From: Niabella aurantiaca DSM 17617
GTDB taxonomy: Bacteria; Bacteroidota; Bacteroidia; Chitinophagales; Chitinophagaceae
Assembly (NCBI RefSeq): GCF_000374125.1
Contig: NZ_KB893643.1
Coordinates: forward strand, 62,001 to 126,000
Reading direction: 5' to 3'
DNA: 64,000 bases
Shown here: positions 1 through 64,000 of the stretch, in pieces
How the letters are laid out: each line of letters opens with the position of its first letter
Numbering within the stretch: the stretch's first letter is position 1
The notes under the pieces: generated by a model
Database searches by the model: none
What the model saw: the letters and a program-made list of their open reading frames with translations, nothing else
What the model was told of the DNA's origin: nothing
Made by a program: the position numbers and the translations under genes

Positions 1-3000
1 GGGTATTTGCCATTTATATTGGCGTTGGGATCGGTTGCCGGATCGTAGTTATCATAATCGGTATTTGCTTTAACGGCATCATAAAAATAATATTTGCTCC
101 ATGCATCTGCTGGCACCTGGTCACCGGTATTTGCTAAGATCGAACCATTCGCCCCACGGTCGTTGATGTAATGATAAGAACCCAGACGTCCGGCCCAAAG
201 CATATTCAGATCAAGGCCTTTCCATGCGGCCGTCAGATTCAAACCAAAAATCCATTTGGGAACGGAGGATTTGCCGGTAAACTCCCGGTCGTCGTCGTTC
301 CCATATTTTCCGTCACCATTCACATCAGCCATAAGTTTCTGCCCGTACCATATATTAGCAGCTCCGGAACCCACGGTATTGTTATTGAAAGAATAACCTG
401 CGGCGATCATGGATTTTACCCATTCCAGGTCGGCCTTGGTGCGGATCATCCCATCTTTGGGTCCGCCATTCGGGTTTACCGTTCCGTCTGCATTTGTGTA
501 CATACCGTTTCCGGCATAAGGTCTGCGCAGAAACCATTCGTCGATCATATGCCCTTCTACACGACGGGTATCGCCCCCGGTAGAAACATCGGCGAGGTTG
601 GTATAGCGCCAGGTAGGATTGCCCCAGGTATCAAGTGTGGACGCATCTTGCTGGTATGCTAATGAGCCCTTAAATTTGGTGACTTTATTGTCGTTGTAAC
701 TGACATTCGCATTGACCCCGTACTTGAATTCACCTACCCGGTCATGCCATCCCAGGGTAAGCTCTATCCCTTTATTGCCCAGGGAGGCGGTGTTGGACAT
801 CGGCGCGCCGATATTACCCATGGTGAGGTAAATAATAGCAGGAGTAAGAATATCCGATGTATGACGATAGTAAAGATCTAACTCTGTACTCAGACGATGT
901 TGCAAAAACCGGGCTTCCAGACCTAAGTTATAAGTAGTTAATTTTTCCCAGGATAACGCCAGGTTTTGAATGGTTTGCTGGATCACCCCATTGGCCACCT
1001 GTTCATTGAATACACTATTGACTTTTTGATATAAGGTCTGCCAATCGTAATTACCACTCACTGTGTTTCCTACTGTACCATAAGAAGCTCTCAGTTTTAA
1101 ATAGTTGATGGTATTAGAGACAAAGAACGGCTCATTGCTGACAACCCATCCGGCAGAAAACGAGGGAAACAGGCCGCTGCGATGGCCCGGGGCAAATTTG
1201 GATGAAGCATCGGAACGGAGATTGGCTTCAAACAGGTACTTACTGTCATATGCGTAGTTCAGGCGTCCAAAATAAGATAACATGGCATACTCCTCTTTTG
1301 CAGATCCACCAATAGACTCCATAACAGCGCCGGAAGTAATATCCGTAATACTCCAGTCCAGTAATCCTTTCTTCGTTGCGCTAAAGCCGCTATTCTCTGC
1401 ACGATACTGTTCATAGCCCAATAATCCTCCGATATCATGCTTGCCGAAACTGCGGTTATAACGCAGCAAAAGATCCGCTGTATAGCTGGTAGAATTATAG
1501 GAATACCGGTAGGTGGTTGCCTGGTCCAGATTGCCGATCCCTTCTTTGGGCGTATCAAAACTTTCGCGGAAGCTATACCGGGGGAGGTCCTGGGAATAGT
1601 GCTCATCTCCCCGTGTATATTCACTGTAATTAAACCTGGCCTCGGCAACAAGGCCTTTGTAAAGTTCAGCATTGGCATACCAGGAAGTGTTAATGCGTGT
1701 ATAGTTATTCATTCCCCCGTTTGAGGCTACCTGCTGAAGGATATTATCTTTTTGCGTAGTGTTAGGATCTTCACTGGCACCATATTTACCCTGGTAAATA
1801 GGTGTCATTCCCGGAAAGGCCTGGAGAAGATAGGTCATGGAGGTGCTACCCGGTTCCTTAAACTCTTTAGTAGCATATGTTTGAGTTCCAAAATTGATGA
1901 GATCAGCAATTTTCGTCTCCAGGTTTACACGCACATTGTAACGCTGCATACCCGTGTTTTTTAATGTACCGGGATTATTCTGATATCCCAGTGACATCAG
2001 GTATGATGAGTTCTTGCTGCCTCCTGAAACAGATGCCCCGTATCGCTGGTAATATTCCGGTTGAAAAAGAATCTGTGCCCAGTCGGTATTCGGATAGGCC
2101 AACCAGTTTGGAATCGTTTGTCCCGTTACCTGATCCGTATAAACACCATTCGGATCCGCATTGGCTGCACGCCATGCATCTATTGTAGCATATGCATAGT
2201 CCGGGGAGGTGGACGTTGGGTTGGCATTGAGCTTTGCGATATTGTGCAATTCCATCCAATCGGCAGTACTCGACATGAATTTCAGATCCGTCATAGCCTG
2301 CTCCTGTGCAAACAAAGTATTAAAAGTAACTTTAGGAGCCTGATTCTTCCTTCCTTTCTTGGTGGTTACTAAAATAACCCCGTTGGCGGCCCTTGATCCG
2401 TAAATAGCTGCTGAAGAAGCGTCTTTCAGGATCGAAATGCTTTCAATGTCATCTGTATTTACAGGTACCATATCAGCGATGACCCCGTCCACCAAAATCA
2501 ACGGATCGCTGTTATTGAACGATCCGGTGCCACGGATCCGTATCGACACGCCTTCACTGCCCGGGTTTCCGGCACTTTGGGTTACCCGAACCCCCGGAGC
2601 AGTGCCGCCCAGGGCTGCAGCAAGGTTCATTATCGGGCGATTGGTTAGTTTATCAGCCCCTACTGTCGAAACTGAACCGGTCAGATTGATCCTCTTTTGA
2701 GTACCATACCCCACCACCACAACATCTTCTAAACTCGTGGCACTTGCCTTGAGGGCAATGGTCAGCGATGTTTGCGATCCCACAGCAATCGTGGTCGCTT
2801 CATAATTGATCGCGGAGATTTCCAGTACATCATCCGCAGCGGCATTGATCCGGAACCCGCCGTCATTACCGGTAACGGTTCCCAGCTGGGTGCCTTTGAC
2901 TGCTACTGTAGCACCGGGTACCGGCGCATTATTCATATCCGTTACGGTACCCCCGATCTGTTTTGACTGCGCCCGCAGCAACATGGGCGATAGCAGGAAG

Positions 3001-3062
3001 AGTACGACAATCACCCAGGAACCGCGGTGACGAAGCCAATGGCTTGAATCCTTTAATGGCAT
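1..3062 (-). CDS. SusC/RagA-type TonB-dependent outer-membrane receptor (3' end outside window)
   Basis: About 1,020 codons are visible with no stop; the C-terminus lies beyond position 1. The start at 3062 gives a basic N-terminus, a hydrophobic signal stretch (VIVVLFLLSPMLL) and a cleavage-like RAQ. A carboxypeptidase-like CNA-B domain follows (GGTVTD...PGATVAVKGT), then the TonB-box/plug hallmark VVVGYGTQKR and plug motifs LKDASSAAIYGSRAANGVI. The gene belongs to the outer-membrane importer family that pairs with a SusD lipoprotein, which would lie downstream, outside the window. It is divergent from a hybrid sensor-regulator, the usual controller of such loci. Substrate unknown; nearby glycosidases suggest a glycan (inference). 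Confidence 0.95.
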   Translation of the reverse strand, partial: MPLKDSSHWLRHRGSWVIVVLFLLSPMLLRAQSKQIGGTVTDMNNAPVPGATVAVKGTQLGTVTGNDGGFRINAAADDVLEISAINYEATTIAVGSQTSLTIALKASATSLEDVVVVGYGTQKRINLTGSVSTVGADKLTNRPIMNLAAALGGTAPGVRVTQSAGNPGSEGVSIRIRGTGSFNNSDPLILVDGVIADMVPVNTDDIESISILKDASSAAIYGSRAANGVILVTTKKGRKNQAPKVTFNTLFAQEQAMTDLKFMSSTADWMELHNIAKLNANPTSTSPDYAYATIDAWRAANADPNGVYTDQVTGQTIPNWLAYPNTDWAQILFQPEYYQRYGASVSGGSKNSSYLMSLGYQNNPGTLKNTGMQRYNVRVNLETKIADLINFGTQTYATKEFKEPGSTSMTYLLQAFPGMTPIYQGKYGASEDPNTTQKDNILQQVASNGGMNNYTRINTSWYANAELYKGLVAEARFNYSEYTRGDEHYSQDLPRYSFRESFDTPKEGIGNLDQATTYRYSYNSTSYTADLLLRYNRSFGKHDIGGLLGYEQYRAENSGFSATKKGLLDWSITDITSGAVMESIGGSAKEEYAMLSYFGRLNYAYDSKYLFEANLRSDASSKFAPGHRSGLFPSFSAGWVVSNEPFFVSNTINYLKLRASYGTVGNTVSGNYDWQTLYQKVNSVFNEQVANGVIQQTIQNLALSWEKLTTYNLGLEARFLQHRLSTELDLYYRHTSDILTPAIIYLTMGNIGAPMSNTASLGNKGIELTLGWHDRVGEFKYGVNANVSYNDNKVTKFKGSLAYQQDASTLDTWGNPTWRYTNLADVSTGGDTRRVEGHMIDEWFLRRPYAGNGMYTNADGTVNPNGGPKDGMIRTKADLEWVKSMIAAGYSFNNNTVGSGAANIWYGQKLMADVNGDGKYGNDDDREFTGKSSVPKWIFGLNLTAAWKGLDLNMLWAGRLGSYHYINDRGANGSILANTGDQVPADAWSKYYFYDAVKANTDYDNYDPATDPNANINGKY

Positions 3063-3342
3063 AAGCACAAACTTTTTAAAAAATGATTAATAATGGCAGA
3101 TGTAATGATGGACAGCAATACTGCAAGCTTTTCTCTCATGTACATATTTCCGGATGCAATATCTTTACACCGTGGCTTGGGGTGGGATGAAAATCCTAAA
3201 TGAATAGGGGTGTTTTCTTTAACATATACATAAGAAATTGACAGTCAATAAACTATTTTGTTTATCAAGACTTCTTCCGCTGCTGATCGTTAAGGAGTTT
3301 TTAGAACCGGACCGGCACCGGGTGTTCAAAAGCGTTTCAAAA

Positions 3343-6300
3343 ATGGATAGGGATCGTTTCCGTTGGCAAAGAGGGACTATATTTAAAATAGCAAGGAAGT
3401 TTTTATTTTTAAATATCCTTACCCTAACAGTCGTTTGCAAGGCACAGCCTCTTAGCTTTACCCACCTCACCTCAGAAAATGGCTTGTCCAATAATTCGGT
3501 GCTCTCCATAGCACAGGACGGACAGGGATTTATATGGCTGGGCACCGCAGACGGGCTGAACCGGTACGACGGATTCCAGATCAAAATATATACTGCCGGT
3601 ACCAGACCGGGTTCAGGACTTTATTCCGACAATATCCTTTCGCTTTTCCACGACTCAAAAAAACAGCTTTGGGTAGGTTCCAGCGGAGGATTGAACCGGT
3701 ACAACGATAAAACGGACGATTTCGAAAGGATCCACCTCCCCGTAACTGCGGTGACCGGTGTTAATTGTATTTATGAAGACCGGAAAGGCACCCTCTGGAT
3801 CGGCACCACAAGAGGGCTTTTTACTTCATCCGGGGAAAACCGCTTCCGGGCGGTCCGCTTTAAAACAACCGGCGGTAACCACCTGCCGGAGACAACTGTA
3901 AAGAGCGTCTTTGAAGATCATGCCGGAAATATATGGATCGGGGCCAGCACAAAACTGATCCGGATGTGGCGGCAGGACAGGCAATACCACTATGAGGCAT
4001 ATTATCACCACCCTGCAGACCCGGGAAGCCTTAGTAGCGATAATATCACCAGCATCTGCGAAGACGAATCGCATAACCTGTGGATTGGTACCCAAAGCTC
4101 GGGGCTTAATCTTTACCAGCCGTCCCAGGGCAGATTTCTCCGTTTTTCCAAGACACAGACGCCCGGGCTGATCCACAATAATATCCGCACCCTCCTGGTC
4201 AAGAACCGGAACGAGCTTTGGATCGGCACACAGGAAGGACTGAGCATTTTAAATACCGCCACAAGGGAGGTCGTTTCTTACCAGAACGATGGCAGGAACA
4301 ATAAAAGCCTGAGCCAAAACTCGATCTACAGCCTGTATAAAGATGCCAACGGTTCGGTATGGGTAGGCACTTATTTTGGCGGGGCCAACCGGGCAGACGC
4401 ATACATTACCGAATTCAATACCATCCATAATGACGGCAGTCAGAACACGATCGTTAATAATGTGGTCAGCAGTATCCTGGAAGACAAAAATTCCGATCTG
4501 TGGATCGGAACGGAAGGCGGCGGGCTCGTCCTTTTTGACCGCCGGAATGCGCGGTATCAAACGTTTAAGAACGACATCAGCAACCCTTCAAGCATCGGCT
4601 CCAACCTGGTAAAAGTGGTGTATCTCGACAAGCAGGGCAATGTCTGGTGCGGCACGCATGGGGGCGGCCTGAACCTGCTCAACAGGAGCACCGGAACCTT
4701 TGAACGCTATCTGTATAAAGCAGACGATGCGGAAAGCGCCGGAATGGAGATCCAGTCGATCCAGGAAGATGGTGAAGGCCGGTTCTGGCTGGCAACCAAT
4801 GCAGGGATCCGCGTGTTCCGGAAATCAGGGACACGGCTGACGGAGATCCCGGTTTCGGCCATTGAAGAAAAGATCAGCAGGCTAACCGCCAGCAAGATCT
4901 ACGAAGACAGTAAAGGTACCGTCTGGATCGGCGGCATATCCGGTCTTTATACGGTACAGGGCCATCAATTCAGGACCATCAGCACCGGTATTTCGGTGAA
5001 TACCTTCCTGGAAGATGCCAACGGCGACATCTGGGCGGGCGGGCGCAACGGCATACTGGCATGGTATCATAAAAAAACGCAACAGCTGACCCAATACCGC
5101 ATTCCGGCAGGCGGCACCAAAAATATCGTCGGCATCCTGCAGGATGATCAGGGTTACCTGTGGCTGAGCACCGATGAAGGATTGCTGAAATTTGACCCGG
5201 CCCTGAAAACGGTGATCGCCTATGCCGTCGCTGACGGTTTGGCCGGAAAGGAGTTCAATTACAATTCTTATTTGAAAGACAGCAAGGGCGAATTTTACTT
5301 TGGGGGCTACCGGGGCATTACGCATTTTTTCCCGGACCGGATCAGGGTCAATCAATACCACGCCCCGCTGATCTTTACCAACCTCCGGCTCAACAACAAC
5401 GAGGTAAAGATCGGCGCTTCAGATGGTTTGCTCAGCCGCAATATCAGCCATACCCGGCGGCTTACCTTTCAGCACGATCAAAACCTGTTCACCATCAATT
5501 TTGCATTGCTCAATTTTATAAAGAGCAATAAGAACCGGTACTCCTATCGGCTGGAAGGGTTCGATAAAGACTGGAAAACTGCCCGCGTTCCTGCAGCCAC
5601 GTACACGAACCTGCCTCCCGGAAACTATATTTTTTCCGTTAAAGGCGCCAATAATGACGGCATCTGGACGGAGCCCATCACATTAAAAATAACCGTGCTG
5701 CCTCCATTCTGGCGTACCTGGTGGGCCTATACCCTCTATACCCTCATCTTTATCGGTATCCTGTTCCTGATCACACGTTTCTTCTTTCTCCGTGCATTAC
5801 TGAAAAAGGAAGACGAGCTGCACCAGGTCAAGCTCAATTTTTTCACCAATGTTTCGCACGAGCTACGGACCCACCTGTCGTTGATCATGGCCCCCATTGA
5901 GAAGCTGCTGGACATCAACCGTGCCGACCACTTCACTACGCAGCAGATCAAACAGATCAAGAACAATTCCAACCGGCTGCTGAAACTCGTCAGCGAGCTG
6001 ATGGACTTCCGTAAGGCGGAATCCGATCATCTGAAATTACAGGTGAAGGAACAGGACCTGATCATCTTTCTGCAGGAAATATACATTAGCTTCCGTGAGT
6101 TATCGCTGGCGAAGAACATACAGATCTCCTATACCCACACTACCCCTCAGGCACGGCTGTACTTCGACGAAAAACAGCTGGAAAAAGTCTTTTTTAACCT
6201 GCTTGCCAATGCATTCAAATTTACGCCGGAGGGCGGACGCATTGCCGTAACGGTTACTACGCACAAAACATTTACAGAAGTTACCGTGGCCGATACCGGC

Positions 6301-7464
6301 AGGGGCATTGCAGCGGCCTACCTCTCTAAACTGTTCACCAATTATTACCAGGTAGCCGATCATGGCATGCAGAACACCGGCTATGGCCTGGGCCTGGCGC
6401 TTTCAAAAAAGATCACCGAACTGCACGGAGGCACCATCCGGGTGGAAAGTACGCCGGCCACAGCGGCAGCAAATGGTCATACCTGCTTTTTTGTGACGCT
6501 CCTGAACGGGAGCCGCCATTTTGAAAAGGCCCCGAATGTAAGCCTCCTGAAGCAACCAACCGATGGTCATACAGCAGGTACCGGTTCCCCGGTGGCGCGC
6601 GGGGAAACCGGGCCGCTCCAGGAGCCACTGCCTGCAGGCCGCAGCCACACGGTGCTGATCGTGGAAGACAACCCGGACCTGCGTACCCTTATCAAACAGC
6701 ACCTGGAAGGGCACTACCGGGTACAGGAAGCGGTAGATGGCCTGCAGGGCTGGGATGCCGCAGCAGAGGGGATCCCGGACCTGATCATCAGTGATGTGAC
6801 CATGCCCGGCCTGAGCGGCATGGAATTGTGCAACCGGCTCAAAACCGATCAGCGCACCAGCCATATACCCGTAATATTACTGACAGCGAGAAATACCCAG
6901 ACCGACCAGATCGAAGGGCTGGAGAACGGCGCCGATGTTTACATAACCAAACCGTTCAGCACCAAAGTGCTGGAGCTGAATATCCGCAACCTGCTGGAAA
7001 CACGCAGGAAACTGCAGCAAAAGAACATGAGGGAATTTACGCGTCTCTCAGCAGATGCCCGGGCCCATACGGGAAAGGAGGCCGCGCTTACCATAGACAC
7101 CGACTATCTGCTAAAGGTAACGGGGATCATCGACAGCCACCTGGAAGATCCGGATTTCGGAGTTGACAAGCTATCCAGAAAAGTAGCTATGAGCGCGCCG
7201 GTCCTTTACAAAAAGATCCGGGCACTGACCAATATGTCTGTAAACGAATTCATCAAGACCCGGCGTTTTAAAAAAGCAGCGGAACTGATCCTGCAGAAAA
7301 ACCTGACCATTAATGAGATCTCCTACGCCGTGGGTTATGACGACCGAAAATATTTCAGTAAAGAGTTTAAAAAACACTTTGGGGTAGCGCCGAGCGATTT
7401 TAACCAAACGACCCTGGATGAGCACCGGCAAACTGCCGGTAAGGATGAGCAGGACGACGCCTGA
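3343..7464 (+). CDS. Hybrid two-component sensor/regulator (HTCS) with AraC-type output
   Basis: One-piece signal transducer of 1,373 residues from ATG 3343; a TTG at 3238 in the same frame would add 35 residues. I chose 3343 because a basic stretch and a hydrophobic signal segment (FLFLNILTLTVV) follow it. Order: periplasmic two-bladed propeller repeats (about 30-700, many W-I/V-G-T blades), Y_Y_Y domain (about 715-785), membrane helix (about 793-815), HisKA with phospho-acceptor H839, HATPase with GRGIA and GYGLGLAL motifs, receiver with D1151 (SDVTMPG), and AraC helix-turn-helix (about 1253-1360). The H-box reads SHELRTHL, with H in place of the usual P after RT. It probably senses a glycan fragment and controls the divergent SusC gene (inference). 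Confidence 0.93.
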   Translation: MDRDRFRWQRGTIFKIARKFLFLNILTLTVVCKAQPLSFTHLTSENGLSNNSVLSIAQDGQGFIWLGTADGLNRYDGFQIKIYTAGTRPGSGLYSDNILSLFHDSKKQLWVGSSGGLNRYNDKTDDFERIHLPVTAVTGVNCIYEDRKGTLWIGTTRGLFTSSGENRFRAVRFKTTGGNHLPETTVKSVFEDHAGNIWIGASTKLIRMWRQDRQYHYEAYYHHPADPGSLSSDNITSICEDESHNLWIGTQSSGLNLYQPSQGRFLRFSKTQTPGLIHNNIRTLLVKNRNELWIGTQEGLSILNTATREVVSYQNDGRNNKSLSQNSIYSLYKDANGSVWVGTYFGGANRADAYITEFNTIHNDGSQNTIVNNVVSSILEDKNSDLWIGTEGGGLVLFDRRNARYQTFKNDISNPSSIGSNLVKVVYLDKQGNVWCGTHGGGLNLLNRSTGTFERYLYKADDAESAGMEIQSIQEDGEGRFWLATNAGIRVFRKSGTRLTEIPVSAIEEKISRLTASKIYEDSKGTVWIGGISGLYTVQGHQFRTISTGISVNTFLEDANGDIWAGGRNGILAWYHKKTQQLTQYRIPAGGTKNIVGILQDDQGYLWLSTDEGLLKFDPALKTVIAYAVADGLAGKEFNYNSYLKDSKGEFYFGGYRGITHFFPDRIRVNQYHAPLIFTNLRLNNNEVKIGASDGLLSRNISHTRRLTFQHDQNLFTINFALLNFIKSNKNRYSYRLEGFDKDWKTARVPAATYTNLPPGNYIFSVKGANNDGIWTEPITLKITVLPPFWRTWWAYTLYTLIFIGILFLITRFFFLRALLKKEDELHQVKLNFFTNVSHELRTHLSLIMAPIEKLLDINRADHFTTQQIKQIKNNSNRLLKLVSELMDFRKAESDHLKLQVKEQDLIIFLQEIYISFRELSLAKNIQISYTHTTPQARLYFDEKQLEKVFFNLLANAFKFTPEGGRIAVTVTTHKTFTEVTVADTGRGIAAAYLSKLFTNYYQVADHGMQNTGYGLGLALSKKITELHGGTIRVESTPATAAANGHTCFFVTLLNGSRHFEKAPNVSLLKQPTDGHTAGTGSPVARGETGPLQEPLPAGRSHTVLIVEDNPDLRTLIKQHLEGHYRVQEAVDGLQGWDAAAEGIPDLIISDVTMPGLSGMELCNRLKTDQRTSHIPVILLTARNTQTDQIEGLENGADVYITKPFSTKVLELNIRNLLETRRKLQQKNMREFTRLSADARAHTGKEAALTIDTDYLLKVTGIIDSHLEDPDFGVDKLSRKVAMSAPVLYKKIRALTNMSVNEFIKTRRFKKAAELILQKNLTINEISYAVGYDDRKYFSKEFKKHFGVAPSDFNQTTLDEHRQTAGKDEQDDA

Positions 7465-7635
7465 CCGGGAGGCGTATCATTCCGGTACGGAACTATGAAA
7501 GTGCCGGAGATGCAAAGTGCTGCTAAGGATATTATGCGGAGATTCCCTTTATGATCTTTGCGGCTCCCTGCATTACTGCGTGGGCCCAAGCCGCTGCTTT
7601 CGCTATACCTTTGCGTCGTTGCGTGAAATACCATC

Positions 7636-8919
7636 TTATTTCGCATCAACTTTGGGAACAGCGATCCGCTGTGCCCTGTAAATGCCTGAATGACCACTGA
7701 AGTAATATGCAGTAAAACAGGCAACGGCAAAATACAGGATATTCTCTCCGCCAAACAGCTCCACTCCCATCACCATGCAGGCAACAGGCGTGTTAGTAGC
7801 GGCTGCAAATACGGCAATGAACCCCAGCCCCGCAAAGAGATCCGCAGGCGCGCCGCTCAGTGCAGCGATGGTATTGCCGAGGGCCGCACCAATAAAGAAT
7901 AACGGGGTCACCTCGCCCCCTTTAAACCCGGCGCTTAACGTAACCGCAGTAAACAATAATTTCCAAAGCCAGCTCCAGGTATCCACTCCACCCGCAGCAA
8001 AAGCGCTCACAACGCTGTTGTGGTCCCGGGGGTTTACCACACCCAGCCCCAGGTAATCAAAATTCCCCAGCGCGTAACTGCCGCCAATGATCAGGATCCC
8101 GCCGGCCACCGGTATCAGCCATTTTACCGGGATCACTCGCACCCAGACCCGCTTCAGCAAATGCGTACACCGGGCAAAGGCCATACCGGCCAATCCGAAG
8201 GCGATCCCGGCGGCAATCACTTTTAATAAAAGAAACAGATCAAAAGAAAAACCGGGGATCCAGGTGGTCATGACCTGGGAGATCTGGGTATCGATGGCAT
8301 AATGTGTATGGCTAATGCCATAGCTGGTGCAAACAAGGTGCGCGAGTACGCTCGAGATCAAACAGGGGATCAGCGCATGGTATTTGATACGGCCAATGAA
8401 CAGCACTTCCATTGCAAACAGTGCGCCGGTTACCGGAGTACCGAACACCGCGCCAAAACCCGCAGCCATTCCGCACATCAGCAAAATGCTGCGGTCTTCT
8501 TTTTTGATGCGGTACCATTTTGCAAAAAGATCGGCAATGCTGCCTCCCATCTGTACTGCTGTGCCTTCCCTGCCGGCCGAACCGCCAAACAAATGGGTAA
8601 TGATCGTGCCGGCAAGCACCAGCGGGGTCATGCGAACGGGCACACCACCTCCGGGCTCATGGATCTCGTCCATAACAAGATTATTGCCGGCCTCCGAATT
8701 CCTGCCAAAATAACGATACAGCCACCAGATAAAAATACCGGCCGCGGGCAGCAAAAAAAGCAACCACAGATGTTCCCAACGGGTATGGGTGGCCCAATCC
8801 AGCAACCATAAAAACAATGCTACAAGCGACCCTACAACGAAGGAAAGCGGCACCAGGCGAACCGTCCAGTGGGCGAGCTGGTAAAAGATCTTTCCCTGTT
8901 CTGTTTTAAATTGATACAT
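7636..8919 (-). CDS. CLC-family fluoride/proton antiporter (CLC-F type)
   Basis: A 427-residue, roughly ten-helix membrane protein of the CLC family. Motifs: GNNLVM at 78-83 where chloride CLCs have GSGIP, GREGT at 116-120 with the gating glutamate E118, and GFKGGEVTP at 331-339. From family knowledge, GNNL plus GREGT mark the CLC-F clade, which exports toxic fluoride in exchange for protons. The assignment is strengthened by a fluoride riboswitch directly upstream (8959-9020). No regulatory CBS domains follow the membrane core, as in other short bacterial CLCs. A generic chloride channel is the alternative; motif and riboswitch together make this unlikely. Confidence 0.9.
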
Positions 8920-8963
8920 CCTACAAATAGATTACCGTGTAATAAAATATTACTATTTGTAGG
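8920..8963 (-). promoter_or_regulatory. Hairpin over the clc start: riboswitch expression platform
   Basis: The 11 bases directly before the start codon (8920-8930, CTATTTGTAGG on the minus strand) are a perfect inverted repeat of 8953-8963 (CCTACAAATAG), with a smaller ATTAC/GTAAT repeat nested between them. The distal arm shares its CCTAC with the 3' strand of the fluoride aptamer. Ligand-bound aptamer and hairpin are therefore mutually exclusive, which suggests fluoride-dependent release of the start codon (inference). No U-run follows, so control of translation is more likely than termination. Confidence 0.75.
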
Positions 8964-9020
8964 CGCCATCAGATCCCGCAAAATGCGTGAGCGGTTGGGT
9001 CAGGAAGACACCATTTCCTG
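8959..9020 (-). ncRNA. Fluoride riboswitch (crcB motif) aptamer
   Basis: Read on the minus strand, 9020 to 8959 contains the conserved blocks of the crcB RNA: GGAAATGGTGTCTTCC (5' stem-loop), an ACC followed by a CCGC/GCGG stem, and CTGATGGCGCCTAC at the 3' end. The loop GGTGTC can pair with GGCGCC (two G-U pairs), the expected pseudoknot. It lies 40 bases upstream of the CLC-F start codon, the classical gene partner of this RNA. Confidence 0.9.
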
Positions 9021-9032
9021 TTTTGTATGTTG

Positions 9033-9040
9033 CAAAGATA
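9033..9040 (-). promoter_or_regulatory. Bacteroidota -7 promoter element for the fluoride-riboswitch transcript
   Basis: The minus strand reads TATCTTTG, an exact match to the Bacteroidota housekeeping -7 consensus TAnnTTTG. Transcription would begin just before the aptamer at 9020. No clear -33 TTTG is visible. Confidence 0.5.
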
Positions 9041-9101
9041 GGAGTTATTCAGATTTGCATCTTACATCTATACGCGGAGGGCCGGTTTCAATGCCCCACC
9101 C

Positions 9102-11066
9102 TCAAACCGATGCTACTGCTTCCTGTCCGTACATCTGGTCTTTATATTTCAGCGAAGGAGAAGGAATAAAGGGCCCGATCTTCAATAACTCCCATTTTTC
9201 GTCTACTGCTTTAATGGTGGCGTCATCCGCCACAATGATATTGGGCCAGTCCCGCTGAAAATGATCAAATGCTTTTGTTTTAATAGTGCCATCCAGCCCC
9301 AGACAGTCGTGACCTTCCTTTAAGGTAGGCGCCAGCACATGGTCCCGCACCGGATCCAGGTTATTACAGAACCGCCAAAGCGCCAATGCCAGGTCCGAAG
9401 CATTCACCGTATGCTCCACATACAGGACCATTTTTACGGGTTCCATACCCGGCAATACGGCAATTTGCCGGTGCAGCTCTTTTATATGCCCCTTCCGGTT
9501 CTTTTGAACGGAAACGATCAGACAGGGGATCTGCTCTTTCAGCAATGCCTCATTAACCCCCTTGATCTCATGAAAACGCCCCGTCAAAAGACCGGCATGA
9601 TCCACTTCCTTTCCCGGGGCCAGGGGGGTATAATCATCCCGGGTCTCTTCTTCAAATTTCAGCGTACCGTCGATGCACATTTTTCCGCCAAAGCCCATTT
9701 TGCTGCAGCTGTGATCCAGCACATCCATTGGCCCCTGGCTAAAAGCCACGTCGGTTGCGGGATTCAGGTTCTTAAATACTTCCCGGGCACAGGCTTTATA
9801 ATCGCTCAATCTCAGTGCGCTCCCATCAGCAGTTTGCGAAACCAGCACCAGGATCTTGTTAAACATCATCTGACCTGCACCCCACATCGCATTCATTACT
9901 TTTTGTCCCTGGCCCGCATAATCTTTTCGGATCTTTGTGATCACCAGGTTGTGGAACACACCTTCCACAGGCATTTCCATATCCTCGATCTCCGGCACGA
10001 GGGTCATCTTGATCGGCGCCAGGAAAATGCGCTCGGTAGCCTTTCCCAGCCATGCGTCTTCCTGTGGTGGTATGCCCACGATCGTTGCCGGGTACACCGG
10101 GTTCTTTTTATGCGTGATGGCGGTGATGTGAAATTTTGGATACCAGTCGGGCAACGAATAATATCCGGTATGATCGCCAAAGGGGCCCTCCCACAATAGT
10201 TCATCATTGGGATCTACATAGCCTTCGATCACAAAATCTGCATCTGCCGGTACTTCTATCTCCGGTTGGGTGATGCATTTCACCAGCTCCACCTTCTTCT
10301 TCCTCAGAAAACCCGCCAGCATGTATTCATCTACATTTTCGGGCAGCGGTGCGGTGGCGGAATAGGCATACACCGGATCTCCGCCCAGCGCCACAGCCAC
10401 CGGCATCTTTTTGTTCAGCTTCTTATACTCATTAAAATGCTTTGCCGAAACTTTATGTTTGTGCCAGTGCATGGCCGTAAGCTGCGGGCCAAATACCTGC
10501 ATGCGATACATACCCACATTCCGGATATGGCTATGAGGATCCCGGGTATTAATGATGGGCAGTGTAATGAACGGTCCCCCATCCTGCGGCCAGCAGGTGA
10601 TCACCGGCAGCTGTGTAATATCCGGAAGGCCTCCCCAAACCCCTCCGGGGGTGAGGGGCTTTTCTGTGCAGATCACTTCCTGGCAGGCACCCCTGCCCTT
10701 TTTTACTTTGGGCATCCAGGATGCAAAAGTGCTGAGCTTGGGCAGCAACTTAAGTTTATCTATAATCCCTTCTTTGGGTGCCGATAATAACCGGAACAGG
10801 GTTTCAATATCACGGGCCACATCATCCAGCTCTTTTACACCCAGGGCCAGGCACATCCGCTTTTCACTTCCATAGGCGTTCATCAATACCGGGAACGCAT
10901 ATCCTGTGTTCTCAAACAGGATAGCTTTTCCGCCGCCTGGTTCTTTGCTCATCCGGTCGGTGATCTCTGCCATTTCCAGGCGGGGATCTACATAAGTTTT
11001 CACCCGTACCAGCTCACCTGCTTTTTCAATTGCTTCAATAAACTCCTGTTGATTTTTATATGCCAT
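9102..11066 (-). CDS. UbiD-family prenyl-FMN-dependent decarboxylase (menaquinone-type)
   Basis: 654 residues, longer than the roughly 490 of E. coli UbiD but typical of the Bacteroidota menaquinone-associated branch. UbiD decarboxylates aromatic acids using prenylated FMN. Visible motifs: NVGMYRMQ (about 183-190, R188), VIEGYV (E281) and EGPFGDHTGYY (about 293-303), which hold the Arg/Glu residues that surround the cofactor. The family role would be decarboxylation of a menaquinone precursor in the cytoplasm (inference). The flavin prenyltransferase UbiX is not in the window. It stands alone, upstream of the same-strand CLC gene but separated by the riboswitch. Confidence 0.88.
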   Translation of the reverse strand: MAYKNQQEFIEAIEKAGELVRVKTYVDPRLEMAEITDRMSKEPGGGKAILFENTGYAFPVLMNAYGSEKRMCLALGVKELDDVARDIETLFRLLSAPKEGIIDKLKLLPKLSTFASWMPKVKKGRGACQEVICTEKPLTPGGVWGGLPDITQLPVITCWPQDGGPFITLPIINTRDPHSHIRNVGMYRMQVFGPQLTAMHWHKHKVSAKHFNEYKKLNKKMPVAVALGGDPVYAYSATAPLPENVDEYMLAGFLRKKKVELVKCITQPEIEVPADADFVIEGYVDPNDELLWEGPFGDHTGYYSLPDWYPKFHITAITHKKNPVYPATIVGIPPQEDAWLGKATERIFLAPIKMTLVPEIEDMEMPVEGVFHNLVITKIRKDYAGQGQKVMNAMWGAGQMMFNKILVLVSQTADGSALRLSDYKACAREVFKNLNPATDVAFSQGPMDVLDHSCSKMGFGGKMCIDGTLKFEEETRDDYTPLAPGKEVDHAGLLTGRFHEIKGVNEALLKEQIPCLIVSVQKNRKGHIKELHRQIAVLPGMEPVKMVLYVEHTVNASDLALALWRFCNNLDPVRDHVLAPTLKEGHDCLGLDGTIKTKAFDHFQRDWPNIIVADDATIKAVDEKWELLKIGPFIPSPSLKYKDQMYGQEAVASV

Positions 11067-11242
11067 TTCTGATATCAGACTTTAGATGTTAGACCTTAGA
11101 TTTTAGACGTTAGACGCTCGATGCGGGATGTTTGTTCCGGGTTCAATCGGCCATCGTATCATTTCCCTTTGCCCGGTCCCTGGTTTCAGGCCCGGATCTT
11201 CATTCCTGCCAACCCGCAAACCCTCAAACTTTAAACTTATTC
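11067..11242. repeat. Intergenic spacer with short degenerate TTAGAC repeats
   Basis: Between 11088 and 11118 the motif TTAGA(T/C)(G/C) recurs about four times (TTAGATGTTAGAC, TTAGATTTTAGACGTTAGAC). It has no coding sense and no clear fold. The rest of the spacer is low-information sequence. Confidence 0.5.
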
Positions 11243-12268
11243 TTAACCCTTGAACAATCCTTTATACTCAATCCCCAACCCGGGTTCGTTGTTATAGATG
11301 AGTTTACCATAGTCAAACCCAAGCCCGGTGGCCACATCTTCTTCCAGCAGCAATGGCCCGTCTACATCCGCGTGATCGATGAACGGTGCCAGATGGGCGA
11401 TGGCGGCAGATCCTACCGTGCTTTCATTCATACAGCCCATCATGATCTTTAGTCCCAGCCTGCGCGCCTGCCGGATCATCCGCAAGGCGGGTGTGATGCC
11501 GCTGCACTTGGTCAGTTTGATATTAATGCCATGAAAATGATTGACGCACCGCTCCACATCCCGCTCAAAAACACAGGATTCGTCTGCATACAACGGCAAG
11601 GGAGACCGCTCGTACAGCACCTTCATGCCTTCCCAGTCATCCTTTGCCAGAGGCTGCTCCACGTACTCCACGCCCAGGGCCTCCAGTTCCGGGATCAGTT
11701 TTAATGCCGTTTCCAGATCCCAGCCGGCGTTCGCATCCACCCGCAGGGGCACATCTGTTGCCGCCCGCAGCGCTTTTACAACGGCCAGATCGTCAGCTGT
11801 ACCCACTTTCACTTTATATACGGGCCAGGGACGTTCCCTGAGCTTTGCCACCATTTTTTCAATGGTATCGATACCGATCGTAAAATCTGTGACCGGACTG
11901 TTTGCCGGGTCTCCCCGAAGCACTTTATATAAAGGCCTGCCGCTCATACGCGCCCAAATATCCCAGGCAGCCATGTCCAGCGCGCAAACCAGGAACGGAT
12001 TCTCCGGCAGCAGGTGATGTAAAAAATGCCAGTACCGGTCCGGCTCTGTAAAAGCAAATTTTTCGATCATTGTTTTTTTTGCCTCCAGGTCCCGCATCAT
12101 ATCTGCCACCGTAATATGATAATAGGTAATGGCCGGGGCCTCACCATATCCTTTTACTCCAAAATGCTCCAGCTCCACGATCAACGTTGGCTGGTGTGTT
12201 TTTGTTCCTTTGGAGATCGTAAACGGATGCCTGAATTTTAAATCAAACGGATAATACGTACACTTCAC
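11243..12268 (-). CDS. Dipeptide epimerase, enolase superfamily (L-Ala-D/L-Glu epimerase type)
   Basis: 341 residues with the muconate-lactonizing subgroup signature: K152/K154 in YKVKVG, metal ligands D178 (VDAN), E204 (EQPL) and D229 (ADES), a second catalytic lysine in KLTKCSG (251-254), and MGCMNES near 277-283. The family epimerises the second residue of dipeptides, often L-Ala-D-Glu released from murein, so it fits cytoplasmic peptidoglycan recycling. The exact substrate cannot be read from sequence. It is transcribed in the same direction as the UbiD gene but 176 bases away, so co-transcription is uncertain. Confidence 0.88.
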   Translation of the reverse strand: MKCTYYPFDLKFRHPFTISKGTKTHQPTLIVELEHFGVKGYGEAPAITYYHITVADMMRDLEAKKTMIEKFAFTEPDRYWHFLHHLLPENPFLVCALDMAAWDIWARMSGRPLYKVLRGDPANSPVTDFTIGIDTIEKMVAKLRERPWPVYKVKVGTADDLAVVKALRAATDVPLRVDANAGWDLETALKLIPELEALGVEYVEQPLAKDDWEGMKVLYERSPLPLYADESCVFERDVERCVNHFHGINIKLTKCSGITPALRMIRQARRLGLKIMMGCMNESTVGSAAIAHLAPFIDHADVDGPLLLEEDVATGLGFDYGKLIYNNEPGLGIEYKGLFKG

Positions 12269-12770
12269 GGTTCAATTGCCGGATCCCCCGGCCGGGTTTT
12301 GGCAAATGTAAGACGCGAAAAGGTAAAATAAAGGATTGTTTCAACTTTTCGGACTGTAGCGAACAGGCCACCCTGATAGCGCTTTATGCCGCTTCGCTGA
12401 TCTTTGTTACCGCACAACACCCTTACAGCGCTGGCCATAGAGGCGCCTGCCGGTAAAACCTGTCATACAATTTTGGATCCCATCGGGGCGATACGTTGAA
12501 AAAGCTGGAACAACTTCAAATATATTGAATGCAGATCATCGCATTCACGTGCGCGACAGGGTCGTATTTCCGGTTTTTTTTGAGGGCCGCAAGCGCCGGC
12601 TCTGTCCATACCTATATTCCCTCCTTTACTCCTGCACGGTCCTGAGATCAGCCAGTGGAACAGGCTGTTTTTTGATCGCGGGCCGCAAAGAAAACCGGAG
12701 TCGTATTCTCCCGAAACGATACAGGGAAATTTATTTCGTTTTCCGTAAATTTATAGGAAAAAGAAACGGT
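12269..12770. other. Intergenic region holding repeat copy A
   Basis: 502 bases between divergent genes. No gene seen. It contains one copy of a 185-base dispersed repeat (12337-12523). A TAAATTTA box about 25 bases before the downstream ATG could be a weak -7 element. Confidence 0.5.
12337..12523 (+). repeat. Dispersed repeat family 1, copy A
   Basis: Aligns over its whole length with the reverse complement of 29660-29842. Shared blocks include TTGTTTCAACTTTTCGGA, AACAGGCC, GCTTTATG, CCTTACAG, TCGGGGCGA/CCGGGGCGA and a terminal ACTTC. I judge identity at about 70 percent by eye. No intact reading frame runs through both copies. Confidence 0.7.
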
Positions 12771-13616
12771 ATGAAACGGATCTTGGTTGTCACCGATTTT
12801 TCAGCAGCGGCTGGTCATGCAGTGGACTATGCCTGTAACCTGGCCAACCAGCTGAACATGGAGCATCTTTTCATTTTGAACACCTATGAAAGTGTTCCCA
12901 TTTACGACTCCGGCGAAGCGGGATCGCTTGCGTTAAGCATGCAGGAAGCAGATGCGCTGGAAGAAGGGAGAAACGAAGAACTGCGGTTGCTGAAGGAACG
13001 GCTGATGCTGCAGCTGAACCCTGCCGTTCGGTTGACCACCCTGATCATCAATAATGCCCTGCCGGCCGCGGTCAACCAGCTTTGCGAAGAAGCATCCGTT
13101 GACCTCGTGGTCATGGGTTTTAAACCCAGGGATGAACTGGAAACCTGGCTCGTAGGCGACAACGTTCAAAAAGCAGTGGATAAGATCCGTTTCCCGGTAC
13201 TGCTCCTGCCCAAGTATGCCCCCATCTCCGTTCCGCGTCATATCATACTGGCCTTAGATTTTAAAGAACCGCTCAACAAATCCATTCAGCTAAAGCTGCA
13301 TAAATTCCTTCAGAAATTCAATGCCCGGGTAACCGCGGTGCACCGCTGCCCCGAAAAGGCCATGAATGAAAAAGAGACCCGCCTGGCCAGTGATCTGCAG
13401 CTGCAGCTACAGGATTACCATTTCCGGCTGCACCTGGCCGAAAATGTGGAAGACCTGCCCACGATCGTAAGTGATTTTGCAAAAAAAGACAACGCGTCCC
13501 TTATCATCTCTATCCACAAAATGCGGAGTTTTTTAGCGGGCCTGTTTCATAGAAGTGTTACCAAAAGCCTGGCCTGGCGCAGCGAGGTTCCCGTGCTCGT
13601 GTTGCACATGGAGTGA
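12771..13616 (+). CDS. Tandem-domain universal stress protein (UspA family)
   Basis: 281 residues from ATG 12771 (a longer frame exists upstream but its extra part looks non-coding). Two Usp domains: residues 1-150 (MKRILVVTDFS...) and about 155-281 (RHIILALDF...), each ending in a PVL-type strand. The tandem 280-residue form is common in Bacteroidota. The ATP-binding G-x2-G-x9-G(S/T) motif is not clear in either half. Cytoplasmic; linked in the family to survival under starvation and oxidative stress. Monocistronic by layout. Confidence 0.88.
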   Translation: MKRILVVTDFSAAAGHAVDYACNLANQLNMEHLFILNTYESVPIYDSGEAGSLALSMQEADALEEGRNEELRLLKERLMLQLNPAVRLTTLIINNALPAAVNQLCEEASVDLVVMGFKPRDELETWLVGDNVQKAVDKIRFPVLLLPKYAPISVPRHIILALDFKEPLNKSIQLKLHKFLQKFNARVTAVHRCPEKAMNEKETRLASDLQLQLQDYHFRLHLAENVEDLPTIVSDFAKKDNASLIISIHKMRSFLAGLFHRSVTKSLAWRSEVPVLVLHME

Positions 13617-13866
13617 AGTTTAACGTTGGATCCGTGTTTCACCGCTCACAGATCACTCTTATGTTTTAAGTTTGAGTTTTGAATTTCCCGCTCCGAACCT
13701 TCGGAAGATCCATCTCCTGCCCGGAGCTCCTATTGACCATTGACTATGGCCCCTGCCAGGATTCCAGTTCCTCTCCGAAGATCCGGAACTCCCATTTCCA
13801 TATTCCCAAATCATCAAATCGTTTAAATCCGTTTTCATACCTGAAATTCCATCGGCCATTGCCCGT

Positions 13867-15405
13867 TCACGCTTCACGATTATCCCCTTCAGGACTATCC
13901 GCCATGTCTTCCTTATCCTCATCCGGCAGCAGATCCAGTTCCGCCAGGTATTTTCCGGGGATCTGTTTACTGGTCTTTGCCTCCAGGTTCCGGATCCGCT
14001 CAAAACGGCCGATGATCGTATGTCCTCTTTTTGTTCCGCTGGTTAAATGATTCATGGCATCGCGGTGGGCTTTTGATGCCAACGACAAGGCGTTTTCCAT
14101 CCGGTCCATTTCCTCAAGAAAGGAAACAAATTTATTGTACAATTCGCCGCACTGGCGAAAGATCTCTTCCACGTTCTTTACCTGGTTCTCCTTCTGCCAT
14201 AAAAGCTTCACCACTTTAAGCGTGGCTACCAGCGTTGTCGGTGTGATCAAAACGATCTTTCTTTTTAATGCCTGGTTAAAGATCTCCGGGTTCTGGTTCA
14301 GTGCCAGCGTAAGCGCAGATTCCACGGGCATAAAAAGAAAAACATAATCGGGGGTATTCAGCCCCGCAAGCGATTGATAGCTTTTTTCAGCGAGCTTTTC
14401 GATATGTTCGGTAATGCTTCTTGTATGCTGTTTGAGGTATTGTTGTTTTGTATGCGGATCTGCTGTGTTAAAATAATTCACATAAGCCGTCAGGGAAACC
14501 TTACTATCGATCACGATATGTTTGTCGTAGGGCAGTTTCAGGATAAAATCTGGGCGCCGTATCCGCTGTTCGGCGGCATCCCGGTACACTTCCTCCCGGG
14601 TGAAATCGATATATTTTTGCAACCCTTCTGTTTCCAGGATCATGTTCAGCCGGTCCTCCCCCCAGTTCCCCTGCATCTTTACCTCGGCTTTGAGCGCAGT
14701 GGCCAGGCTCCTGGCTTCTTCACCCAGCTGTACATTTAATTGCTGCAGCAACCCGATCTCTTTTTTCAGCGAGGTCAGCTCCCGGATGTCTTCCTTGCGG
14801 GTGGCTTCCACCTTCTCCCGGAACTGATCCAGGTTGGCCTTCAGCGGCTCCAGGATGGTTGCCAGTTCCCTTTTGTTGGTGTCGGCAAAGCTTTTCTTCT
14901 TTTCCTCCAGCACATCCACTGCAAGCGTTTTAAACCGCTCCTGTGAAAGCTGATGCAGCTTTTCCAGCTCAGCAGCAAACAGCTCCAGCTTTTCCTTCAA
15001 CGCGGTTTCCCGCTCTTTCACGGTCCCCAGCTCATTGCTCAGCTGCAGGATCTGCCGGTCGCGCTCCTCCACTTCTGTCCTGGAAAATTTCTGCTCCGAT
15101 TCCCGGGTCAGTTCCAGGATCTCCTTTTGCTGCTCCTGCGCTGCCCGTTTTTCATTGCTCAGTTCTTCCTGCAATACGCGAACGTTTTCCTGCAACAAGT
15201 ACCCCGCTTCGCGGGAAATATATTGCTGTTGTATTTCTTCCCGCGACAAACGGGAAGCGTTCGACTGTTCCAGCAGTCCGATCTTTTTTTGCAGCTCTTC
15301 CACCCGCGATTGCGGCACCGAGGCGGCCGCCAGCAGCTTCCGGGCGATCATATAGCCCGCAGGCACACCGATGATGATTCCAAAGAGAAGGTATAATGCT
15401 TCCAT
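13867..15405 (-). CDS. rmuC: DNA recombination protein RmuC
   Basis: 512 residues: an N-terminal membrane anchor (about 3-20, LYLLFGIIIGVPAGYMIA), a long coiled coil (about 35-220, rich in E, K, Q and L), then the nuclease-like RmuC domain with GNWGEDRLNMILE, IDSKVSLTAY and TPTTLVATLKVV. RmuC limits recombination at inverted repeats in E. coli; its biochemical activity is not settled. The length fits the family. It is preceded on the same strand by a possible small membrane protein. Confidence 0.93.
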   Translation of the reverse strand: MEALYLLFGIIIGVPAGYMIARKLLAAASVPQSRVEELQKKIGLLEQSNASRLSREEIQQQYISREAGYLLQENVRVLQEELSNEKRAAQEQQKEILELTRESEQKFSRTEVEERDRQILQLSNELGTVKERETALKEKLELFAAELEKLHQLSQERFKTLAVDVLEEKKKSFADTNKRELATILEPLKANLDQFREKVEATRKEDIRELTSLKKEIGLLQQLNVQLGEEARSLATALKAEVKMQGNWGEDRLNMILETEGLQKYIDFTREEVYRDAAEQRIRRPDFILKLPYDKHIVIDSKVSLTAYVNYFNTADPHTKQQYLKQHTRSITEHIEKLAEKSYQSLAGLNTPDYVFLFMPVESALTLALNQNPEIFNQALKRKIVLITPTTLVATLKVVKLLWQKENQVKNVEEIFRQCGELYNKFVSFLEEMDRMENALSLASKAHRDAMNHLTSGTKRGHTIIGRFERIRNLEAKTSKQIPGKYLAELDLLPDEDKEDMADSPEGDNREA

Positions 15406-15457
15406 AGCCAGATCCGTTGCGTTAATAAATCCTGTCTTATCAATTCAGGTACAAAAT

Positions 15458-15616
15458 TCATCTTTTTTCCGAGATTCCGGCATGGAAATGCACAACATTT
15501 TTTAGAAAGCAGATGATCAGTAGTATTCCCGCTGCCATGAGAAAGTTCCCCCAAACAAATGTTTTGGGAAAAAGGATCAGCAATGCGGCAAGCAGGGTTA
15601 CGGCCCCGTTGATCAT
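15458..15616 (-). CDS. Possible small two-helix membrane protein
   Basis: A 52-codon frame from ATG 15616 to TGA 15458 gives two hydrophobic segments (GAVTLLAALLILF and MAAGILLIICFL) and a basic tail ending ISEKR. The open frame continues upstream without an ATG, so the start is uncertain. It lies 52 bases before rmuC on the same strand. I do not recognise a family; the call rests on hydrophobic pattern only. Confidence 0.35.
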   Translation of the reverse strand: MINGAVTLLAALLILFPKTFVWGNFLMAAGILLIICFLKNVVHFHAGISEKR

Positions 15617-15808
15617 CACCCCGGTTCTGCTAAATCTCCATTGATTAAAAGCCGGGTTATATTTTTCACCTTCGTCAGATCCGCCTGAAACAAAAATGCT
15701 TCGGCGCCAGCTGCCTGCATTGGCCCCATTTCCTGCCGCATTGATCCCATTTTTTGCAGGGCGGGCCTTAACCCCTGTAATATTGCTGTTAAATATGCAT
15801 TGTCATTT

Positions 15809-16069
15809 ATGAATATAAAAATCATACCTGCACTGATCCTCATCATCGCTCTTTCCTGCGGTGCGAATGAGGGCTCAACCATCATTGTTACAAAGCATAG
15901 CGGGGAACTGCGGATCCGGGTAAGCATCAGGAAGAACCGGGAAACCCTAATGGATTATGATCAAAAATTTCCTGTCGGGAAGATGCCCCAAAAACAGCAG
16001 GATTCGCTCGTATCCCATATACTGGATTCATTAAAACAGGAGGCTGACCGGCTAGCCGGCATGCATTAA
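15809..16069 (+). CDS. Small predicted lipoprotein of unknown function
   Basis: 86 residues from ATG 15809. A hydrophobic signal segment (IIPALILIIALSC) ends in a lipobox cysteine followed by GANEG. The mature part is charged, has no recognisable domain and ends near a Q/D/S-rich helix. It is divergent from the rmuC side and stands alone. Localisation in the outer or inner membrane is inferred from the lipobox only. Confidence 0.65.
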   Translation: MNIKIIPALILIIALSCGANEGSTIIVTKHSGELRIRVSIRKNRETLMDYDQKFPVGKMPQKQQDSLVSHILDSLKQEADRLAGMH

Positions 16070-16226
16070 AGCCCTACCTGCGGTAAAAGCTTCCCTGGCA
16101 GGTTTTGCCGGGTCCTTTTCCATTGGTCCGCCGCAATCCGCAGCCGGCGGGACGGGAACGCGCGCTGATCGATTTCATTTTCCTGCGCGCGATTACCCTG
16201 TTTATTTTACAGAAAAAACAAAAGCC

Positions 16227-16763
16227 ATGCTCACCTTTTTCAAAGCCGCATATGAAAACCTGGCACAAACAGGATCTCTTGTAGAAAGCTCGTCCCGGCT
16301 TGCGGCCCGGATGACACGCATCGTAAACTTTAACCGACCCGTGCACATCGTAGAGCTGGGTGCCGGTACGGGCAGCATCACCCGACATCTCCTGGGCCAG
16401 ATGAAGACCGGGTCGCGCCTCACTGCATTTGAGATCAACCGGCAGCTTTTTTATAAGCTATCCTCCCTGCAACAGCCACAGCTGGTTCCCGTTAATGATG
16501 ACGTATGCCGGCTACAGCAATACGTTTGCAATGCCTCGGTTGATTATGTCATTTCCGGTCTGCCATTGGCCAACCTGGCTTTGCAGACAAAGGAGCACAT
16601 TCTCGGAGCCGTCAGATCCGTATTAAAGCCCGGCGGTTTTTATATACAGTTCCAGTATTCGCTTAACGACAGGCCCCTGTTGCGGCGAATGTTCCCGTTG
16701 GTCCAGCTTGGCTTCGAACCCATTAATATACCCCCAGCCTTTATTTATTATGCCCGCAAGTAG
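16227..16763 (+). CDS. Class I SAM-dependent methyltransferase, phospholipid N-methyltransferase-like
   Basis: 178 residues. The SAM-binding motif I is ELGAGTGSIT (43-52), followed by an acidic FEIN at strand 2, the VISGLPLANL motif (like the NPPY-type loop of PmtA and KsgA relatives) and LKPGGFYIQFQYS. It most resembles short bacterial phosphatidylethanolamine methyltransferase-like proteins, but the substrate is unproven. Its last 14 bases overlap the next gene, so the two are probably translated together. Confidence 0.75.
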   Translation: MLTFFKAAYENLAQTGSLVESSSRLAARMTRIVNFNRPVHIVELGAGTGSITRHLLGQMKTGSRLTAFEINRQLFYKLSSLQQPQLVPVNDDVCRLQQYVCNASVDYVISGLPLANLALQTKEHILGAVRSVLKPGGFYIQFQYSLNDRPLLRRMFPLVQLGFEPINIPPAFIYYARK

Positions 16764-17334
16764 GAACTTTGGGGAGCAAAAGCTAAAGAAGCTGCTCCGT
16801 ATCGTATGGGTCATCCTGATCGCAGGCGGGGGGATCTTTTATTGGTATAACCGGCAGCATTTTACACAGGAAACCATTGCCGCCTTCCTGCTTCAGTACC
16901 GGCAGCAGGTATGGCTGACCTATTTGGGCGTCTGTGTGGCACGGGGGCTGTTCCTCCTGCCATCCACTCCTTTTTTGATCGCGGGGATGTTCATTTTCAG
17001 GGATACGCCGTTTCTTCTGTTCGGGGTATTTATGATAAGCATTTTTATTGTAGCCACGTTTATCTTTTATACAGCCCGGTATATAAGCATTCCCCGCTTA
17101 TCCGGCGCACCGGCATCAAGGCTGGAGCGGATCCAGCGGGGACTGAACAGCAAACGGGGGTTCTGGTTCATCCTGGGTTGGGCCCTTATGCCATTTACAC
17201 CAACCGACCTGGTCTGTTATGCCGCGGGCCTGCTCAGGATCCGGTTCGGGCGGTTTATGCTGCCGCTGCTGTTGGGGGAAGCCCTGATCTGCGCGCTCTA
17301 TATTATGAACGGACGTCTGATCTTTTCCTGGTAA
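16750..17334 (+). CDS. VTT/TVP38-family inner-membrane protein
   Basis: 194 residues from ATG 16750, overlapping the methyltransferase by 14 bases. Hydrophobic segments at the N-terminus (RIVWVILIAGGGIFYWY) and through the VTT core (LPSTPFLIAGM, PFTPTDLVCYAAGLL) fit the DedA/TVP38 superfamily, which includes lipid scramblases and transporters. Pairing with a possible phospholipid methyltransferase suggests a joint role in membrane lipid handling (inference). Confidence 0.78.
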   Translation: MPASRNFGEQKLKKLLRIVWVILIAGGGIFYWYNRQHFTQETIAAFLLQYRQQVWLTYLGVCVARGLFLLPSTPFLIAGMFIFRDTPFLLFGVFMISIFIVATFIFYTARYISIPRLSGAPASRLERIQRGLNSKRGFWFILGWALMPFTPTDLVCYAAGLLRIRFGRFMLPLLLGEALICALYIMNGRLIFSW

Positions 17335-17421
17335 CGGGCCCGGGCGCTGTTAAGGGGTTGCAGTGCTTTTTTTGTTGTTCAGGGCGGCACAATTTAACTT
17401 TGACGGATATTACATCCAGAC

Positions 17422-18033
17422 ATGAACCGATCTCCTTTCGACCTGACCATGCAAAATAAAAGCATGGACCATAAGATCATCGCCGCACTGGAGCGCATTT
17501 CCCAGGCATTCCGGGTATTGCTATGGAACGAGAGCAAGGAGCTGGGACTGACGCCGATCCAGATACAAACCCTGATCTTCCTGCGGCACCATAGTGTAGA
17601 AAAAAGGAAGATCAGCTACCTCGCCACAGAGCTGGGCGTTACCAAGGCAACCATCAGCGAAACCGTAAAAACATTGCTGGAGAAGGCACTGATCGGGAAA
17701 GAATACGACCCGCAGGATTCGAGGAGCTTTGTCATCCGGCTTACACCGGAGGGGAAAAAGATCGCAAAACAAACGGGATTCTTTGCCGGTCATATAGAAA
17801 AACCCATCGGACGGCTTGAAGATGCCGATAAAGAAACGCTTTTTAAGAGCCTGACCGGTATTGTTCATCATTTGAACCAGGCAGGGGTCATTGGCATCCA
17901 GCGGATGTGCTTTACCTGTGCCTATTACGCGCAGGACCGGGATGGCACCCCTCATTTTTGTAAACTGATGAACATTCCGCTAAGAACACAGGACCTGAGG
18001 ATCGACTGCCCCGAACATGCCCCCCTCCATTAG
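17422..18033 (+). CDS. MarR-family regulator with a C-terminal cysteine cluster
   Basis: 203 residues. The winged helix lies at about 45-115 (LTPIQIQTLIFL, recognition helix TKATISETVKTL, wing DSRSFVIRLT). After the dimerisation helices comes a tail with four cysteines: C163-x2-C166-x13-C180-x15-C196, then PEH. This is longer than ordinary MarR proteins (about 140-150 residues) and could bind a metal or iron-sulfur centre. It starts 88 bases after the VTT gene on the same strand, and may read out from the same promoter. The sensed signal is unknown. Confidence 0.85.
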   Translation: MNRSPFDLTMQNKSMDHKIIAALERISQAFRVLLWNESKELGLTPIQIQTLIFLRHHSVEKRKISYLATELGVTKATISETVKTLLEKALIGKEYDPQDSRSFVIRLTPEGKKIAKQTGFFAGHIEKPIGRLEDADKETLFKSLTGIVHHLNQAGVIGIQRMCFTCAYYAQDRDGTPHFCKLMNIPLRTQDLRIDCPEHAPLH

Positions 18034-18159
18034 AACATCTGCCCGCAGGTGCCGCTATCAATGCGGATTTTGTTTATAAAACGGGTAAGATAATGGCCGG
18101 CTGATTTTGCATTACGGAGAAAAACTGCTGTATCTTCATCCCTTAAACGAACCGATCGC

Positions 18160-20532
18160 ATGCCCGGAAAACTGATGAATAAAAAACGAACCGCAGCTAT
18201 TTTCTTACTGACCATGTGGAGCCTCGTGCACGCGGCATTTGCGCAAACAAAGATCTTTGTGGCCCCTGCCGGAAGCGACCGGAATACCGGAACGGTACGG
18301 GCGCCTTTCAAAAGCCTTCACAAAGCCCTGTCCGTGGCTTCCGCAGGGAAGGGTGATGCAACCGTATATCTCAGAGGGGGCACCTACTACCTCGATACTA
18401 CGGTGATCATCCGTGCAGACCAGCTCCGGGCGGCTTCGCTGACCATTAGCCGTTACAAAGATGAATCGGTAACGATCAGCGCCGGCAAGCAGTTACAGCC
18501 GCACTGGCTGCCCTTTCATAAAGGGATCTATAAGGCGTCGGTGCCGGCGGGCATCGTATTTGAGCAACTCTTCGTTAACGGCCGCCTGCAGGTACTGGCA
18601 CGGTATCCCAATTATGATTCCACTGCACGGGTATTTCACGGCACCGCAGCCGATGCCCTCCTCCCGGAAAGGATCCGCCGGTGGAAGCACCCGGAGGGAG
18701 GCTATGTACATGCCCTGCACGCCCATGAATGGGGTGGTTTCCATTACCGGATCACAGGCATTGGCGCCGACAGTACGCTGCTGCTGGATGGCGGGTGGCA
18801 AAACAACCGGCCGGCGCCCATGCACCGTCAATACCGTTTTGTTGAAAATATTTTTGAGGAGCTGGATGCCCCCGGAGAATGGTTCCTGGACCGTTCACAA
18901 AACGAGTTATACTACTACCCCCCCAATGATATTGACCTCGCTCATGCCACCATCGTGGTATCGGCACTAAAGAACAGCATCGTCCTGAAGGGAGGTCCGG
19001 AGAAGCCGCTGCGGAATGTTCACCTGAAAGGACTTACCTTTTTACACAATGAGCGCAGCTTTATGGAAACCAGGGAGCCCCTGGTGCGCAGCGATTGGAC
19101 GATCTACCGTGGCGGGGCCCTGCTGCTGGACGGAACGGAGCAATGCACGGTAAGCGATTGTAATTTTACCGGGATCGGCGGCAATGCGATCATGCTCAGC
19201 AATTACAATAAAAAAGACACCATCAGCGGGTGCCATATTTCATTCATCGGAGCAAATGCCGTAAGCTTTATCGGCGATCCCCATGCATTGCGCTCGCCCT
19301 CCTTCCGCTACCAGGATTATATTCCCTACGACGAGCTGGACAAGACGCCGGGACCGCGCACCAATAATTACCCGCAGCAATGTATGGTGACCAATAACCT
19401 GCTGCACGACCTGGGGCAGATCGAAAAACAGGCGACCGGCGTACAGATTGAGATGGCGGAGGCCATTACCGTAAGCTATAACAACATTTACAATACTCCG
19501 CGTGCCGGTTTGAATATCGGTGATGGCGCCTTTGGCGGGCACCTGCTGGAGCACAACGACGTTTTCAATACCGTGCTGGAAACCGGCGATCATGGTGCTT
19601 TTAATTCCTGGGGAAGAGACCGGTACTGGTCGGCCAACAGGCGGTACATGGATAGTCTTGTGGCCCTGCATCCCGAACTGATCTTACTGGATGCCCGGAA
19701 ACAGACCATTATCCGCAACAACCGCTTCCGCTGCGATCATGGATGGGATATTGATCTGGACGACGGCTCCTCCAATTATCATATCTATAATAACGTTTGC
19801 CTGAACGGGGGGATCAAACTGAGGGAAGGTTTTTACCGGATCGTCGAAAACAATATTATGGTCAACAATTCATTTCATCCGCACGTATGGTTCCGCAACA
19901 GCGGTGATGTGTTTCAACATAATATTGTAATGAAGAAATATTTCCCTATACAGGTCCGCTACTGGGGAACTTCCGTCGATTCGAATTTTTTCCCGGATAG
20001 CAGCGCCCTGCAGCTGGCCCGGGATAATGGTACCGACCTGCACAGCATTTTTGGAAAACCCCTGTTCGTAAATCCGGCTGCCGGCGATTTTACGGTAGCT
20101 ACCGGCGCTCCTGCATTAAAGATCGGGTTCCGGAATTTTCCTATGAAGTTTGGCGTGCAAAAACCTGCGCTCCGGAAAATAGCACAACAACCTCCCATAC
20201 CGGCATTGCTGGATATGGCGGGATCCGCTGATCCGTCCATGATCATGGATTTCCTCGGCGGCAAGGTCAAATCAGTTGAAGGCCTGGGCGACCGGTCGGC
20301 ATACGGACTGGCGGACGAAACGGGTGTGATCATCATTGCTGCAGATAGCAAAAGCCTGCTTGGCCGCTCTGGACTGCAGGAAAGAGATGTGCTGCGCAGC
20401 GCTAATGGCACACCCGTAAAAGACCTGAAGGACCTGATGGAAGTATACAGCAGTGGCAACTGGAAGGGGCATATCCCCATCAGCATCATCCGCAACCAGC
20501 AACCGATGCAACTGGAGCTCAAAACCCGGTAG
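18160..20532 (+). CDS. Secreted right-handed beta-helix protein with C-terminal PDZ domain
   Basis: 790 residues; a second ATG five codons in (18175) is an equally good start. A signal peptide ends at AFAQ. The N-terminus FVAPAGSDRNTGT...PFKSLHKAL...VYLRGGTYYL is the opening seen in many secreted parallel beta-helix carbohydrate-active proteins (GH141-like and relatives). Helix coils with N/G-rich turns follow (about 270-620). The last 100 residues form a PDZ domain (GVIIIAADSKSLLGRSGLQERDVL). Probably a periplasmic or surface polysaccharide-acting enzyme; catalytic residues cannot be assigned. Convergent with a GH29 fucosidase. Confidence 0.82.
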   Translation: MPGKLMNKKRTAAIFLLTMWSLVHAAFAQTKIFVAPAGSDRNTGTVRAPFKSLHKALSVASAGKGDATVYLRGGTYYLDTTVIIRADQLRAASLTISRYKDESVTISAGKQLQPHWLPFHKGIYKASVPAGIVFEQLFVNGRLQVLARYPNYDSTARVFHGTAADALLPERIRRWKHPEGGYVHALHAHEWGGFHYRITGIGADSTLLLDGGWQNNRPAPMHRQYRFVENIFEELDAPGEWFLDRSQNELYYYPPNDIDLAHATIVVSALKNSIVLKGGPEKPLRNVHLKGLTFLHNERSFMETREPLVRSDWTIYRGGALLLDGTEQCTVSDCNFTGIGGNAIMLSNYNKKDTISGCHISFIGANAVSFIGDPHALRSPSFRYQDYIPYDELDKTPGPRTNNYPQQCMVTNNLLHDLGQIEKQATGVQIEMAEAITVSYNNIYNTPRAGLNIGDGAFGGHLLEHNDVFNTVLETGDHGAFNSWGRDRYWSANRRYMDSLVALHPELILLDARKQTIIRNNRFRCDHGWDIDLDDGSSNYHIYNNVCLNGGIKLREGFYRIVENNIMVNNSFHPHVWFRNSGDVFQHNIVMKKYFPIQVRYWGTSVDSNFFPDSSALQLARDNGTDLHSIFGKPLFVNPAAGDFTVATGAPALKIGFRNFPMKFGVQKPALRKIAQQPPIPALLDMAGSADPSMIMDFLGGKVKSVEGLGDRSAYGLADETGVIIIAADSKSLLGRSGLQERDVLRSANGTPVKDLKDLMEVYSSGNWKGHIPISIIRNQQPMQLELKTR

Positions 20533-20802
20533 GCCATCGGACCTGTTTTTTTTTGTTTATAAAAAGGGTAAGATATTTGACGGATTGACCGGATATTCGT
20601 TTTTACTTTACATCTTCAAGCAATTCGTTATCGAACCCGGTATCCGCTTTGTCCAAAGCCCGGTACCGGGTTTTTATGCCCCGGTCCTGTTGAAATGTTT
20701 TTTGGGGGTATGGTTTGCGCACGGATGCCAGAGAATAACACAGGAATTCTGTGAACATCCGTAATTCCTGTGAGCCCCATCCACGCTGTTCTATACGGCA
20801 CC

Positions 20803-22254
20803 CTACAACACATCCTTCAGCTTTAAAACCAGCAGCTCTCCGGGCAGTTCCCCCGGCTTGAACCCGGAGAGGTCCACCAGGCAATCCTTCCCTATATTCT
20901 TTACTTTAACGGTCTTATTATTGGCCAGCAAAAGAGCCGTTGTATTTGCCGGCACGTTCAGCTCCCGGATCAGCAATTTGCTTTGGTAATCCGGCAGGAT
21001 ACAATACAGGTCTTTTTCTTTCCGTGTAAAGAACAGTTCTATATGGGCCGTATCTTTCCTGGGCTTTACCAGTTCTGCCACGTTATAACCCGCCATATAG
21101 CTTTTATCACTTTTCCGGGGGATCCTGCCACCGCTCCACTGGGCCGGCCGTGTATAGGCACGGGTGCCATAGATCGCTTCCCCGTTTATCTTTAGCCAGT
21201 TCCCGATGGCCGTTAACCGCTGCTGCATGATCACCGGTATCCGCCCGTCGGCAGTGGGGCCGATGTCCAGCAACAGGTTCCCTCCTCTCGAAACAATGTC
21301 TGTCAGCATCAGGATCAGTTCCCGCCCGGTCTTATAATCGGTCAGCTTTTCGTTGCGGTTATACCCGTATGAGTGGCCGATGCCCTGACTCTCCTCCCAA
21401 ACCCTGCTGGCATCCATCCCGCCGCCATATTCGGAAGTCGTATAAGTGGCACCGGTATTTTTTTCCCGTGTATTGTTACCCCAACGGTCATTGACCACTA
21501 CCTCATCCGCAACAGGTGATTCATTGAACAGCCAGGCCAGCAGCTCCGGACTATGCCAGGCCGTGTCCGGAAGGTCCCATTCCCCATCCGAAAAGATGAG
21601 CGATGGCTTGTACCTGTTCACAAGGTCTTTCAGCTGCGGGATCATATGCTCCGTTACATACCGCTTACGGTCCTTTTGCCAGAGAGGGTTATACCATTCG
21701 TAAAGAGAATAATAATAACCCATCTTTAACCCGGCGGCTTTTACAGCACCGGTAAGATCTCCGAGCAGGTCCCGTTTGGGTGTGCCGGTCACTGCATTCC
21801 AGGGGTGGCCCCAGCTGCGGTCGGCTTCAGGGCTGTTCCAAAGGCAGTACCCTTCATGGTGCTTGGAAGTAAGCACTACATAACGGGCGCCCGATGCTTT
21901 AAAAATACCGGCCCACTGGGTGGGGTCAAACAGCTCTGCCCTGAACATGGGCTCAAATTGCGGATAGCGGAAGCCGGCGCCATAGTTCTTGTTATGAAAA
22001 GGAATGAAATTTTTATTTTTTTCCATCAGCCGGTACCAATACCATTCGGCATAGCTTTCCCCGCTATTGGGGATCACCGGTGCATATGCCGGTACGGCAT
22101 ACAATCCCCAGTGGATAAAAATGCCGAATTTATCCTGCCGGAACCAGGCGGGTATCTTCCGCGTATTGAGAGAGGCCCAGTTAGGCGCATACTTTTGCGC
22201 AGCAACGGTACAGCTCATCAGGACCATTAAAAAAAGCAGGCTTCTTTTTTTCAT
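20803..22254 (-). CDS. Secreted alpha-L-fucosidase, GH29
   Basis: 483 residues with a signal peptide ending near VAAQ. GH29 hallmarks: FGIFIHWGLYAVP (43-55), SKHHEGYCLW (130-139), the nucleophile aspartate D223 in FSDGEW, and the W-rich TIM barrel. A small beta domain follows, which is normal for the family. It hydrolyses alpha-L-fucosides, probably in the periplasm. Its convergent neighbour is the beta-helix/PDZ protein, suggesting work on a fucosylated glycan (inference). Confidence 0.92.
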   Translation of the reverse strand: MKKRSLLFLMVLMSCTVAAQKYAPNWASLNTRKIPAWFRQDKFGIFIHWGLYAVPAYAPVIPNSGESYAEWYWYRLMEKNKNFIPFHNKNYGAGFRYPQFEPMFRAELFDPTQWAGIFKASGARYVVLTSKHHEGYCLWNSPEADRSWGHPWNAVTGTPKRDLLGDLTGAVKAAGLKMGYYYSLYEWYNPLWQKDRKRYVTEHMIPQLKDLVNRYKPSLIFSDGEWDLPDTAWHSPELLAWLFNESPVADEVVVNDRWGNNTREKNTGATYTTSEYGGGMDASRVWEESQGIGHSYGYNRNEKLTDYKTGRELILMLTDIVSRGGNLLLDIGPTADGRIPVIMQQRLTAIGNWLKINGEAIYGTRAYTRPAQWSGGRIPRKSDKSYMAGYNVAELVKPRKDTAHIELFFTRKEKDLYCILPDYQSKLLIRELNVPANTTALLLANNKTVKVKNIGKDCLVDLSGFKPGELPGELLVLKLKDVL

Positions 22255-22568
22255 TTCTTTACATTTTTAATCATTGTTGTCCGGATAAAATCGGGTTAAA
22301 CCCGTTGTAATCCATATCTGCAGAGGCCTGCAGCTTAAAAATATATATTTTAAATCAGGGGGGGTGCCCCTTGTTTTTTTATTTGTAAAAGTCACGATCT
22401 GATCCGATAGTAAGGAATGATTCTTCAAATTTTCAAAAGGGGTTTGGATTAAAAATTTAAGCTACCGATCCGATTTCATTGAACATTTTTTGTTTTGCTA
22501 AGTTAAGGGAATCAGCAAAAAGTCCGCATCGGCGTTTTGCCAAAACAGCATAAAGCCACTTCCCTTAC
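22255..22568. other. AT-rich intergenic stretch
   Basis: About 310 bases upstream of the fucosidase start. AT-rich with a G-run at 22358-22364; no gene or clear promoter recognised. Confidence 0.4.
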
Positions 22569-22667
22569 CGATACAGCAACGATATACGAAGGATACAGGA
22601 ACGATACAGAAAGGATATACAAACGATACAGAAGCGATACAGAAAGGATACAGAAAGGATACAGAAA
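22569..22667. repeat. Tandem array of nine 11-base units
   Basis: The unit CGATACAGAAA (variants GGATACAGAAA, CGATATACGAA, GGATATACAAA) recurs nine times with an exact 11-base period. Only a few bases vary per unit. There are no spacers, so it is not a CRISPR. Confidence 0.9.
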
Positions 22668-22680
22668 ACAGGCATTTTGA

Positions 22681-22760
22681 GATCAGGAGGGGTCATTAGG
22701 GATCATCAGTGGTCAGAAGGGGTCATTAGGGATCAGAAGGGTTCATTAGGGATCAAAAAA
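22681..22760. repeat. Tandem array with a 10/20-base period
   Basis: The 20-base unit GATCAGAAGGGGTCATTAGG recurs three times, interrupted by one 10-base half unit (GATCATCAGT), so the whole array keeps a 10-base sub-period. It lies 73 bases before the DUF6266 start. Confidence 0.88.
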
Positions 22761-22832
22761 ATAACCCGGCCCTTTAATACCCCAATTTTACGCAAGCAAA
22801 CATTTATTTATTCATTTTTAAAAATTAAAGCT

Positions 22833-23672
22833 ATGGGCAGCGTGACCAATTCCATTTTAAGCGGCACCTCCGGCCGCACCGGGCGTGTTGTTATCGCCAA
22901 CATTCATGGGGTGGAAGTAAGCCGCGCGCGGCCCGTCATGCGCAGCAGCTCCACCGAACCGCAAACCGCTCACCGCGAGCTGTTCCGTTTTGCAGCAGCC
23001 TTCCTGGGTTTGTACAAGTCCTTTGCACGCCTGTTCTTTGGCAAGCGTAAAGGGCTGGTAACACCCTATAACCAGGCACAGGCTAATGTACTGGAAAACA
23101 TTCAGCTTGCCGGCGACGAGGTGATCATCAACTACAGCCAGGTGCTTATTTCGAAGGGGAACCTGCTGGAAATGATCCCCGAAAGTATTAGCTCCAGTTT
23201 TGTGTACATGCCATCGCGCAGGGACGGACAGTTCTTTAGCGGGGTGGCAGCGCGCCAGGCCGGCAGCGCCACGGTAAACATGCTGCCCTTTTACGCGGGT
23301 GAAGAAGTGCATGTATGGGCCACCTTTACCGATGAGGCAGCCACTGCGGCCTGTAACTCGAGATACATGGGTTTTACAAATAGTTTTTTATCCCACATAC
23401 GTTTCCGTTCAACAATGCGGTCCTATGAAGAACAACGCTCAGACCGTTTGTCCCTGTTGTATTTTTTTCCGGTAACCCGCAGGCGTAATATGCTGGATCT
23501 GTTTAAAAAATTTATGAAAATTTGCCGTTGTGTTATACCCGCATTCATAACAGATCGCGGATACCGAATATTGTTCGTCATGCAAAAGCTCGCAGGCATA
23601 CCCGATCCTCAGCTCATTCAAAAAGCGCGTAAAGGGTTTATTGGTCCGGCTTTTAAAAAAACGGCAAAATGA
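22833..23672 (+). CDS. DUF6266-family protein, C-terminus extended into antisense of an AraC gene
   Basis: From ATG 22833. Residues 1 to about 180 match the DUF6266 pattern as I know it: N-terminal MGSVTNSILSGTSGRTG, QTAHRELFRFAAAFL, and a final beta-rich part ending ACNSRYMG (near 23373), where family members normally stop. Here the frame stays open to 23672, and its last 234 bases lie antisense to the AraC gene. A TAG in another frame sits just after 23373, so a small frameshift or lost stop would explain the extension. Function unknown. Confidence 0.65.
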   Translation: MGSVTNSILSGTSGRTGRVVIANIHGVEVSRARPVMRSSSTEPQTAHRELFRFAAAFLGLYKSFARLFFGKRKGLVTPYNQAQANVLENIQLAGDEVIINYSQVLISKGNLLEMIPESISSSFVYMPSRRDGQFFSGVAARQAGSATVNMLPFYAGEEVHVWATFTDEAATAACNSRYMGFTNSFLSHIRFRSTMRSYEEQRSDRLSLLYFFPVTRRRNMLDLFKKFMKICRCVIPAFITDRGYRILFVMQKLAGIPDPQLIQKARKGFIGPAFKKTAK

Positions 23673-24320
23673 ATTGGTGGTCATATGACAGAGATCCGCC
23701 ACTTCCCCTAAGGTTATATCTCTCTTGAAATTTTTCAACAGGTACTGGTAAACCGTATAAATACGACCAGCATCCTTTTCGTCGTACCGGTTATGATACA
23801 GTGCGGTAGCCAGGGCATCAAACTCTGCAGTGGCCGTCAGCAGGTCGATCACTTTCAGGAAATCAATGATCCTTGGAATGCCTTCGGTCTCCGTGATCTT
23901 CGACAGCAGCCGGACCGCCTTTTTCCGGGTTTCGCCATGAAACTGCATGCCCCTGCGCGATTTCCGGATCATTTCTCTAACCCGGTCCAGCGTTGCTTCC
24001 TCATCGGTAAGATGTGTAAGAAAATCCGGATCAAAATAGATCGTGGTGGATTTTACAAAATCAATTTTGGCGTCGCTCCTCCAGATATGGGGCAGGTTGG
24101 GCGCCATCAGTACCAGGTCATTCTTTTTAAAATTGGAGACTGAGTCCCCGATGATCCGGGTGCCCACCCCTTCTTCCACCCATACCAGCTCACAGAGATG
24201 GTGAAAATGGAAGGGCCCGTCAAACCTGGACTTGGCAGTCTTCTTAACCTGGATCTTCCCGGCCTTTGAAAATATGATATCAACAAACTGTGGTTTCACG
24301 CAGTTAACAAAATAAATCAA
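23439..24320 (-). CDS. AraC-family transcriptional regulator
   Basis: 293 residues. N-terminal cupin sensor (HFHHLCELVWVEEG...DLVLMAPNLPHIWRS, about 38-85) and C-terminal double helix-turn-helix (about 195-285: TLGEVADLCHMTTNSFCRFFK and SVSAICYECGYN). Such proteins often control sugar catabolism; target genes are not evident. Its 3' end overlaps the extended DUF6266 frame on the other strand. Confidence 0.92.
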   Translation of the reverse strand: MIYFVNCVKPQFVDIIFSKAGKIQVKKTAKSRFDGPFHFHHLCELVWVEEGVGTRIIGDSVSNFKKNDLVLMAPNLPHIWRSDAKIDFVKSTTIYFDPDFLTHLTDEEATLDRVREMIRKSRRGMQFHGETRKKAVRLLSKITETEGIPRIIDFLKVIDLLTATAEFDALATALYHNRYDEKDAGRIYTVYQYLLKNFKRDITLGEVADLCHMTTNSFCRFFKSRTNKPFTRFLNELRIGYACELLHDEQYSVSAICYECGYNTTANFHKFFKQIQHITPAGYRKKIQQGQTV

Positions 24321-24914
24321 ATTCTGTGTAATAAAGCCGCCAAAATCCGGGAACCACTGCCCGGCCGGAACCAGCGGCCCGAGATGATGTGCTGCAATTC
24401 GTTCTATTATCCGGTTCCATAAAATTCTCTGGGTTCAAAAATAGACGATTGAGCTGTCCCTCCCATATTGATTCTTAACATTTATATAAACTATTTTACC
24501 AGATATTATCAAATACATTACCAAAAACAGAAGGCCCGGTATTTTTCCGGGGGCGGATCAAAAAGTATTTTGGCTGGTAATACGGCGAGGGAAAGTCCTG
24601 TAATAACCCGGTATCAATGCTATTAAAATGTGCCTGCTCCTAAATGGTTTGGGAAACACCAACCATGGGTCGCATCAATTTGTAAAGATCATTTTGATAC
24701 CCGTTCATTGTTAAGCGATCGACAGGCAGAACTTTTCCGTCTTTTCAGATCTTCGCTTTCATTTGCGGATTTCGAATCGCCCCCGGCGCGGAGCGATGGT
24801 ACAGGCTTTCATGAGTCTTTCGGGAATAAAAATCAGACAGGCGGCTGCCTTTGTAGCGACCATTGCCTATCTTTCCGCCGGCTTATTTTTCAATCATTAA
24901 AAAGAGATATTGTT
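24321..24914. other. Gene-poor spacer
   Basis: 594 bases between the AraC start and a lipoprotein gene. A frame open from 24630 into the lipoprotein has no gene-like composition before 24915. No regulatory element recognised. Confidence 0.4.
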
Positions 24915-25406
24915 ATGAAACGCATCTTGCTTTCCGTTTTTGTATGCAGCCTTCTTGTAACTACCGGGTGCCACACACCGACTTCGCGGTCAGAGGCCGG
25001 AACAGGCGGCGAAGGCATTCCCGTGCCGGAAGGGACACTGATACCGTTTACCCGCGCCGCAAATTACTTCGTCCGCAACGACTACACTGATGGACAGCTG
25101 GAAAATAACCGGATCACTACACAGCAAGACTTTGATGCCATCTTTGGTGCCGCTGCCACAATGGGCAGCAACGGAAAACCCACACCCATCAATTTTGGAG
25201 TGCAGGACGCCGTTGCAGTGATCCTGCCGGTTTCCGACAGTGCCGTTACACTGGAGGATCCGGTGCTGCAACAGGAGGGCGCCTATATTACGTTATCATA
25301 CAACGAGCGAAGAGGGCCGGAACAAACATTCACCACCCGCCCTTTTCTATTGCTGGTGGTGAGCAAAAAATATAAAGGCATCATTAACACTGTTATCAAA
25401 AAATAG
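24915..25406 (+). CDS. Predicted lipoprotein, conserved in Bacteroidota
   Basis: 163 residues from ATG 24915. Signal segment ILLSVFVCSLLVTTGC with the lipobox cysteine at about 19. The mature part has AANYFVRNDYTDG, DFDAIFGAAATMGSNGKPT and a beta-rich end, a pattern I associate with unnamed Bacteroidota lipoproteins of this length. No catalytic motif. A TPP riboswitch and terminator on the opposite strand point into its 3' end. Confidence 0.75.
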   Translation: MKRILLSVFVCSLLVTTGCHTPTSRSEAGTGGEGIPVPEGTLIPFTRAANYFVRNDYTDGQLENNRITTQQDFDAIFGAAATMGSNGKPTPINFGVQDAVAVILPVSDSAVTLEDPVLQQEGAYITLSYNERRGPEQTFTTRPFLLLVVSKKYKGIINTVIKK

Positions 25407-25484
25407 AGTAAAGTAAGGCTTAAGCCGTTCCGGTAAAAAAAGCCATGTTTCTTCATATACCGGTTATCCATAGGAGAAAAATAT

Positions 25485-25511
25485 ACAAAAAGCCCCCGGC
25501 AATGCCGGGGA
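25485..25511 (-). terminator. Rho-independent terminator of the TPP riboswitch
   Basis: On the minus strand, the stem CCCCGGC-ATT-GCCGGGG (25510-25494) is followed by GCTTTTTG and a further T-run. Its left arm with loop, CCGGCATTG, is the exact complement of CAATGCCGG in the aptamer's 3' part, so an antiterminator can form instead. This is the arrangement of a TPP-off switch. Confidence 0.85.
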
Positions 25512-25521
25512 CAAATTTTCT

Positions 25522-25607
25522 TTCTTCCTACGCCGGCATTGTCCGGTTCAGGTTCAGCGGGTTTATTTCTCAGCGAATACCTTTCAATATTACACACCCC
25601 GGAAGAA
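25522..25607 (-). ncRNA. TPP (thiamine pyrophosphate) riboswitch aptamer, no thiamine gene downstream
   Basis: Minus-strand THI-box blocks: P1 pairing GGAAGAA-side to TTCTTCC-side closed by CCGGGGTG, the core CTGAGA, then ACCCG, GAACCTGA and CCGGACAATGCCGGCG-TAGG. These are the conserved TPP-binding elements in correct order and spacing. A terminator follows within 12 bases. No thi gene lies downstream on this strand; the next sequence is antisense to the lipoprotein gene. Confidence 0.92.
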
Positions 25608-25924
25608 AACTTACTAATAGAGATCAAATTATAGTGCCAAACTTTTTTTCGCCTGCAGCCGTCAGAGCAGAAGCGATCCTCCGGCAGCTGCCGGAGCAGG
25701 AAGCCGCCGTATCAGCGGCCGGTCCGCTTTAATTTCTGCGGCATACCGGGCAGACAATGAGCACAATACATGAATGGAAAGTACAGAGGGGGCTAAAATA
25801 ATAAAATAAAAAAAGAGGCATCGCAATGCAGCAAATAAACCACCCCGCCCCCGCGGGTCCTTATTATTGTTGCAGATCTTTCTACATAAGGGGCACATTG
25901 TCCACAAGCCCCGTATGCTTCCGG
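25608..25924. other. Spacer upstream of the TPP riboswitch
   Basis: About 317 bases. It must hold the promoter for the riboswitch on the minus strand; TATAATTTG at about 25625-25633 (minus strand) is a near match to the -7 consensus. No gene recognised. Confidence 0.35.
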
Positions 25925-26371
25925 CTAAGCAGCAGATGCGGCCTTTTGTCTCCTGCTCAACAGGCGCTTTCCCAGCCACCACGCAGTGCAAACAATTGCT
26001 ACCGTCATCAGTAATTCCCGGATCCCGGCTTTCTTGCGGGGTTGCTGTTTATTTATATCGCTGATCCCTTTTACAAAACCGGTAATGCTTTTATCGGAGT
26101 AGATCCCGTACGCATCGAGCAATACGCCCTTCACTCCGTCATCGGTCCTCAAAAGATACAGGATCGAGCTGTCGGCAGGATCGCTTTCTCCTTCGAACCG
26201 GTAAAAATTCCGGATGCTGACTTCCTCCGGCAGGTACACCCGGCGTGCGTTTTTATAAGAAAGCACGCCATCCACGATAAAAAAGTCTTTATCATATCCC
26301 GTTGCAACGGCCTTCTGAATGCATTCCGAAATCGTGCTCATCTTTTCCGATGAAGTCTCTTTTTTCATCAT
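25925..26371 (-). CDS. Uncharacterised stress-island protein with C-terminal membrane helix, paralogue 1
   Basis: 148 residues. Shares with the gene at 57185-57640 the N-terminus KKETSS-KM-TISECI, the core YLPEEV-I-NFYRFEGESDPADSSILYLLRT and LLDAYG-YSD. The C-terminus has one membrane helix (LLMTVAIVCTAWWLG) and a basic tail. I do not recognise a named family. A sigma-54-like box lies 24 bases upstream. The soluble part probably faces the cytoplasm. Confidence 0.8.
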   Translation of the reverse strand: MMKKETSSEKMSTISECIQKAVATGYDKDFFIVDGVLSYKNARRVYLPEEVSIRNFYRFEGESDPADSSILYLLRTDDGVKGVLLDAYGIYSDKSITGFVKGISDINKQQPRKKAGIRELLMTVAIVCTAWWLGKRLLSRRQKAASAA

Positions 26372-26394
26372 GATCGTTATTTACAGGTATTGCC

Positions 26395-26409
26395 GCAAAA
26401 ATGAAGCCC
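26395..26409 (-). promoter_or_regulatory. Candidate -24/-12 (sigma-54) promoter
   Basis: GGGCTTCATTTTTGC: GG and GC are 12 bases apart (first base to first base), as in TGGCAC-N5-TTGC promoters. The predicted start site (about 26383) is 12 bases before the start codon. The -24 half is weak, the -12 half perfect. Confidence 0.35.
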
Positions 26410-26987
26410 TCATTCACGCTTTTATATTTCTCTTTGCCTGAAGCCGGACATATCCAAAAACCGGTCGTGACCCCGACGGAGAAAGATGCCCGTTGAGCTG
26501 GCGGATACAACAGGCACAAAGACGCTTTTTCAACAAACTGCAGCCCGGGGGGCGTAACTGGTATGGCCGAAGTCCAAAGCCCGAATGGTATTCCGGTGAA
26601 AGCTTTGCGCAACGCCGCCGGCCGGTCTGCATGGAGCTTCCAAAACGGGGCTGCTTTTCACAGCGTCCAATACAGGAATCAACCAAAAAGGGAAGCACAC
26701 GCTGGTACTCCCCTAAATTTCCGGCTCTTTGAATAACCTCGAATTACCGTGTTACCGAAAACTGCTTCTTCAAGGATCATCAGGGCAATCAACGCGCCAA
26801 AAAAACACATCTCCCGAATAGGATCCATCCGGACGTCTTTACGGGTACCGTAAGGGAAAAATATTACACTGCTGTTGCCTTATGTACGCATCGATTTGCC
26901 GGGTCAATAAAAACATCCCGGCATCCGGGTTAAAAACGGGTGCTTTTCAAATTGGAAAATAAAAGAGATCACAGGAAGATCACCCCG
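26410..26987. other. Gene-poor spacer
   Basis: About 580 bases with no supported gene, fold or repeat. Confidence 0.4.
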
Positions 26988-27221
26988 CTATTTCAGCCGT
27001 TCAGCGGCACCGTTCGCCTGCAATTGCTGCCGGCCCGTAACGATGCAATACTTTTCACCATTGATGACCTCGATATGCCAGATCCAGTCTTTTATGTCAA
27101 AACAGGCGTGCTCAAATAAAGACAGTTGGTTGATGGCATCTCCGGTAAAACTTACGGGAAGCGCGTGACAAAGATCCTGGAACAGCATCCTGTCGCTATT
27201 GGTTTTTATGGGCGGTCTCAT
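26988..27221 (-). CDS. Small uncharacterised protein, paralogue of 31739-32002
   Basis: 77 residues. Shares with the second copy the pattern S/C-FTG-(N/D)AI, a D-W-W helix (IKDWIWHIE versus LDDWDWYKE) and (K/S)YYIVT/YCIVT. Cytoplasmic by composition. Function unknown; the existence of two diverged copies in the same island supports that both are real genes. Confidence 0.65.
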   Translation of the reverse strand: MRPPIKTNSDRMLFQDLCHALPVSFTGDAINQLSLFEHACFDIKDWIWHIEVINGEKYCIVTGRQQLQANGAAERLK

Positions 27222-27527
27222 ATAATTATTTTGAATAGTTTAGATAACAGCCAAATCCGGAGGTCATTGCTTCATACAGCACCTGCAACCTTTCTGAATG
27301 AAAAAGTGAACAAACGTATAAATAGAAAAGCAAAAGGTCTGCCAGAGGCGGTAAAACCTGCGGACAGATGACCCTTAATGAGGATCGGATGCGGCAGGCG
27401 ATCCCCCACCGGCAAAGAATGCCTGTCTGTAAAAAAACAACAACAGCTGCCTGCCGTTTATATGGGTATCGTCTTACACGGTATGGGATCTTTTTTCTAC
27501 ACTTTCAAAGAAAACAGACCGCCTGGT
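27222..27527. other. Short spacer
   Basis: 306 bases between a gene start and a gene end on the minus strand. No gene recognised. Confidence 0.4.
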
Positions 27528-28625
27528 TTATAATGCCCCGATCCGGGGCAGGATACTGAGCCCGGACAGGGTCTTACTGCAACCACCCTTTTCCTGGATC
27601 AGCACTTTACATTTTATACCCATATCCGCCAGCAGCAGATAGCGTAACAACGATGCTTTCTGAGCAGCCCGGGCTACATCCTTTTCTCCGGAAAGCATCT
27701 CCCGGATCACTTCCGGAACATCCAGGGATAACAGGAAATGACATTGATCGGTGAACCCGCAAGTATTCAATCCGTTTTTATTTCCCCAATGGTTCAGAGC
27801 CGAAAAATTCACATGCGCGGTCATATCCTGCTGCCCGATATGGTCATACAATGCATCCGTAACGGCGTGCCTGTAATACCCGAGCAGCGTTCCGGAGCTC
27901 CGGCAGGATTTATAAAGTTCTTCTGAAGGATACCCGTAATCGATCGTTAGCACATACCCTTTGTCAATCGCATTTGCCACTTCAGCGATCCACCCGACCG
28001 CCTGAAGATTGATCTCTGTCCGGAACCCGCGGGGCAGCTCAATTCCTAACTCCGAAAAATAATCTTTAAGTCCCTGCGCCGCAGGGCGCCAGGTTTCCAC
28101 AAACCCGTTCCGGAAGCCGATAAAAAGCTCCATCAGCTCTGCTTCCATCCACACCTGGTGAACCGGAAAATTGTCGAGCAGTTCATTTGACAGGACGCAC
28201 CCCTGTATGGGCGCAATTTCCCCGATGGATTGATGCCAGCTTACTTTTTCATCCAATACGGGCAGGCCACCGGGCTCCCCTTTTTCAATGATACAGTATT
28301 GCAGGTGTTCATACATTGGTTTGTTATGCCTTAGTGCGGACAGGATATCGCGGCACAGGGTGCCGTCGCCGGCCCCGTATTCCACGATGGTGAAGGTTCC
28401 GGCATCGAGATGGCGCCACATTTCCTCCAGTTGTCTGGCAATGGTTGCCCCAAATGCAGGCGTAAGTGTTGCGCAGGTATAATAGTCGCCGCCCACACCA
28501 ATATGGTCTTTGGAGGATGCATAGTAGCCCTGGCCGGGATCGTACAGGCAGCACTCCATAAACTCCTGAAAGCGGATCGGTCCCTCCCTTTTTATTTTTT
28601 GTATGATCTGTTCCGAAAGTTCCAT
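27528..28625 (-). CDS. MidA/NDUFAF7-family (DUF185) SAM-dependent methyltransferase
   Basis: 365 residues. Family signatures: I-x-F-QEFMECCLYDP-GQGYY (17-35), GGDYYT (45-50), SAM motif VEYGAGDGTL (81-90), SNELLDNFPVH and the TIDYGYPSEE loop. The mitochondrial relative methylates an arginine of complex I; the bacterial role is not established. Cytoplasmic. It is the last clearly chromosomal-housekeeping-like gene before a decayed stretch. Confidence 0.9.
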   Translation of the reverse strand: MELSEQIIQKIKREGPIRFQEFMECCLYDPGQGYYASSKDHIGVGGDYYTCATLTPAFGATIARQLEEMWRHLDAGTFTIVEYGAGDGTLCRDILSALRHNKPMYEHLQYCIIEKGEPGGLPVLDEKVSWHQSIGEIAPIQGCVLSNELLDNFPVHQVWMEAELMELFIGFRNGFVETWRPAAQGLKDYFSELGIELPRGFRTEINLQAVGWIAEVANAIDKGYVLTIDYGYPSEELYKSCRSSGTLLGYYRHAVTDALYDHIGQQDMTAHVNFSALNHWGNKNGLNTCGFTDQCHFLLSLDVPEVIREMLSGEKDVARAAQKASLLRYLLLADMGIKCKVLIQEKGGCSKTLSGLSILPRIGAL

Positions 28626-29190
28626 ATCGATAACAGGCCAAAAATGGAACCATTTCCGGTCTGCCGGTAAAGCAGGCAGGATAAAAAACCGGCCCCGTTA
28701 TGAATAGCAAAACCCCCAATGTAAAGAATTACCCGGGGGTTGAGTTGCATTATAAACCTATCTTGAATGCTATGGGATGCCCATACGCATATAATTCCTT
28801 TGCGAAACCGGACCGGTCGTGTCACACATTGTTGCAGTTGGGATGCAGCCCGTCTTCGCCATCGGAAGACCCCGGTTCCTGTTTTATGAACCGGAAAATG
28901 TGATCCATCCACCAGACCCTTCGATACCTGTTATCTATCTCAAAAACGGCGGCGTTTTCCCTTATGTCAAATTTGGAAGTGCGTTTTGTTTACAATTGAA
29001 AGCAACATTCCGGTCGGGGTACATCTTCATATCGGATGCCCGCCAAAAATATTTCAGGGATTATTGTCAAAATGATGAAATTCGATGAATGGTCCTTTTT
29101 TTTCGCCCAAATGCCGGGAAAAGGAAAGCTGGCCGCCAAAACCGGTCGTTTCACCCGGGTGCCACCAAAAGCCTCATGTATTTTCACAGA
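28626..29190. other. Gene-poor spacer
   Basis: 565 bases. Several short frames exist but none has a family pattern or a plausible start context. Confidence 0.4.
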
Positions 29191-29403
29191 TCATGCGGGG
29201 GGTAAACAGTTCACCGCATAGTCGGCAAACATTCTCAGGATGTATTCCCATCCCATACCGGCATCCATGGCCCGGGCATAACTGGCAGCTTCCTCCCCGT
29301 GGTTCTCAAACCCGGTATGGCAGAGCTCCACCACGGTGCCACCCCTGCCTGTGTCCCGGAAGTTTATCGACACCACACTGGCCCGGTCCGGCTCAGCGGC
29401 ACG
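29191..29403 (-). pseudogene. Remnant of an AHSA1/SRPBCC-domain protein
   Basis: The frame reads EPDRASVVSINFRD-TGRGGTVVELCHTGF...GMGWEYILRMFADYA, the C-terminal third of an AHSA1-like START-fold protein. Upstream the frame reaches a stop (TGA at 29449-29451) with no start and no N-terminal domain; sequence beyond about 29403 no longer resembles the family. It is a truncated gene. Confidence 0.65.
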
Positions 29404-29659
29404 ACAATACGCGCCGCTGAGGCCTCTAAGTTGTGACCTTTTAAAAAATCACAAAGACTATACCACCAGCCAACTCCGGAGCACCTCCGGGTATTATTTC
29501 CATGGCCGTTACAATAAACGGGAAGCAGCAGATCAAAAAACGGAATATGTACCGCTTTATTTTTCTGCACCTTCTCCACTCCCGGGCGGCAGCGATGATT
29601 TTGCTGCTTGCGAAATACCACGCGCTTTCAGAACGTCCTTTTGTCAATGAAGTCGTTCA

Positions 29660-29842
29660 AACTTTCTCAACAGGTCGCCCCGGTGAGCTTAAAAATCGTA
29701 CTACCGGTCTTTTACCAGCGGATTACCCGTAGGGACCGCCCTGTAAGGACGTTATGCCGGTAGCATGGATAAAGGAAGCAGCATAAAGCCCCATCGGGGC
29801 GGCCTGTTTGCTGCAATCCGAAAAGTTGAAACAACTCTCATA
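29660..29842 (-). repeat. Dispersed repeat family 1, copy B (inverted)
   Basis: Reverse complement of this stretch aligns end to end with 12337-12523. In plus orientation it carries a short open frame starting near 29648 (MKSFKLSQQVAPVSLKIV) that copy A interrupts with a stop, so coding is unlikely. Confidence 0.7.
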
Positions 29843-29961
29843 AAAAAAATGCTAAAAAATGTCTTTGTGACAATAATTAACCAACAAAAACGTTTTAGTT
29901 AAAAATATCACTGACTTTGGATGGATATTTAATAAAGATTTTCAATTTTCTCATAAGCAGT

Positions 29962-29969
29962 TAGTTTTG
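29962..29969 (+). promoter_or_regulatory. -7-like promoter element
   Basis: TAGTTTTG matches TAnnTTTG. It lies 5 bases before a terminator-like hairpin, so a transcript from it would begin with that hairpin. No matching -33 element is clear. Confidence 0.3.
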
Positions 29970-29974
29970 GTTGC

Positions 29975-30007
29975 GACCCCTGTTTCTACAGGGGTCTATC
30001 TTTTTTG
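29975..30007 (+). terminator. Strong intrinsic terminator with no gene in front of it
   Basis: Stem GACCCCTG (29975-29982) with CAGGGGTC (29989-29996), six-base loop TTTCTA, then TATCTTTTTTG. No plus-strand gene precedes it for several kilobases. It may end a small RNA or act as an attenuator in a leader. Confidence 0.6.
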
Positions 30008-30462
30008 CATGTGCGCTTTTACTCCAGGGGCCGGCTAAAAATCCCTGTTTGTCGTGCAGGACCTCCGCCCGGCGGGAACCTGCGTTTTGCGCATTGTTGT
30101 TATGTGCTGACACGCAATCCCTTTCCTTCATAAGGAGTTCACGTTATGCACTCCTGTTTTCTCCCGGATCTGTTTACCCAAAGGTGCCGGCCGCCGTCGC
30201 CACCGGGAGGTTCCGATGCAATTCCTGCGGACCTTCAGCTTCACCCCGGTAAATGCGTGTTTGTCCGGAGCCCGGTTAAAGAAAGCTGTGGCGCTATGGA
30301 TTAAATAGCTTACCTTCGCTGCCTTATATGTTATCCTTACACTGAATTTGTTTTCATTTCCTCCATTCAAATATAGTGATTGCTTAACGTAAACAGGTAT
30401 CGTATCACCGGTCAGTCTGTTGATAGCGCTGCTTTTATTTATTCATTTAAAATTTAATTTAA

Positions 30463-31701
30463 TTGTCCTTTAATAATTTGTCGCTTGTTGCACCTTTACT
30501 CAGGGCCATAAGTGAAACGGGCTATACAAGCCCCACCCCTATCCAGGAACATTCCATACCTGCTGTACTGCAAAAAAAAGACCTGCTGGCCTGCGCTCAG
30601 ACAGGCACCGGAAAAACGGCTTCCTTTGCCATTCCATTATTACAGCTGCTGCATCAGCAAAAACAGCAGGACCCACGGTCTGAAGGCCAGGCGCTGATCC
30701 TGGTTCCTACAAGGGAGCTGGCGCTGCAGATCGCCGAAAACTTCACAGTGTATGGCAAATTCCTATCCTTAAAGCATCTCGCTATATTTGGAGGAGTGTC
30801 TCAGCACAGCCAGGTAAAGGCCCTGCAGCAACGGGTAGACATTCTTATTGCCACACCCGGCCGCCTGCTCGACCTGCTTCACCAGGGTTGCCTTTCGCTC
30901 AGGGATATCCGGCACCTCGTGCTGGATGAAGCAGACCGGATGCTGGATATGGGTTTTATCCATGACGTAAAAAAGATCCTGGCCCAGTTGCCTTCAGAAC
31001 GGCAGACCCTGCTGTTCTCCGCCACCCTGCCCCCGGAGATCTTAAAACTATCCGCCACATTGCTGAAACAACCGGAAAAGATCACGATAACGCCATCGGC
31101 TACCACCGTTGACCGGATCCTGCAATCATTATATTATACAGAGAAGCAGCATAAGACCCCGCTATTACTGCACTTGCTGAACAACGACGGTATCAAGACC
31201 GCGCTGGTATTTGCCAGAACAAAGTATGGTGCTGAAAAGATCGCAAGGAATCTTGTACGGTCGGGAATAAAAGCGGCCGCCATACATGGCAACAAATCCC
31301 AGTCTGCGAGGCAAACTTCCCTGCTGCATTTCAGAACAGGCCATATACGGGTGCTGGTAGCTACGGATATTGCTGCCCGGGGCATTGACATCGAAGAAAT
31401 GGGACATGTCATCAACTATGACCTGCCCAATGTACCCGAAACTTATGTGCACCGCATCGGCCGTACCGGAAGAGCCGGTGCCAGCGGCATCGCCATCTCG
31501 TTTTGTGACCAGGAAGAAAAGCCTTACTTACAGGACATTCAAAAACTGATACGCAAAACCATACCCGTCATCCGCGATCATGGATTTGAAGTATCGGCAA
31601 CGGATCAGCAGGAACCGGTGAAGATGCAGCCCGCCGCCGGTAATCACCGGAAAAACGGATTTAATAAAAGAAAAGGAAAACGCCCGGCACCAACTGCATA
31701 A
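30463..31701 (+). CDS. rhlE: DEAD-box ATP-dependent RNA helicase, RhlE type
   Basis: 412 residues. The TTG at 30463 is the start because the product then begins MSFNNLSL, the usual RhlE opening; no ATG fits. Motifs in order: Q motif (YTSPTPIQ, 21-28), AQTGTGKT (45-52), PTRELA, DEAD (156-159), SAT (187-189), ARGIDI and HRIGRTGR. The basic tail (KRKGKRP) is typical of RNA-remodelling helicases. Cytoplasmic; role in RNA structure and ribosome assembly, often cold-induced. Confidence 0.93.
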   Translation: MSFNNLSLVAPLLRAISETGYTSPTPIQEHSIPAVLQKKDLLACAQTGTGKTASFAIPLLQLLHQQKQQDPRSEGQALILVPTRELALQIAENFTVYGKFLSLKHLAIFGGVSQHSQVKALQQRVDILIATPGRLLDLLHQGCLSLRDIRHLVLDEADRMLDMGFIHDVKKILAQLPSERQTLLFSATLPPEILKLSATLLKQPEKITITPSATTVDRILQSLYYTEKQHKTPLLLHLLNNDGIKTALVFARTKYGAEKIARNLVRSGIKAAAIHGNKSQSARQTSLLHFRTGHIRVLVATDIAARGIDIEEMGHVINYDLPNVPETYVHRIGRTGRAGASGIAISFCDQEEKPYLQDIQKLIRKTIPVIRDHGFEVSATDQQEPVKMQPAAGNHRKNGFNKRKGKRPAPTA

Positions 31702-31738
31702 ACCGGGGCCCGTGTTAAAGGATCCGCGCAGTTGCCGG

Positions 31739-32002
31739 TCAGGCAGGTGTTTTACGTGACGTGACGTTTGGTTGCGTCACTTCTTTTTTAACATCGGTAA
31801 CAATATAATAAGAAGATCCGCCTCTTATTTCTTTATACCAGTCCCAATCATCCAAATGGATCGCAGCACCACTTTTCGCATAAGCATTCAATAATGCAAT
31901 GGCATTTCCCGTAAAGCAAACGCTGGTTGACATCACTTCCACGTCTTTGAGCAATATCTTTAGAATGTCGCCTGCGTTGTATAGATCTTTAGGCATGTTC
32001 AA
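31739..32002 (-). CDS. Small uncharacterised protein, paralogue of 26988-27221
   Basis: 87 residues with CFTGNAIALLNAY and LDDWDWYKEIRGGSSYYIVTD, matching the other copy in order. A second in-frame ATG lies two codons in (31994-31996). Convergent with rhlE. Function unknown. Confidence 0.65.
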   Translation of the reverse strand: MNMPKDLYNAGDILKILLKDVEVMSTSVCFTGNAIALLNAYAKSGAAIHLDDWDWYKEIRGGSSYYIVTDVKKEVTQPNVTSRKTPA

Positions 32003-32305
32003 TGATTTTTAAAGGTACACAATAACACAATGCTTTACCCCGGATGCAGGTAGAGCACCCACATGCCTGGTCCTGCCGGAGCGCCTGTATAATGAAGAAC
32101 AACCGGCAATATGGATGCGTAAAACAAGAATGCAGAAACGTCGTATAAAAGCCCGAAGGAATTAAGAGAAGGAAAGGGACAGGCTCTTAAAAAATGTTGA
32201 ACGGTATCTGTAACCGTTTAAAGATACGCTTTATCAGCGGCATTAAAAAATAAATAACCCGGCGCTACCGTTCTTCCCAATGGATCATCTGCCCGGATGC
32301 AATGG
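32003..32305. other. Short spacer
   Basis: 303 bases, nothing recognised. Confidence 0.35.
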
Positions 32306-33361
32306 CTACGCCGGTTTTACAGGTATGCGTTTTGTGCGGCTCTTCATTAACCGGATGGCCTGCTCCCGGCTTTCGAACATGTTGTTAATGTTCACTAAAT
32401 TGTCTGCCAGCTTCTGGTACTGTTTGGTCATCAGGTAATAAAAGATATGCAGATAATGAATGCCGTCAAATACAATGGCCTTCTGGCGGGCAAAGTCGTC
32501 TTTCTTCCTGAGGAACTCCTGCGGCATTTCCGTATAATGGATGCCGGGTCTCAGATGATGAATGATATGATAGCCATCATTCCAGCAGGTATGATTATAA
32601 GAAGTATTGATGCAGTTGATCGAATTGGTATATAAATTTTCCGGATCCGAATTGTCAATAAATGAATGTTGTGTCCAGTTGCCCAGCATCATTACAAATC
32701 TTGCAAAAAGCAGCGGAAACACACACACTACTAACGTGGCTTTCAGGTTCACAAAACAGAGCACGGCACAGAGGGTGATATAAACCCACTCCCCGAGGGT
32801 CAGCCGGGTATACAGCTTTTTTCGTTTACGCCGGTACAGATACAGGAATGTTTCGGGAACACCCTTAAAAAGAAACCGGAAAAAATACAGCAGGAAGCTT
32901 CTGAAACTGTCACGCTGATAGTGCATGGTGCTGCTGGTATCTTCTTCGTTATTGTTTTCAACATGGTGCATTCCCATATGATGACTGAAATAACTTTCCG
33001 GAGTATGTCCGAACAACGGGCAGATGACCCAGCTGATGTATGCATGGATCCGCTGCTGCCAGGCCGGCTTGAACATTTTCCGGTGACAGATGCAGTGAAA
33101 CATCAATCCAAACCGTCCTTTAAAATAAAACTGTGAAAAATAAAAATATACTACCGCCGTAAGCCACCAGCTCCATCCCTGCAACACGGGGGTAAACAGC
33201 AACAGCGCTACCGGCAATATAAAAATATGGATCTTCGAAAGCAGATACAGGAAAGGCAGGTCTCTCTTATCATTCATAAAACGAAGCCAGAATTTTTCAT
33301 AAACGTTAAATTTTGCTTTCGTTGTATAAATGGGATCGGTCAGTACGGATAAAATTTTCAT
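32306..33361 (-). CDS. Membrane fatty-acid desaturase-family protein
   Basis: 351 residues, about four membrane helices. Histidine boxes for the di-iron site: H89-x3-H93 (FHCICH), HH-x3-HH at 127-133 (SHHMGMHHVE) and GYHIIHH (H265, H268, H269). The order and spacing fit the acyl-desaturase/hydroxylase superfamily. It could lower membrane lipid melting point under cold stress, which suits its RhlE and cold-shock neighbours (inference). Substrate chain and bond position cannot be told. Confidence 0.88.
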   Translation of the reverse strand: MKILSVLTDPIYTTKAKFNVYEKFWLRFMNDKRDLPFLYLLSKIHIFILPVALLLFTPVLQGWSWWLTAVVYFYFSQFYFKGRFGLMFHCICHRKMFKPAWQQRIHAYISWVICPLFGHTPESYFSHHMGMHHVENNNEEDTSSTMHYQRDSFRSFLLYFFRFLFKGVPETFLYLYRRKRKKLYTRLTLGEWVYITLCAVLCFVNLKATLVVCVFPLLFARFVMMLGNWTQHSFIDNSDPENLYTNSINCINTSYNHTCWNDGYHIIHHLRPGIHYTEMPQEFLRKKDDFARQKAIVFDGIHYLHIFYYLMTKQYQKLADNLVNINNMFESREQAIRLMKSRTKRIPVKPA

Positions 33362-34008
33362 CAGTAGATTTTTTATGCCCGCAGATCATCCGGAAAGATC
33401 CGGTATCACCCGCAGCGGGTCGTTGAATGGTCTGATGGAACTCTGCACGTGTGTATTTCTCTGTGAAAATATTTCTCATGCTGCATTTCATGCAAACTTT
33501 TTAAAGAACTGTTGTTGAACTGCGCGTAAGATAACCATATAAACCCGTATTGTCCGAATTTATTCGGCAGCCGGGTTTCATCATCGCCCGGATACGGGGT
33601 TGTGAACATTTCCCGGAGCGCAAGAGATTCTTTCCGGAGCAACACATTAAAATTATAAGCAGCAAGGCCATAGCAGGATATTTATAAGAAGCTGTTTAAA
33701 AACAACATTTTGATGCTCCCTATAAGCGCCATCCGGCGCGTCGTTGTTGTTACAGAGGTTGTATTCAGAACGACAACCTGCTATAAAAACGGCTTTGGAT
33801 ACAACCACTTATCCGATAATATCGGGTGGTGCCGCTCCTTCTGCAATTTAGATGCGTTTGCCCCGATATTCTTCCTGTTTAACAAAAAATGTTGAAAAAA
33901 ATCGGTATATTCATCATCTGTTCATTACTTCACTGATTGTTCTACTGTCTTGGTAAGCCAACCGTATAGTAACGATACTTCCTTCCGCTTTAGTAAAAAC
34001 AACAACAC
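33362..34008. other. Intergenic region between divergent genes
   Basis: 647 bases between the divergent desaturase and FabH-like genes. It carries repeat family 2 (33691-33806). No gene. Confidence 0.45.
33691..33806. repeat. Dispersed repeat family 2, copy A
   Basis: Module 1 (33691-33752: GTTTAAAAACAACATTTTGA...GCGCCATCCGGCGCG) and module 2 (33765-33806: TTCAGAACGACAAC...GATACAACC). Both recur at 58228-58330 in the opposite order. Confidence 0.75.
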
Positions 34009-35079
34009 ATGAAATTTGCTTCACTCATTACAGGTACCGGAGCCTATATACCCCACGAAATACGTAAAAATGCGGCCTTTATGGATCATACGTTTTTTGC
34101 GCCAACGGGAGCCCCCATCACAACAGATACCGATGTGCTCATTGATAAATTCAAAAGCATCACCGGCATCTCCGAAAGGCGGTATGCCCCCGGCCACATC
34201 AATGCTTCGGATATGGCGGCAGCGGCCGGCTGGCAGGCGTTGGAAGACAGCGGAATCGACCCGGAGCACCTCGATCAGATCGTTGTAGCCCATAATTTTG
34301 GAGATGTAACCTACCACAATATCCAGTCGCAAAACGTACCGGCCCTCGCCAACCGGGTAAAGCATATACTCGGCATCAGCCGCCCGGAGTGTATTGCCTG
34401 TGATGTGCTGGTGGGTTGTCCGGGATGGCTGCATGCCGTGATCCAGTCGCACGCATGGTTCAGCGCGGGGATGGCCCGGAAAGTACTGTTGATCGGCGCC
34501 GAAACACTATCACGCGTGATTGATCCGGCAGACCGCGACAGCATGATCTTTTCTGACGGAGCCGGTGCCGTGGTCATGGAATACAAAGCCGCAGAAGCCG
34601 GGAGCCGGGGGATATTGGGATGGAGCGCACAAACCCATAGCATCGAAGAACTGGATTATATCAATATGGGCAGGGGGTATCAGCAAAACGGGAGCCCTAC
34701 CCTCTTCATTAAAATGAAAGGACGAAAAGTATATGAATATGCGCTGAAACACGTGCCGCTGGCGATGAAGGAATGCCTGGAAAAAAGCGGCGTGCACATC
34801 CGTGAGGTGAGCAAGATCCTGATCCACCAGGCAAACGAAAAAATGGATGAGGAGATCGTAAAGCGGCTGTATGCGTTATATGATGCAGTACCTCCGCCCG
34901 GGGTCATGCCTATGAGCATCCAGTGGTTGGGGAACAGCTCCGTGGCCACCATCCCCACATTATATCATTTGATACGCAATAATAAAATAGCAGCGCAGGA
35001 AATTTCAGAAGGTTCGGTCCTGCTTTTTGCATCGGTTGGCGCCGGCATGAACATCAATGCTGTATGTTACCGCGTGTAA
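34009..35079 (+). CDS. 3-oxoacyl-ACP synthase III-family enzyme (FabH-like)
   Basis: 356 residues with the thiolase-fold triad C137 (VGCPGW), H273 (IHQAN) and N309 (LGNSS). Family members condense an acyl-CoA with malonyl-ACP to start fatty-acid or related chains. It is somewhat longer than housekeeping FabH (about 320-330) and not in a fab cluster, so a special acyl product is possible. It faces away from the desaturase gene, so the pair could share a regulatory region. Confidence 0.88.
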   Translation: MKFASLITGTGAYIPHEIRKNAAFMDHTFFAPTGAPITTDTDVLIDKFKSITGISERRYAPGHINASDMAAAAGWQALEDSGIDPEHLDQIVVAHNFGDVTYHNIQSQNVPALANRVKHILGISRPECIACDVLVGCPGWLHAVIQSHAWFSAGMARKVLLIGAETLSRVIDPADRDSMIFSDGAGAVVMEYKAAEAGSRGILGWSAQTHSIEELDYINMGRGYQQNGSPTLFIKMKGRKVYEYALKHVPLAMKECLEKSGVHIREVSKILIHQANEKMDEEIVKRLYALYDAVPPPGVMPMSIQWLGNSSVATIPTLYHLIRNNKIAAQEISEGSVLLFASVGAGMNINAVCYRV

Positions 35080-35245
35080 ACATGCGCAGGAGGCACCCAA
35101 TATGGAAAATGATCCCTTCTTAATCCTGACAATGTTCCGGAATACTGCTTTTGAAATCTTCCGGACCCATTTCAATCAATTCAGGCAACAGTGTCAGAAA
35201 TCAGACCGGCAGAAGGATAAAAGCCGGCAATCTTTAACACCGGCA

Positions 35246-35494
35246 TCAGTTTGTTGTTACCAGTTTAATAAACCCGTCGCCATAAAAAACACGGGCCAGA
35301 TCTTCATCACCGGTCCGGTCATATTCTGCGATCCGGCTTTCGTGCACGATACGCCAAAAGTTTTTCTTCCTCAGTTCGTTGTAATCAGCCGTTTTTATAA
35401 AAAGCCCTTTTATGGATGCACGGCCTTTAAACCGGATCTCAAATAAAGGGCGGTCCTGCTTTTGCACCGTTCCGGCTATTTGTTCGTAAGTCAT
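35246..35494 (-). CDS. Small uncharacterised protein, paralogue of 36452-36709
   Basis: 82 residues. Shares IRFKGR-SIKGLFIKTADYNELRKKNFWRIVH-(15)-LARVFYGDGF with the second copy. The fold looks alpha/beta with a basic FWR motif. It follows the next gene (35521-35796) by 26 bases on the same strand, so both probably form an operon. Function unknown; location beside RNA-binding proteins is suggestive only. Confidence 0.72.
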   Translation of the reverse strand: MTYEQIAGTVQKQDRPLFEIRFKGRASIKGLFIKTADYNELRKKNFWRIVHESRIAEYDRTGDEDLARVFYGDGFIKLVTTN

Positions 35495-35520
35495 TATATG
35501 ACGGATTTAAATCGGGAAAC

Positions 35521-35796
35521 CTACTCAGATATAAACACGTGCCAGCGCAACCAGTTGAACACAGACAGCTCACTCCTTGCTTCCTGCGGTACGTCAGAAA
35601 AGATCTTTTGCTCAATGATCTTTCCCTCCTTCAGGGTAAACCTTTCAGACAGGGAGCCATAAAAATTGATCAGGAACAATACCTGATCCCCGTTGTTTTT
35701 ATCAAAGGCCCTCCGGCTGGGCTGGCCCTCGAAGATGCGCCCGTCACTGGCCCAAACATAATGCTGATGTACAAGATCCTGCTTTTGAAAATGCAT
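35521..35796 (-). CDS. Small uncharacterised protein
   Basis: 91 residues from ATG 35796 (a longer start at 35832 is possible). Aromatic and charged: YVWASDGRIFEGQPSRRAF, VLFLINFYGS, LSVFNWLRWHVFISE. No family recognised. First gene of a likely two-gene minus-strand unit with 35246-35494. Confidence 0.6.
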   Translation of the reverse strand: MHFQKQDLVHQHYVWASDGRIFEGQPSRRAFDKNNGDQVLFLINFYGSLSERFTLKEGKIIEQKIFSDVPQEARSELSVFNWLRWHVFISE

Positions 35797-36021
35797 GTTG
35801 ACTAATTTAAAATGATCAATACAGAAAAGCAACGGAGTACTGGCTCCTCATTAAAACCCTGTAAACCGGGTTGCATCACCGGAAAGAAAAATAAATAAAA
35901 ACGGGACCGCAGGCGGGAATAATAATGAATGAATGCGGAACGACTGCTGTTTCGCATAAAGATAACGTATTTGCGGCAGACCTCCAAAAAAGAAAAAACG
36001 GCCTCATGTGGTATTTTTGCC

Positions 36022-36029
36022 TATCTTTG
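36022..36029 (+). promoter_or_regulatory. -7 promoter element for the RRM gene
   Basis: TATCTTTG is an exact TAnnTTTG match about 108 bases before the RRM start, leaving a leader of roughly 100 bases. Confidence 0.45.
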
Positions 36030-36136
36030 CCGGGTTAGTTTGAGTTACTGCTCTATAATAAGCACCTGCTTTTCAGCTTCTCTGCTTTATATATTTGCCT
36101 TTCTCGAATCATTTATCAAATTAATAATTATTACTC

Positions 36137-36409
36137 ATGAACATTTTTGTGTCCAATCTTGGGTACAGTTTCAGTACAGAAGATCTTACCAAATTATTTA
36201 CCAGCTACGGACAGGTAGATAGCGCAAGGATTATAACCGATAAGTTCACCAAGCAAAGCAGAGGCTTCGGATTTGTTGAAATGTCAGATGACACGGCCGC
36301 TGCAAAAGCCATCAGGGAACTGAACGGCTCCATGCAGGATGGCCGCCCCGTTAAGGTAAGCGAAGCCCGTCCGAGAGAAGAAAAGCCGGGTACTTCCGGT
36401 CGCTGGTAA
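36137..36409 (+). CDS. Single RRM-domain RNA-binding protein
   Basis: 90 residues, almost all one RRM: RNP2 IFVSNL (3-8) and RNP1 RGFGFVEM (40-47), then a short basic tail rich in R, E and G. Small RRM proteins of this type are widespread in Bacteroidota, bind single-stranded RNA and act as global regulators. It is followed by two more small genes of the same direction, including a cold-shock-domain protein. Confidence 0.93.
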   Translation: MNIFVSNLGYSFSTEDLTKLFTSYGQVDSARIITDKFTKQSRGFGFVEMSDDTAAAKAIRELNGSMQDGRPVKVSEARPREEKPGTSGRW

Positions 36410-36451
36410 ACCGGCACCCGTTCAGCTATTTACAGAATTAAAAGAAATCGT

Positions 36452-36709
36452 ATGGATGCAGAATCAATAGAAAAATTTTTAACTACCAATGCAAAGCGAT
36501 CGGGAGTTGTAAACATACATTTTAAGGACCGGTCTACGGTGACCGGCTCCTTCATCAGTGCACGCGATTATGATGAACTGAAAGCGAAAAACTTCTGGCG
36601 GGTCGTGCACTCAAAAAATTTACAGCAGTGGGAACGGACCAGAGACATCAACCTTTCCCGCTTATTCAGCGGCACCGGCTTCACCCGGCTCAGCGCGGCA
36701 ACAAAATAG
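36452..36709 (+). CDS. Small uncharacterised protein, paralogue of 35246-35494
   Basis: 85 residues: IHFKDRSTVTGSFISARDYDELKAKNFWRVVH...LSRLFSGTGFTRL. It lies 42 bases after the RRM gene and 44 before the cold-shock gene, all on the plus strand, so an RNA-related function is plausible but unproven. Confidence 0.75.
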   Translation: MDAESIEKFLTTNAKRSGVVNIHFKDRSTVTGSFISARDYDELKAKNFWRVVHSKNLQQWERTRDINLSRLFSGTGFTRLSAATK

Positions 36710-36753
36710 GGCCGGCACCGCAGTATTTATTATTTGATCTTTAAAACAATTTC

Positions 36754-37191
36754 ATGGGGGAAACCTGGAACAAACGAGAAAGAGAACAAAAAAAACGAAA
36801 CGCAAAAAAACAGAAAGAAGAAAAGAAACAGGAGCGGAAGGAAAACTCCGGTAAAGGCAAAAGTCTGAATGACATGCTTGCCTATGTAGACGAGTATGGC
36901 AACCTGTCGGAAACCCCGCCCGATAAGAAAGCCAGGACAAACGACTATATACCGCCTGTTGTGGCAAACAGCAGGGCCCTGAATGCTGTTAATGAACCCA
37001 GAAAAGGAGTGATCACTTTTTTTGACAGCAAAAAAGGATATGGATTCATCAGGGACACCGATACCCGGGAAAGCATTTTTGTACACGTCAATGCCTCACC
37101 CATTGAATTAAAAGAAAATTTAAAGGTAGCTTTTGATGTACAAAAAGGTCCCAAGGGCCTGGTGGCCGTAAATGTTATGGCCGACGTATAA
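36754..37191 (+). CDS. Cold-shock-domain protein with long basic N-terminus
   Basis: 145 residues. Residues 1-40 are very lysine- and glutamate-rich (likely disordered or helical), and the cold-shock domain occupies about 83-145 with KKGYGFIRD (RNP1) and SIFVHV (RNP2). Bacteroidota have this long form besides the 64-residue classical Csp. It binds single-stranded nucleic acid. Third gene of the RRM group. Confidence 0.9.
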   Translation: MGETWNKREREQKKRNAKKQKEEKKQERKENSGKGKSLNDMLAYVDEYGNLSETPPDKKARTNDYIPPVVANSRALNAVNEPRKGVITFFDSKKGYGFIRDTDTRESIFVHVNASPIELKENLKVAFDVQKGPKGLVAVNVMADV

Positions 37192-37643
37192 AGGCCTGCC
37201 GCCCCTTTTCAGGGCAACCCCAGGCGCGCCTGAAAATACCGGGGCATTACCCATGATCCCGGCACAAGTGTACCGGATCGCAGAGATCTTTACTACCAAA
37301 ACAATTCGAATGCCCGGTTTTCACGGCAGCCGTATGCTGCAACAAGCTGCGGCAATCATAAACCGGCGGCTTCCCAGGCCTGCCCTTTCATAACTATTCT
37401 CTTCTTTCATACACCCGATTGCCAATAGATCCTGAAACAGGTTCAGAAACACAATCTTCCATAATCAGGCTTTTTAATCCCCTCCGGCGGATATATTATT
37501 TTCAGGGAGCATGGATCTTCCATCCGCTGCCGGTCGCTGTCTGGCGTAATAATTGAGTCCTGATCAATACGGCTCCGGAGCAAAACACCGGGGAGGCCGG
37601 ACGGCGGCATGCCTGCCTGCTGCAACAATTAAAATTTTACGTT
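37192..37643. other. Spacer upstream of the first DUF2383 gene
   Basis: 452 bases. Contains a candidate sigma-54 box (37542-37556) and ends in a 17-base sequence TAAAATTTTACGTTATG that also precedes the DUF6496 gene at 48444. Confidence 0.45.
37542..37556 (+). promoter_or_regulatory. Candidate -24/-12 (sigma-54) promoter
   Basis: TGGCGTAATAATTGA, GG and GA 12 bases apart. One base different from the box before the second DUF2383 gene at 54130 (TGGCGCAATAATTGA). The -12 half is TTGA rather than TTGC. Confidence 0.35.
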
Positions 37644-38099
37644 ATGAATTATCAGGACCACAGTGCATTGTTAAACGATCTGATCCGCATTAATAACGAC
37701 CGTATTGCGGGCTACGAAAAAGCAATCGCAGCATTAAAGAGCGGCCAGGACCAGGATCTGAGGGCGTTATTCAGCAAAATGATCACCACCAGTCATGACC
37801 ACAATACCGATCTCTCAAAAATGGTAAGTTTTATAGGCGGAGAGCCTGCAACCGGTACCACCGGATCGGGGAAATTATATCGCCTCTGGCTGGATGTAAA
37901 GTCTGTATTTATTGATATTTCCGATAGAGGAAGCATCCTGATCCACTGTGAACAAATTGAGGATGCTGTGCAGAGCGCCTATAAGACCGCATTAAACGAG
38001 CCCGGGCTGCCCGATGAACTTTTTTCATTGCTCTCGGCGCAAAAAACCGCCCTGTCTGAATCACATAACCAGATAAAAGCGTTGCGGGATAACCGGTAA
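37644..38099 (+). CDS. DUF2383 (PA2169-type) four-helix-bundle protein, paralogue 1
   Basis: 151 residues, all-helical. The pattern LLNDLIRINNDRIAGYEKAIAAL...ISDRGSILIHCEQIEDAVQSAYKTAL matches the DUF2383 family, a ferritin-like bundle without clear metal ligands. Found in stress-induced islands in many bacteria; function unknown. The second copy is at 54130-54600. Confidence 0.85.
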   Translation: MNYQDHSALLNDLIRINNDRIAGYEKAIAALKSGQDQDLRALFSKMITTSHDHNTDLSKMVSFIGGEPATGTTGSGKLYRLWLDVKSVFIDISDRGSILIHCEQIEDAVQSAYKTALNEPGLPDELFSLLSAQKTALSESHNQIKALRDNR

Positions 38100-38403
38100 G
38101 GCGCGCTCATCCCCGGGGTGATTAAAGAGCTATGGACGCAAAGGATTGCTGCCCTGAATTTTTAATTTGCAGGACAACGCTCTGTAAGAGTGCTCTCAAC
38201 TCCCTGTCCGGCTGAAGCCGGATCCACGCCGGCAACATCGACCGGTGCGGCCTGGCGCGGCAGCCGGCAAAAGCACCAATATTCCCTGATGTATAATGAA
38301 GTCTGCCATAAGCAATTTCCACCAGGCCGCCGCAGGCGGGAGTCCGGCACTACAACTGGAGCGCGTATGGTCCCTTCTTAAAAGAGATACTTCCCTATAA
38401 CCA
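38100..38403. other. Short spacer between convergent genes
   Basis: 304 bases, GC-rich in the middle (38205-38275) with several short inverted repeats, none a clear terminator. Confidence 0.35.
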
Positions 38404-38607
38404 TCATTCATCCACCCGGAACGAAACCTTACAGATCACGCCGTAGGAATGGATCGCACCATCGCTGACATGCACCTTAAAATCCTTTACGTAAACCGAG
38501 TCGATGTTCCGGATGGTCTTTGAAACTTCGGTTACAGCATTCTGAATAGCGGCTTCAAATCCCTCCGGCGCAGAAGCGATCACTTCAATAACTTTTACAA
38601 TGGGCAT
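38404..38607 (-). CDS. Dodecin
   Basis: 67 residues from ATG 38607, the normal dodecin length. MPIVKVIEVIASAPEGFEAA, the helix AVTEVSKTIRNI and the strand DFKVHVSDG fit the family. Dodecins form hollow dodecamers that store and protect flavins (FMN, riboflavin) in the cytoplasm. The long leader holds an intrinsic terminator (38767-38796), so expression may depend on read-through. Confidence 0.93.
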   Translation of the reverse strand: MPIVKVIEVIASAPEGFEAAIQNAVTEVSKTIRNIDSVYVKDFKVHVSDGAIHSYGVICKVSFRVDE

Positions 38608-39045
38608 AAGAAATAGATTAAGATTAAAAAATAGTTTTTCGCCTTTAAACCGGTGACTGATTCGGTTACTTCCAAAAATAAGAAAATAAAATGCCAAAAA
38701 AACAGGCAAAATAAGGCCCCGGGGGAATTATTACCACAAACCGGGGAAATGATTGCGATGGCAACGCAAAAAAAGTTCCGGCCGGCAGGCCGGAACCAGA
38801 AGTTCCATTTTTTAACCTTTCTGATTGAACAGAACCCGGTTTTCTGCTGGCCCGCAGGAACCTGTCCGTTTGGGCTCAGTTTAAAAAGAAACTCCGGATA
38901 AAGAGATGAAAAAACAATGCCAACGCGTAACGGTATAACGGGAAACCCGGCATCATTTTTTACCATGTAAAACGGCGGCTGATCTCAGGCATGAAGACAC
39001 ACCGGACCGGTTACCAATTATTGATCATTCTTAAATTTATAAAAA
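38608..39045. other. Spacer between divergent dodecin and DUF4142 genes
   Basis: 438 bases without a gene; contains the minus-strand hairpin at 38767-38796. Confidence 0.4.
38767..38796 (-). terminator. Intrinsic terminator in the dodecin leader
   Basis: Minus strand: GTTCCGGCC-TGCC-GGCCGGAAC followed by seven T. It lies 160 bases upstream of the dodecin start, and no complete minus-strand gene ends just before it, so it may attenuate dodecin transcription. Confidence 0.6.
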
Positions 39046-39615
39046 ATGAAAACGATAAGTACCGCATGGATCGCAGCAATCTTTCTTTTATCCTGTACAA
39101 ACAGCCCGAAAACGCCGGTTGCCCGGGCAGATTCCACCAATGAAGCAAAACAGGACAGTTCTGCCGGTGGGCTTGCGGTAACGGCCGACAGCGCCAGTGC
39201 TGCGTTCCTTGTAAGAGCCGCAGATAACGAGTTAAGGCAAGGCGATCTGGCTGCACTGGCCGGAGAAAAAGCCAGCATCCCCACGGTAAAAGATTTTGCC
39301 GGCATGCTGTCGCAGGCGCACAAACAGCTGAATGAAGCGATCAAAGCACTGGCAGTGCAGAAAAATATTACCATCCCGCCCACTTCCAATGACGAAAGGA
39401 CCATGAGCAGGTTGACGGAACGGCAGGGCAGCGCTTTTGACAAAGCATATATCAACGAAGTGATCGATGGGCATAAAAGCGCGGTTTCCAAATTTGAAGA
39501 CGCCGTAAAACACGCTCAGGACCCGGATGTAAAGGCTTTTGCAGATAAAGTGCTTCCGGAACTTCAGCAGCACCTGGACTCAGCTAAAAGTATAAAAGAA
39601 CGGTATTGGAAATAA
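39046..39615 (+). CDS. DUF4142 lipoprotein, paralogue 1
   Basis: 189 residues with a lipobox (AIFLLSC, cysteine at about 17). The mature helical domain has AADNELRQGDLAAL, VKDFAGMLSQAH and FDKAYINEVIDGHKSAVSKFE, the DUF4142 signature, a ferritin-like periplasmic bundle of unknown function found in stress islands. The other copy is at 54655-55248. Confidence 0.9.
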   Translation: MKTISTAWIAAIFLLSCTNSPKTPVARADSTNEAKQDSSAGGLAVTADSASAAFLVRAADNELRQGDLAALAGEKASIPTVKDFAGMLSQAHKQLNEAIKALAVQKNITIPPTSNDERTMSRLTERQGSAFDKAYINEVIDGHKSAVSKFEDAVKHAQDPDVKAFADKVLPELQQHLDSAKSIKERYWK

Positions 39616-39922
39616 AATGAAGGCCCTTTGATGGCAGCCCCTGTTGATACAACAACAGCCGTCCGGGGTTGCCGGGTGTGCCAGCGCGCCGAAGGGATTG
39701 GTGTAGCGCAAGAACAAGATGCCCGGGATCAGGTTTTTCTTTGTTTCCGGGCATGTTTTTTTTCTTTCCGGTTATGGGTAACATCGTCCCCCTTAAAGAG
39801 CTGCTCCTCTCCCTCCCTGCTGTCGATGTCATCTTTATTCTGACGTCGCCCGGTCATTTTTGCCTGCTGCCGGTTTGTTTTCGGCGCGGCTTTCAACGTT
39901 GCTTTCATGGATCTGTATTTTA
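39616..39922. other. Spacer after DUF4142
   Basis: 307 bases between convergent genes; holds the terminator at 39719-39763. Confidence 0.4.
39719..39763 (+). terminator. Rho-independent terminator for the DUF4142 gene
   Basis: Stem ATGCCCGG (39719-39726) with CCGGGCAT (39747-39754), a 20-base loop, then eight T. Confidence 0.6.
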
Positions 39923-40819
39923 TTAAAAAAGAAACGGGGGAACGATCGGAGGCAGCAATTCGTCATTGACCTCCTCATAAGGCACCCCGTTGACAAAATG
40001 GACAAGATCTCTGTTCAGGCGTCCCCGGTGTGTGTAGAACAGTCCATGGGGCGCACCTGCGTAAACGCCATACTGAATCTGGGGCAGCAACTCCGCAAGC
40101 CGGTCGGCACTGACCTCTTTCGGTACGATCGTATCTTCATCCCCGTGTATCAAAAGAACCGGAAGATCCAACGCATCCAGATCGCCCCGGAAATCGGTAG
40201 CGGAAAAACTGGTAATGCAATTTACGGTAGCATGCATGGCCGCCCGGGATGCCAGGTGCACATAATATTCCTGCAAGGCTTTGCCTGCCGACCTGTTCAG
40301 CAGCGATGTACCGAAGAACTGCTTCACAAATGCCTCCAGGAAACCGATCCGGTCGGTGCGTACCCCGGAGACCATATCTGCAAAGACTTCCGCGTCCATG
40401 CCATAAGGGTTCCCGTCCGTTTTCATCAGGAAGGGCAATACCGGGCTGATGAATACGGCGCTGCTGACGCGGCTCCGGCCATATTTTTTCAGATACCGGG
40501 CCACTTCCCCGCTGCCCATTGAAAATCCCACCAATATGATCTCCCTCAGATCAAGCTGAAGGATCAGCTCATTCAGATCGGCTGCCAGCGCATCATAACC
40601 GTATCCCTGCCAGGGTTTGCTGCTTTCTCCAAAACCCCGCCGGTCGTATGCGATGACCCGGTTCCCGTTCTCTACAAGATCCGGCAGCTGGTACTCCCAC
40701 ATTTCCATACTTAGCGGCCAGCCATGGATGAGCAGCACGGGCTGACCTTTCCCATAATCACAGTAAGCGATCTCCAGTACTTCTTCCTGCATCGGATCTT
40801 TATACGAAATCTTTTTCAT
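39923..40819 (-). CDS. Alpha/beta hydrolase (non-haem haloperoxidase/esterase type)
   Basis: 298 residues from ATG 40819. Oxyanion strand LLIHGWPLS (29-37), nucleophile elbow GFSMGS with S100, acid loop HGDEDTIVP and catalytic histidine GAPHGLF. Resembles arylesterases once called cofactor-free chloroperoxidases. No signal peptide, so cytoplasmic. Function in the island is unclear. Divergent from ackA. Confidence 0.88.
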   Translation of the reverse strand: MKKISYKDPMQEEVLEIAYCDYGKGQPVLLIHGWPLSMEMWEYQLPDLVENGNRVIAYDRRGFGESSKPWQGYGYDALAADLNELILQLDLREIILVGFSMGSGEVARYLKKYGRSRVSSAVFISPVLPFLMKTDGNPYGMDAEVFADMVSGVRTDRIGFLEAFVKQFFGTSLLNRSAGKALQEYYVHLASRAAMHATVNCITSFSATDFRGDLDALDLPVLLIHGDEDTIVPKEVSADRLAELLPQIQYGVYAGAPHGLFYTHRGRLNRDLVHFVNGVPYEEVNDELLPPIVPPFLF

Positions 40820-41019
40820 ACGCTTTTTTTTATTCAGATACCCTTTTAAACGCCTCAAGAAACAGGCCCAAAGCCCCGTAGCCGGAACAGGGCCACCGGC
40901 AAAGCACCCTGCCGCGGCTGTGTGGATTTTTTTACACTCCTGAAGAAAAAATACCACAGGATCAGGACCGGCAAAGAGGATCCGGCAACTTTTAGCAGCC
41001 GGTCCCTGATAAAAACAGC

Positions 41020-41034
41020 TGGCGGACTTTTTGC
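41020..41034 (+). promoter_or_regulatory. Candidate sigma-54 promoter of the ackA-xfp operon
   Basis: TGGCGGACTTTTTGC has both halves (TGGC and TTGC) at the exact canonical spacing. Best such site in the window. The predicted start of transcription (about 41046) coincides with the annotated ATG, so either the mRNA is leaderless or translation starts at the TTG at 41088, which has AAGGA just before it. Confidence 0.5.
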
Positions 41035-41045
41035 CCTTTTACAGC

Positions 41046-42278
41046 ATGGGCACTTCTGCAACAACAGGCAATCCGGTTAAAAAGGAATTGCTGATCTCTG
41101 TAAACCCCGGATCTTCCTCCCTCAAATGTTCTGTGTACGTATTAAAAGAGCGTCTGCGCCTCGTTATGAAAGCAAGCATTACCGGCGCCGGATCCGGCCG
41201 CTGCCGGCTAAAGCTGGAAGACCGCTTCAATCAGCAGCATATCGAAAGAACGTTGCAACTGGAGACGGTCCAGGAAATAGTCCTCTTTATGACCCGCTTG
41301 CTGGTTGCGTATTGCCGGGGCTGGAAGATCGCCGCCATCGGGCATCGCATCGTGCATGGAGGAAACAATATCGCCAATACGGAAGAAATCAATGACTTCT
41401 TTTTGAAGAAACTGGAAAGCGTAAAGGTTCTGGCGCCCCTGCACCTGCCCGGCGCGCTGACCACCATTGCCGCCTTTCGCGCTATTTTCCCCCGGGTGCT
41501 GCAGGTTGCCTGTTTCGACACCACCTTTCATAAAGACATGCACTTTGAGGCCCGTCATTATGCGCTTCCGCGGTATTTGTGGAAAAGCGGGCTGATCCGT
41601 TATGGATTTCACGGGCTCTCCTGCCTCTCGGTTTTGCTGCAATTAAAAAGCACAGGAATGGATATCCGCAAATACAAGATCATCATAGCGCACCTGGGAA
41701 GCGGTTCCAGCGTCACAGCCGTTCAATACGGAAAAAGCGCAGACACCACCATGGGCTTCACACCCGCCGGCGGGCTCATTATGAATACCCGGTGCGGTGA
41801 CATTGACCCCGGTGTGGCGGTGTACCTGCTGGCGCAAAAAAAGCTTACGGGCAAGGGACTGGACCTGCTGCTGAACAAGGCTGCGGGATTAAAAGCGCTT
41901 TCGGAAAGCGACAGCAGCATTTCCGCATTGCTGGAACGGGAGGGGTCTGACCAGCGTGCGGCAGAGGCCATCAGCATGTATTGCTACCAGGTAAGAAAGC
42001 AGATCGGCGCAATGGCTGCTGTACTGAGTGGTGTAGACCTGCTGGTCTTTACGGGCGGGATTGGCGAGCACGTGCCCGAGGTAAGAGAGCGGATCTGCGA
42101 AGGATTGCAATTCCTCGGTATCCAGGTCGATCAGGAGCGCAATAACAGCCCCGCCACCGGCCTCTGCCGTATTTCGGCGCGGACGGGAGTTTATGTCGTG
42201 CCGGCGGACGAGGAGTGGATTATTGCCCGGCAAATAAGCGACCATCTTGCAAAACAACGCACACTCAAAAGATCTTAA
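41046..42278 (+). CDS. ackA: Acetate/propionate-family kinase with altered active-site loops
   Basis: 410 residues from ATG 41046; TTG 41088 is an alternative start. Motifs in order: NPGSSSLK, GHRIVHGG, FDTTFH, YGFHGLSC, HLGSGSS, MNTRCGDIDPG, FTGGIGEH. Compared with E. coli AckA, PLHNP is PLHLPG, GTSH is GLSC, HLGNG is HLGSG, GTRSG is NTRCG and GEN is GEH. Arg, Asp and Glu catalytic residues remain. It should make ATP and acetate from acetyl-phosphate supplied by the phosphoketolase whose ATG begins one base after its stop. Cytoplasmic. Confidence 0.88.
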   Translation: MGTSATTGNPVKKELLISVNPGSSSLKCSVYVLKERLRLVMKASITGAGSGRCRLKLEDRFNQQHIERTLQLETVQEIVLFMTRLLVAYCRGWKIAAIGHRIVHGGNNIANTEEINDFFLKKLESVKVLAPLHLPGALTTIAAFRAIFPRVLQVACFDTTFHKDMHFEARHYALPRYLWKSGLIRYGFHGLSCLSVLLQLKSTGMDIRKYKIIIAHLGSGSSVTAVQYGKSADTTMGFTPAGGLIMNTRCGDIDPGVAVYLLAQKKLTGKGLDLLLNKAAGLKALSESDSSISALLEREGSDQRAAEAISMYCYQVRKQIGAMAAVLSGVDLLVFTGGIGEHVPEVRERICEGLQFLGIQVDQERNNSPATGLCRISARTGVYVVPADEEWIIARQISDHLAKQRTLKRS

Positions 42279-42279
42279 A

Positions 42280-44625
42280 ATGACCACAGAAAAAGAGCTG
42301 GAAGCTATACATCGTTACTGGCAGGCCGCCAATTATCTTGCGGCTGCGCAGCTATACCTGAAAGACAATATCCTGCTGAAAAAGCCGCTGCTGCCGGAGC
42401 ACATCAAGCCTCGCTTACTGGGACATTGGGGCACCTGCCCGGGCCTCAACCTGATATATGTGCACCTGAACCGGCTGATCCGCAAGACCGGAGCCTCCAT
42501 AATGCTGATCGCCGGTCCGGGACACGGGGCGCCCGCCATTTATGCCAATACTTATCTCGAAGGCAGTTACTCCGCCGTCTATCCCGCTATCTCCCGCGAT
42601 GAAGCAGGCATGGCCAAAATGGTACACCAGTTCTCCACGCCCGGTGGTGTGGCCAGCCATGTAAACGCCGTTACGCCAGGCGCCCTGCACGAGGGCGGTG
42701 AGCTGGGTTACTGCCTGGCGCACGCTACAGGAGCCGTTTTTGATAACCCGGATCTGATTGCCGCCTGTATCATTGGCGATGGCGAGGCCGAAACCGGTCC
42801 GCTGGAAGGGAGCTGGAAACTTACCCGGTTCCTGAATCCTGCCCGGGACGGCATTGTACTTCCCATATTGCACCTCAACGGGTATAAGATCTCCAGCCCT
42901 GCCCTGATGGCGCGCATGGACGATCCGGACCTTGTAAAACTATTTGAGGCACGCGGATATACCGTACGCATTGTGGAAGGCAAGGACCCCATGCAGGTAC
43001 ACCGGGTTTTTGCCCGTATATTGGATGAGGCCTATGCACAGATCATTGCTCTGAAGCAAAACGCGTTAAAAAAAGAGAATGGCCCGCTGATGGCGTATCC
43101 CCTTATTATCCTGCGTACGCCAAAAGGATGGACGGGACCGGCTGCATGGGACGGCACAAAGATCGAAGGCAGCTTTCATGCACACCAGGTGCCGCTGGAA
43201 GATGTGCGGACCGACGGGGGCCAGCGGCTGTTGCTGGAGCAATGGCTGCGCAGCTACCATCCGGAAACCCTGTTTACAGGGAGGGGCACCCTGGCAGGTC
43301 CGTTGGCGGCGCTGATACCACCGGGGAAGAAGAAAATAGGAATGTCGCCCTATGCCAACGGCGGCAGCCGGAGCAGGGAGCTGATATTGCCGGACAAGAT
43401 CGCTTATGCCGTTACTATTACCGCCCCCGGTAAGGAAAGGGCGCAAGCTACCAAAGAGCTGGGAAGCTATATCCGCGATGTTTTCCGGCTGAACCGGGCG
43501 CAACAGAATTTCCGGCTTTTCTGTCCCGACGAAGCACTGTCTAACAAACTCGAGGCCGTATTTGAAGCAACGGGCCGCTTTTACCTGGGCAGCCGGCAGG
43601 ATGCCGACGAATATCTTTCCGGCAAGGGAAGGGTTATGGAAGTATTGAGCGAGCATCTTTGCCAGGAATGGATGGAAGGTTACACCTTAACCGGCCGGCA
43701 TGGCCTGTTTGTGTGTTATGAGGCCTTCATTACCCTTATCGATTCCATGTTTAACCAGTATGCAAAGTGGCTGAAGCAATGCAGGGAAGTACCCTGGCGG
43801 AAGCCCCTTCCATCTTTTAATTACCTGCTAACCTCCCATACCTGGCGACAGGACCACAATGGCTACAGCCACCAGGGGCCCGGGTTTATTGAAACCGTGA
43901 TCAATAAAAAAAGCGATATCGTCCGCATTTATTTACCGCCTGACGCCAACTGTCTCTTATGCACGATGGAACATTGTTTCCGGTCAAAAGACAAGATCAA
44001 CCTGGTCATTGCCGGGAAGCAATCCGCATTACAGTGGCTCAGCTTAAAGGAAGCAGCCGAACATTGCAGGGTGGGCATATCCGTTTGGAAATGGGCGGGC
44101 AGTGCTGCCAAAGAGCAACCGGATATCGTTCTCGCCTGCGCCGGCGATGTGCCTACCACCGAAACCGTGGCAGCGGCGTGGTTGTTAAAAAAGCATCTCC
44201 CGCGTTTTAAGGTACGGGTGGTCAATGTAACCGACCTTATGGCCCTTTCCCCCGCAGGCTATCATCCGCATGGTTTGCCGGAAGCACTTTTTTCGTCGCT
44301 CTTTACAGATGACAGGCCGGTTATTTTTGCCTTCCACGGCTACCGGCGGATCATTCATGACCTGATCCACGGGAGATCCCATCCGACGCGTTTTCATGTG
44401 CGTGGCTACAATGAAGAAGGGACGACCACCACTCCTTTTGATATGACTGTACTGAACGGCATCAGCCGCTATCAGCTGGCAATGGACGCCCTTACAAAAG
44501 CAGGCGCCGGTGGCGATGCAGGCTATGTGATCCGCCTGTTTGAAGAAAAGCTTAAGCAACATCACCTTTACATCCGTCAGCACCTGGATGACCTGCCCGA
44601 GATCAAAGAATGGCAGTGGTCCTGA
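42280..44625 (+). CDS. xfp: Xylulose-5-phosphate/fructose-6-phosphate phosphoketolase
   Basis: 781 residues from ATG 42280, directly after ackA (one-base gap). Thiamine-diphosphate motif GDGEAETGPLEGSW, plus GPGHGAPA, HWGTCPGLNL and SHTWRQDHNGYSHQGPGF are phosphoketolase signatures. It splits xylulose-5-P or fructose-6-P with phosphate into acetyl-phosphate and an aldose phosphate. With the kinase it forms a short route from sugar phosphates to acetate and ATP. Cytoplasmic. Which ketose is preferred cannot be told. Confidence 0.95.
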   Translation: MTTEKELEAIHRYWQAANYLAAAQLYLKDNILLKKPLLPEHIKPRLLGHWGTCPGLNLIYVHLNRLIRKTGASIMLIAGPGHGAPAIYANTYLEGSYSAVYPAISRDEAGMAKMVHQFSTPGGVASHVNAVTPGALHEGGELGYCLAHATGAVFDNPDLIAACIIGDGEAETGPLEGSWKLTRFLNPARDGIVLPILHLNGYKISSPALMARMDDPDLVKLFEARGYTVRIVEGKDPMQVHRVFARILDEAYAQIIALKQNALKKENGPLMAYPLIILRTPKGWTGPAAWDGTKIEGSFHAHQVPLEDVRTDGGQRLLLEQWLRSYHPETLFTGRGTLAGPLAALIPPGKKKIGMSPYANGGSRSRELILPDKIAYAVTITAPGKERAQATKELGSYIRDVFRLNRAQQNFRLFCPDEALSNKLEAVFEATGRFYLGSRQDADEYLSGKGRVMEVLSEHLCQEWMEGYTLTGRHGLFVCYEAFITLIDSMFNQYAKWLKQCREVPWRKPLPSFNYLLTSHTWRQDHNGYSHQGPGFIETVINKKSDIVRIYLPPDANCLLCTMEHCFRSKDKINLVIAGKQSALQWLSLKEAAEHCRVGISVWKWAGSAAKEQPDIVLACAGDVPTTETVAAAWLLKKHLPRFKVRVVNVTDLMALSPAGYHPHGLPEALFSSLFTDDRPVIFAFHGYRRIIHDLIHGRSHPTRFHVRGYNEEGTTTTPFDMTVLNGISRYQLAMDALTKAGAGGDAGYVIRLFEEKLKQHHLYIRQHLDDLPEIKEWQWS

Positions 44626-44635
44626 CCAGGGGGCG

Positions 44636-46012
44636 TTATTCCGGCTCCTGGAATAGTTTTAGTTTATTGTACAATGTTTTCCGGTCTATTTTCAGCAGCT
44701 CCGCAGCCTTTTTCTTATTGAAATTCACTTTTTGCAAAACAGCCATGATCGCCTGGTATTCCGCGCGGCCGGCCACTTCCTTCAACAGGTCCCGGGGCGG
44801 CCCCGCCGGCATTTCCGTTTCCGGACCGGCCTGCTTATAAAAATCCATGATCTCGGGGGCCAGCACCTCCTCTTCCACCACGCCGCCGGCCGGTGTCAGC
44901 AACACTGCCCGGCGCACTACATTGCGCATCTCCCGGAGGTTGCCCGGCCAGTCGTATGCCTGAAAAGCTTCCAGCACCTCATCAGAAAAGCCGTTCACCT
45001 GTTTTTCGCTTTCTGCGCAGGCATTTGTCAAAAAGAATGCAGCCAATGGCCGGATATCATCCCGCCGGTCGCGCAGGGCCGGCAGGTGAATGGCAAATTC
45101 GTTGAGCCGGTGGTACAGGTCTTCGCGGAACCGGCCCTTTTGACAGGCGATCTTCAGATCCTCATTCGATGCCACAATGATCCGTACATCCGCTCCGATC
45201 TCCCGATTGCCTCCCACCCGTTTAAATTTCCGCTCCTGGATGATCCGGAGCAGAATGGCCTGGATATCGGGCGACAAATTGGCGATCTCATCAAGAAAGA
45301 GCGTACCGCTGTTGGCCATTTCAAAATGCCCTTCCTTATCCTGCAGGGCGCCCGTAAAAGCGCCTTTTACATGCCCGAAGAGCTCACTGCCCGCCAGCTC
45401 CCTGGAAAGCGTACCGCAATCGAGGGCAACAAAAGGCTTTCCGGAGCGCTTGCTGTTGTCGTGTATGGTCCGGGCGATCACTTCTTTGCCGGTGCCGCTC
45501 TCGCCATATAAAATAACACTGTAATTAGTGGGCGCTACTACATTCACCTGCTGGTACAGCGCATGGGTGGCCTTTGCCTTGCCAATATAATATTCCTCCG
45601 AAAAAGCACCGGTACTGCTTTGCGACACCGGTGCCGGCCCGCTGCCCTCACTCCGGGTGATCATTTTTTTCAGCAACTCCAGCACTTCTTCCGGAACCAG
45701 GGGCTTGGGGATGTAATCAAAAGCGCCCAAACGCGTCACTTCGATCGCCGGCCGGATGTCTGAATAGCCGGTAATGATCAGAATGGCAGCCTGATTGTTC
45801 AAATATTTCAACTCCCGCACCAGCTGGGCGCCATCCATATCCCCTAACCGGTAATCGGCGATCACCGCATCAAACCGGCCGGTCTTGTATTTGGCAATTC
45901 CTTTATTACCGGAGTAAGCCGTTTCTACCTCATAACCGTTCTTTAAAAGGTAACGCGTCAGTAATTGGCATAAATCGGCATCATCATCAATGATTAGAAG
46001 TTTATGGGGCAT
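44636..46012 (-). CDS. NtrC-family sigma-54-dependent response regulator
   Basis: 458 residues: receiver (1-120, D53 phospho-acceptor), AAA+ domain with Walker A GESGTGKE (170-177), the sigma-54 contact loop GAFTGA (217-222), and a C-terminal Fis-type helix-turn-helix (KKKAAELLKIDRKTLYNKL). It activates RpoN promoters after phosphorylation. It ends 10 bases from the phosphoketolase stop (convergent) and lies near a kinase and a lone receiver. Probable activator of the -24/-12 sites listed here (inference). Confidence 0.95.
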   Translation of the reverse strand: MPHKLLIIDDDADLCQLLTRYLLKNGYEVETAYSGNKGIAKYKTGRFDAVIADYRLGDMDGAQLVRELKYLNNQAAILIITGYSDIRPAIEVTRLGAFDYIPKPLVPEEVLELLKKMITRSEGSGPAPVSQSSTGAFSEEYYIGKAKATHALYQQVNVVAPTNYSVILYGESGTGKEVIARTIHDNSKRSGKPFVALDCGTLSRELAGSELFGHVKGAFTGALQDKEGHFEMANSGTLFLDEIANLSPDIQAILLRIIQERKFKRVGGNREIGADVRIIVASNEDLKIACQKGRFREDLYHRLNEFAIHLPALRDRRDDIRPLAAFFLTNACAESEKQVNGFSDEVLEAFQAYDWPGNLREMRNVVRRAVLLTPAGGVVEEEVLAPEIMDFYKQAGPETEMPAGPPRDLLKEVAGRAEYQAIMAVLQKVNFNKKKAAELLKIDRKTLYNKLKLFQEPE

Positions 46013-46105
46013 ATATTGAGGTTTTTTTTACACACACAATGTACAGCGCAAATCGTGCCGCTTTTTTTTACGAACAAATAACGGAGCCGGCAATAACGTT
46101 TTTTT

Positions 46106-46120
46106 TGGCAGCATAATTGT
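46106..46120 (+). promoter_or_regulatory. Candidate -24/-12 (sigma-54) promoter
   Basis: TGGCAGCATAATTGT, GG and GT 12 bases apart, just before the lone receiver gene. The predicted transcript start (about 46132) almost coincides with the GTG start, as at ackA. Confidence 0.4.
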
Positions 46121-46132
46121 CTGTTTGTAGAC

Positions 46133-46552
46133 GTGGAAGGTAGTTTTACCGAATATCAATCCGTACACGCGCCACCGGAACAGCCGTTAAAAACGTTGAT
46201 CATCGACGATGAAGATGATATGTATTACCTCCTCAGGAATATTCTGAAACAACGTAATATCCAAACGGTGTTTGCCGGGTCCATTGGTGAAGGGCTGAAG
46301 GTTCTGAAACAGAACCCGGACGTTTTTTTGATCTTCCTTGACAATCGCCTGCCTGACGGCCTGGGTTTTCAGTACATACAGCAGCTCAAGGCCATTGCAG
46401 ATGTTACCGTGGTCATGATGACCGCCTATGATACCAGTTATGACCGGAAGATGGCGAAAAACAACGGCGCCGACGATTTTATCGGCAAACCCTTTACCAG
46501 GGAGGCCATCCTGTCGATCGTAGACCAGGCCCCTTCTGCAGACAATACCTGA
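46133..46552 (+). CDS. Single-domain response regulator (receiver only)
   Basis: 139 residues from GTG 46133; TTG 46196 just before IIDDED would give a shorter form with a normal leader. Receiver motifs IIDDEDD, phospho-acceptor D70 (IFLDNRLPDG), MMTAYD and KPF. No output domain, so it probably relays phosphate or works by protein contact. It lies between the NtrC-type regulator and the histidine kinase, whose 3' end is 14 bases away. Confidence 0.9.
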   Translation: MEGSFTEYQSVHAPPEQPLKTLIIDDEDDMYYLLRNILKQRNIQTVFAGSIGEGLKVLKQNPDVFLIFLDNRLPDGLGFQYIQQLKAIADVTVVMMTAYDTSYDRKMAKNNGADDFIGKPFTREAILSIVDQAPSADNT

Positions 46553-46566
46553 AGAACCTTCTGTGG

Positions 46567-47961
46567 TTACAGCAGGTTCAGTGAAACCGTAAACGTGCTT
46601 CCCTTATCCTTTTCGCTCTTCACCCGGATACTCCCTTTATGATTCAGGATGATATTCTGTGTATTGGTCAGTCCGAGCCCGTTTCCTTTTTTCTTCAATG
46701 TAAAATAAGGTTCAAAGAGGTTTTGCAGGGTGCTCTCATCCATGCCGCTTCCATTATCCCTGATCTCCACAATGCACCGCTCCCCCTCTTTTCTGGTGAC
46801 CAGCTCCAGGATACCGTCCCGCCCGTCCATGGCCTCAATTGCGTTCATAATAATGTTCAGGAAAGCCAGCTTTATCCGCTCCTTGTCCACCATTACATCA
46901 CAAAGATCGGGCGAATAGCTTTTAATAACCTGCACTTTGCGCAGCAGCAGCCGGTCCTTCGCCATATCAAGGCTTTCATCCAGGATCTTGTTGACATCTT
47001 CTTTTTGTTTGTCCAGCTGTATGAATTTAGTCGCATTCAGCAGGTCGGCCACCATCTGGCTGATGCGGGCCGAGTTCCGGCTGATGATACTGATCAGGAG
47101 CTTCCCTTCCGGATCCTGGTCGATGCAGGAAATATCCTGCAGCTGCTCCGTTGCCAGGGCTATATTGGTCAGCGGGTTCCGAACTTCATGGGCCACCACC
47201 CGCGATACCCTGCCGATGCTTGCCAGTTTTTCAATACCCTTGAGCTCGCTCAGTATTGTATTCTTATCACTTAGTTCCTTTACATTGCTCTCCAGCTCTT
47301 TCCGGTACTGGTCAGCAATGCTGTTTGCCTTCTTTTTTTGCCGGTACTGACTGTTAAAGGTAAAGATCGCATACAGGGCAGCTATCAAAGCCATGCACAG
47401 CGACAGGATCGTCATGGCCTCGGTGCTGGTATAAAAATTATTGAGCTTTGTGATGCTTTTTTTCATCAGCCGCTCCTCGATACCGGTCATTTTCTGGATC
47501 TGCTCATAGATGCTGTCGGCTTGCGCCAACTGTGCCGACCCTACCGTTGTCCGCTTCAATGTAACCGGTGCTTTCTGATGCGCCAGCACCGCTGCAGACA
47601 GCTCCGACAGCCGCCGGTCCGTCATGGTATACAACCGCTTTTCATTTGCCGATTGTACAGGATCGGTATTGGTAAGTTGCTTTACTTCACCGTGCAGCGT
47701 CACGAGGTTGGACCGGGCCGTGTAAAATCCGTTCAGGAACTGGGGCAACCCGTTGATGATATAGCCGCGCACATTGGATTCGGCCTCGCCCATTGCCATT
47801 TTTATATCCCCCATCTTATTGATCAGTGTATAGTTATTTACGATCCAGTTCTTTTCCCGCTGTAACCGGCGGTTGGTAGACAGGATCAGGATATAGGACA
47901 CGAGCAGCAGCAGCGACGAAAGCGCATAGCCAAGCCTGATTTTATTTAAGGACAATATCAT
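46567..47961 (-). CDS. Membrane sensor histidine kinase with CHASE3-like domain
   Basis: 464 residues. Membrane helices at about 8-27 and 183-202 bracket a helical periplasmic domain of CHASE3 type (about 35-180, ESNVRGYIING). HisKA has VAHEVRNPL with H258; HATPase has N-box NIIMNAIEAM, DNGSGMD and GNGLGLTN. The likely partner is the NtrC-type protein, the lone receiver, or both. Signal unknown. HEVRNPLTN is the H-box type often paired with NtrC regulators. Confidence 0.92.
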   Translation of the reverse strand: MILSLNKIRLGYALSSLLLLVSYILILSTNRRLQREKNWIVNNYTLINKMGDIKMAMGEAESNVRGYIINGLPQFLNGFYTARSNLVTLHGEVKQLTNTDPVQSANEKRLYTMTDRRLSELSAAVLAHQKAPVTLKRTTVGSAQLAQADSIYEQIQKMTGIEERLMKKSITKLNNFYTSTEAMTILSLCMALIAALYAIFTFNSQYRQKKKANSIADQYRKELESNVKELSDKNTILSELKGIEKLASIGRVSRVVAHEVRNPLTNIALATEQLQDISCIDQDPEGKLLISIISRNSARISQMVADLLNATKFIQLDKQKEDVNKILDESLDMAKDRLLLRKVQVIKSYSPDLCDVMVDKERIKLAFLNIIMNAIEAMDGRDGILELVTRKEGERCIVEIRDNGSGMDESTLQNLFEPYFTLKKKGNGLGLTNTQNIILNHKGSIRVKSEKDKGSTFTVSLNLL

Positions 47962-48443
47962 AATAAAACATTGAAATAAACCGCCGGAAGAACAGCACAG
48001 CGGACACGGGGTTTACAAAAGGCAGATCCCAAAACAAGAAAATAATGAAGACCCTCACATCACTTCATTGATCTTTACACCCGTGATGTTCCTGAATCTC
48101 CGGAGGGCCGTACACAAGATCAGGTTCCGTAAAAGTACATAACTTTTTTAATATCATCCCTCAGGACGAATCCGGGGTGGGTCAGACAGACACCTGTATG
48201 CCTTTAGTCCGAACATCCGGAAATCTGAACGGCATCCTTCAGGGAAATCCGCCAACTTCTGCGGTGGGGAAATAATTCCACATCCGCATATCCAAAGCTG
48301 TGCCTCGCCGGGAGCCACCTGGCTGACACCACGCTGTCCGCGCCCAAAAAAACGTTCCCGCAGCTGCCGCGCGGAATGTATGCAGTTGTAGCAGCAGCTA
48401 TAACTGGCAAGGGTTTTGTCCGTAACAAATAAAATTTTACGTT
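47962..48443. other. Spacer upstream of the DUF6496 gene
   Basis: 482 bases without a supported gene. Contains a candidate sigma-54 box at 48405-48419. Confidence 0.4.
48405..48419 (+). promoter_or_regulatory. Candidate -24/-12 (sigma-54) promoter
   Basis: TGGCAAGGGTTTTGT, GG and GT 12 bases apart; predicted start about 48431, 13 bases before the ATG at 48444. Confidence 0.4.
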
Positions 48444-48641
48444 ATGGCAAAGTATTCAAAAAAAGCAGGCGATAAGGTAGAAAAAGCCATGCATGAAATG
48501 AAACACGGCGATTTAAAAAGCGGCAGTGGTAAAAAAGTTACCAGCCGGAAACAGGCCATTGCGATCGGCTTATCCGAAGCCCGCGATGCCGGCGCCAAAG
48601 TACCTAAAAAGGCTTCCCGAAAAAAAGCAGCAAAGGCCTAA
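48444..48641 (+). CDS. DUF6496 small basic protein
   Basis: 65 residues, lysine-rich: MAKYSKKAGDKVEKAMHEMK, LKSGSGKKVTSRKQAIAIGL, SEARDAGAKVPKK. Matches the widespread DUF6496 proteins; its basic character suggests nucleic-acid binding, but no function is established. Preceded by the same 17-base leader as the first DUF2383 gene. Confidence 0.85.
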   Translation: MAKYSKKAGDKVEKAMHEMKHGDLKSGSGKKVTSRKQAIAIGLSEARDAGAKVPKKASRKKAAKA

Positions 48642-48658
48642 ACCGGCAATACTGCCTT

Positions 48659-49129
48659 TCAGGCCTCTGTTTGACGGCTGGCATCCCCCGGAGCCCCGGA
48701 ATTGTTTTGCGGGTGACCGGCGTCATCAATGGATCGGGAGCTTTTGTTGTTTTTGCTTCGCTTTATCTTAAGGGACAGCCGCTGGTAATACCGGTGCAAT
48801 ACCTCCAGTTCATCTTCCGTAAGATCTTCGATGTCCACCATCCGGTTACTCGCCTGCTGACTGGCAGCGATCAGCTCATCCAGTTTCAGTTGTATGGCCC
48901 GGCCATCTTTGTTCTGGGTCTTTTGAATGAGGAACACCATCAGGAAGGTGATGATGGTGGTACCTGTGTTGATCACCAGCTGCCAGGTGTCGGAATAGTG
49001 AAACACCGGGCCCAGTATCAGCCACACCAATACGAGGGCACATGCACATCCAAAGGCAACAAAGCTTCCGGACCACAAGGTAATGCGGGCCGCAACCCGC
49101 TCAAAAACATTCGTTTTATTCTTTTTCAT
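48659..49129 (-). CDS. Low-affinity iron permease-family membrane protein
   Basis: 156 residues with two membrane helices (about 18-40 and 52-70: FVAFGCACALVLVWLI and INTGTTIITFLMVFLIQ) followed by QKTQNKDGRAIQLKLDELI, the family hallmark. The tail is acidic, then serine/asparagine-rich. Despite the family name, an iron-transport role in bacteria is not shown. Convergent with the DUF6496 gene, 17 bases apart. Confidence 0.88.
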   Translation of the reverse strand: MKKNKTNVFERVAARITLWSGSFVAFGCACALVLVWLILGPVFHYSDTWQLVINTGTTIITFLMVFLIQKTQNKDGRAIQLKLDELIAASQQASNRMVDIEDLTEDELEVLHRYYQRLSLKIKRSKNNKSSRSIDDAGHPQNNSGAPGDASRQTEA

Positions 49130-49177
49130 AATTCCGTTTTTTAGTACAATCCACCGGCGCGGCCGGGTCCGGTATCC

Positions 49178-49663
49178 TTACCTGTTGCGCAATGCGTCCG
49201 TGATCTTTTTTGCGACACAGGCAATGGTTTGAAGGATGATCTTTTCCGGCGACCCGGAAAATACGACCCGCTCAGAGAAAACAGTAACACCGGCCATCAT
49301 TCCACAAACAAACATTGTACCGACCGGTTTTTCCGGGGTTTCGCTTCCTCCCGGTGCGGTTAGGCCGGTGACCCCCACATGAATATCAGCGGGGATCAAC
49401 GGCATCAGCCCCCGGGTGATGGCCGCAGTTACCTCGGCCGATTCGGGCGTATATCGCTTCACAAGCTCCGGCGTCACGCTTAAAACCTCCTCTTTCACTG
49501 ATGCATCATAACATACAAACCCGCCTTTCAAAAAACTGCCTGCATCCGGCAATAGGGCAAATTCGGCAGTGAGCCGTCCCGCCGTGGCGCTTTCGGCAAA
49601 TGCGATCGTTTGCTTTTCTTTCAGCAAAAGCGCCGCACATTCGATAAGATCTTGCTTCATCAT
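49178..49663 (-). CDS. CinA-family nicotinamide-nucleotide amidase (PncC domain only)
   Basis: 161 residues from ATG 49663 (the next codon is also ATG). ESATAGRLTAEF (near 24-35) is the catalytic serine motif; GLTAPGG and GTMFVCG follow. Stand-alone PncC converts NMN to nicotinic-acid mononucleotide, part of NAD recycling. The N-terminal MoCF-like domain of full CinA is absent, as in many bacteria. Confidence 0.85.
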   Translation of the reverse strand: MMKQDLIECAALLLKEKQTIAFAESATAGRLTAEFALLPDAGSFLKGGFVCYDASVKEEVLSVTPELVKRYTPESAEVTAAITRGLMPLIPADIHVGVTGLTAPGGSETPEKPVGTMFVCGMMAGVTVFSERVVFSGSPEKIILQTIACVAKKITDALRNR

Positions 49664-49819
49664 AAAATAAAAGATTTGAACCAGCAACCGGTTGCCCGGC
49701 ACTCTTTGGCTTGATTTTTTTCTGATTCATACAACAGCCGTTCATAAAAACAGGGAGGCATTCATCGCCTCCACCAATACGGTCTTATAAAATTTTCTCA
49801 TTCCCAAAAAACAAAGATC

Positions 49820-50203
49820 ATGACACAAACAAAATCAGGTAAGGCAATGACCACTGAAAAACGCAGAGAAAGGAACTCCGCCGCCATTTCCCCCGAAATG
49901 AAGAACAGCGAGTTCCACCGGTTCTTTGTAGACGAGCTTAAAGACATTTACTGGGCCGAAAAACATTTAGCAAAATCGCTTCCAAAAATGCAAAGGGCGA
50001 GCAACAGCGAGGACCTGGCAGCGCAAAAAGCAGAGCACTATGAAATTGCAACGTACGGAACCCTGCACGCCTTTGCCGAGCAGATGGGTCATGCCGATGT
50101 GGCAAAGCTGCTGCAACAAACGCTGGATAATGAAAAAGCAACAGACCTGGCCCTCACTAAAATAGCAGAAAGCTTTGTTAACGAACAAGCCATGGCCGAA
50201 TAG
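49820..50203 (+). CDS. DUF892 (YciE-type) ferritin-like protein with internal deletion
   Basis: 127 residues. The start FHRFFVDELKDIYWAEKHLAKSLPKMQRAS and the end AAQKAEHYEIATYGTLHAFAEQMG...EKATDLALTKIAE match DUF892, but the roughly 60-65 residues that normally join them (end of helix 1, helix 2 and the linker) are missing in frame after SEDL. The four-helix di-metal bundle cannot form normally. Probably a decaying gene or a half-bundle that dimerises. Confidence 0.8.
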   Translation: MTQTKSGKAMTTEKRRERNSAAISPEMKNSEFHRFFVDELKDIYWAEKHLAKSLPKMQRASNSEDLAAQKAEHYEIATYGTLHAFAEQMGHADVAKLLQQTLDNEKATDLALTKIAESFVNEQAMAE

Positions 50204-50344
50204 ATGCCGGTTTCACAATTCACGGTAAAACAGACTTTTTGATCAGCCCCGCCTATTGATCAACACCGGAGTACCGGCAGCGCCGTTGCGGAAATACTGA
50301 CACGGAACTGTAGAAAAAACGCCCCACTCTTTTTCGGAAAAGCA

Positions 50345-50524
50345 CTATGGATTTTTTTTTGCGCGTTTTTTCACTTTTTTCTTTTGTTCCGGTTCAAATA
50401 CCTCTTCCAGCTTTTGCATGGGTGTGGAAACCGGCCCTTCCATATGCTCCTGCGGATCGGTATTGTGCAGGGTTTCCGGATCGGGCTTTATTGTTTCTTC
50501 CTTTTTTTTCTGCTTTTTTTCCAT
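50345..50524 (-). CDS. Small lysine/glutamate-rich protein
   Basis: 59 residues from ATG 50524 to TAG 50345. Very charged ends (MEKKQKKKEE and QKKKVKKRAKKNP) around a conserved-looking centre, NTDPQEHMEGPVSTPMQ. I have seen the DPQ-HM-GP pattern in small Bacteroidota proteins, but no function is known. Likely unstructured and cytoplasmic. Confidence 0.6.
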   Translation of the reverse strand: MEKKQKKKEETIKPDPETLHNTDPQEHMEGPVSTPMQKLEEVFEPEQKKKVKKRAKKNP

Positions 50525-50683
50525 GATCTTTCTTTTTGATGAACTTTATAATAAACGGAAAATGATGCCAATAAGGCCCGGTTGTGATGTGCATGATTTT
50601 TGAAGTCTTCTTAACGCAGCATCATTTATTTGTACCGGGCAGGAAGATCCGGATAAATACGTATCATCTAAAAACAAGAATAT

Positions 50684-51460
50684 ATGAAAGCAATATGGAC
50701 CGGCGCTATTGGTTTTGGCCTTGTAAACATCCCCGTAAAATTATATGCCGCCACAGAAGAAAGCAGTCTTGACCTGGACATGCTGGATAAAAAAGATCTC
50801 AGCAATATCCGGTTCAAAAGGGTAAATGAAAACACCGGTAAGGAAGTGGACTGGGAGCATATTGTAAAAGCCTACGACTACGAGGGAAAATATATTGTGC
50901 TGGAGAAGGCCGATTTTGAAAAGGCAATGCCCGAGAAAACGAAGTTGCTGACAATAGACCAGTTTGTAAAAACGGAAGAGATCGATAGTATCCTTTTTGA
51001 GACCCCCTATTACCTGGAGCCGCAGAAAGGCGGTGAGGCCGCTTATACGTTATTAGCAGAAGCCCTGAAAAAAACCGGGATGGCAGGTGTTGGAACGTTT
51101 GTGCTGCGCACCAAAGAAGCCCTGGGTGTGCTTCGTTTTTATGAGGGCCTGCTGCTTTTTCAGCGCATCCGATACGCACAGGAGATCCGGGATACCGGCG
51201 ACCTGAACATTTCGCACAGGACCATCAAACCATCGGAACTAAAGATGGCCACTGCGCTGATCAACCAGCTGTCACAAACATTTGATATCAGCGCGTACAA
51301 AGATCATTATACTGCAGCGCTCATGAAGATCATCCAGGCAAAAGCAAAAGGCAAAAAGATCAGTCAGCCAAAAATGAAAGTAGTGTATAACAAATCCAAG
51401 GATCTTATGGAGCAGCTGAAAGCCAGCCTGGCCGCCTCAAAAACAAAAAAGGTCTCCTGA
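50684..51460 (+). CDS. ku: Bacterial Ku protein (non-homologous end joining)
   Basis: 258 residues: MKAIWTGAIGFGLVNIPVKLY is the bacterial Ku opening, followed by the beta-barrel core (KRVNENTGKEV, YVL-type strands, LLTIDQFV) and a basic C-terminal tail. A Ku homodimer threads onto DNA ends and recruits LigD. The ligase gene follows after 28 bases, so this is a two-gene repair operon. Confidence 0.96.
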   Translation: MKAIWTGAIGFGLVNIPVKLYAATEESSLDLDMLDKKDLSNIRFKRVNENTGKEVDWEHIVKAYDYEGKYIVLEKADFEKAMPEKTKLLTIDQFVKTEEIDSILFETPYYLEPQKGGEAAYTLLAEALKKTGMAGVGTFVLRTKEALGVLRFYEGLLLFQRIRYAQEIRDTGDLNISHRTIKPSELKMATALINQLSQTFDISAYKDHYTAALMKIIQAKAKGKKISQPKMKVVYNKSKDLMEQLKASLAASKTKKVS

Positions 51461-51488
51461 AAGGCCTGTAACATTAACCCCTGCAAAC

Positions 51489-54035
51489 GTGGCACCGTTA
51501 AAAAAATACCAGCAAAAAAGGAACTTTAAAGAAACGCCCGAACCGGAGGGAAAACAACGTCTTCCGGATAAACACGCGTTACATTTCGTCATTCAGCGGC
51601 ATGCCGCAACCCGTTTGCATTATGATCTCCGGCTGGAAATAAAGGGCGTGCTCAAAAGCTGGGCGGTGCCCAAAGGCCCCTCACTGAATCCCGCAGATAA
51701 ACGGCTGGCCATGATGGTTGAAGACCATCCCTACGACTACCAGTTCTTTGAAGGCAGCATTCCCAAAGGGAATTACGGGGCCGGCGAAGTAGAGATCTGG
51801 GACAAGGGCACCTACGAAGCACTGGAAAAACAGCCGCGAAAAAAAGAGAAGACCGTTTTAATGGAAGCCGTAAAGAACGGTTCTGTAAAATTCATCCTTC
51901 ATGGCAGAAAGCTGAAAGGGGAATTTGCATTGGTCCGTATGAAAAACACCCCGGAAGATAACGCCTGGCTTTTGATAAAACACAAAGATGCCCATGCAGT
52001 CGATACGCCTTATGACGCAGAGCTGCATGTAAAAAAAAAATCAAAGGTAACCACCGCCGTTCTTGAAAAACGATCAAAGAACAACAGCCGGCAGAAAGCC
52101 GTTTCCCGCAAAAGAGCACCTTTCCTGGCCGCGGAAAAAAAATATGCACATTTTATCAAACCCATGCTGGCCACCCTTGCCGCCCGGCCCTTTACAGACG
52201 GGGGCTGGATATTTGAGATCAAATGGGACGGTTACCGCGCCATTGCCGAAACCGGGGGGCAGTTCCGCTTTTATTCGCGCAACGGGCTCAATTTTGCCGG
52301 AAAATATCCGGAAATAGCAGCTGCATTGCAACAGCAGGAACAGGAGATGATCCTCGACGGGGAAATTGTAGCTTATAATGAGGCCGGGGCTCCTGATTTT
52401 CAGACGCTCCAGCACTATGGAGACCATCCCGGAGCGCCGATGGTCTATTATGTGTTTGACCTGTTATTCCTGAACGGGCACAATATCGAAGAGCTGCCGC
52501 TGCTGCAAAGAAAGGAATTGCTGAAAGAAGCGCTGACGGAGAACGGCCTGATACAATATTGCGATCATGTGGAAGCCGACGGAAAAGGTTTTTTTAAAGC
52601 CATCCAAAAGAAAAACCTGGAAGGCATGATCGCCAAACGGGCCGCAAGTGCCTATACCGAAGGAAGAAGAAGCGGCGCCTGGCTTAAGATAAAACACCAC
52701 CATACTGAAGAGGTCATTATTGCCGGTTATACCGAACCGAGGGGCGGGCGCAAAAAATTCGGTGCACTGATCCTGGGGCGATACAAAGGCGACCAGCTGA
52801 TCTATGCCGGTCATACGGGTACCGGCTTTGATGATCAATCACTAACGGAACTGTATGAGCGGATGCAGCCCCTTATCATTCCGCGGTCGCCCTTTGAAAC
52901 AACACCCAGGACCAATATGCCCGCCGTATGGGTACGCCCAAAGCTTGTTTGCAATATCAAGTTTTCCGAACTGACAAAAGATCATATTTTTCGCCAGCCT
53001 GTTTTCCAGGGGCTCCGGGAAGATAAAACAGCAGCGGAAGTCATGATCGCCCCAAAAGAAGAAGCGATGACAAGAACCACCACAAAAAAGCAAAAAGAAA
53101 ACCCGGAAGCAGCCGCCCCGGGAGCGAACGAATACCGGATAAAAGCAGATGGCAAGGAAGTGAAGCTCACCAATCAGCAAAAGCGCTACTGGCCGGAGGA
53201 AGGATATACCAAAGGCGACCTGGTCGACTATTACAATAAAATAGCACCGGTCATACTGCCTTTCCTTAAAGACCGGCCGGAAAGCCTGAACCGTTATCCG
53301 GATGGTATTTCCGGAGAAAGCTTTTATCAAAAGGACGCGGGAAATATTGCGCCTGACTGGATGAGCACCGCTCCTATCTACTCGGAAAGCAATCAAAAGG
53401 AGATCGACTATATCTTGTGCAATAACCGGGCTTCCCTGCTGTACCTGGCCAATCTTGGCTGCATTGAGTGCAACCCCTGGAACAGTACCGTTAAAAAGCC
53501 GGATGCACCTACCTACCTGATCATGGACATTGACCCTTCTGCAAACAACAGTTTCGAGCAGGTTATTGAAGCCGCCCTGGCCACCCGGCAGGTGCTGGAT
53601 GATTGCGGCGCGGCCTCCTTTTGCAAAACCTCCGGCGCTACCGGTTTGCACATTTATATTCCCTTAGCCAACAAATACCTATATGAGCAGGTCAAAGATT
53701 TTGCCCACCTCATTGCCATCCAGGTGGTAAACCTGCTGCCTGCAACCACCACCCTGGAACGGAACCTTAAAAAAAGGGGCACTCAAAAAATATACATCGA
53801 TCACCTGCAAAACCGCCGGGGACAAACGGTTGCCAGCGCGTACAGTGTGCGGCCCAGACCCGGCGCCACTGTATCGACCCCGTTAAACTGGAAGGAGGTA
53901 AAGCGGGGACTGAACCCGTCGCAGTTTGATATAAAGACCATCCACAAACGGCTGAACCGGGTAGGTGACCTGTTCCGGCCGGTATTGGGCAAGGGCATTG
54001 ATATGCGGCAATGCCTCAAAAAGCTTGGCGCATAA
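51489..54035 (+). CDS. ligD: Multidomain ATP-dependent DNA ligase D
   Basis: 848 residues from GTG 51489. Domains in the order phosphoesterase (about 25-150; HFVIQRHAATRLHYDLRLE), ATP-dependent ligase (about 225-520; nucleophile K245 in EIKWDGYRA), and archaeo-eukaryotic primase-like polymerase (about 545-840; DYYNKIAPV...IMDIDPS). This order is that of Pseudomonas LigD, not of Mycobacterium. It works with Ku to fill and join double-strand breaks in stationary or dry cells. Confidence 0.97.
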   Translation: MAPLKKYQQKRNFKETPEPEGKQRLPDKHALHFVIQRHAATRLHYDLRLEIKGVLKSWAVPKGPSLNPADKRLAMMVEDHPYDYQFFEGSIPKGNYGAGEVEIWDKGTYEALEKQPRKKEKTVLMEAVKNGSVKFILHGRKLKGEFALVRMKNTPEDNAWLLIKHKDAHAVDTPYDAELHVKKKSKVTTAVLEKRSKNNSRQKAVSRKRAPFLAAEKKYAHFIKPMLATLAARPFTDGGWIFEIKWDGYRAIAETGGQFRFYSRNGLNFAGKYPEIAAALQQQEQEMILDGEIVAYNEAGAPDFQTLQHYGDHPGAPMVYYVFDLLFLNGHNIEELPLLQRKELLKEALTENGLIQYCDHVEADGKGFFKAIQKKNLEGMIAKRAASAYTEGRRSGAWLKIKHHHTEEVIIAGYTEPRGGRKKFGALILGRYKGDQLIYAGHTGTGFDDQSLTELYERMQPLIIPRSPFETTPRTNMPAVWVRPKLVCNIKFSELTKDHIFRQPVFQGLREDKTAAEVMIAPKEEAMTRTTTKKQKENPEAAAPGANEYRIKADGKEVKLTNQQKRYWPEEGYTKGDLVDYYNKIAPVILPFLKDRPESLNRYPDGISGESFYQKDAGNIAPDWMSTAPIYSESNQKEIDYILCNNRASLLYLANLGCIECNPWNSTVKKPDAPTYLIMDIDPSANNSFEQVIEAALATRQVLDDCGAASFCKTSGATGLHIYIPLANKYLYEQVKDFAHLIAIQVVNLLPATTTLERNLKKRGTQKIYIDHLQNRRGQTVASAYSVRPRPGATVSTPLNWKEVKRGLNPSQFDIKTIHKRLNRVGDLFRPVLGKGIDMRQCLKKLGA

Positions 54036-54068
54036 ACAGGAAGCGCCCTTTCTTGCCTTTTATAAATT

Positions 54069-54083
54069 TGGCGCAATAATTGA
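54069..54083 (+). promoter_or_regulatory. Candidate -24/-12 (sigma-54) promoter overlapping a -7 element
   Basis: TGGCGCAATAATTGA, nearly identical to the box before the first DUF2383 gene. TAAATTTG (54063-54070), a TAnnTTTG match, overlaps it, so housekeeping control is an alternative. Confidence 0.35.
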
Positions 54084-54129
54084 AAATTTTTAAGAGACCC
54101 GAATTGCCGATAAACGACCCAAAAAAAAC

Positions 54130-54600
54130 ATGATGCATCATACAGAAAACAACATCCGGGAAATGGAAGTGCTGAACGATCTCATGGAGATCCACACGGA
54201 AAATATCGAGATCTATGAACGGTTTAAAGTGCATTGCGCGGGATGCTACCTCGCCGAATTCATTGAAGACCTGATCCAGCAGAGCCATTGTTTTATCTGG
54301 TCGATCCGCTCCTACCTGCAGGGGACAGCGTCCGGCAGGCCCAATACCGGCAACCGGGCCGTGTACGAGGTTTGGAACGGCCTACGGGCGGTATATACAG
54401 CCAACAGGCCTCCCGGGCTCCTGGCAGTACTGGAATACAACGAAGACGCCGCGATAAGGGCCTACGAAATTGCACTGGCCGGCGATGCCCTGAACATCGG
54501 GTTGCAGGATATACTGCAGTATCAAAAAGAAATACTGATCGATAATCAAAAGAATATCCGGCGCATGCAGCATCCGTGGGGAGCCTGTTCCGCTTCTTAA
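54130..54600 (+). CDS. DUF2383 four-helix-bundle protein, paralogue 2
   Basis: 156 residues (ATG 54133 also possible). Pattern LNDLMEIHTENIEIYERF...LEYNEDAAIRAYEIAL fits DUF2383. Unlike copy 1 it carries a CAGCYLAEF motif with two close cysteines and an extra one in the tail. Function unknown. Confidence 0.82.
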   Translation: MMHHTENNIREMEVLNDLMEIHTENIEIYERFKVHCAGCYLAEFIEDLIQQSHCFIWSIRSYLQGTASGRPNTGNRAVYEVWNGLRAVYTANRPPGLLAVLEYNEDAAIRAYEIALAGDALNIGLQDILQYQKEILIDNQKNIRRMQHPWGACSAS

Positions 54601-54654
54601 TGCCTGTACCCGCTAAAGGTAGTGAAGACGATACCGGACTCAAAATACAGACTG

Positions 54655-55248
54655 TTATCGTTTCAGAAGGCTGTCTGTATGCCGGGCATGCTGCAGGTGC
54701 CGCTGCAGTACCGGAAGTTTGCCTTCCGCCCATTGTGCCAGACGCTGATCTGCACCATTACCGGCATATTTCCGGAAGACCTCCACGTCCTCCTCATGAT
54801 CCTCCACCATCAGCGACATATATTCTTTATCAAAATCAGCGCCTTTCAGCGTCTGCAGGGCTGTATATTTCCTTTTCATACTCTCGCTCAGCGAGTCGGG
54901 CAGCGAAATGCTTTTCTGCTCTGCCAGTACTCTTAATTCATTATTAGCCGCTGAATGATCTTTGATCATCATTAAGCCGAATTCTTTTACATCCTCCGAC
55001 CGGCCGTTCTGCTGGGCCAGCTGCCCCAGCTGTACTTCCAGCAGGCCGCCATCGGCTGCCGTTACCGCAAAATCAGCATCCCTTTCAAATGTTGCCAGAG
55101 ACGGGTTTGCCGAATCGCTCCTGTTAAATTTGAGCTTATTGGAATCCCCCGCGGCCCTTTCGCTGTCCGGTGCTGTGTTACAAGCTGCTGCAATCATGCC
55201 CAGCAGCAGGATCATCCGGAATCGCATTCCCAAACAATAGCGTATCAT
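54655..55248 (-). CDS. DUF4142 lipoprotein, paralogue 2
   Basis: 197 residues from ATG 55248; ATG 55227 (MRFRMILLL) also fits a signal peptide. Lipobox cysteine in IAAACN. The mature domain holds TAADGGLLEVQLGQLA, DVKEFGLMMIKDHSAAN and FDKEYMSLMVEDHEEDVEVF, the DUF4142 signature. Two close HD/DHE motifs could bind metal (inference). Convergent with the DUF2383 gene. Confidence 0.88.
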   Translation of the reverse strand: MIRYCLGMRFRMILLLGMIAAACNTAPDSERAAGDSNKLKFNRSDSANPSLATFERDADFAVTAADGGLLEVQLGQLAQQNGRSEDVKEFGLMMIKDHSAANNELRVLAEQKSISLPDSLSESMKRKYTALQTLKGADFDKEYMSLMVEDHEEDVEVFRKYAGNGADQRLAQWAEGKLPVLQRHLQHARHTDSLLKR

Positions 55249-55326
55249 AAAAATAATTTTAAGTTGTTTAATAATCGGCAGCAGCACCGCCCCGGGCTCT
55301 ATCCTGTTTGCCACAGCCCGGCTGCT

Positions 55327-56187
55327 TTATCCATTGATGATCTCCCCGCCATTGGGATGCAGCACCTGCCCCGTCATAAAGCTGGCATCATCGCTGGCCA
55401 GGAATAAATAACACGGAGCGATCTCATTGGGCTCACCTGCCCGCTCCATGGGCACATCGCTGCCAAAACCGGCTACCCGCTCTTTATCAAATGAAGAAAC
55501 AATGAGCGGTGTCCATACCGGCCCCGGCGCAACAGCATTTACCCGGATCCCTTTTTTTACAAGATTGCCCGCGAGGCTCCGGGTAAAGCCAACAATGGCC
55601 CCCTTGGTAGACGCATAATCCATCAGCGTGGGGCTGCCCCTGTAGGCGGTCACTGACGTGGTATTGATGATACAGCTTCCTTTCTTCATATGCCTGATCG
55701 CATATTTCGCCAACCAGAAACAAGAAAAGAAATTGGTATAAAAGGTCTGTAAAAGCTGTTCGGTACTAATGTCTTCGATCGATGACTGCACCCACTGGGT
55801 TCCTGCATTATTCACCAGGACATCGAGCCCGCCAAAGGCCTTTATCGTTTCTTCAACAACCTTCCGGCACTGTGCTTCCTCGCTGATATCCCTTTTGACC
55901 AGGCGACAGATGCCACCATCCGCTGCGATCAGGCCCTGGGTAGCAACGGCATCTTCATCCTCGCTCAAATACACGATCACCACCCGGGCGCCTTCTTTTG
56001 CAAAGAGCAAGGCAACCGCCTTGCCAATGCCGCTGTCGCCCCCGGTGATCAATGCTGTTTTGCCGGCAAGCTTTCCTCCCTCGTGCTGCTTCGGTTCGCT
56101 CTCCGGCCGGGGAAGCATTTCATGCTCCATTCCGGGTCTGGCTTGTATCTGGCCGGGCCGCAGCTTTTCTGTTTTCTCTTTTTCCAT
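55327..56187 (-). CDS. Short-chain dehydrogenase/reductase (general-stress type)
   Basis: 286 residues. An extra N-terminal 40 residues (charged, Q/E-rich) precede the Rossmann domain: TGGDSGIG (48-55), NNAG, and the catalytic S178, Y191, K195 (YASTKGA). The long N-terminus places it with the stress-induced YhdF/YghA/GsiB-neighbour type SDRs. NAD(P)-dependent; substrate unknown. The upstream region has a weak sigma-54-like box. Confidence 0.92.
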   Translation of the reverse strand: MEKEKTEKLRPGQIQARPGMEHEMLPRPESEPKQHEGGKLAGKTALITGGDSGIGKAVALLFAKEGARVVIVYLSEDEDAVATQGLIAADGGICRLVKRDISEEAQCRKVVEETIKAFGGLDVLVNNAGTQWVQSSIEDISTEQLLQTFYTNFFSCFWLAKYAIRHMKKGSCIINTTSVTAYRGSPTLMDYASTKGAIVGFTRSLAGNLVKKGIRVNAVAPGPVWTPLIVSSFDKERVAGFGSDVPMERAGEPNEIAPCYLFLASDDASFMTGQVLHPNGGEIING

Positions 56188-56232
56188 GATGCTGTTTTAC
56201 CAATGAATAAAATACCTGCTCTTCTCAACAGG

Positions 56233-56247
56233 ACAGGCAGTGCGCCA
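56233..56247 (-). promoter_or_regulatory. Weak candidate -24/-12 promoter of the SDR gene
   Basis: TGGCGCACTGCCTGT on the minus strand has GG and GT at the right spacing but CTGT instead of TTGC. Confidence 0.2.
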
Positions 56248-56378
56248 ATACCGCGCGTACCACGCCGGAACGCATGTTCTTTCTGAACCTGAAACCAGCG
56301 TTACATAAACGGGAAAAGCGCCCTTCCCTCCCGTTCTTTTCCGGATATGCGTTGGGGTTTTAGACAATCCATGTACGG

Positions 56379-56726
56379 CTATTTATTCTGGACACGCATT
56401 TGCCCCATATCAAACTGCTGGTTTGAAAAAGAAGCGGAAAAGTGATGCACATATTTTGCAAATGCAGGAAGGGTCAGCGCTCCCTTGAACTTCTTGACAG
56501 GAAGCTCCCCGCTATCTGCCGGTGCTCCCTTTGTATGATCGTATGCATACAATACAACAGCGAACCGGTCTTTTTCAAAGGTAATTTTAAGCGTTACGGG
56601 TGTAAACCGCTCAGAATGATAATTGGGGAAGATGGCTGCGAGGCATTCATCAAGCGCCCCATTCAGGTCAAGGGCCGCATTCCCCGCAAGGTCATGCGCC
56701 GATAATTCAAATGGTTGTTCTTTCAT
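56379..56726 (-). CDS. Small uncharacterised protein
   Basis: 115 residues with alternating strands (FTPVTLKITFEKDRFAVVLYAYDH), ending in FSNQQFDMGQM. No recognised family. May be transcribed with the two genes upstream on the same strand (56896-57165 and 57185-57640). Confidence 0.6.
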   Translation of the reverse strand: MKEQPFELSAHDLAGNAALDLNGALDECLAAIFPNYHSERFTPVTLKITFEKDRFAVVLYAYDHTKGAPADSGELPVKKFKGALTLPAFAKYVHHFSASFSNQQFDMGQMRVQNK

Positions 56727-56895
56727 TTTTACATCCTCGCTTTTTAAACAATCCTCCTGCGATCGCGAAACACCAGATCGCCGGCAGGCTTCTGTTATCT
56801 CCTGTTATAATGACGCCAGGCACTGGTCTGCCGGCAGCAGGAGGGGCAGCGCACGGGGCCTGCAGTACCCATTCTGTGGATTTTTTTCCGCACGG

Positions 56896-57165
56896 TCATC
56901 CATAAAACGGCGATCCTGCACCTGCCTGCACAGCGCTCCTTTCCCCGGAAAAATAGTCAAACGCCACTACGGCATGGTCCTTCACACACACTTCAATATA
57001 AAAATCGAAGACCTGGTAGCGTGTATAGACGAATTCCTGAACGGATCTTTCAGAAACAAACCGGGCTTCCCACAAAACCTGAAGCTGCTCTTCTTCACTG
57101 GCCCGAAGAAATTGATCCAGCGTCATAAGGGCGTCTTGTTTTTTATCGTTGATTGTATCGAACAT
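56896..57165 (-). CDS. Small uncharacterised protein
   Basis: 89 residues: LDQFLRASEEEQLQVLWEARFVSE followed by a beta-hairpin (YQVFDFYIEVCV). Starts 19 bases after the end of 57185-57640, so probably an operon partner. No family recognised. Confidence 0.6.
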   Translation of the reverse strand: MFDTINDKKQDALMTLDQFLRASEEEQLQVLWEARFVSERSVQEFVYTRYQVFDFYIEVCVKDHAVVAFDYFSGERSAVQAGAGSPFYG

Positions 57166-57184
57166 GCCTGTATCTTACCCGCCG

Positions 57185-57640
57185 TCAACCGGCAACGAGC
57201 CTCCGGGAATGGCCCATTCTTCTTTTATAAAAGAGGCCGAAAACAGCTCCTGCCGCTATAAGGGCGCCGATCCCGATCTTCAGATAGCGGCTGAGTTCCG
57301 TTCTCATTCCGGGTTTGTGTTTTTCGATCTCACCGACAGCTTTTATAAACTGTGCAATCTGTTCATCTGAATACACACCATAGGCGTCCAATAGTGTACC
57401 CCGGGCCCCGTCATGCGTTCGCAAAAGATACAATATGGAACTATCGGCAGGATCGCTCTCGCCTTCAAACCGGTAAAAGTTCTTTATGGTCACTTCATCG
57501 GGTAAGTACACTTTTCCAGCACCGTTGTAAGAAAGCCCCTGATCATTCATAAAAAAATCCCGGGTATATCCTGCCTTCACGGCGCTATGGATACACTCGC
57601 TAATGGTATTCATTTTCTGGGAAGACGTTTCTTTTTTCAT
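57185..57640 (-). CDS. Uncharacterised stress-island protein with C-terminal membrane helix, paralogue 2
   Basis: 151 residues from ATG 57640. The start is chosen to match its paralogue (KKETSS) and because the predicted sigma-54 transcript begins near 57651; ATG 57655 is upstream of that point. Core NFYRFEGESDPADSSILYLLRT identical to the copy at 25925-26371; C-terminal helix IGIGALIAAGAVFGLF and basic tail. Function unknown. Confidence 0.8.
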   Translation of the reverse strand: MKKETSSQKMNTISECIHSAVKAGYTRDFFMNDQGLSYNGAGKVYLPDEVTIKNFYRFEGESDPADSSILYLLRTHDGARGTLLDAYGVYSDEQIAQFIKAVGEIEKHKPGMRTELSRYLKIGIGALIAAGAVFGLFYKRRMGHSRRLVAG

Positions 57641-57662
57641 AGTCCTGTTTATCATAGCCGTA

Positions 57663-57677
57663 ACAAAAATGCTGCCG
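57663..57677 (-). promoter_or_regulatory. Candidate -24/-12 (sigma-54) promoter
   Basis: CGGCAGCATTTTTGT on the minus strand, sharing GGCAGCAT and TTGT with the box before the lone receiver (46106). Confidence 0.4.
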
Positions 57678-57713
57678 GTATCTGTAAAAGAATGCCGTTC
57701 CTTCCGGAGCGTA

Positions 57714-57728
57714 CGGCCTGCTTATTGC
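57714..57728 (+). promoter_or_regulatory. Candidate -24/-12 (sigma-54) promoter
   Basis: CGGCCTGCTTATTGC, perfect -12 half; predicted start about 57740, 16 bases before the ATG at 57756. Confidence 0.4.
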
Positions 57729-57755
57729 AGCAGATCGTTTTTAAACAACTCCATT

Positions 57756-57908
57756 ATGATACGCAAGCTAAAATCCGGCAAATACCGGTTGTACTCAAGA
57801 AAACCGGATAAGAGAACAAATAAACGCAGGAACCTCGGGACCTTTGACACGTTAGCCGACGCCAAAAATCACGAGCGGGAAATACACTATTTCAAACACC
57901 ACGCCTGA
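57756..57908 (+). CDS. Small basic protein (RLYSRK/RRNLGTF type)
   Basis: 50 residues from ATG 57756: MIRKLKSGKYRLYSRK, KRRNLGTFDTLADAKNHERE, IHYFKHH. The pattern KSG-YRLYSRK...RRNLGTF...HER-(V/I)-YFK-H is one I know from short proteins in proteobacterial and Bacteroidota genomes, resembling the DNA-binding AP2/integrase-arm-like fold. Function unknown. Divergent from the stress-island paralogue 2. Confidence 0.75.
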   Translation: MIRKLKSGKYRLYSRKPDKRTNKRRNLGTFDTLADAKNHEREIHYFKHHA

Positions 57909-58645
57909 ACAGGCTGGCACCGTACGTCCGCACTTCGCGGTAAAAATAACCGCAAGGTACGCGTAAGGCGGCCGCAAAGAGCGCAACAAGGCACCCCTGC
58001 AGAGGCTCTGCAAACCTCGCGGTAAAAAAAACGAGGTTGTATCAAAAATTTTTCATTTGTCATGCCGAGTTTTCAATTTGCGTTGCAAAATCAATGAAGC
58101 CATGACATAACATGTTTTGGGTTATCCTGAAGATGTCATCCCGGACTTGTTCCGGGATCTATTCTTGATTCTTGTTTCAGGATCTGCCTAAATCGTGCAT
58201 AGATGCCGGATAGATGCTGAAACAAGTTCAGAATGACAACACGCTATAAAGCGACTTTTGATACAATCTCGTTTAAAAATAATATTTTGATGCTCCTTAT
58301 AAGCGCCATCCGGCGCGTTGTTGTCGTTAAAGCCGCGCTTTAGCACGGCTTTAACGAAGCTGTAATTTCATTAGTGCCATGGGCACGGGTCATTATGCCC
58401 CGAGCCCATGGCTCTCTGTTGCTCTTTGGGACATATAAACGGGTTGAAACCCGTTCTTGCCGGATCTTTCGAGGCTATGCCTCTTTTGCTAAAATGATCG
58501 TTGAACCCCGCTTTTTACAGATGGCGGCTACAGCAAAGCCCTAAGTAGCGGCAATAAAAAGCCCGTACCCTTTTTGTGACGATAAGGATGCTCCCGGATC
58601 GTTTTTAAACAGCTTCCAAGAAACCTCTGAAAAGCGGACCGCAGA
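57909..58645. repeat. Gene-free region packed with dispersed repeats and palindromes
   Basis: 737 bases. Holds repeat family 2 copy B (58228-58330), a hairpin AAAGCCG/CGGCTTT at 58328-58351, GGGTTGAAACCCG near 58441, and GTTTAAAAA (58271) with its inverse TTTTTAAAC (58605), which frame a piece of about 345 bases. No gene recognised. Confidence 0.6.
58228..58330. repeat. Dispersed repeat family 2, copy B
   Basis: TTCAGAATGACAAC...GATACAATC (58228-58268) followed by CGTTTAAAAATAATATTTTG...GCGCCATCCGGCGCG (58270-58318). Same two modules as 33691-33806 but swapped in order. Confidence 0.75.
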
Positions 58646-60502
58646 TCAGGGCACCAGCGACCGGTCATACAATTGCTGGTGTAAGCGGAACATTTTATCT
58701 TTTGAAAATTTCAGCACTTTCCGGTCATAGGTGTAGAGGCCGTTGATCTCCACTTCTACATCCGTTGTTTGTGTATATACGGCAGCGGAAAGTCCCTTCT
58801 TGATCAGGACCGGCAACCGGTTGATGAACTCCTCATACTTATTGTAAAGTTCCTCGGGGTTCTTAAAGCTCTGGTACCCCCAGTTGCCGCTCGACACCCA
58901 GGTATGGCCTTCTACCGGCAGACCGAGGCCGCCGAATTCGCCCAATACGAGGGCCTGTTTATTACCATACATTTCCGGGTCCGGCATCATGGGTGCCGGG
59001 TACCGGTGAAGGTCCATTATATGACCGGGCAGTCCTTTTACATAATTTCCGCCACTCGCTGCATTTACCAGCCGCGAAGGATCATAGGCCACGGTCCAGT
59101 CAACGATCTCCCGGGTATCAAACTGCCCCCAGGCTTCGTTAAACGGAACCCAGCAAACAATACTGGGATAATTATGCAAATGATCCATGATCGCCTTCCA
59201 TTCTTTTTTATGGATGGCCGCCGATTCCGGTGTCCGCTGCTTATCCTGCGGAAGACCTGAAATAACTCCCGGGTACTGATCCCACACGTTTCCGCCCCTG
59301 TCGCCGCTGGGCATGTCCTGCCATACCAGCATGCCCATTTGATCGCAGTAATAATACCAGCGGGCCGGTTCAACCTTTATGTGTTTGCGGATCATGTTAA
59401 AACCCAATGCTTTTGTCTGCTCAATATCAAACTTCAAAGCGTCATCTGTAGGGGCTGTGTACAACCCGTCCGGCCACCAGCCCTGGTCCAGCGGTCCATA
59501 CTGAAAAACAAATTCATTGTTCAGCAGCATCCGGAAAATGCCGTTCTTATCTTTAGCTATGGACGACTTGCGCATGCCGAAATAAGAGCCTGCCTCATCA
59601 ATGATCTTTCCCTTGCGTTTCACCGCGATCTTCAGATCGTATAAAAACGGGTGTTGCGGCGACCAAAGCTTTGCACCGGGAACCGGCAGTACCATCCCCT
59701 TCCCGTTTGCCGAAGTCTGTGCCGCCACCTGGCGGTCTCCGTCCCAGGCGGATACGAGGATCTCATCGCCCGGCCGGAGATGATCCACATTGACCGCAAC
59801 ATCCAGCTGCTGCCTGTCGATATCCGGCGTGTGCTTTACCGATGCAATATAAGTGGCGGGCACTTTTTCCAGCCAAACGGTCTGCCAGATGCCGGTGACC
59901 GGTGTGTACCAGATGCCATGTGGCTTTGTGACCTGCTTTCCTGCCGGCTGCGGGCCTTCATCCGTTGGATCCCATACCCGGACAGCCAGCGATTGGCGGG
60001 TTCCTTTTTTTAAGGCATGGGTGATATCGATTGAAAAAGGGTCATAACCGCCTTCATGCTCTCCTACTTTGATCCCGTTCACATAGATCCGGGCTGCCCA
60101 ATCCACCGCCCCAAAATGCAGCAACAGTTTGCCTTTGCGAAGAGCGGCCGGTACCTCTATGGTACGGTTGTACCACAGTACGCTGTCCTTTCCCACTGTT
60201 TTTCCAACGCCGCTCAGTGCAGATTCGATCGCATAGGGCACCAGGATATTACCGCTGTATTGGGCCGGAACGGATCCTGTTTCGCTTTTTGGAAGCACGG
60301 TATATTGCCATAGCCCGTTTAAGCTTTTCCAGTTATTGCTCCGGGTGAGCTGCGGCCGCGGATACTCCGGAAGCGGGTTGGCTGCGTCCACTTTTTCGGC
60401 CCAGGAAGTTTTGATCTTTCCTGCTACCGGTTTCCACTGCGCATTTACGCTTGCTGCACTCATAACTGCAACAAATAAAAGCGACCATACTGTTTTTTTC
60501 AC
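58646..60502 (-). CDS. Secreted glycoside hydrolase family 2 enzyme
   Basis: 618 residues with a signal peptide ending VNAQ. Sugar-binding jelly-roll (about 45-215; LNGLWQY, PYAIESALSG), immunoglobulin-like domain, and TIM barrel with acid/base E456 (PFNEAWGQ) and nucleophile E522 (VLGEFGG). It lacks the C-terminal domains of E. coli LacZ, so this is the short Bacteroidota type seen with various beta-galactoside, beta-glucuronide or mannoside specificities. Substrate not assignable. It lies downstream of the GH109-like gene in the same direction. Confidence 0.92.
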   Translation of the reverse strand: MKKTVWSLLFVAVMSAASVNAQWKPVAGKIKTSWAEKVDAANPLPEYPRPQLTRSNNWKSLNGLWQYTVLPKSETGSVPAQYSGNILVPYAIESALSGVGKTVGKDSVLWYNRTIEVPAALRKGKLLLHFGAVDWAARIYVNGIKVGEHEGGYDPFSIDITHALKKGTRQSLAVRVWDPTDEGPQPAGKQVTKPHGIWYTPVTGIWQTVWLEKVPATYIASVKHTPDIDRQQLDVAVNVDHLRPGDEILVSAWDGDRQVAAQTSANGKGMVLPVPGAKLWSPQHPFLYDLKIAVKRKGKIIDEAGSYFGMRKSSIAKDKNGIFRMLLNNEFVFQYGPLDQGWWPDGLYTAPTDDALKFDIEQTKALGFNMIRKHIKVEPARWYYYCDQMGMLVWQDMPSGDRGGNVWDQYPGVISGLPQDKQRTPESAAIHKKEWKAIMDHLHNYPSIVCWVPFNEAWGQFDTREIVDWTVAYDPSRLVNAASGGNYVKGLPGHIMDLHRYPAPMMPDPEMYGNKQALVLGEFGGLGLPVEGHTWVSSGNWGYQSFKNPEELYNKYEEFINRLPVLIKKGLSAAVYTQTTDVEVEINGLYTYDRKVLKFSKDKMFRLHQQLYDRSLVP

Positions 60503-60838
60503 TTGATTGTTGGTTGTTGTTTAAAAATATCGTTCTTTCTGATCTTCCGGGGCAATCGTATTTTGGCAACCGGGGTCGTTCAAAAATACAAATCCCCGGT
60601 AGAAAAACGAAGCGGTTTCGCTTAATTGTTTAAACAAATTTCAGCGAAGATCCGTAACAGGCAGGATAAGCAGCGAAACCCCCGAGAATAATGCCTGCAA
60701 AAATAAAAACTTCAGGCGCTTTGCATTTTTATCCGCCCGTTTTTCATTGACATGGAAAAGAAAAAGAAAAATGAACCATTTGCGCTAAAAAGCGCTCCCC
60801 CGGTTTGTGAGGAGCGCTTTTAAAAACCGCTATACTGA
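60503..60838. other. Spacer between GH2 and GH109-like genes
   Basis: 336 bases; ends in the terminator at 60788-60821. The GH2 promoter must lie here; none is clear. Confidence 0.4.
60788..60821 (-). terminator. Terminator of the GH109-like gene
   Basis: Stem AAAAGCGCTCC with GGAGCGCTTTT, 12-base loop, flanked by A/T runs on both sides, so it can work on either strand. It lies 17 bases after the GH109-like stop. Confidence 0.7.
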
Positions 60839-62287
60839 TCAATGTACGTTCAGCTGTTTGGATGCTTCTTTTTTCTCAAGGTTAACCACCCCGGTGGTGC
60901 CACCGCCTTTCAGCGTCAGCTCTACAGGGGCATTGGTCTTCCAGGCACCGCGGGTAAAGTCAGGAATATCCACGCTGGAAGAGCGTTTGGCAATGGATCT
61001 GCCGCTCAGCGGGAACAGGCAGCTCCAGGCCACACCGTCGTACACATCCTGATCCAGCGGAAGACCGTTGCGCAAACAATCGATCAGCCGCCAGTCCATC
61101 ATAAAATCCATACCGCCATGGCCACCTATTTGTTTGGCAAGGTCGCCAATTTTCCGGACGATCTCAGGAGTATATTGTTCGTAGAGTTTTTTCAGCTCTT
61201 CCTCTTTGATCCATTCATGACCGAAGGAGATGCGCTCTGGATCGGGCCATTTCTGCGCCATGCCTTTGGTACCGCTCAGGAGGTGGATACGGGAATACGG
61301 GCGGGGCGAGGTTACATCATGCTGGATCATGATGGTTTTTCCTTTATTGGTTTTAATGGTGGTGGTGTTCATATTGCCGCGGTAGGTTTTGCCCACGAAC
61401 TGCTGGAAGTAAGGATCTTTGGCAGCAAGATCTTTTGCCATCTGTCTCATCTGAAAGTCATTGCTGGACACGGATACAAGCCAGTCCATTTTATCGCCGC
61501 GGTTGATGTTCAGGCACTGCGCTACCGGACCAAGACCATGCGTGGGGTACAGGCAACCGTTATGCTCATAATTTTGGCGGAGGCGCCACATGTTCTGATA
61601 ACCGGTATCTTTTTTGAAGTTGAGACTCCGCAGATCGTGAAGGTACGCTCCTTCGGCATGTACCAGTTCGCCAAACATGCCCTGGCGGGCCATGTTGAGG
61701 GTCAGCAACTCGAAAAAATCGTAGCAGCAGTTCTCAAGCATCATGCAATGCTTGCGGGTGCGCTCGGAGGTTTCCACCAATTTCCAGCCGTCTTCCAGGG
61801 TGAGTGCAATGGGCACTTCGGAAGCGGCGTGGCAGCCGTTTTCCATGGCAAAAAGGGCCATGGGCGTGTGGAGATGCCAGGGCGTAGTGATGTACACCAG
61901 GTCCAGCTTCTCTTTCCGGATCATATCTTTCCAGCCATTTTCGCCGGAATACTCCTTCGCAGCAGGGCGGCCGGTTTTCTGCACCAGGTTATTGGATCTG
62001 GTGGCGCGTTGGGGGATCAGGTCACAAATGGCAACGATCTCCACGCCGTCGATGTGCGACATCCGCTGCACCGCACCCGGGCCGCGCATCCCCTGCCCGA
62101 TGAAGCCGATGCGTACTTTATCGATCCTGGGGGCCCGGTAGCCGCTCATATTAAAACGGGCACCACTTTTTTCCAGTTCATAAGAGCGTTGCATTGCTTC
62201 ATCGCCAGCGGCAAATGCAGGCAGGTCAATGGCAAAGGCACCCGCACCAACAGCAATGTTTTTAAGAAAATTTCTCCGGTTACTCAT
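60839..62287 (-). CDS. Gfo/Idh/MocA-fold secreted protein, GH109-like glycosidase
   Basis: 482 residues. The N-terminus NRRNFLKNIAVGAGAF resembles a Tat signal. The Rossmann domain (VRIGFIGQGMRGPG) and VYITTPWHLHTPMA follow. ALENVCY-like LENCCYDFFEL, MFGELVHAEGAYLHDLR, YPTHGLGPV, NINRGD and GGHGGMD (about 415-421) match GH109 alpha-N-acetylgalactosaminidases, which use bound NAD in catalysis. Probably periplasmic. An ordinary oxidoreductase is the alternative. Same strand as the GH2 gene. Confidence 0.85.
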   Translation of the reverse strand: MSNRRNFLKNIAVGAGAFAIDLPAFAAGDEAMQRSYELEKSGARFNMSGYRAPRIDKVRIGFIGQGMRGPGAVQRMSHIDGVEIVAICDLIPQRATRSNNLVQKTGRPAAKEYSGENGWKDMIRKEKLDLVYITTPWHLHTPMALFAMENGCHAASEVPIALTLEDGWKLVETSERTRKHCMMLENCCYDFFELLTLNMARQGMFGELVHAEGAYLHDLRSLNFKKDTGYQNMWRLRQNYEHNGCLYPTHGLGPVAQCLNINRGDKMDWLVSVSSNDFQMRQMAKDLAAKDPYFQQFVGKTYRGNMNTTTIKTNKGKTIMIQHDVTSPRPYSRIHLLSGTKGMAQKWPDPERISFGHEWIKEEELKKLYEQYTPEIVRKIGDLAKQIGGHGGMDFMMDWRLIDCLRNGLPLDQDVYDGVAWSCLFPLSGRSIAKRSSSVDIPDFTRGAWKTNAPVELTLKGGGTTGVVNLEKKEASKQLNVH

Positions 62288-62551
62288 AATGGAAGTATTT
62301 TGTTGTTAAGCAGATAAAAATACCCAATATTGCATCACCGGCACTGTGCAAACGATTGTTCAATAGCCGGTTTCCGGAAACTGTAATACAAGGGATTATG
62401 AAAGCGCCGGGAACTGCCGGTCCGGATCACCTGCCGTTGCAGGTGATCCTTGTCACCAAAATTGGTGATAGTGCTTCTTTAAAACACATTAGGAGTAAAG
62501 CATATTTATTGTATTTTTGATGCATCGTACGCCTTCAAATATAAAAATCTC

Positions 62552-62770
62552 ATGACGAAAACTTACACAGCTGCCCTTACTTACCCTGAATTTGAACACA
62601 AGCCCGCTGCATTGACCAAATACATTGAGGCCACAGGAATTTTTACCATCATGCTTAAAACCGGTGCCATTGTGCACTTCAGTCCATGCGACACCGACGG
62701 TTTTCGCAGCTGGTTAACGGAACACAATATACCCGATATACGCACGCAAAACGATAACGACGTGCATTAA
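62552..62770 (+). CDS. Small uncharacterised protein
   Basis: 72 residues: TKTYTAALTYPEFEHKPAA, TKYIEATGIFTIMLKTGAIVHF. A beta-rich small protein with no recognised family. Monocistronic. Confidence 0.55.
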   Translation: MTKTYTAALTYPEFEHKPAALTKYIEATGIFTIMLKTGAIVHFSPCDTDGFRSWLTEHNIPDIRTQNDNDVH

Positions 62771-63474
62771 ACTTTATTCAACTTTGTATTTCACGGTTAG
62801 CAAGGGCCGGTTTTGTCTAAAACAGGCCCATTTAAAGTTCCGGCCCGGGTCCCGTGCACATCTGATGCTGAAGTCCTCCTATTCTGAATTTAAAAACCGG
62901 CCTTCTGTTATATTTTATTGAACGGTTCAGGAAAGGCGCCGTCTGCCGCAGATTAAAATGCAATGCTGATCCTTCCCGTTTTTTGGCGATCCCATGAGCG
63001 TTTATCCCCGCCTGTCCGCCGGTTGACCTGGCCAGGCGGGAATGATTTAGCAGGTGCGGGCAACTTCAATAAAGGCAAACAGGCAAAGGCGCCCATCCGG
63101 ATGATCCGTTCGGACGGGTAACGCGCCGGGGGACCTTTGTAACCCGGAGTGATTCATGGTTTATCCAAATGCCGCATTGATTTCTTTCGTAAAATCAACT
63201 CGACGCAGATACGAAGTTTCGGGGCTGCCCCCTGGAGTCTTGTGCCTGTTTCAGTCCCGGGGTTACGGGGATAAATTCCATGGATCTATGAAAAGTGAAA
63301 GGCGATCCAACCCGTCTATCGTCTTTTAGCATTCCATGCCAGGGTATTGGATCCACATTTTCGGATTCACACATTCTCTTCGGAACCGACGGCTCACTGC
63401 TGAAGCCCTTTTTCTATCAAATAAAAATCCCGGTAATTGCTTACCGGGATCACTTTTTGCTATTGTGTATCCGT
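62771..63474. other. Gene-poor spacer
   Basis: 704 bases between convergent genes. It holds the dnaK terminator at its end and a short inverted repeat near 63008-63043 (CCCGCCTG/CAGGCGGG). No gene. Confidence 0.4.
63421..63450 (-). terminator. Terminator of dnaK
   Basis: ATCCCGGTAA-GCAA-TTACCGGGAT on the minus strand followed by TTTTTAT. Confidence 0.75.
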
Positions 63475-64000
63475 TTACTTCACTTCTTCAAACGGCACAT
63501 CGGTTACGTCATCAGCACCACCGGCTGCAGCTCCGCCCTGCTGACCGTTGTCGCCGGGTTGTCCTGCATTGGCCTGCGCCCCGGCTTCAGCACCCTGTCC
63601 GGATTTATAAATATCCTCACTTGCAGCCGTCCATGCGGCATTCAGCTCTTCCATGGCCTTATCGATACCTGCAATGTCCTGTTGCTTGTGTGCCTCTTTT
63701 AATTTTTCAGCAGCGCCCTCGATCACCGATTTTTTATCGGCGGGAAGCTTATCACCGTATTCCTTCAGTTGTTTTTCTGTCTGGAACACCAGGCTGTCTG
63801 CAGCGTTCAGCTTGTCAATTTTTTCGCGTTCGGCTTTATCCGTTGCTTCGTTCGCCTTTGCTTCTGCCTTCATTTTTTCTACTTCTTCCTTGCTTAAGCC
63901 ACTGCCTGCTTCAATATGGATCTTTTGTTCCTTCCCGGTGCCTTTATCTTTTGCCGTTACATGCATAATGCCGTTAGCATCGATATCAAAGATCACTTCG
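63475..64000 (-). CDS. dnaK: Chaperone DnaK (Hsp70), C-terminal part
   Basis: The last 175 residues are visible; the rest lies beyond 64000. [22 protein letters not shown] is the end of the substrate-binding beta-domain, then the helical lid, a glycine/glutamine/alanine-rich linker and the conserved end [15 protein letters not shown]-driven protein folding in the cytoplasm. A clear terminator follows. Confidence 0.97.

Follow-up and report, generated by a model that had tools for sequence, protein, structure and literature searches.

The general stress response is run elsewhere by RpoS, SigB or EcfG, and to our knowledge its regulator in this part of the Bacteroidota has been little studied. 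An island of genes in Niabella aurantiaca DSM 17617, encoding small proteins, acetate kinase, phosphoketolase and a two-component system, raises the question of which sigma factor and which activator control it. The island lies in the 64,000-nt stretch of DNA analysed here (the window, to which all coordinates refer), and its products are likely stress-protective, as suggested by the families they belong to and by the presence of Ku-LigD among the neighbours. We regard the island as probably a sigma-54 (RpoN) regulon, a reading that is well supported by sequence comparison, and propose an activator mechanism for it. Together, the promoter set, one activator, a candidate enhancer and a second RpoN in related genera would make a compact, testable system, and would give context to DUF2383, DUF6496 and several unnamed small proteins.

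Promoter boxes upstream of the island genes

All eight boxes of the -24/-12 type listed in a preliminary description of this DNA are present (Table 1). Five match TGGC-N7-TTG exactly, all on the forward strand, and three keep the GG-N10-G geometry with an altered first base. The spacer had been given as N8, a miscount, and the N8 form occurs at chance level in the window (14 matches vs 15.4 expected). The raw frequency of TGGC-N7-TTG is likewise ordinary (15 matches in the window). With gene calls from our own script, 5 of these 15 lie between genes and no more than 150 bp before the next one, vs 0, 1, 0, 0, 1, 0 and 0 such matches for spacers of 4, 5, 6, 8, 9, 10 and 11. The excess over chance is in the position of the boxes, not in their raw frequency. 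Across a set of 355 upstream regions that was taken from 12 genomes and covered the entire window, the right spacer gave 30 matches vs 0-5 at nine others. On the antisense strand of the same regions it gave 15 vs 0-2, an excess that we ascribe to putative shared divergent regions.

Table 1. Boxes, palindromes and genes of the island in window coordinates
Feature	Position	Strand	Remark
Membrane-anchored protein copy 1, 148 aa	25925..26371	-	
Box GGGCTTCATTTTTGC before membrane-anchored copy 1	26395..26409	-	-24/-12 type, altered first base; alignment with relatives
77-aa protein (MRPP...)	26988..27221	-	no Pfam family
Box TGGCAGACCTTTTGC	27330..27344	-	exact; 108 bp before 77-aa gene
Box TGGCGTAATAATTGA before DUF2383 gene a	37542..37556	+	exact
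DUF2383 protein a	37644..38099	+	
Degenerate palindromes TGTGGATTTTTTTACACT, TGAAGAAAAAATACCACA before ackA	40921..40958	+	4 mismatches each
Box TGGCGGACTTTTTGC before ackA	41020..41034	+	exact
ackA, acetate kinase	41046..42278	+	start is the ATG next to the box
xfp, phosphoketolase	42247..44625	+	frame open from 42247; own gene caller starts at 42280
NtrC-type activator	44636..46012	-	receiver, AAA+ with GAFTGA, Fis-type HTH
Degenerate palindrome TGAGGTTTTTTTTACACA	46017..46034	+	between activator and lone receiver; p = 0.11
Element GCGCAAATCGTGCCG	46046..46060	+	activator-receiver intergenic region; conserved in 8 genomes
Box TGGCAGCATAATTGT before lone receiver	46106..46120	+	exact
Lone receiver	46133..46552	+	GTG start, conserved, 12-15 bases after box
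CHASE3 histidine kinase	46567..47961	-	
Candidate enhancer palindrome TGGGGAAATAATTCCACA	48265..48282		no strand
Box TGGCAAGGGTTTTGT before DUF6496	48405..48419	+	exact
DUF6496 protein	48444..48641	+	
Box TGGCGCAATAATTGA before DUF2383 gene b	54069..54083	+	exact
DUF2383-like protein b	54130..54600	+	24.0 bits, under Pfam cut-off of 30.8
Palindrome-like site TGTGGATTTTTTTCCGCA	56875..56892		no strand; 148 bp before a 115-aa gene that has no GG-N10-G box
Membrane-anchored protein copy 2	57185..57655	-	
Box CGGCAGCATTTTTGT before membrane-anchored copy 2	57663..57677	-	altered first base
Box CGGCCTGCTTATTGC before small basic protein	57714..57728	+	altered first base; weakest of the set
Basic protein, 50 aa	57756..57908	+	

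For several of the targets the boxes are conserved before homologous genes. Counting an exact box anywhere within 220 bp upstream, we found one in 8 of 9 rows for the lone receiver (the miss is a 34% paralogue), in 4/5 for DUF2383 gene b, in 6/14 for gene a and in 2/4 for ackA, vs 2/57 rows for eight other island genes used as a control. DUF6496 loci carried the box in 13 of 26 cases at spacer 7, with a single case at spacers 3-6 and 8-11 together. In seven genomes of the genus the receiver box has the form TTGGCA-NN-ATAATTG(C/T), and GGCA(A/G)(A/C)ATTTTTG precedes 10 of 30 homologues of membrane-anchored copy 2. The GG and G stand exactly 10 bases apart at a fixed spacing, and the boxes lie upstream of genes and are conserved among homologues, as expected of sigma-54 promoters. 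Among the five exact boxes, GC at -13/-12 is found only before ackA, the others having GT or GA; the receiver box has GC in genomes G005, G006, G008 and G010. Since the ackA ATG begins 11 bases past TGGCGGACTTTTTGC, a leaderless ackA mRNA is predicted. The suggestion that acetyl-phosphate metabolism falls under this control is based on the ackA-xfp boxes of two genomes.

The exact box before the 77-aa gene did not appear in the preliminary description. It is conserved in three relatives, and homologues of 89-90 aa in G005, G006 and G010 also have it. Outside the gene content of the window, a box and the palindrome also lie upstream of a carbamoyltransferase gene (572-574 aa) in G005, G006 and G011, although this putative box may simply be where the reading frame before it ends.

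The activator and a candidate enhancer

The NtrC-type activator with GAFTGA that had been placed in the middle of the island is a real one, with the three domains of an enhancer-binding protein in the expected order. Near it and a few target promoters lies the palindrome TGTGGAAATAATTCCACA, a candidate enhancer that could link the activator to part of the gene set. The best copy, TGGGGAAATAATTCCACA, is the sole place in the N. aurantiaca genome with at most one mismatch to TGTGGAAWTWWTTCCACA, and is centred 132 bp before the DUF6496 box; the degenerate copies lie 81 bp before the receiver box and 71 bp before the ackA box, an enhancer being expected at a distance of about 70-150 bp on the upstream side of the promoters it serves. 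Allowing up to three mismatches, the palindrome, which was chosen after the data were seen, occurred at 20 places in 831 kb (40 random palindromes averaged 0.5 and reached 3 at most), and 7 of the 13 places listed with at most one mismatch are within 4 kb of the activator. At the 5% level it was found in 6 of 43 sigma-54 promoter rows, which represent 42 distinct sites, one of the six positive rows (G011) having been in the training set. None of the DUF2383, membrane-protein, 77-aa and basic-protein boxes was preceded by the palindrome at this level.

A dyad search of the 43 promoter rows returned the receiver element GCGCAAATCGTGCCG and no other clear motif. This element was rejected as a shared enhancer, as it has one mismatch-free place in the N. 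aurantiaca genome and good matches only at receiver promoters, with a weaker one before a membrane-protein gene in G005 and in G006.

Spacing, position and conservation support a model in which RpoN polymerase binds the boxes of DUF6496, ackA-xfp, the lone receiver and the two DUF2383 genes, and also those before the two membrane-anchored proteins and the 77-aa protein. Gene order suggests that the activator is probably phosphorylated by the adjoining CHASE3 kinase. It would then bind TGTGGAAATAATTCCACA and the weaker copies at 46017 and 40921, and may open the polymerase at no fewer than three promoters (DUF6496, receiver and ackA-xfp); the remaining promoters would probably be reached via weaker sites or another activator of the same cell.

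The proposal that one two-component system drives all targets is not well supported, a candidate enhancer being found for some promoters. Were this activator the sole regulator, genomes lacking it should have lost the boxes, yet DUF6496 retains its box in G009 and G016, and the membrane-protein gene does so in G014, genomes in which no close activator was found among the candidates scored (at most 28 per genome). It is quite plausible, if short of probable, that the sigma-54 promoters are real but answer to several activators, the local one controlling part (e.g. the receiver and DUF6496), so that the island would be a neighbourhood of stress genes and not one regulon. These persisting boxes fit that reading, as do the few promoters with a palindrome and the three further activator-like proteins (E <= 1e-60) encoded in the N. 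aurantiaca genome. The degenerate copies of the palindrome ahead of the receiver and ackA genes speak against it, as does the co-location of TTGGCRNNATANTTG boxes with the activator (3/3 in G010, 3/4 in G005 and 3/5 in G006).

Other readings of the boxes and genome-wide scans

The boxes could instead serve another sigma factor, as the -7 element of the primary SigA or as a site for an ECF factor, their -24/-12 likeness being accidental. An AATTG end is common to three of the five exact boxes, and TAAATTTG overlaps the box at 54069. However, the exact spacing is kept while the middle varies (AAGGGTT, GGACTTT, AGCATAA), and no match to the SigA -7 consensus TAnnTTTG (given in passages of PMC9723704) lies inside or up to 3 bases before the five boxes, except for the overlap at 54069, which starts further upstream. 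We consider this explanation improbable; fixed spacing, position and conservation strongly support the predicted RpoN dependence of the boxes.

Genome-wide enrichment, a check suggested for this prediction, was absent for the loose pattern (1169 TGGC-N7-TTG matches vs 1134 for the reversed pattern) and weak for a stricter one (63 vs 57 reversed). With a codon-scored caller, which replaced greedy gene calling, 12 of the 63 stricter matches were intergenic, vs 3/37 for the wrong spacer; the greedy calls had placed 9/63 and 3/37 upstream. This wrong-spacer control comprises 37 of the 94 places of the N8 form, a search that was itself above its reversed control (94 vs 66). In seven genomes, 14 of 25 matches to TTGGCRNNATANTTG, a pattern derived from these same boxes, fell inside the island (reversed control, 18). 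Raw counts near expectation in window and genome are what one would see for a degenerate pattern picked out in hindsight, but spacing, position and conservation among homologues make chance a very unlikely explanation.

Known sigma-54 systems and a second rpoN

We found no description of this system in the main texts of the open-access journal literature searched. Sigma factors in Niabella led to a single genome announcement, and rpoN2 in the Bacteroidetes to PMC12316311 and to two papers with Xanthomonas in their titles. A close parallel is the sigma-54 regulon of Flavobacterium psychrophilum (motif SM4), likewise a member of the Bacteroidota, for which the mapping of transcript ends yielded -24/-12 elements of the typical kind. 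Its targets differ, those named including GroES-GroEL, a protease, gliding motility and exported proteins, and the passages of that paper drawn on here do not have DUF2383, DUF6496 or phosphoketolase among them (PMC9723704). Computed sigma-54 regulons include stress and two-component genes outside the Pseudomonadota, Bacteroidota included, according to parts of PMC12316311, the main text of which has zero occurrences of "Chitinophag" or "phosphoketolase". Five Bacteroidota names likewise have zero occurrences in PMC3162934. The island activator shares its domain order (Pfam PF00072, PF00158 and PF02954) and GAFTGA with NtrC-family two-component activators; what sets it apart is its place next to a lone receiver, encoded separately, and to a CHASE3 kinase.

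Multiple rpoN copies occur in about 5% of organisms, and the rpoN2 passages of the same source deal with Rhodobacter and Ralstonia (PMC12316311). In Rhodobacter/Cereibacter sphaeroides, too, there are several RpoN proteins with distinct roles, and RpoN3 is named with a cognate activator (PMC12316311, PMC11999139); this organism differs in phylum and targets, and the N. aurantiaca genome carries a single rpoN. The gene is present in 59 of the 59 genomes searched, N. aurantiaca included. No box enrichment was seen in the islands of genomes with a second rpoN (2/219 regions at the right spacer), nor among 93 regions from another seven genomes whose activators belong to the group (1/93).

In six other genera, a second rpoN adjoins an activator of the same lineage. 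A tree of 29 activator rows, from which the G030 locus was excluded as a long branch, places 25 in a single supported group, these rpoN2-linked activators among them. Tentatively, sigma-54 with this activator lineage might constitute a general stress response of the Chitinophagaceae, one branch having a private, self-activated RpoN2 beside the activator. A -24/-12-like box lies upstream of the rpoN2 operon in 6/6 cases, and the palindrome in 5 of the 6, with 1-4 mismatches.

Boxes and genes of the island

Sequence search of the window recovered all eight candidate -24/-12 sigma-54 (RpoN) promoter boxes of the preliminary description, five exact and three weaker, at the positions where they had been placed (Table). 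Their spacer had been given as N8; the true spacing is TGGC-N7-TTG, equivalent to GG-N10-G, and the N8 form occurs 14 times in the window versus 15.4 in shuffles. Since the raw frequency of the correct pattern is ordinary (15 matches in the window; 1169 in the 5.93-Mb genome versus 1134 for the reversed pattern), the earlier argument from rarity is not valid as stated. Box position relative to genes makes up for this failure. With genes called by our own codon-scored caller, five TGGC-N7-TTG matches in the window fall between genes with a gene beginning no more than 150 bp downstream, and these are the five exact boxes; spacers of 4, 5, 6, 8, 9, 10 and 11 gave 0, 1, 0, 0, 1, 0 and 0 such matches, respectively. 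The proposed genome-wide check gave weak enrichment upstream of genes, and only for the stricter pattern TGGCRNNNNTTTTG (12 of 63 matches intergenic, 6 upstream of a gene; 57 matches for the reversed pattern). The N8 form was intergenic in three and upstream in two of the 37 places examined out of 94, and the loose pattern in one and none of the 30 examined out of 1169.

Coordinates of candidate promoter elements and associated genes in the window
Feature	Position	Strand	Basis
Exact boxes	37542, 41020, 46106, 48405, 54069	+	pattern search
Weaker boxes	26395, 57663, 57714		sequence search
Box before 77-aa protein gene	27330-27344		
GCGCAAATCGTGCCG	46046-46060		almost invariant in 8 genomes
Palindrome, best copy	48265-48282		
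TGTGCATGATTTTTGA	50588-50603		
TTGGCGCACTGCCTGT	56233-56248	-	
DUF2383a	37644		Pfam
Acetate kinase + phosphoketolase (ackA-xfp)	41031-44625		Pfam
Receiver/AAA+/Fis activator	44636	-	Pfam
Lone receiver	46133		Pfam
CHASE3 histidine kinase	46567	-	Pfam
DUF6496	48444		Pfam
DUF2383b	54130		below Pfam cut-off

Pfam searches also identified surrounding genes for DUF4142 proteins, an alpha/beta hydrolase, a low-affinity iron permease, a CinA-like protein, Ku, LigD and a short-chain dehydrogenase. The central activator carries the GAFTGA motif attributed to it, and the genome has a single rpoN match (494 aa, with ARRTVAKYR).

Conservation of the boxes among relatives

The activator is present at 67-81% identity in six searched genomes of the same genus (G005, G006, G008, G010, G011 and G015). 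Within 220 bp upstream of homologues, exact boxes were found for the receiver in 8/9 rows (the ninth is a 34% paralogue), DUF2383b in 4/5, DUF2383a in 6/14 and ackA in 2/4, compared with 2/57 rows for eight other island genes. DUF4142b had them in 3/10 rows, and DUF4142a, LigD and xfp in 0/7, 0/8 and 0/3 over the same distance. For the membrane proteins no exact box was found in nine rows, yet NGGC-N7-TTG was present in seven. Alignments show boxes preserved and much of the flanking DNA diverged, most clearly GGCAGCATTTTTG (membrane proteins) and TTGGCGCAATAGTTGA (DUF2383a).

In a wider genome set, 13 of 26 DUF6496 loci have the exact box (7/9 in genomes with an activator of at least 54% identity, 1/4 in genomes with a second rpoN, rpoN2, and 5/13 in the remainder), and spacers 3-6 and 8-11 pooled gave one match. 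No close activator was found in G009, G014 and G016 among the candidates scored, which numbered 28 or fewer in each genome. GGCA(A/G)(A/C)ATTTTTG lies upstream of 10 of 30 membrane-protein homologues and the exact box upstream of two. Across 355 upstream regions from 12 genomes, drawn from the window in full and from the fetched island stretches, TGGCR-N6-TTG has 30 sense matches, compared with 0 to 5 for each spacer of 2-5 and 7-11. The antisense count at the right spacer (15, versus 0-2 at others) may reflect shared divergent regions. The pattern TTGGCRNNATANTTG was itself derived from the boxes; the seven congeneric genomes that have a close activator contain 25 matches to it (18 for the reversed control), and 14 of the 25 lie inside the island (G010 3/3, G005 3/4, G006 3/5, own genome 2/4, G008 1/2, G015 1/2, G011 1/5).

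One box missing from the preliminary description precedes the gene for a 77-aa protein and also its homologues in G005, G006 and G010. Several other elements were noted. Before Ku, TGTGCATGATTTTTGA, similar in G005, G008, G010 and G015, resembles a -24/-12 box with the first G substituted. TTGGCGCACTGCCTGT, of GG-N10-G geometry, lies 45 bp before the short-chain dehydrogenase, with none seen in G010. TTGGCCCGCTGCTTGC is identical upstream of DUF4142b homologues in G005, G006 and G010 (loci L114, L116 and L113), within a longer conserved stretch. TTGGCGGTATAATTG, repeated outside the island in G008, G011, G012 and G016 (including loci L255 and L270), is possibly a further conserved sigma-54 promoter, or coding.

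Candidate enhancer elements and transcript starts

The boxes, their fixed spacing and conservation, the activator and rpoN are established at the level of sequence. In the system we propose, the CHASE3 kinase would phosphorylate the activator, which would bind a palindrome and then activate transcription of genes whose products would protect from stress. Any role for acetyl phosphate is conjectural; in the fetched island stretches, a boxed ackA-xfp is found in the own genome and G005 only. The box lies 11 bases from the ackA start codon (12 in G005), and in seven genomes 12-15 bases separate the receiver box from a conserved GTG start. Transcripts of both genes are therefore predicted to start on the initiation codon itself or a few bases away from it. 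Leaderless mRNAs made up 5.5% of those examined in F. psychrophilum (PMC9723704).

The 831 kb of sequence fetched contain 20 places that match the candidate palindrome, TGTGGAAATAATTCCACA, with at most three mismatches, and 18 of these fall outside called genes. Forty random palindromes matched to it in half-composition averaged 0.5 such places, with no more than 3 for any of them. The count for the candidate is partly circular because the palindrome was chosen after its matches had been seen. Among the places listed for TGTGGAAWTWWTTCCACA at up to one mismatch in 59 whole genomes, 13 in number, seven have the activator no more than 4 kb away (G000, G010, G011, G015, G018, G022 and G025). The other six, in G001, G003 (two), G004 (two) and G016, either lie far from the activator or belong to genomes that lack a close one, and a membrane-protein homologue is found 4 kb from one of the G003 pair; G020 and G023 have no place at two mismatches. 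Scoring with a matrix derived from 11 palindromes found in relatives, with the 5% level set by 316 other upstream regions, picked out 6 of the 43 sigma-54 promoter rows, which represent 42 distinct sites. These six belong to DUF6496 and ackA of the own genome, to the carbamoyltransferase in G005, G006 and G011 (the last a member of the training set) and, in G006, to the 89-aa gene. For the own receiver promoter, p was 0.11. The palindrome would therefore account, at best, for part of the promoter set. The carbamoyltransferase (572-574 aa; L117:3809-5527, L119:3626-5350) adjoins the kinase in these three genomes, with a box upstream and a palindrome 72-93 bp ahead of the box.

A separate conserved element, GCGCAAATCGTGCCG, is specific to the receiver promoter: it is exact in five of eight genomes and mostly absent from the remaining promoters. 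Its distance is about 54-60 bp to the receiver box downstream and about 34 bp to the start of the activator gene, for which it may serve as an operator.

A second rpoN beside the activator

All 59 genomes searched have rpoN. Six of them have two copies (G018, G020, G024, G025, G027 and G031), each from a different one of the 19 further genera that the search covered in this family. The stretches around rpoN2 showed no box enrichment upstream of genes (2/219 regions at the right spacer), nor did seven further genomes of the activator group (1/93 regions), which counts against extending the reading to them. In a midpoint-rooted activator tree, the Niabella and rpoN2-genus activators form one supported group of 25 rows. 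Within it, the six rpoN2-linked activators belong to a supported subgroup that has eight rows, and the seven from Niabella to another.

In all six genomes, rpoN2 directly precedes the activator homologue (L129, L308, L310, L312, L315 and L318), and its product is 31-37% identical to the own-genome RpoN, with ARRTV(A/T)KYR kept. Each rpoN2 has a -24/-12-like box before it, of the form GG(C/T) in G018, G024, G025 and G027 and GGA in G020 and G031. The palindrome, with 1 to 4 mismatches, lies 144-166 bp before the called rpoN2 start in G018, G020, G025, G027 and G031, and G024 has a different one, TTCCCCAAATTGGGGAA. This arrangement is possibly a self-activated RpoN2 operon.
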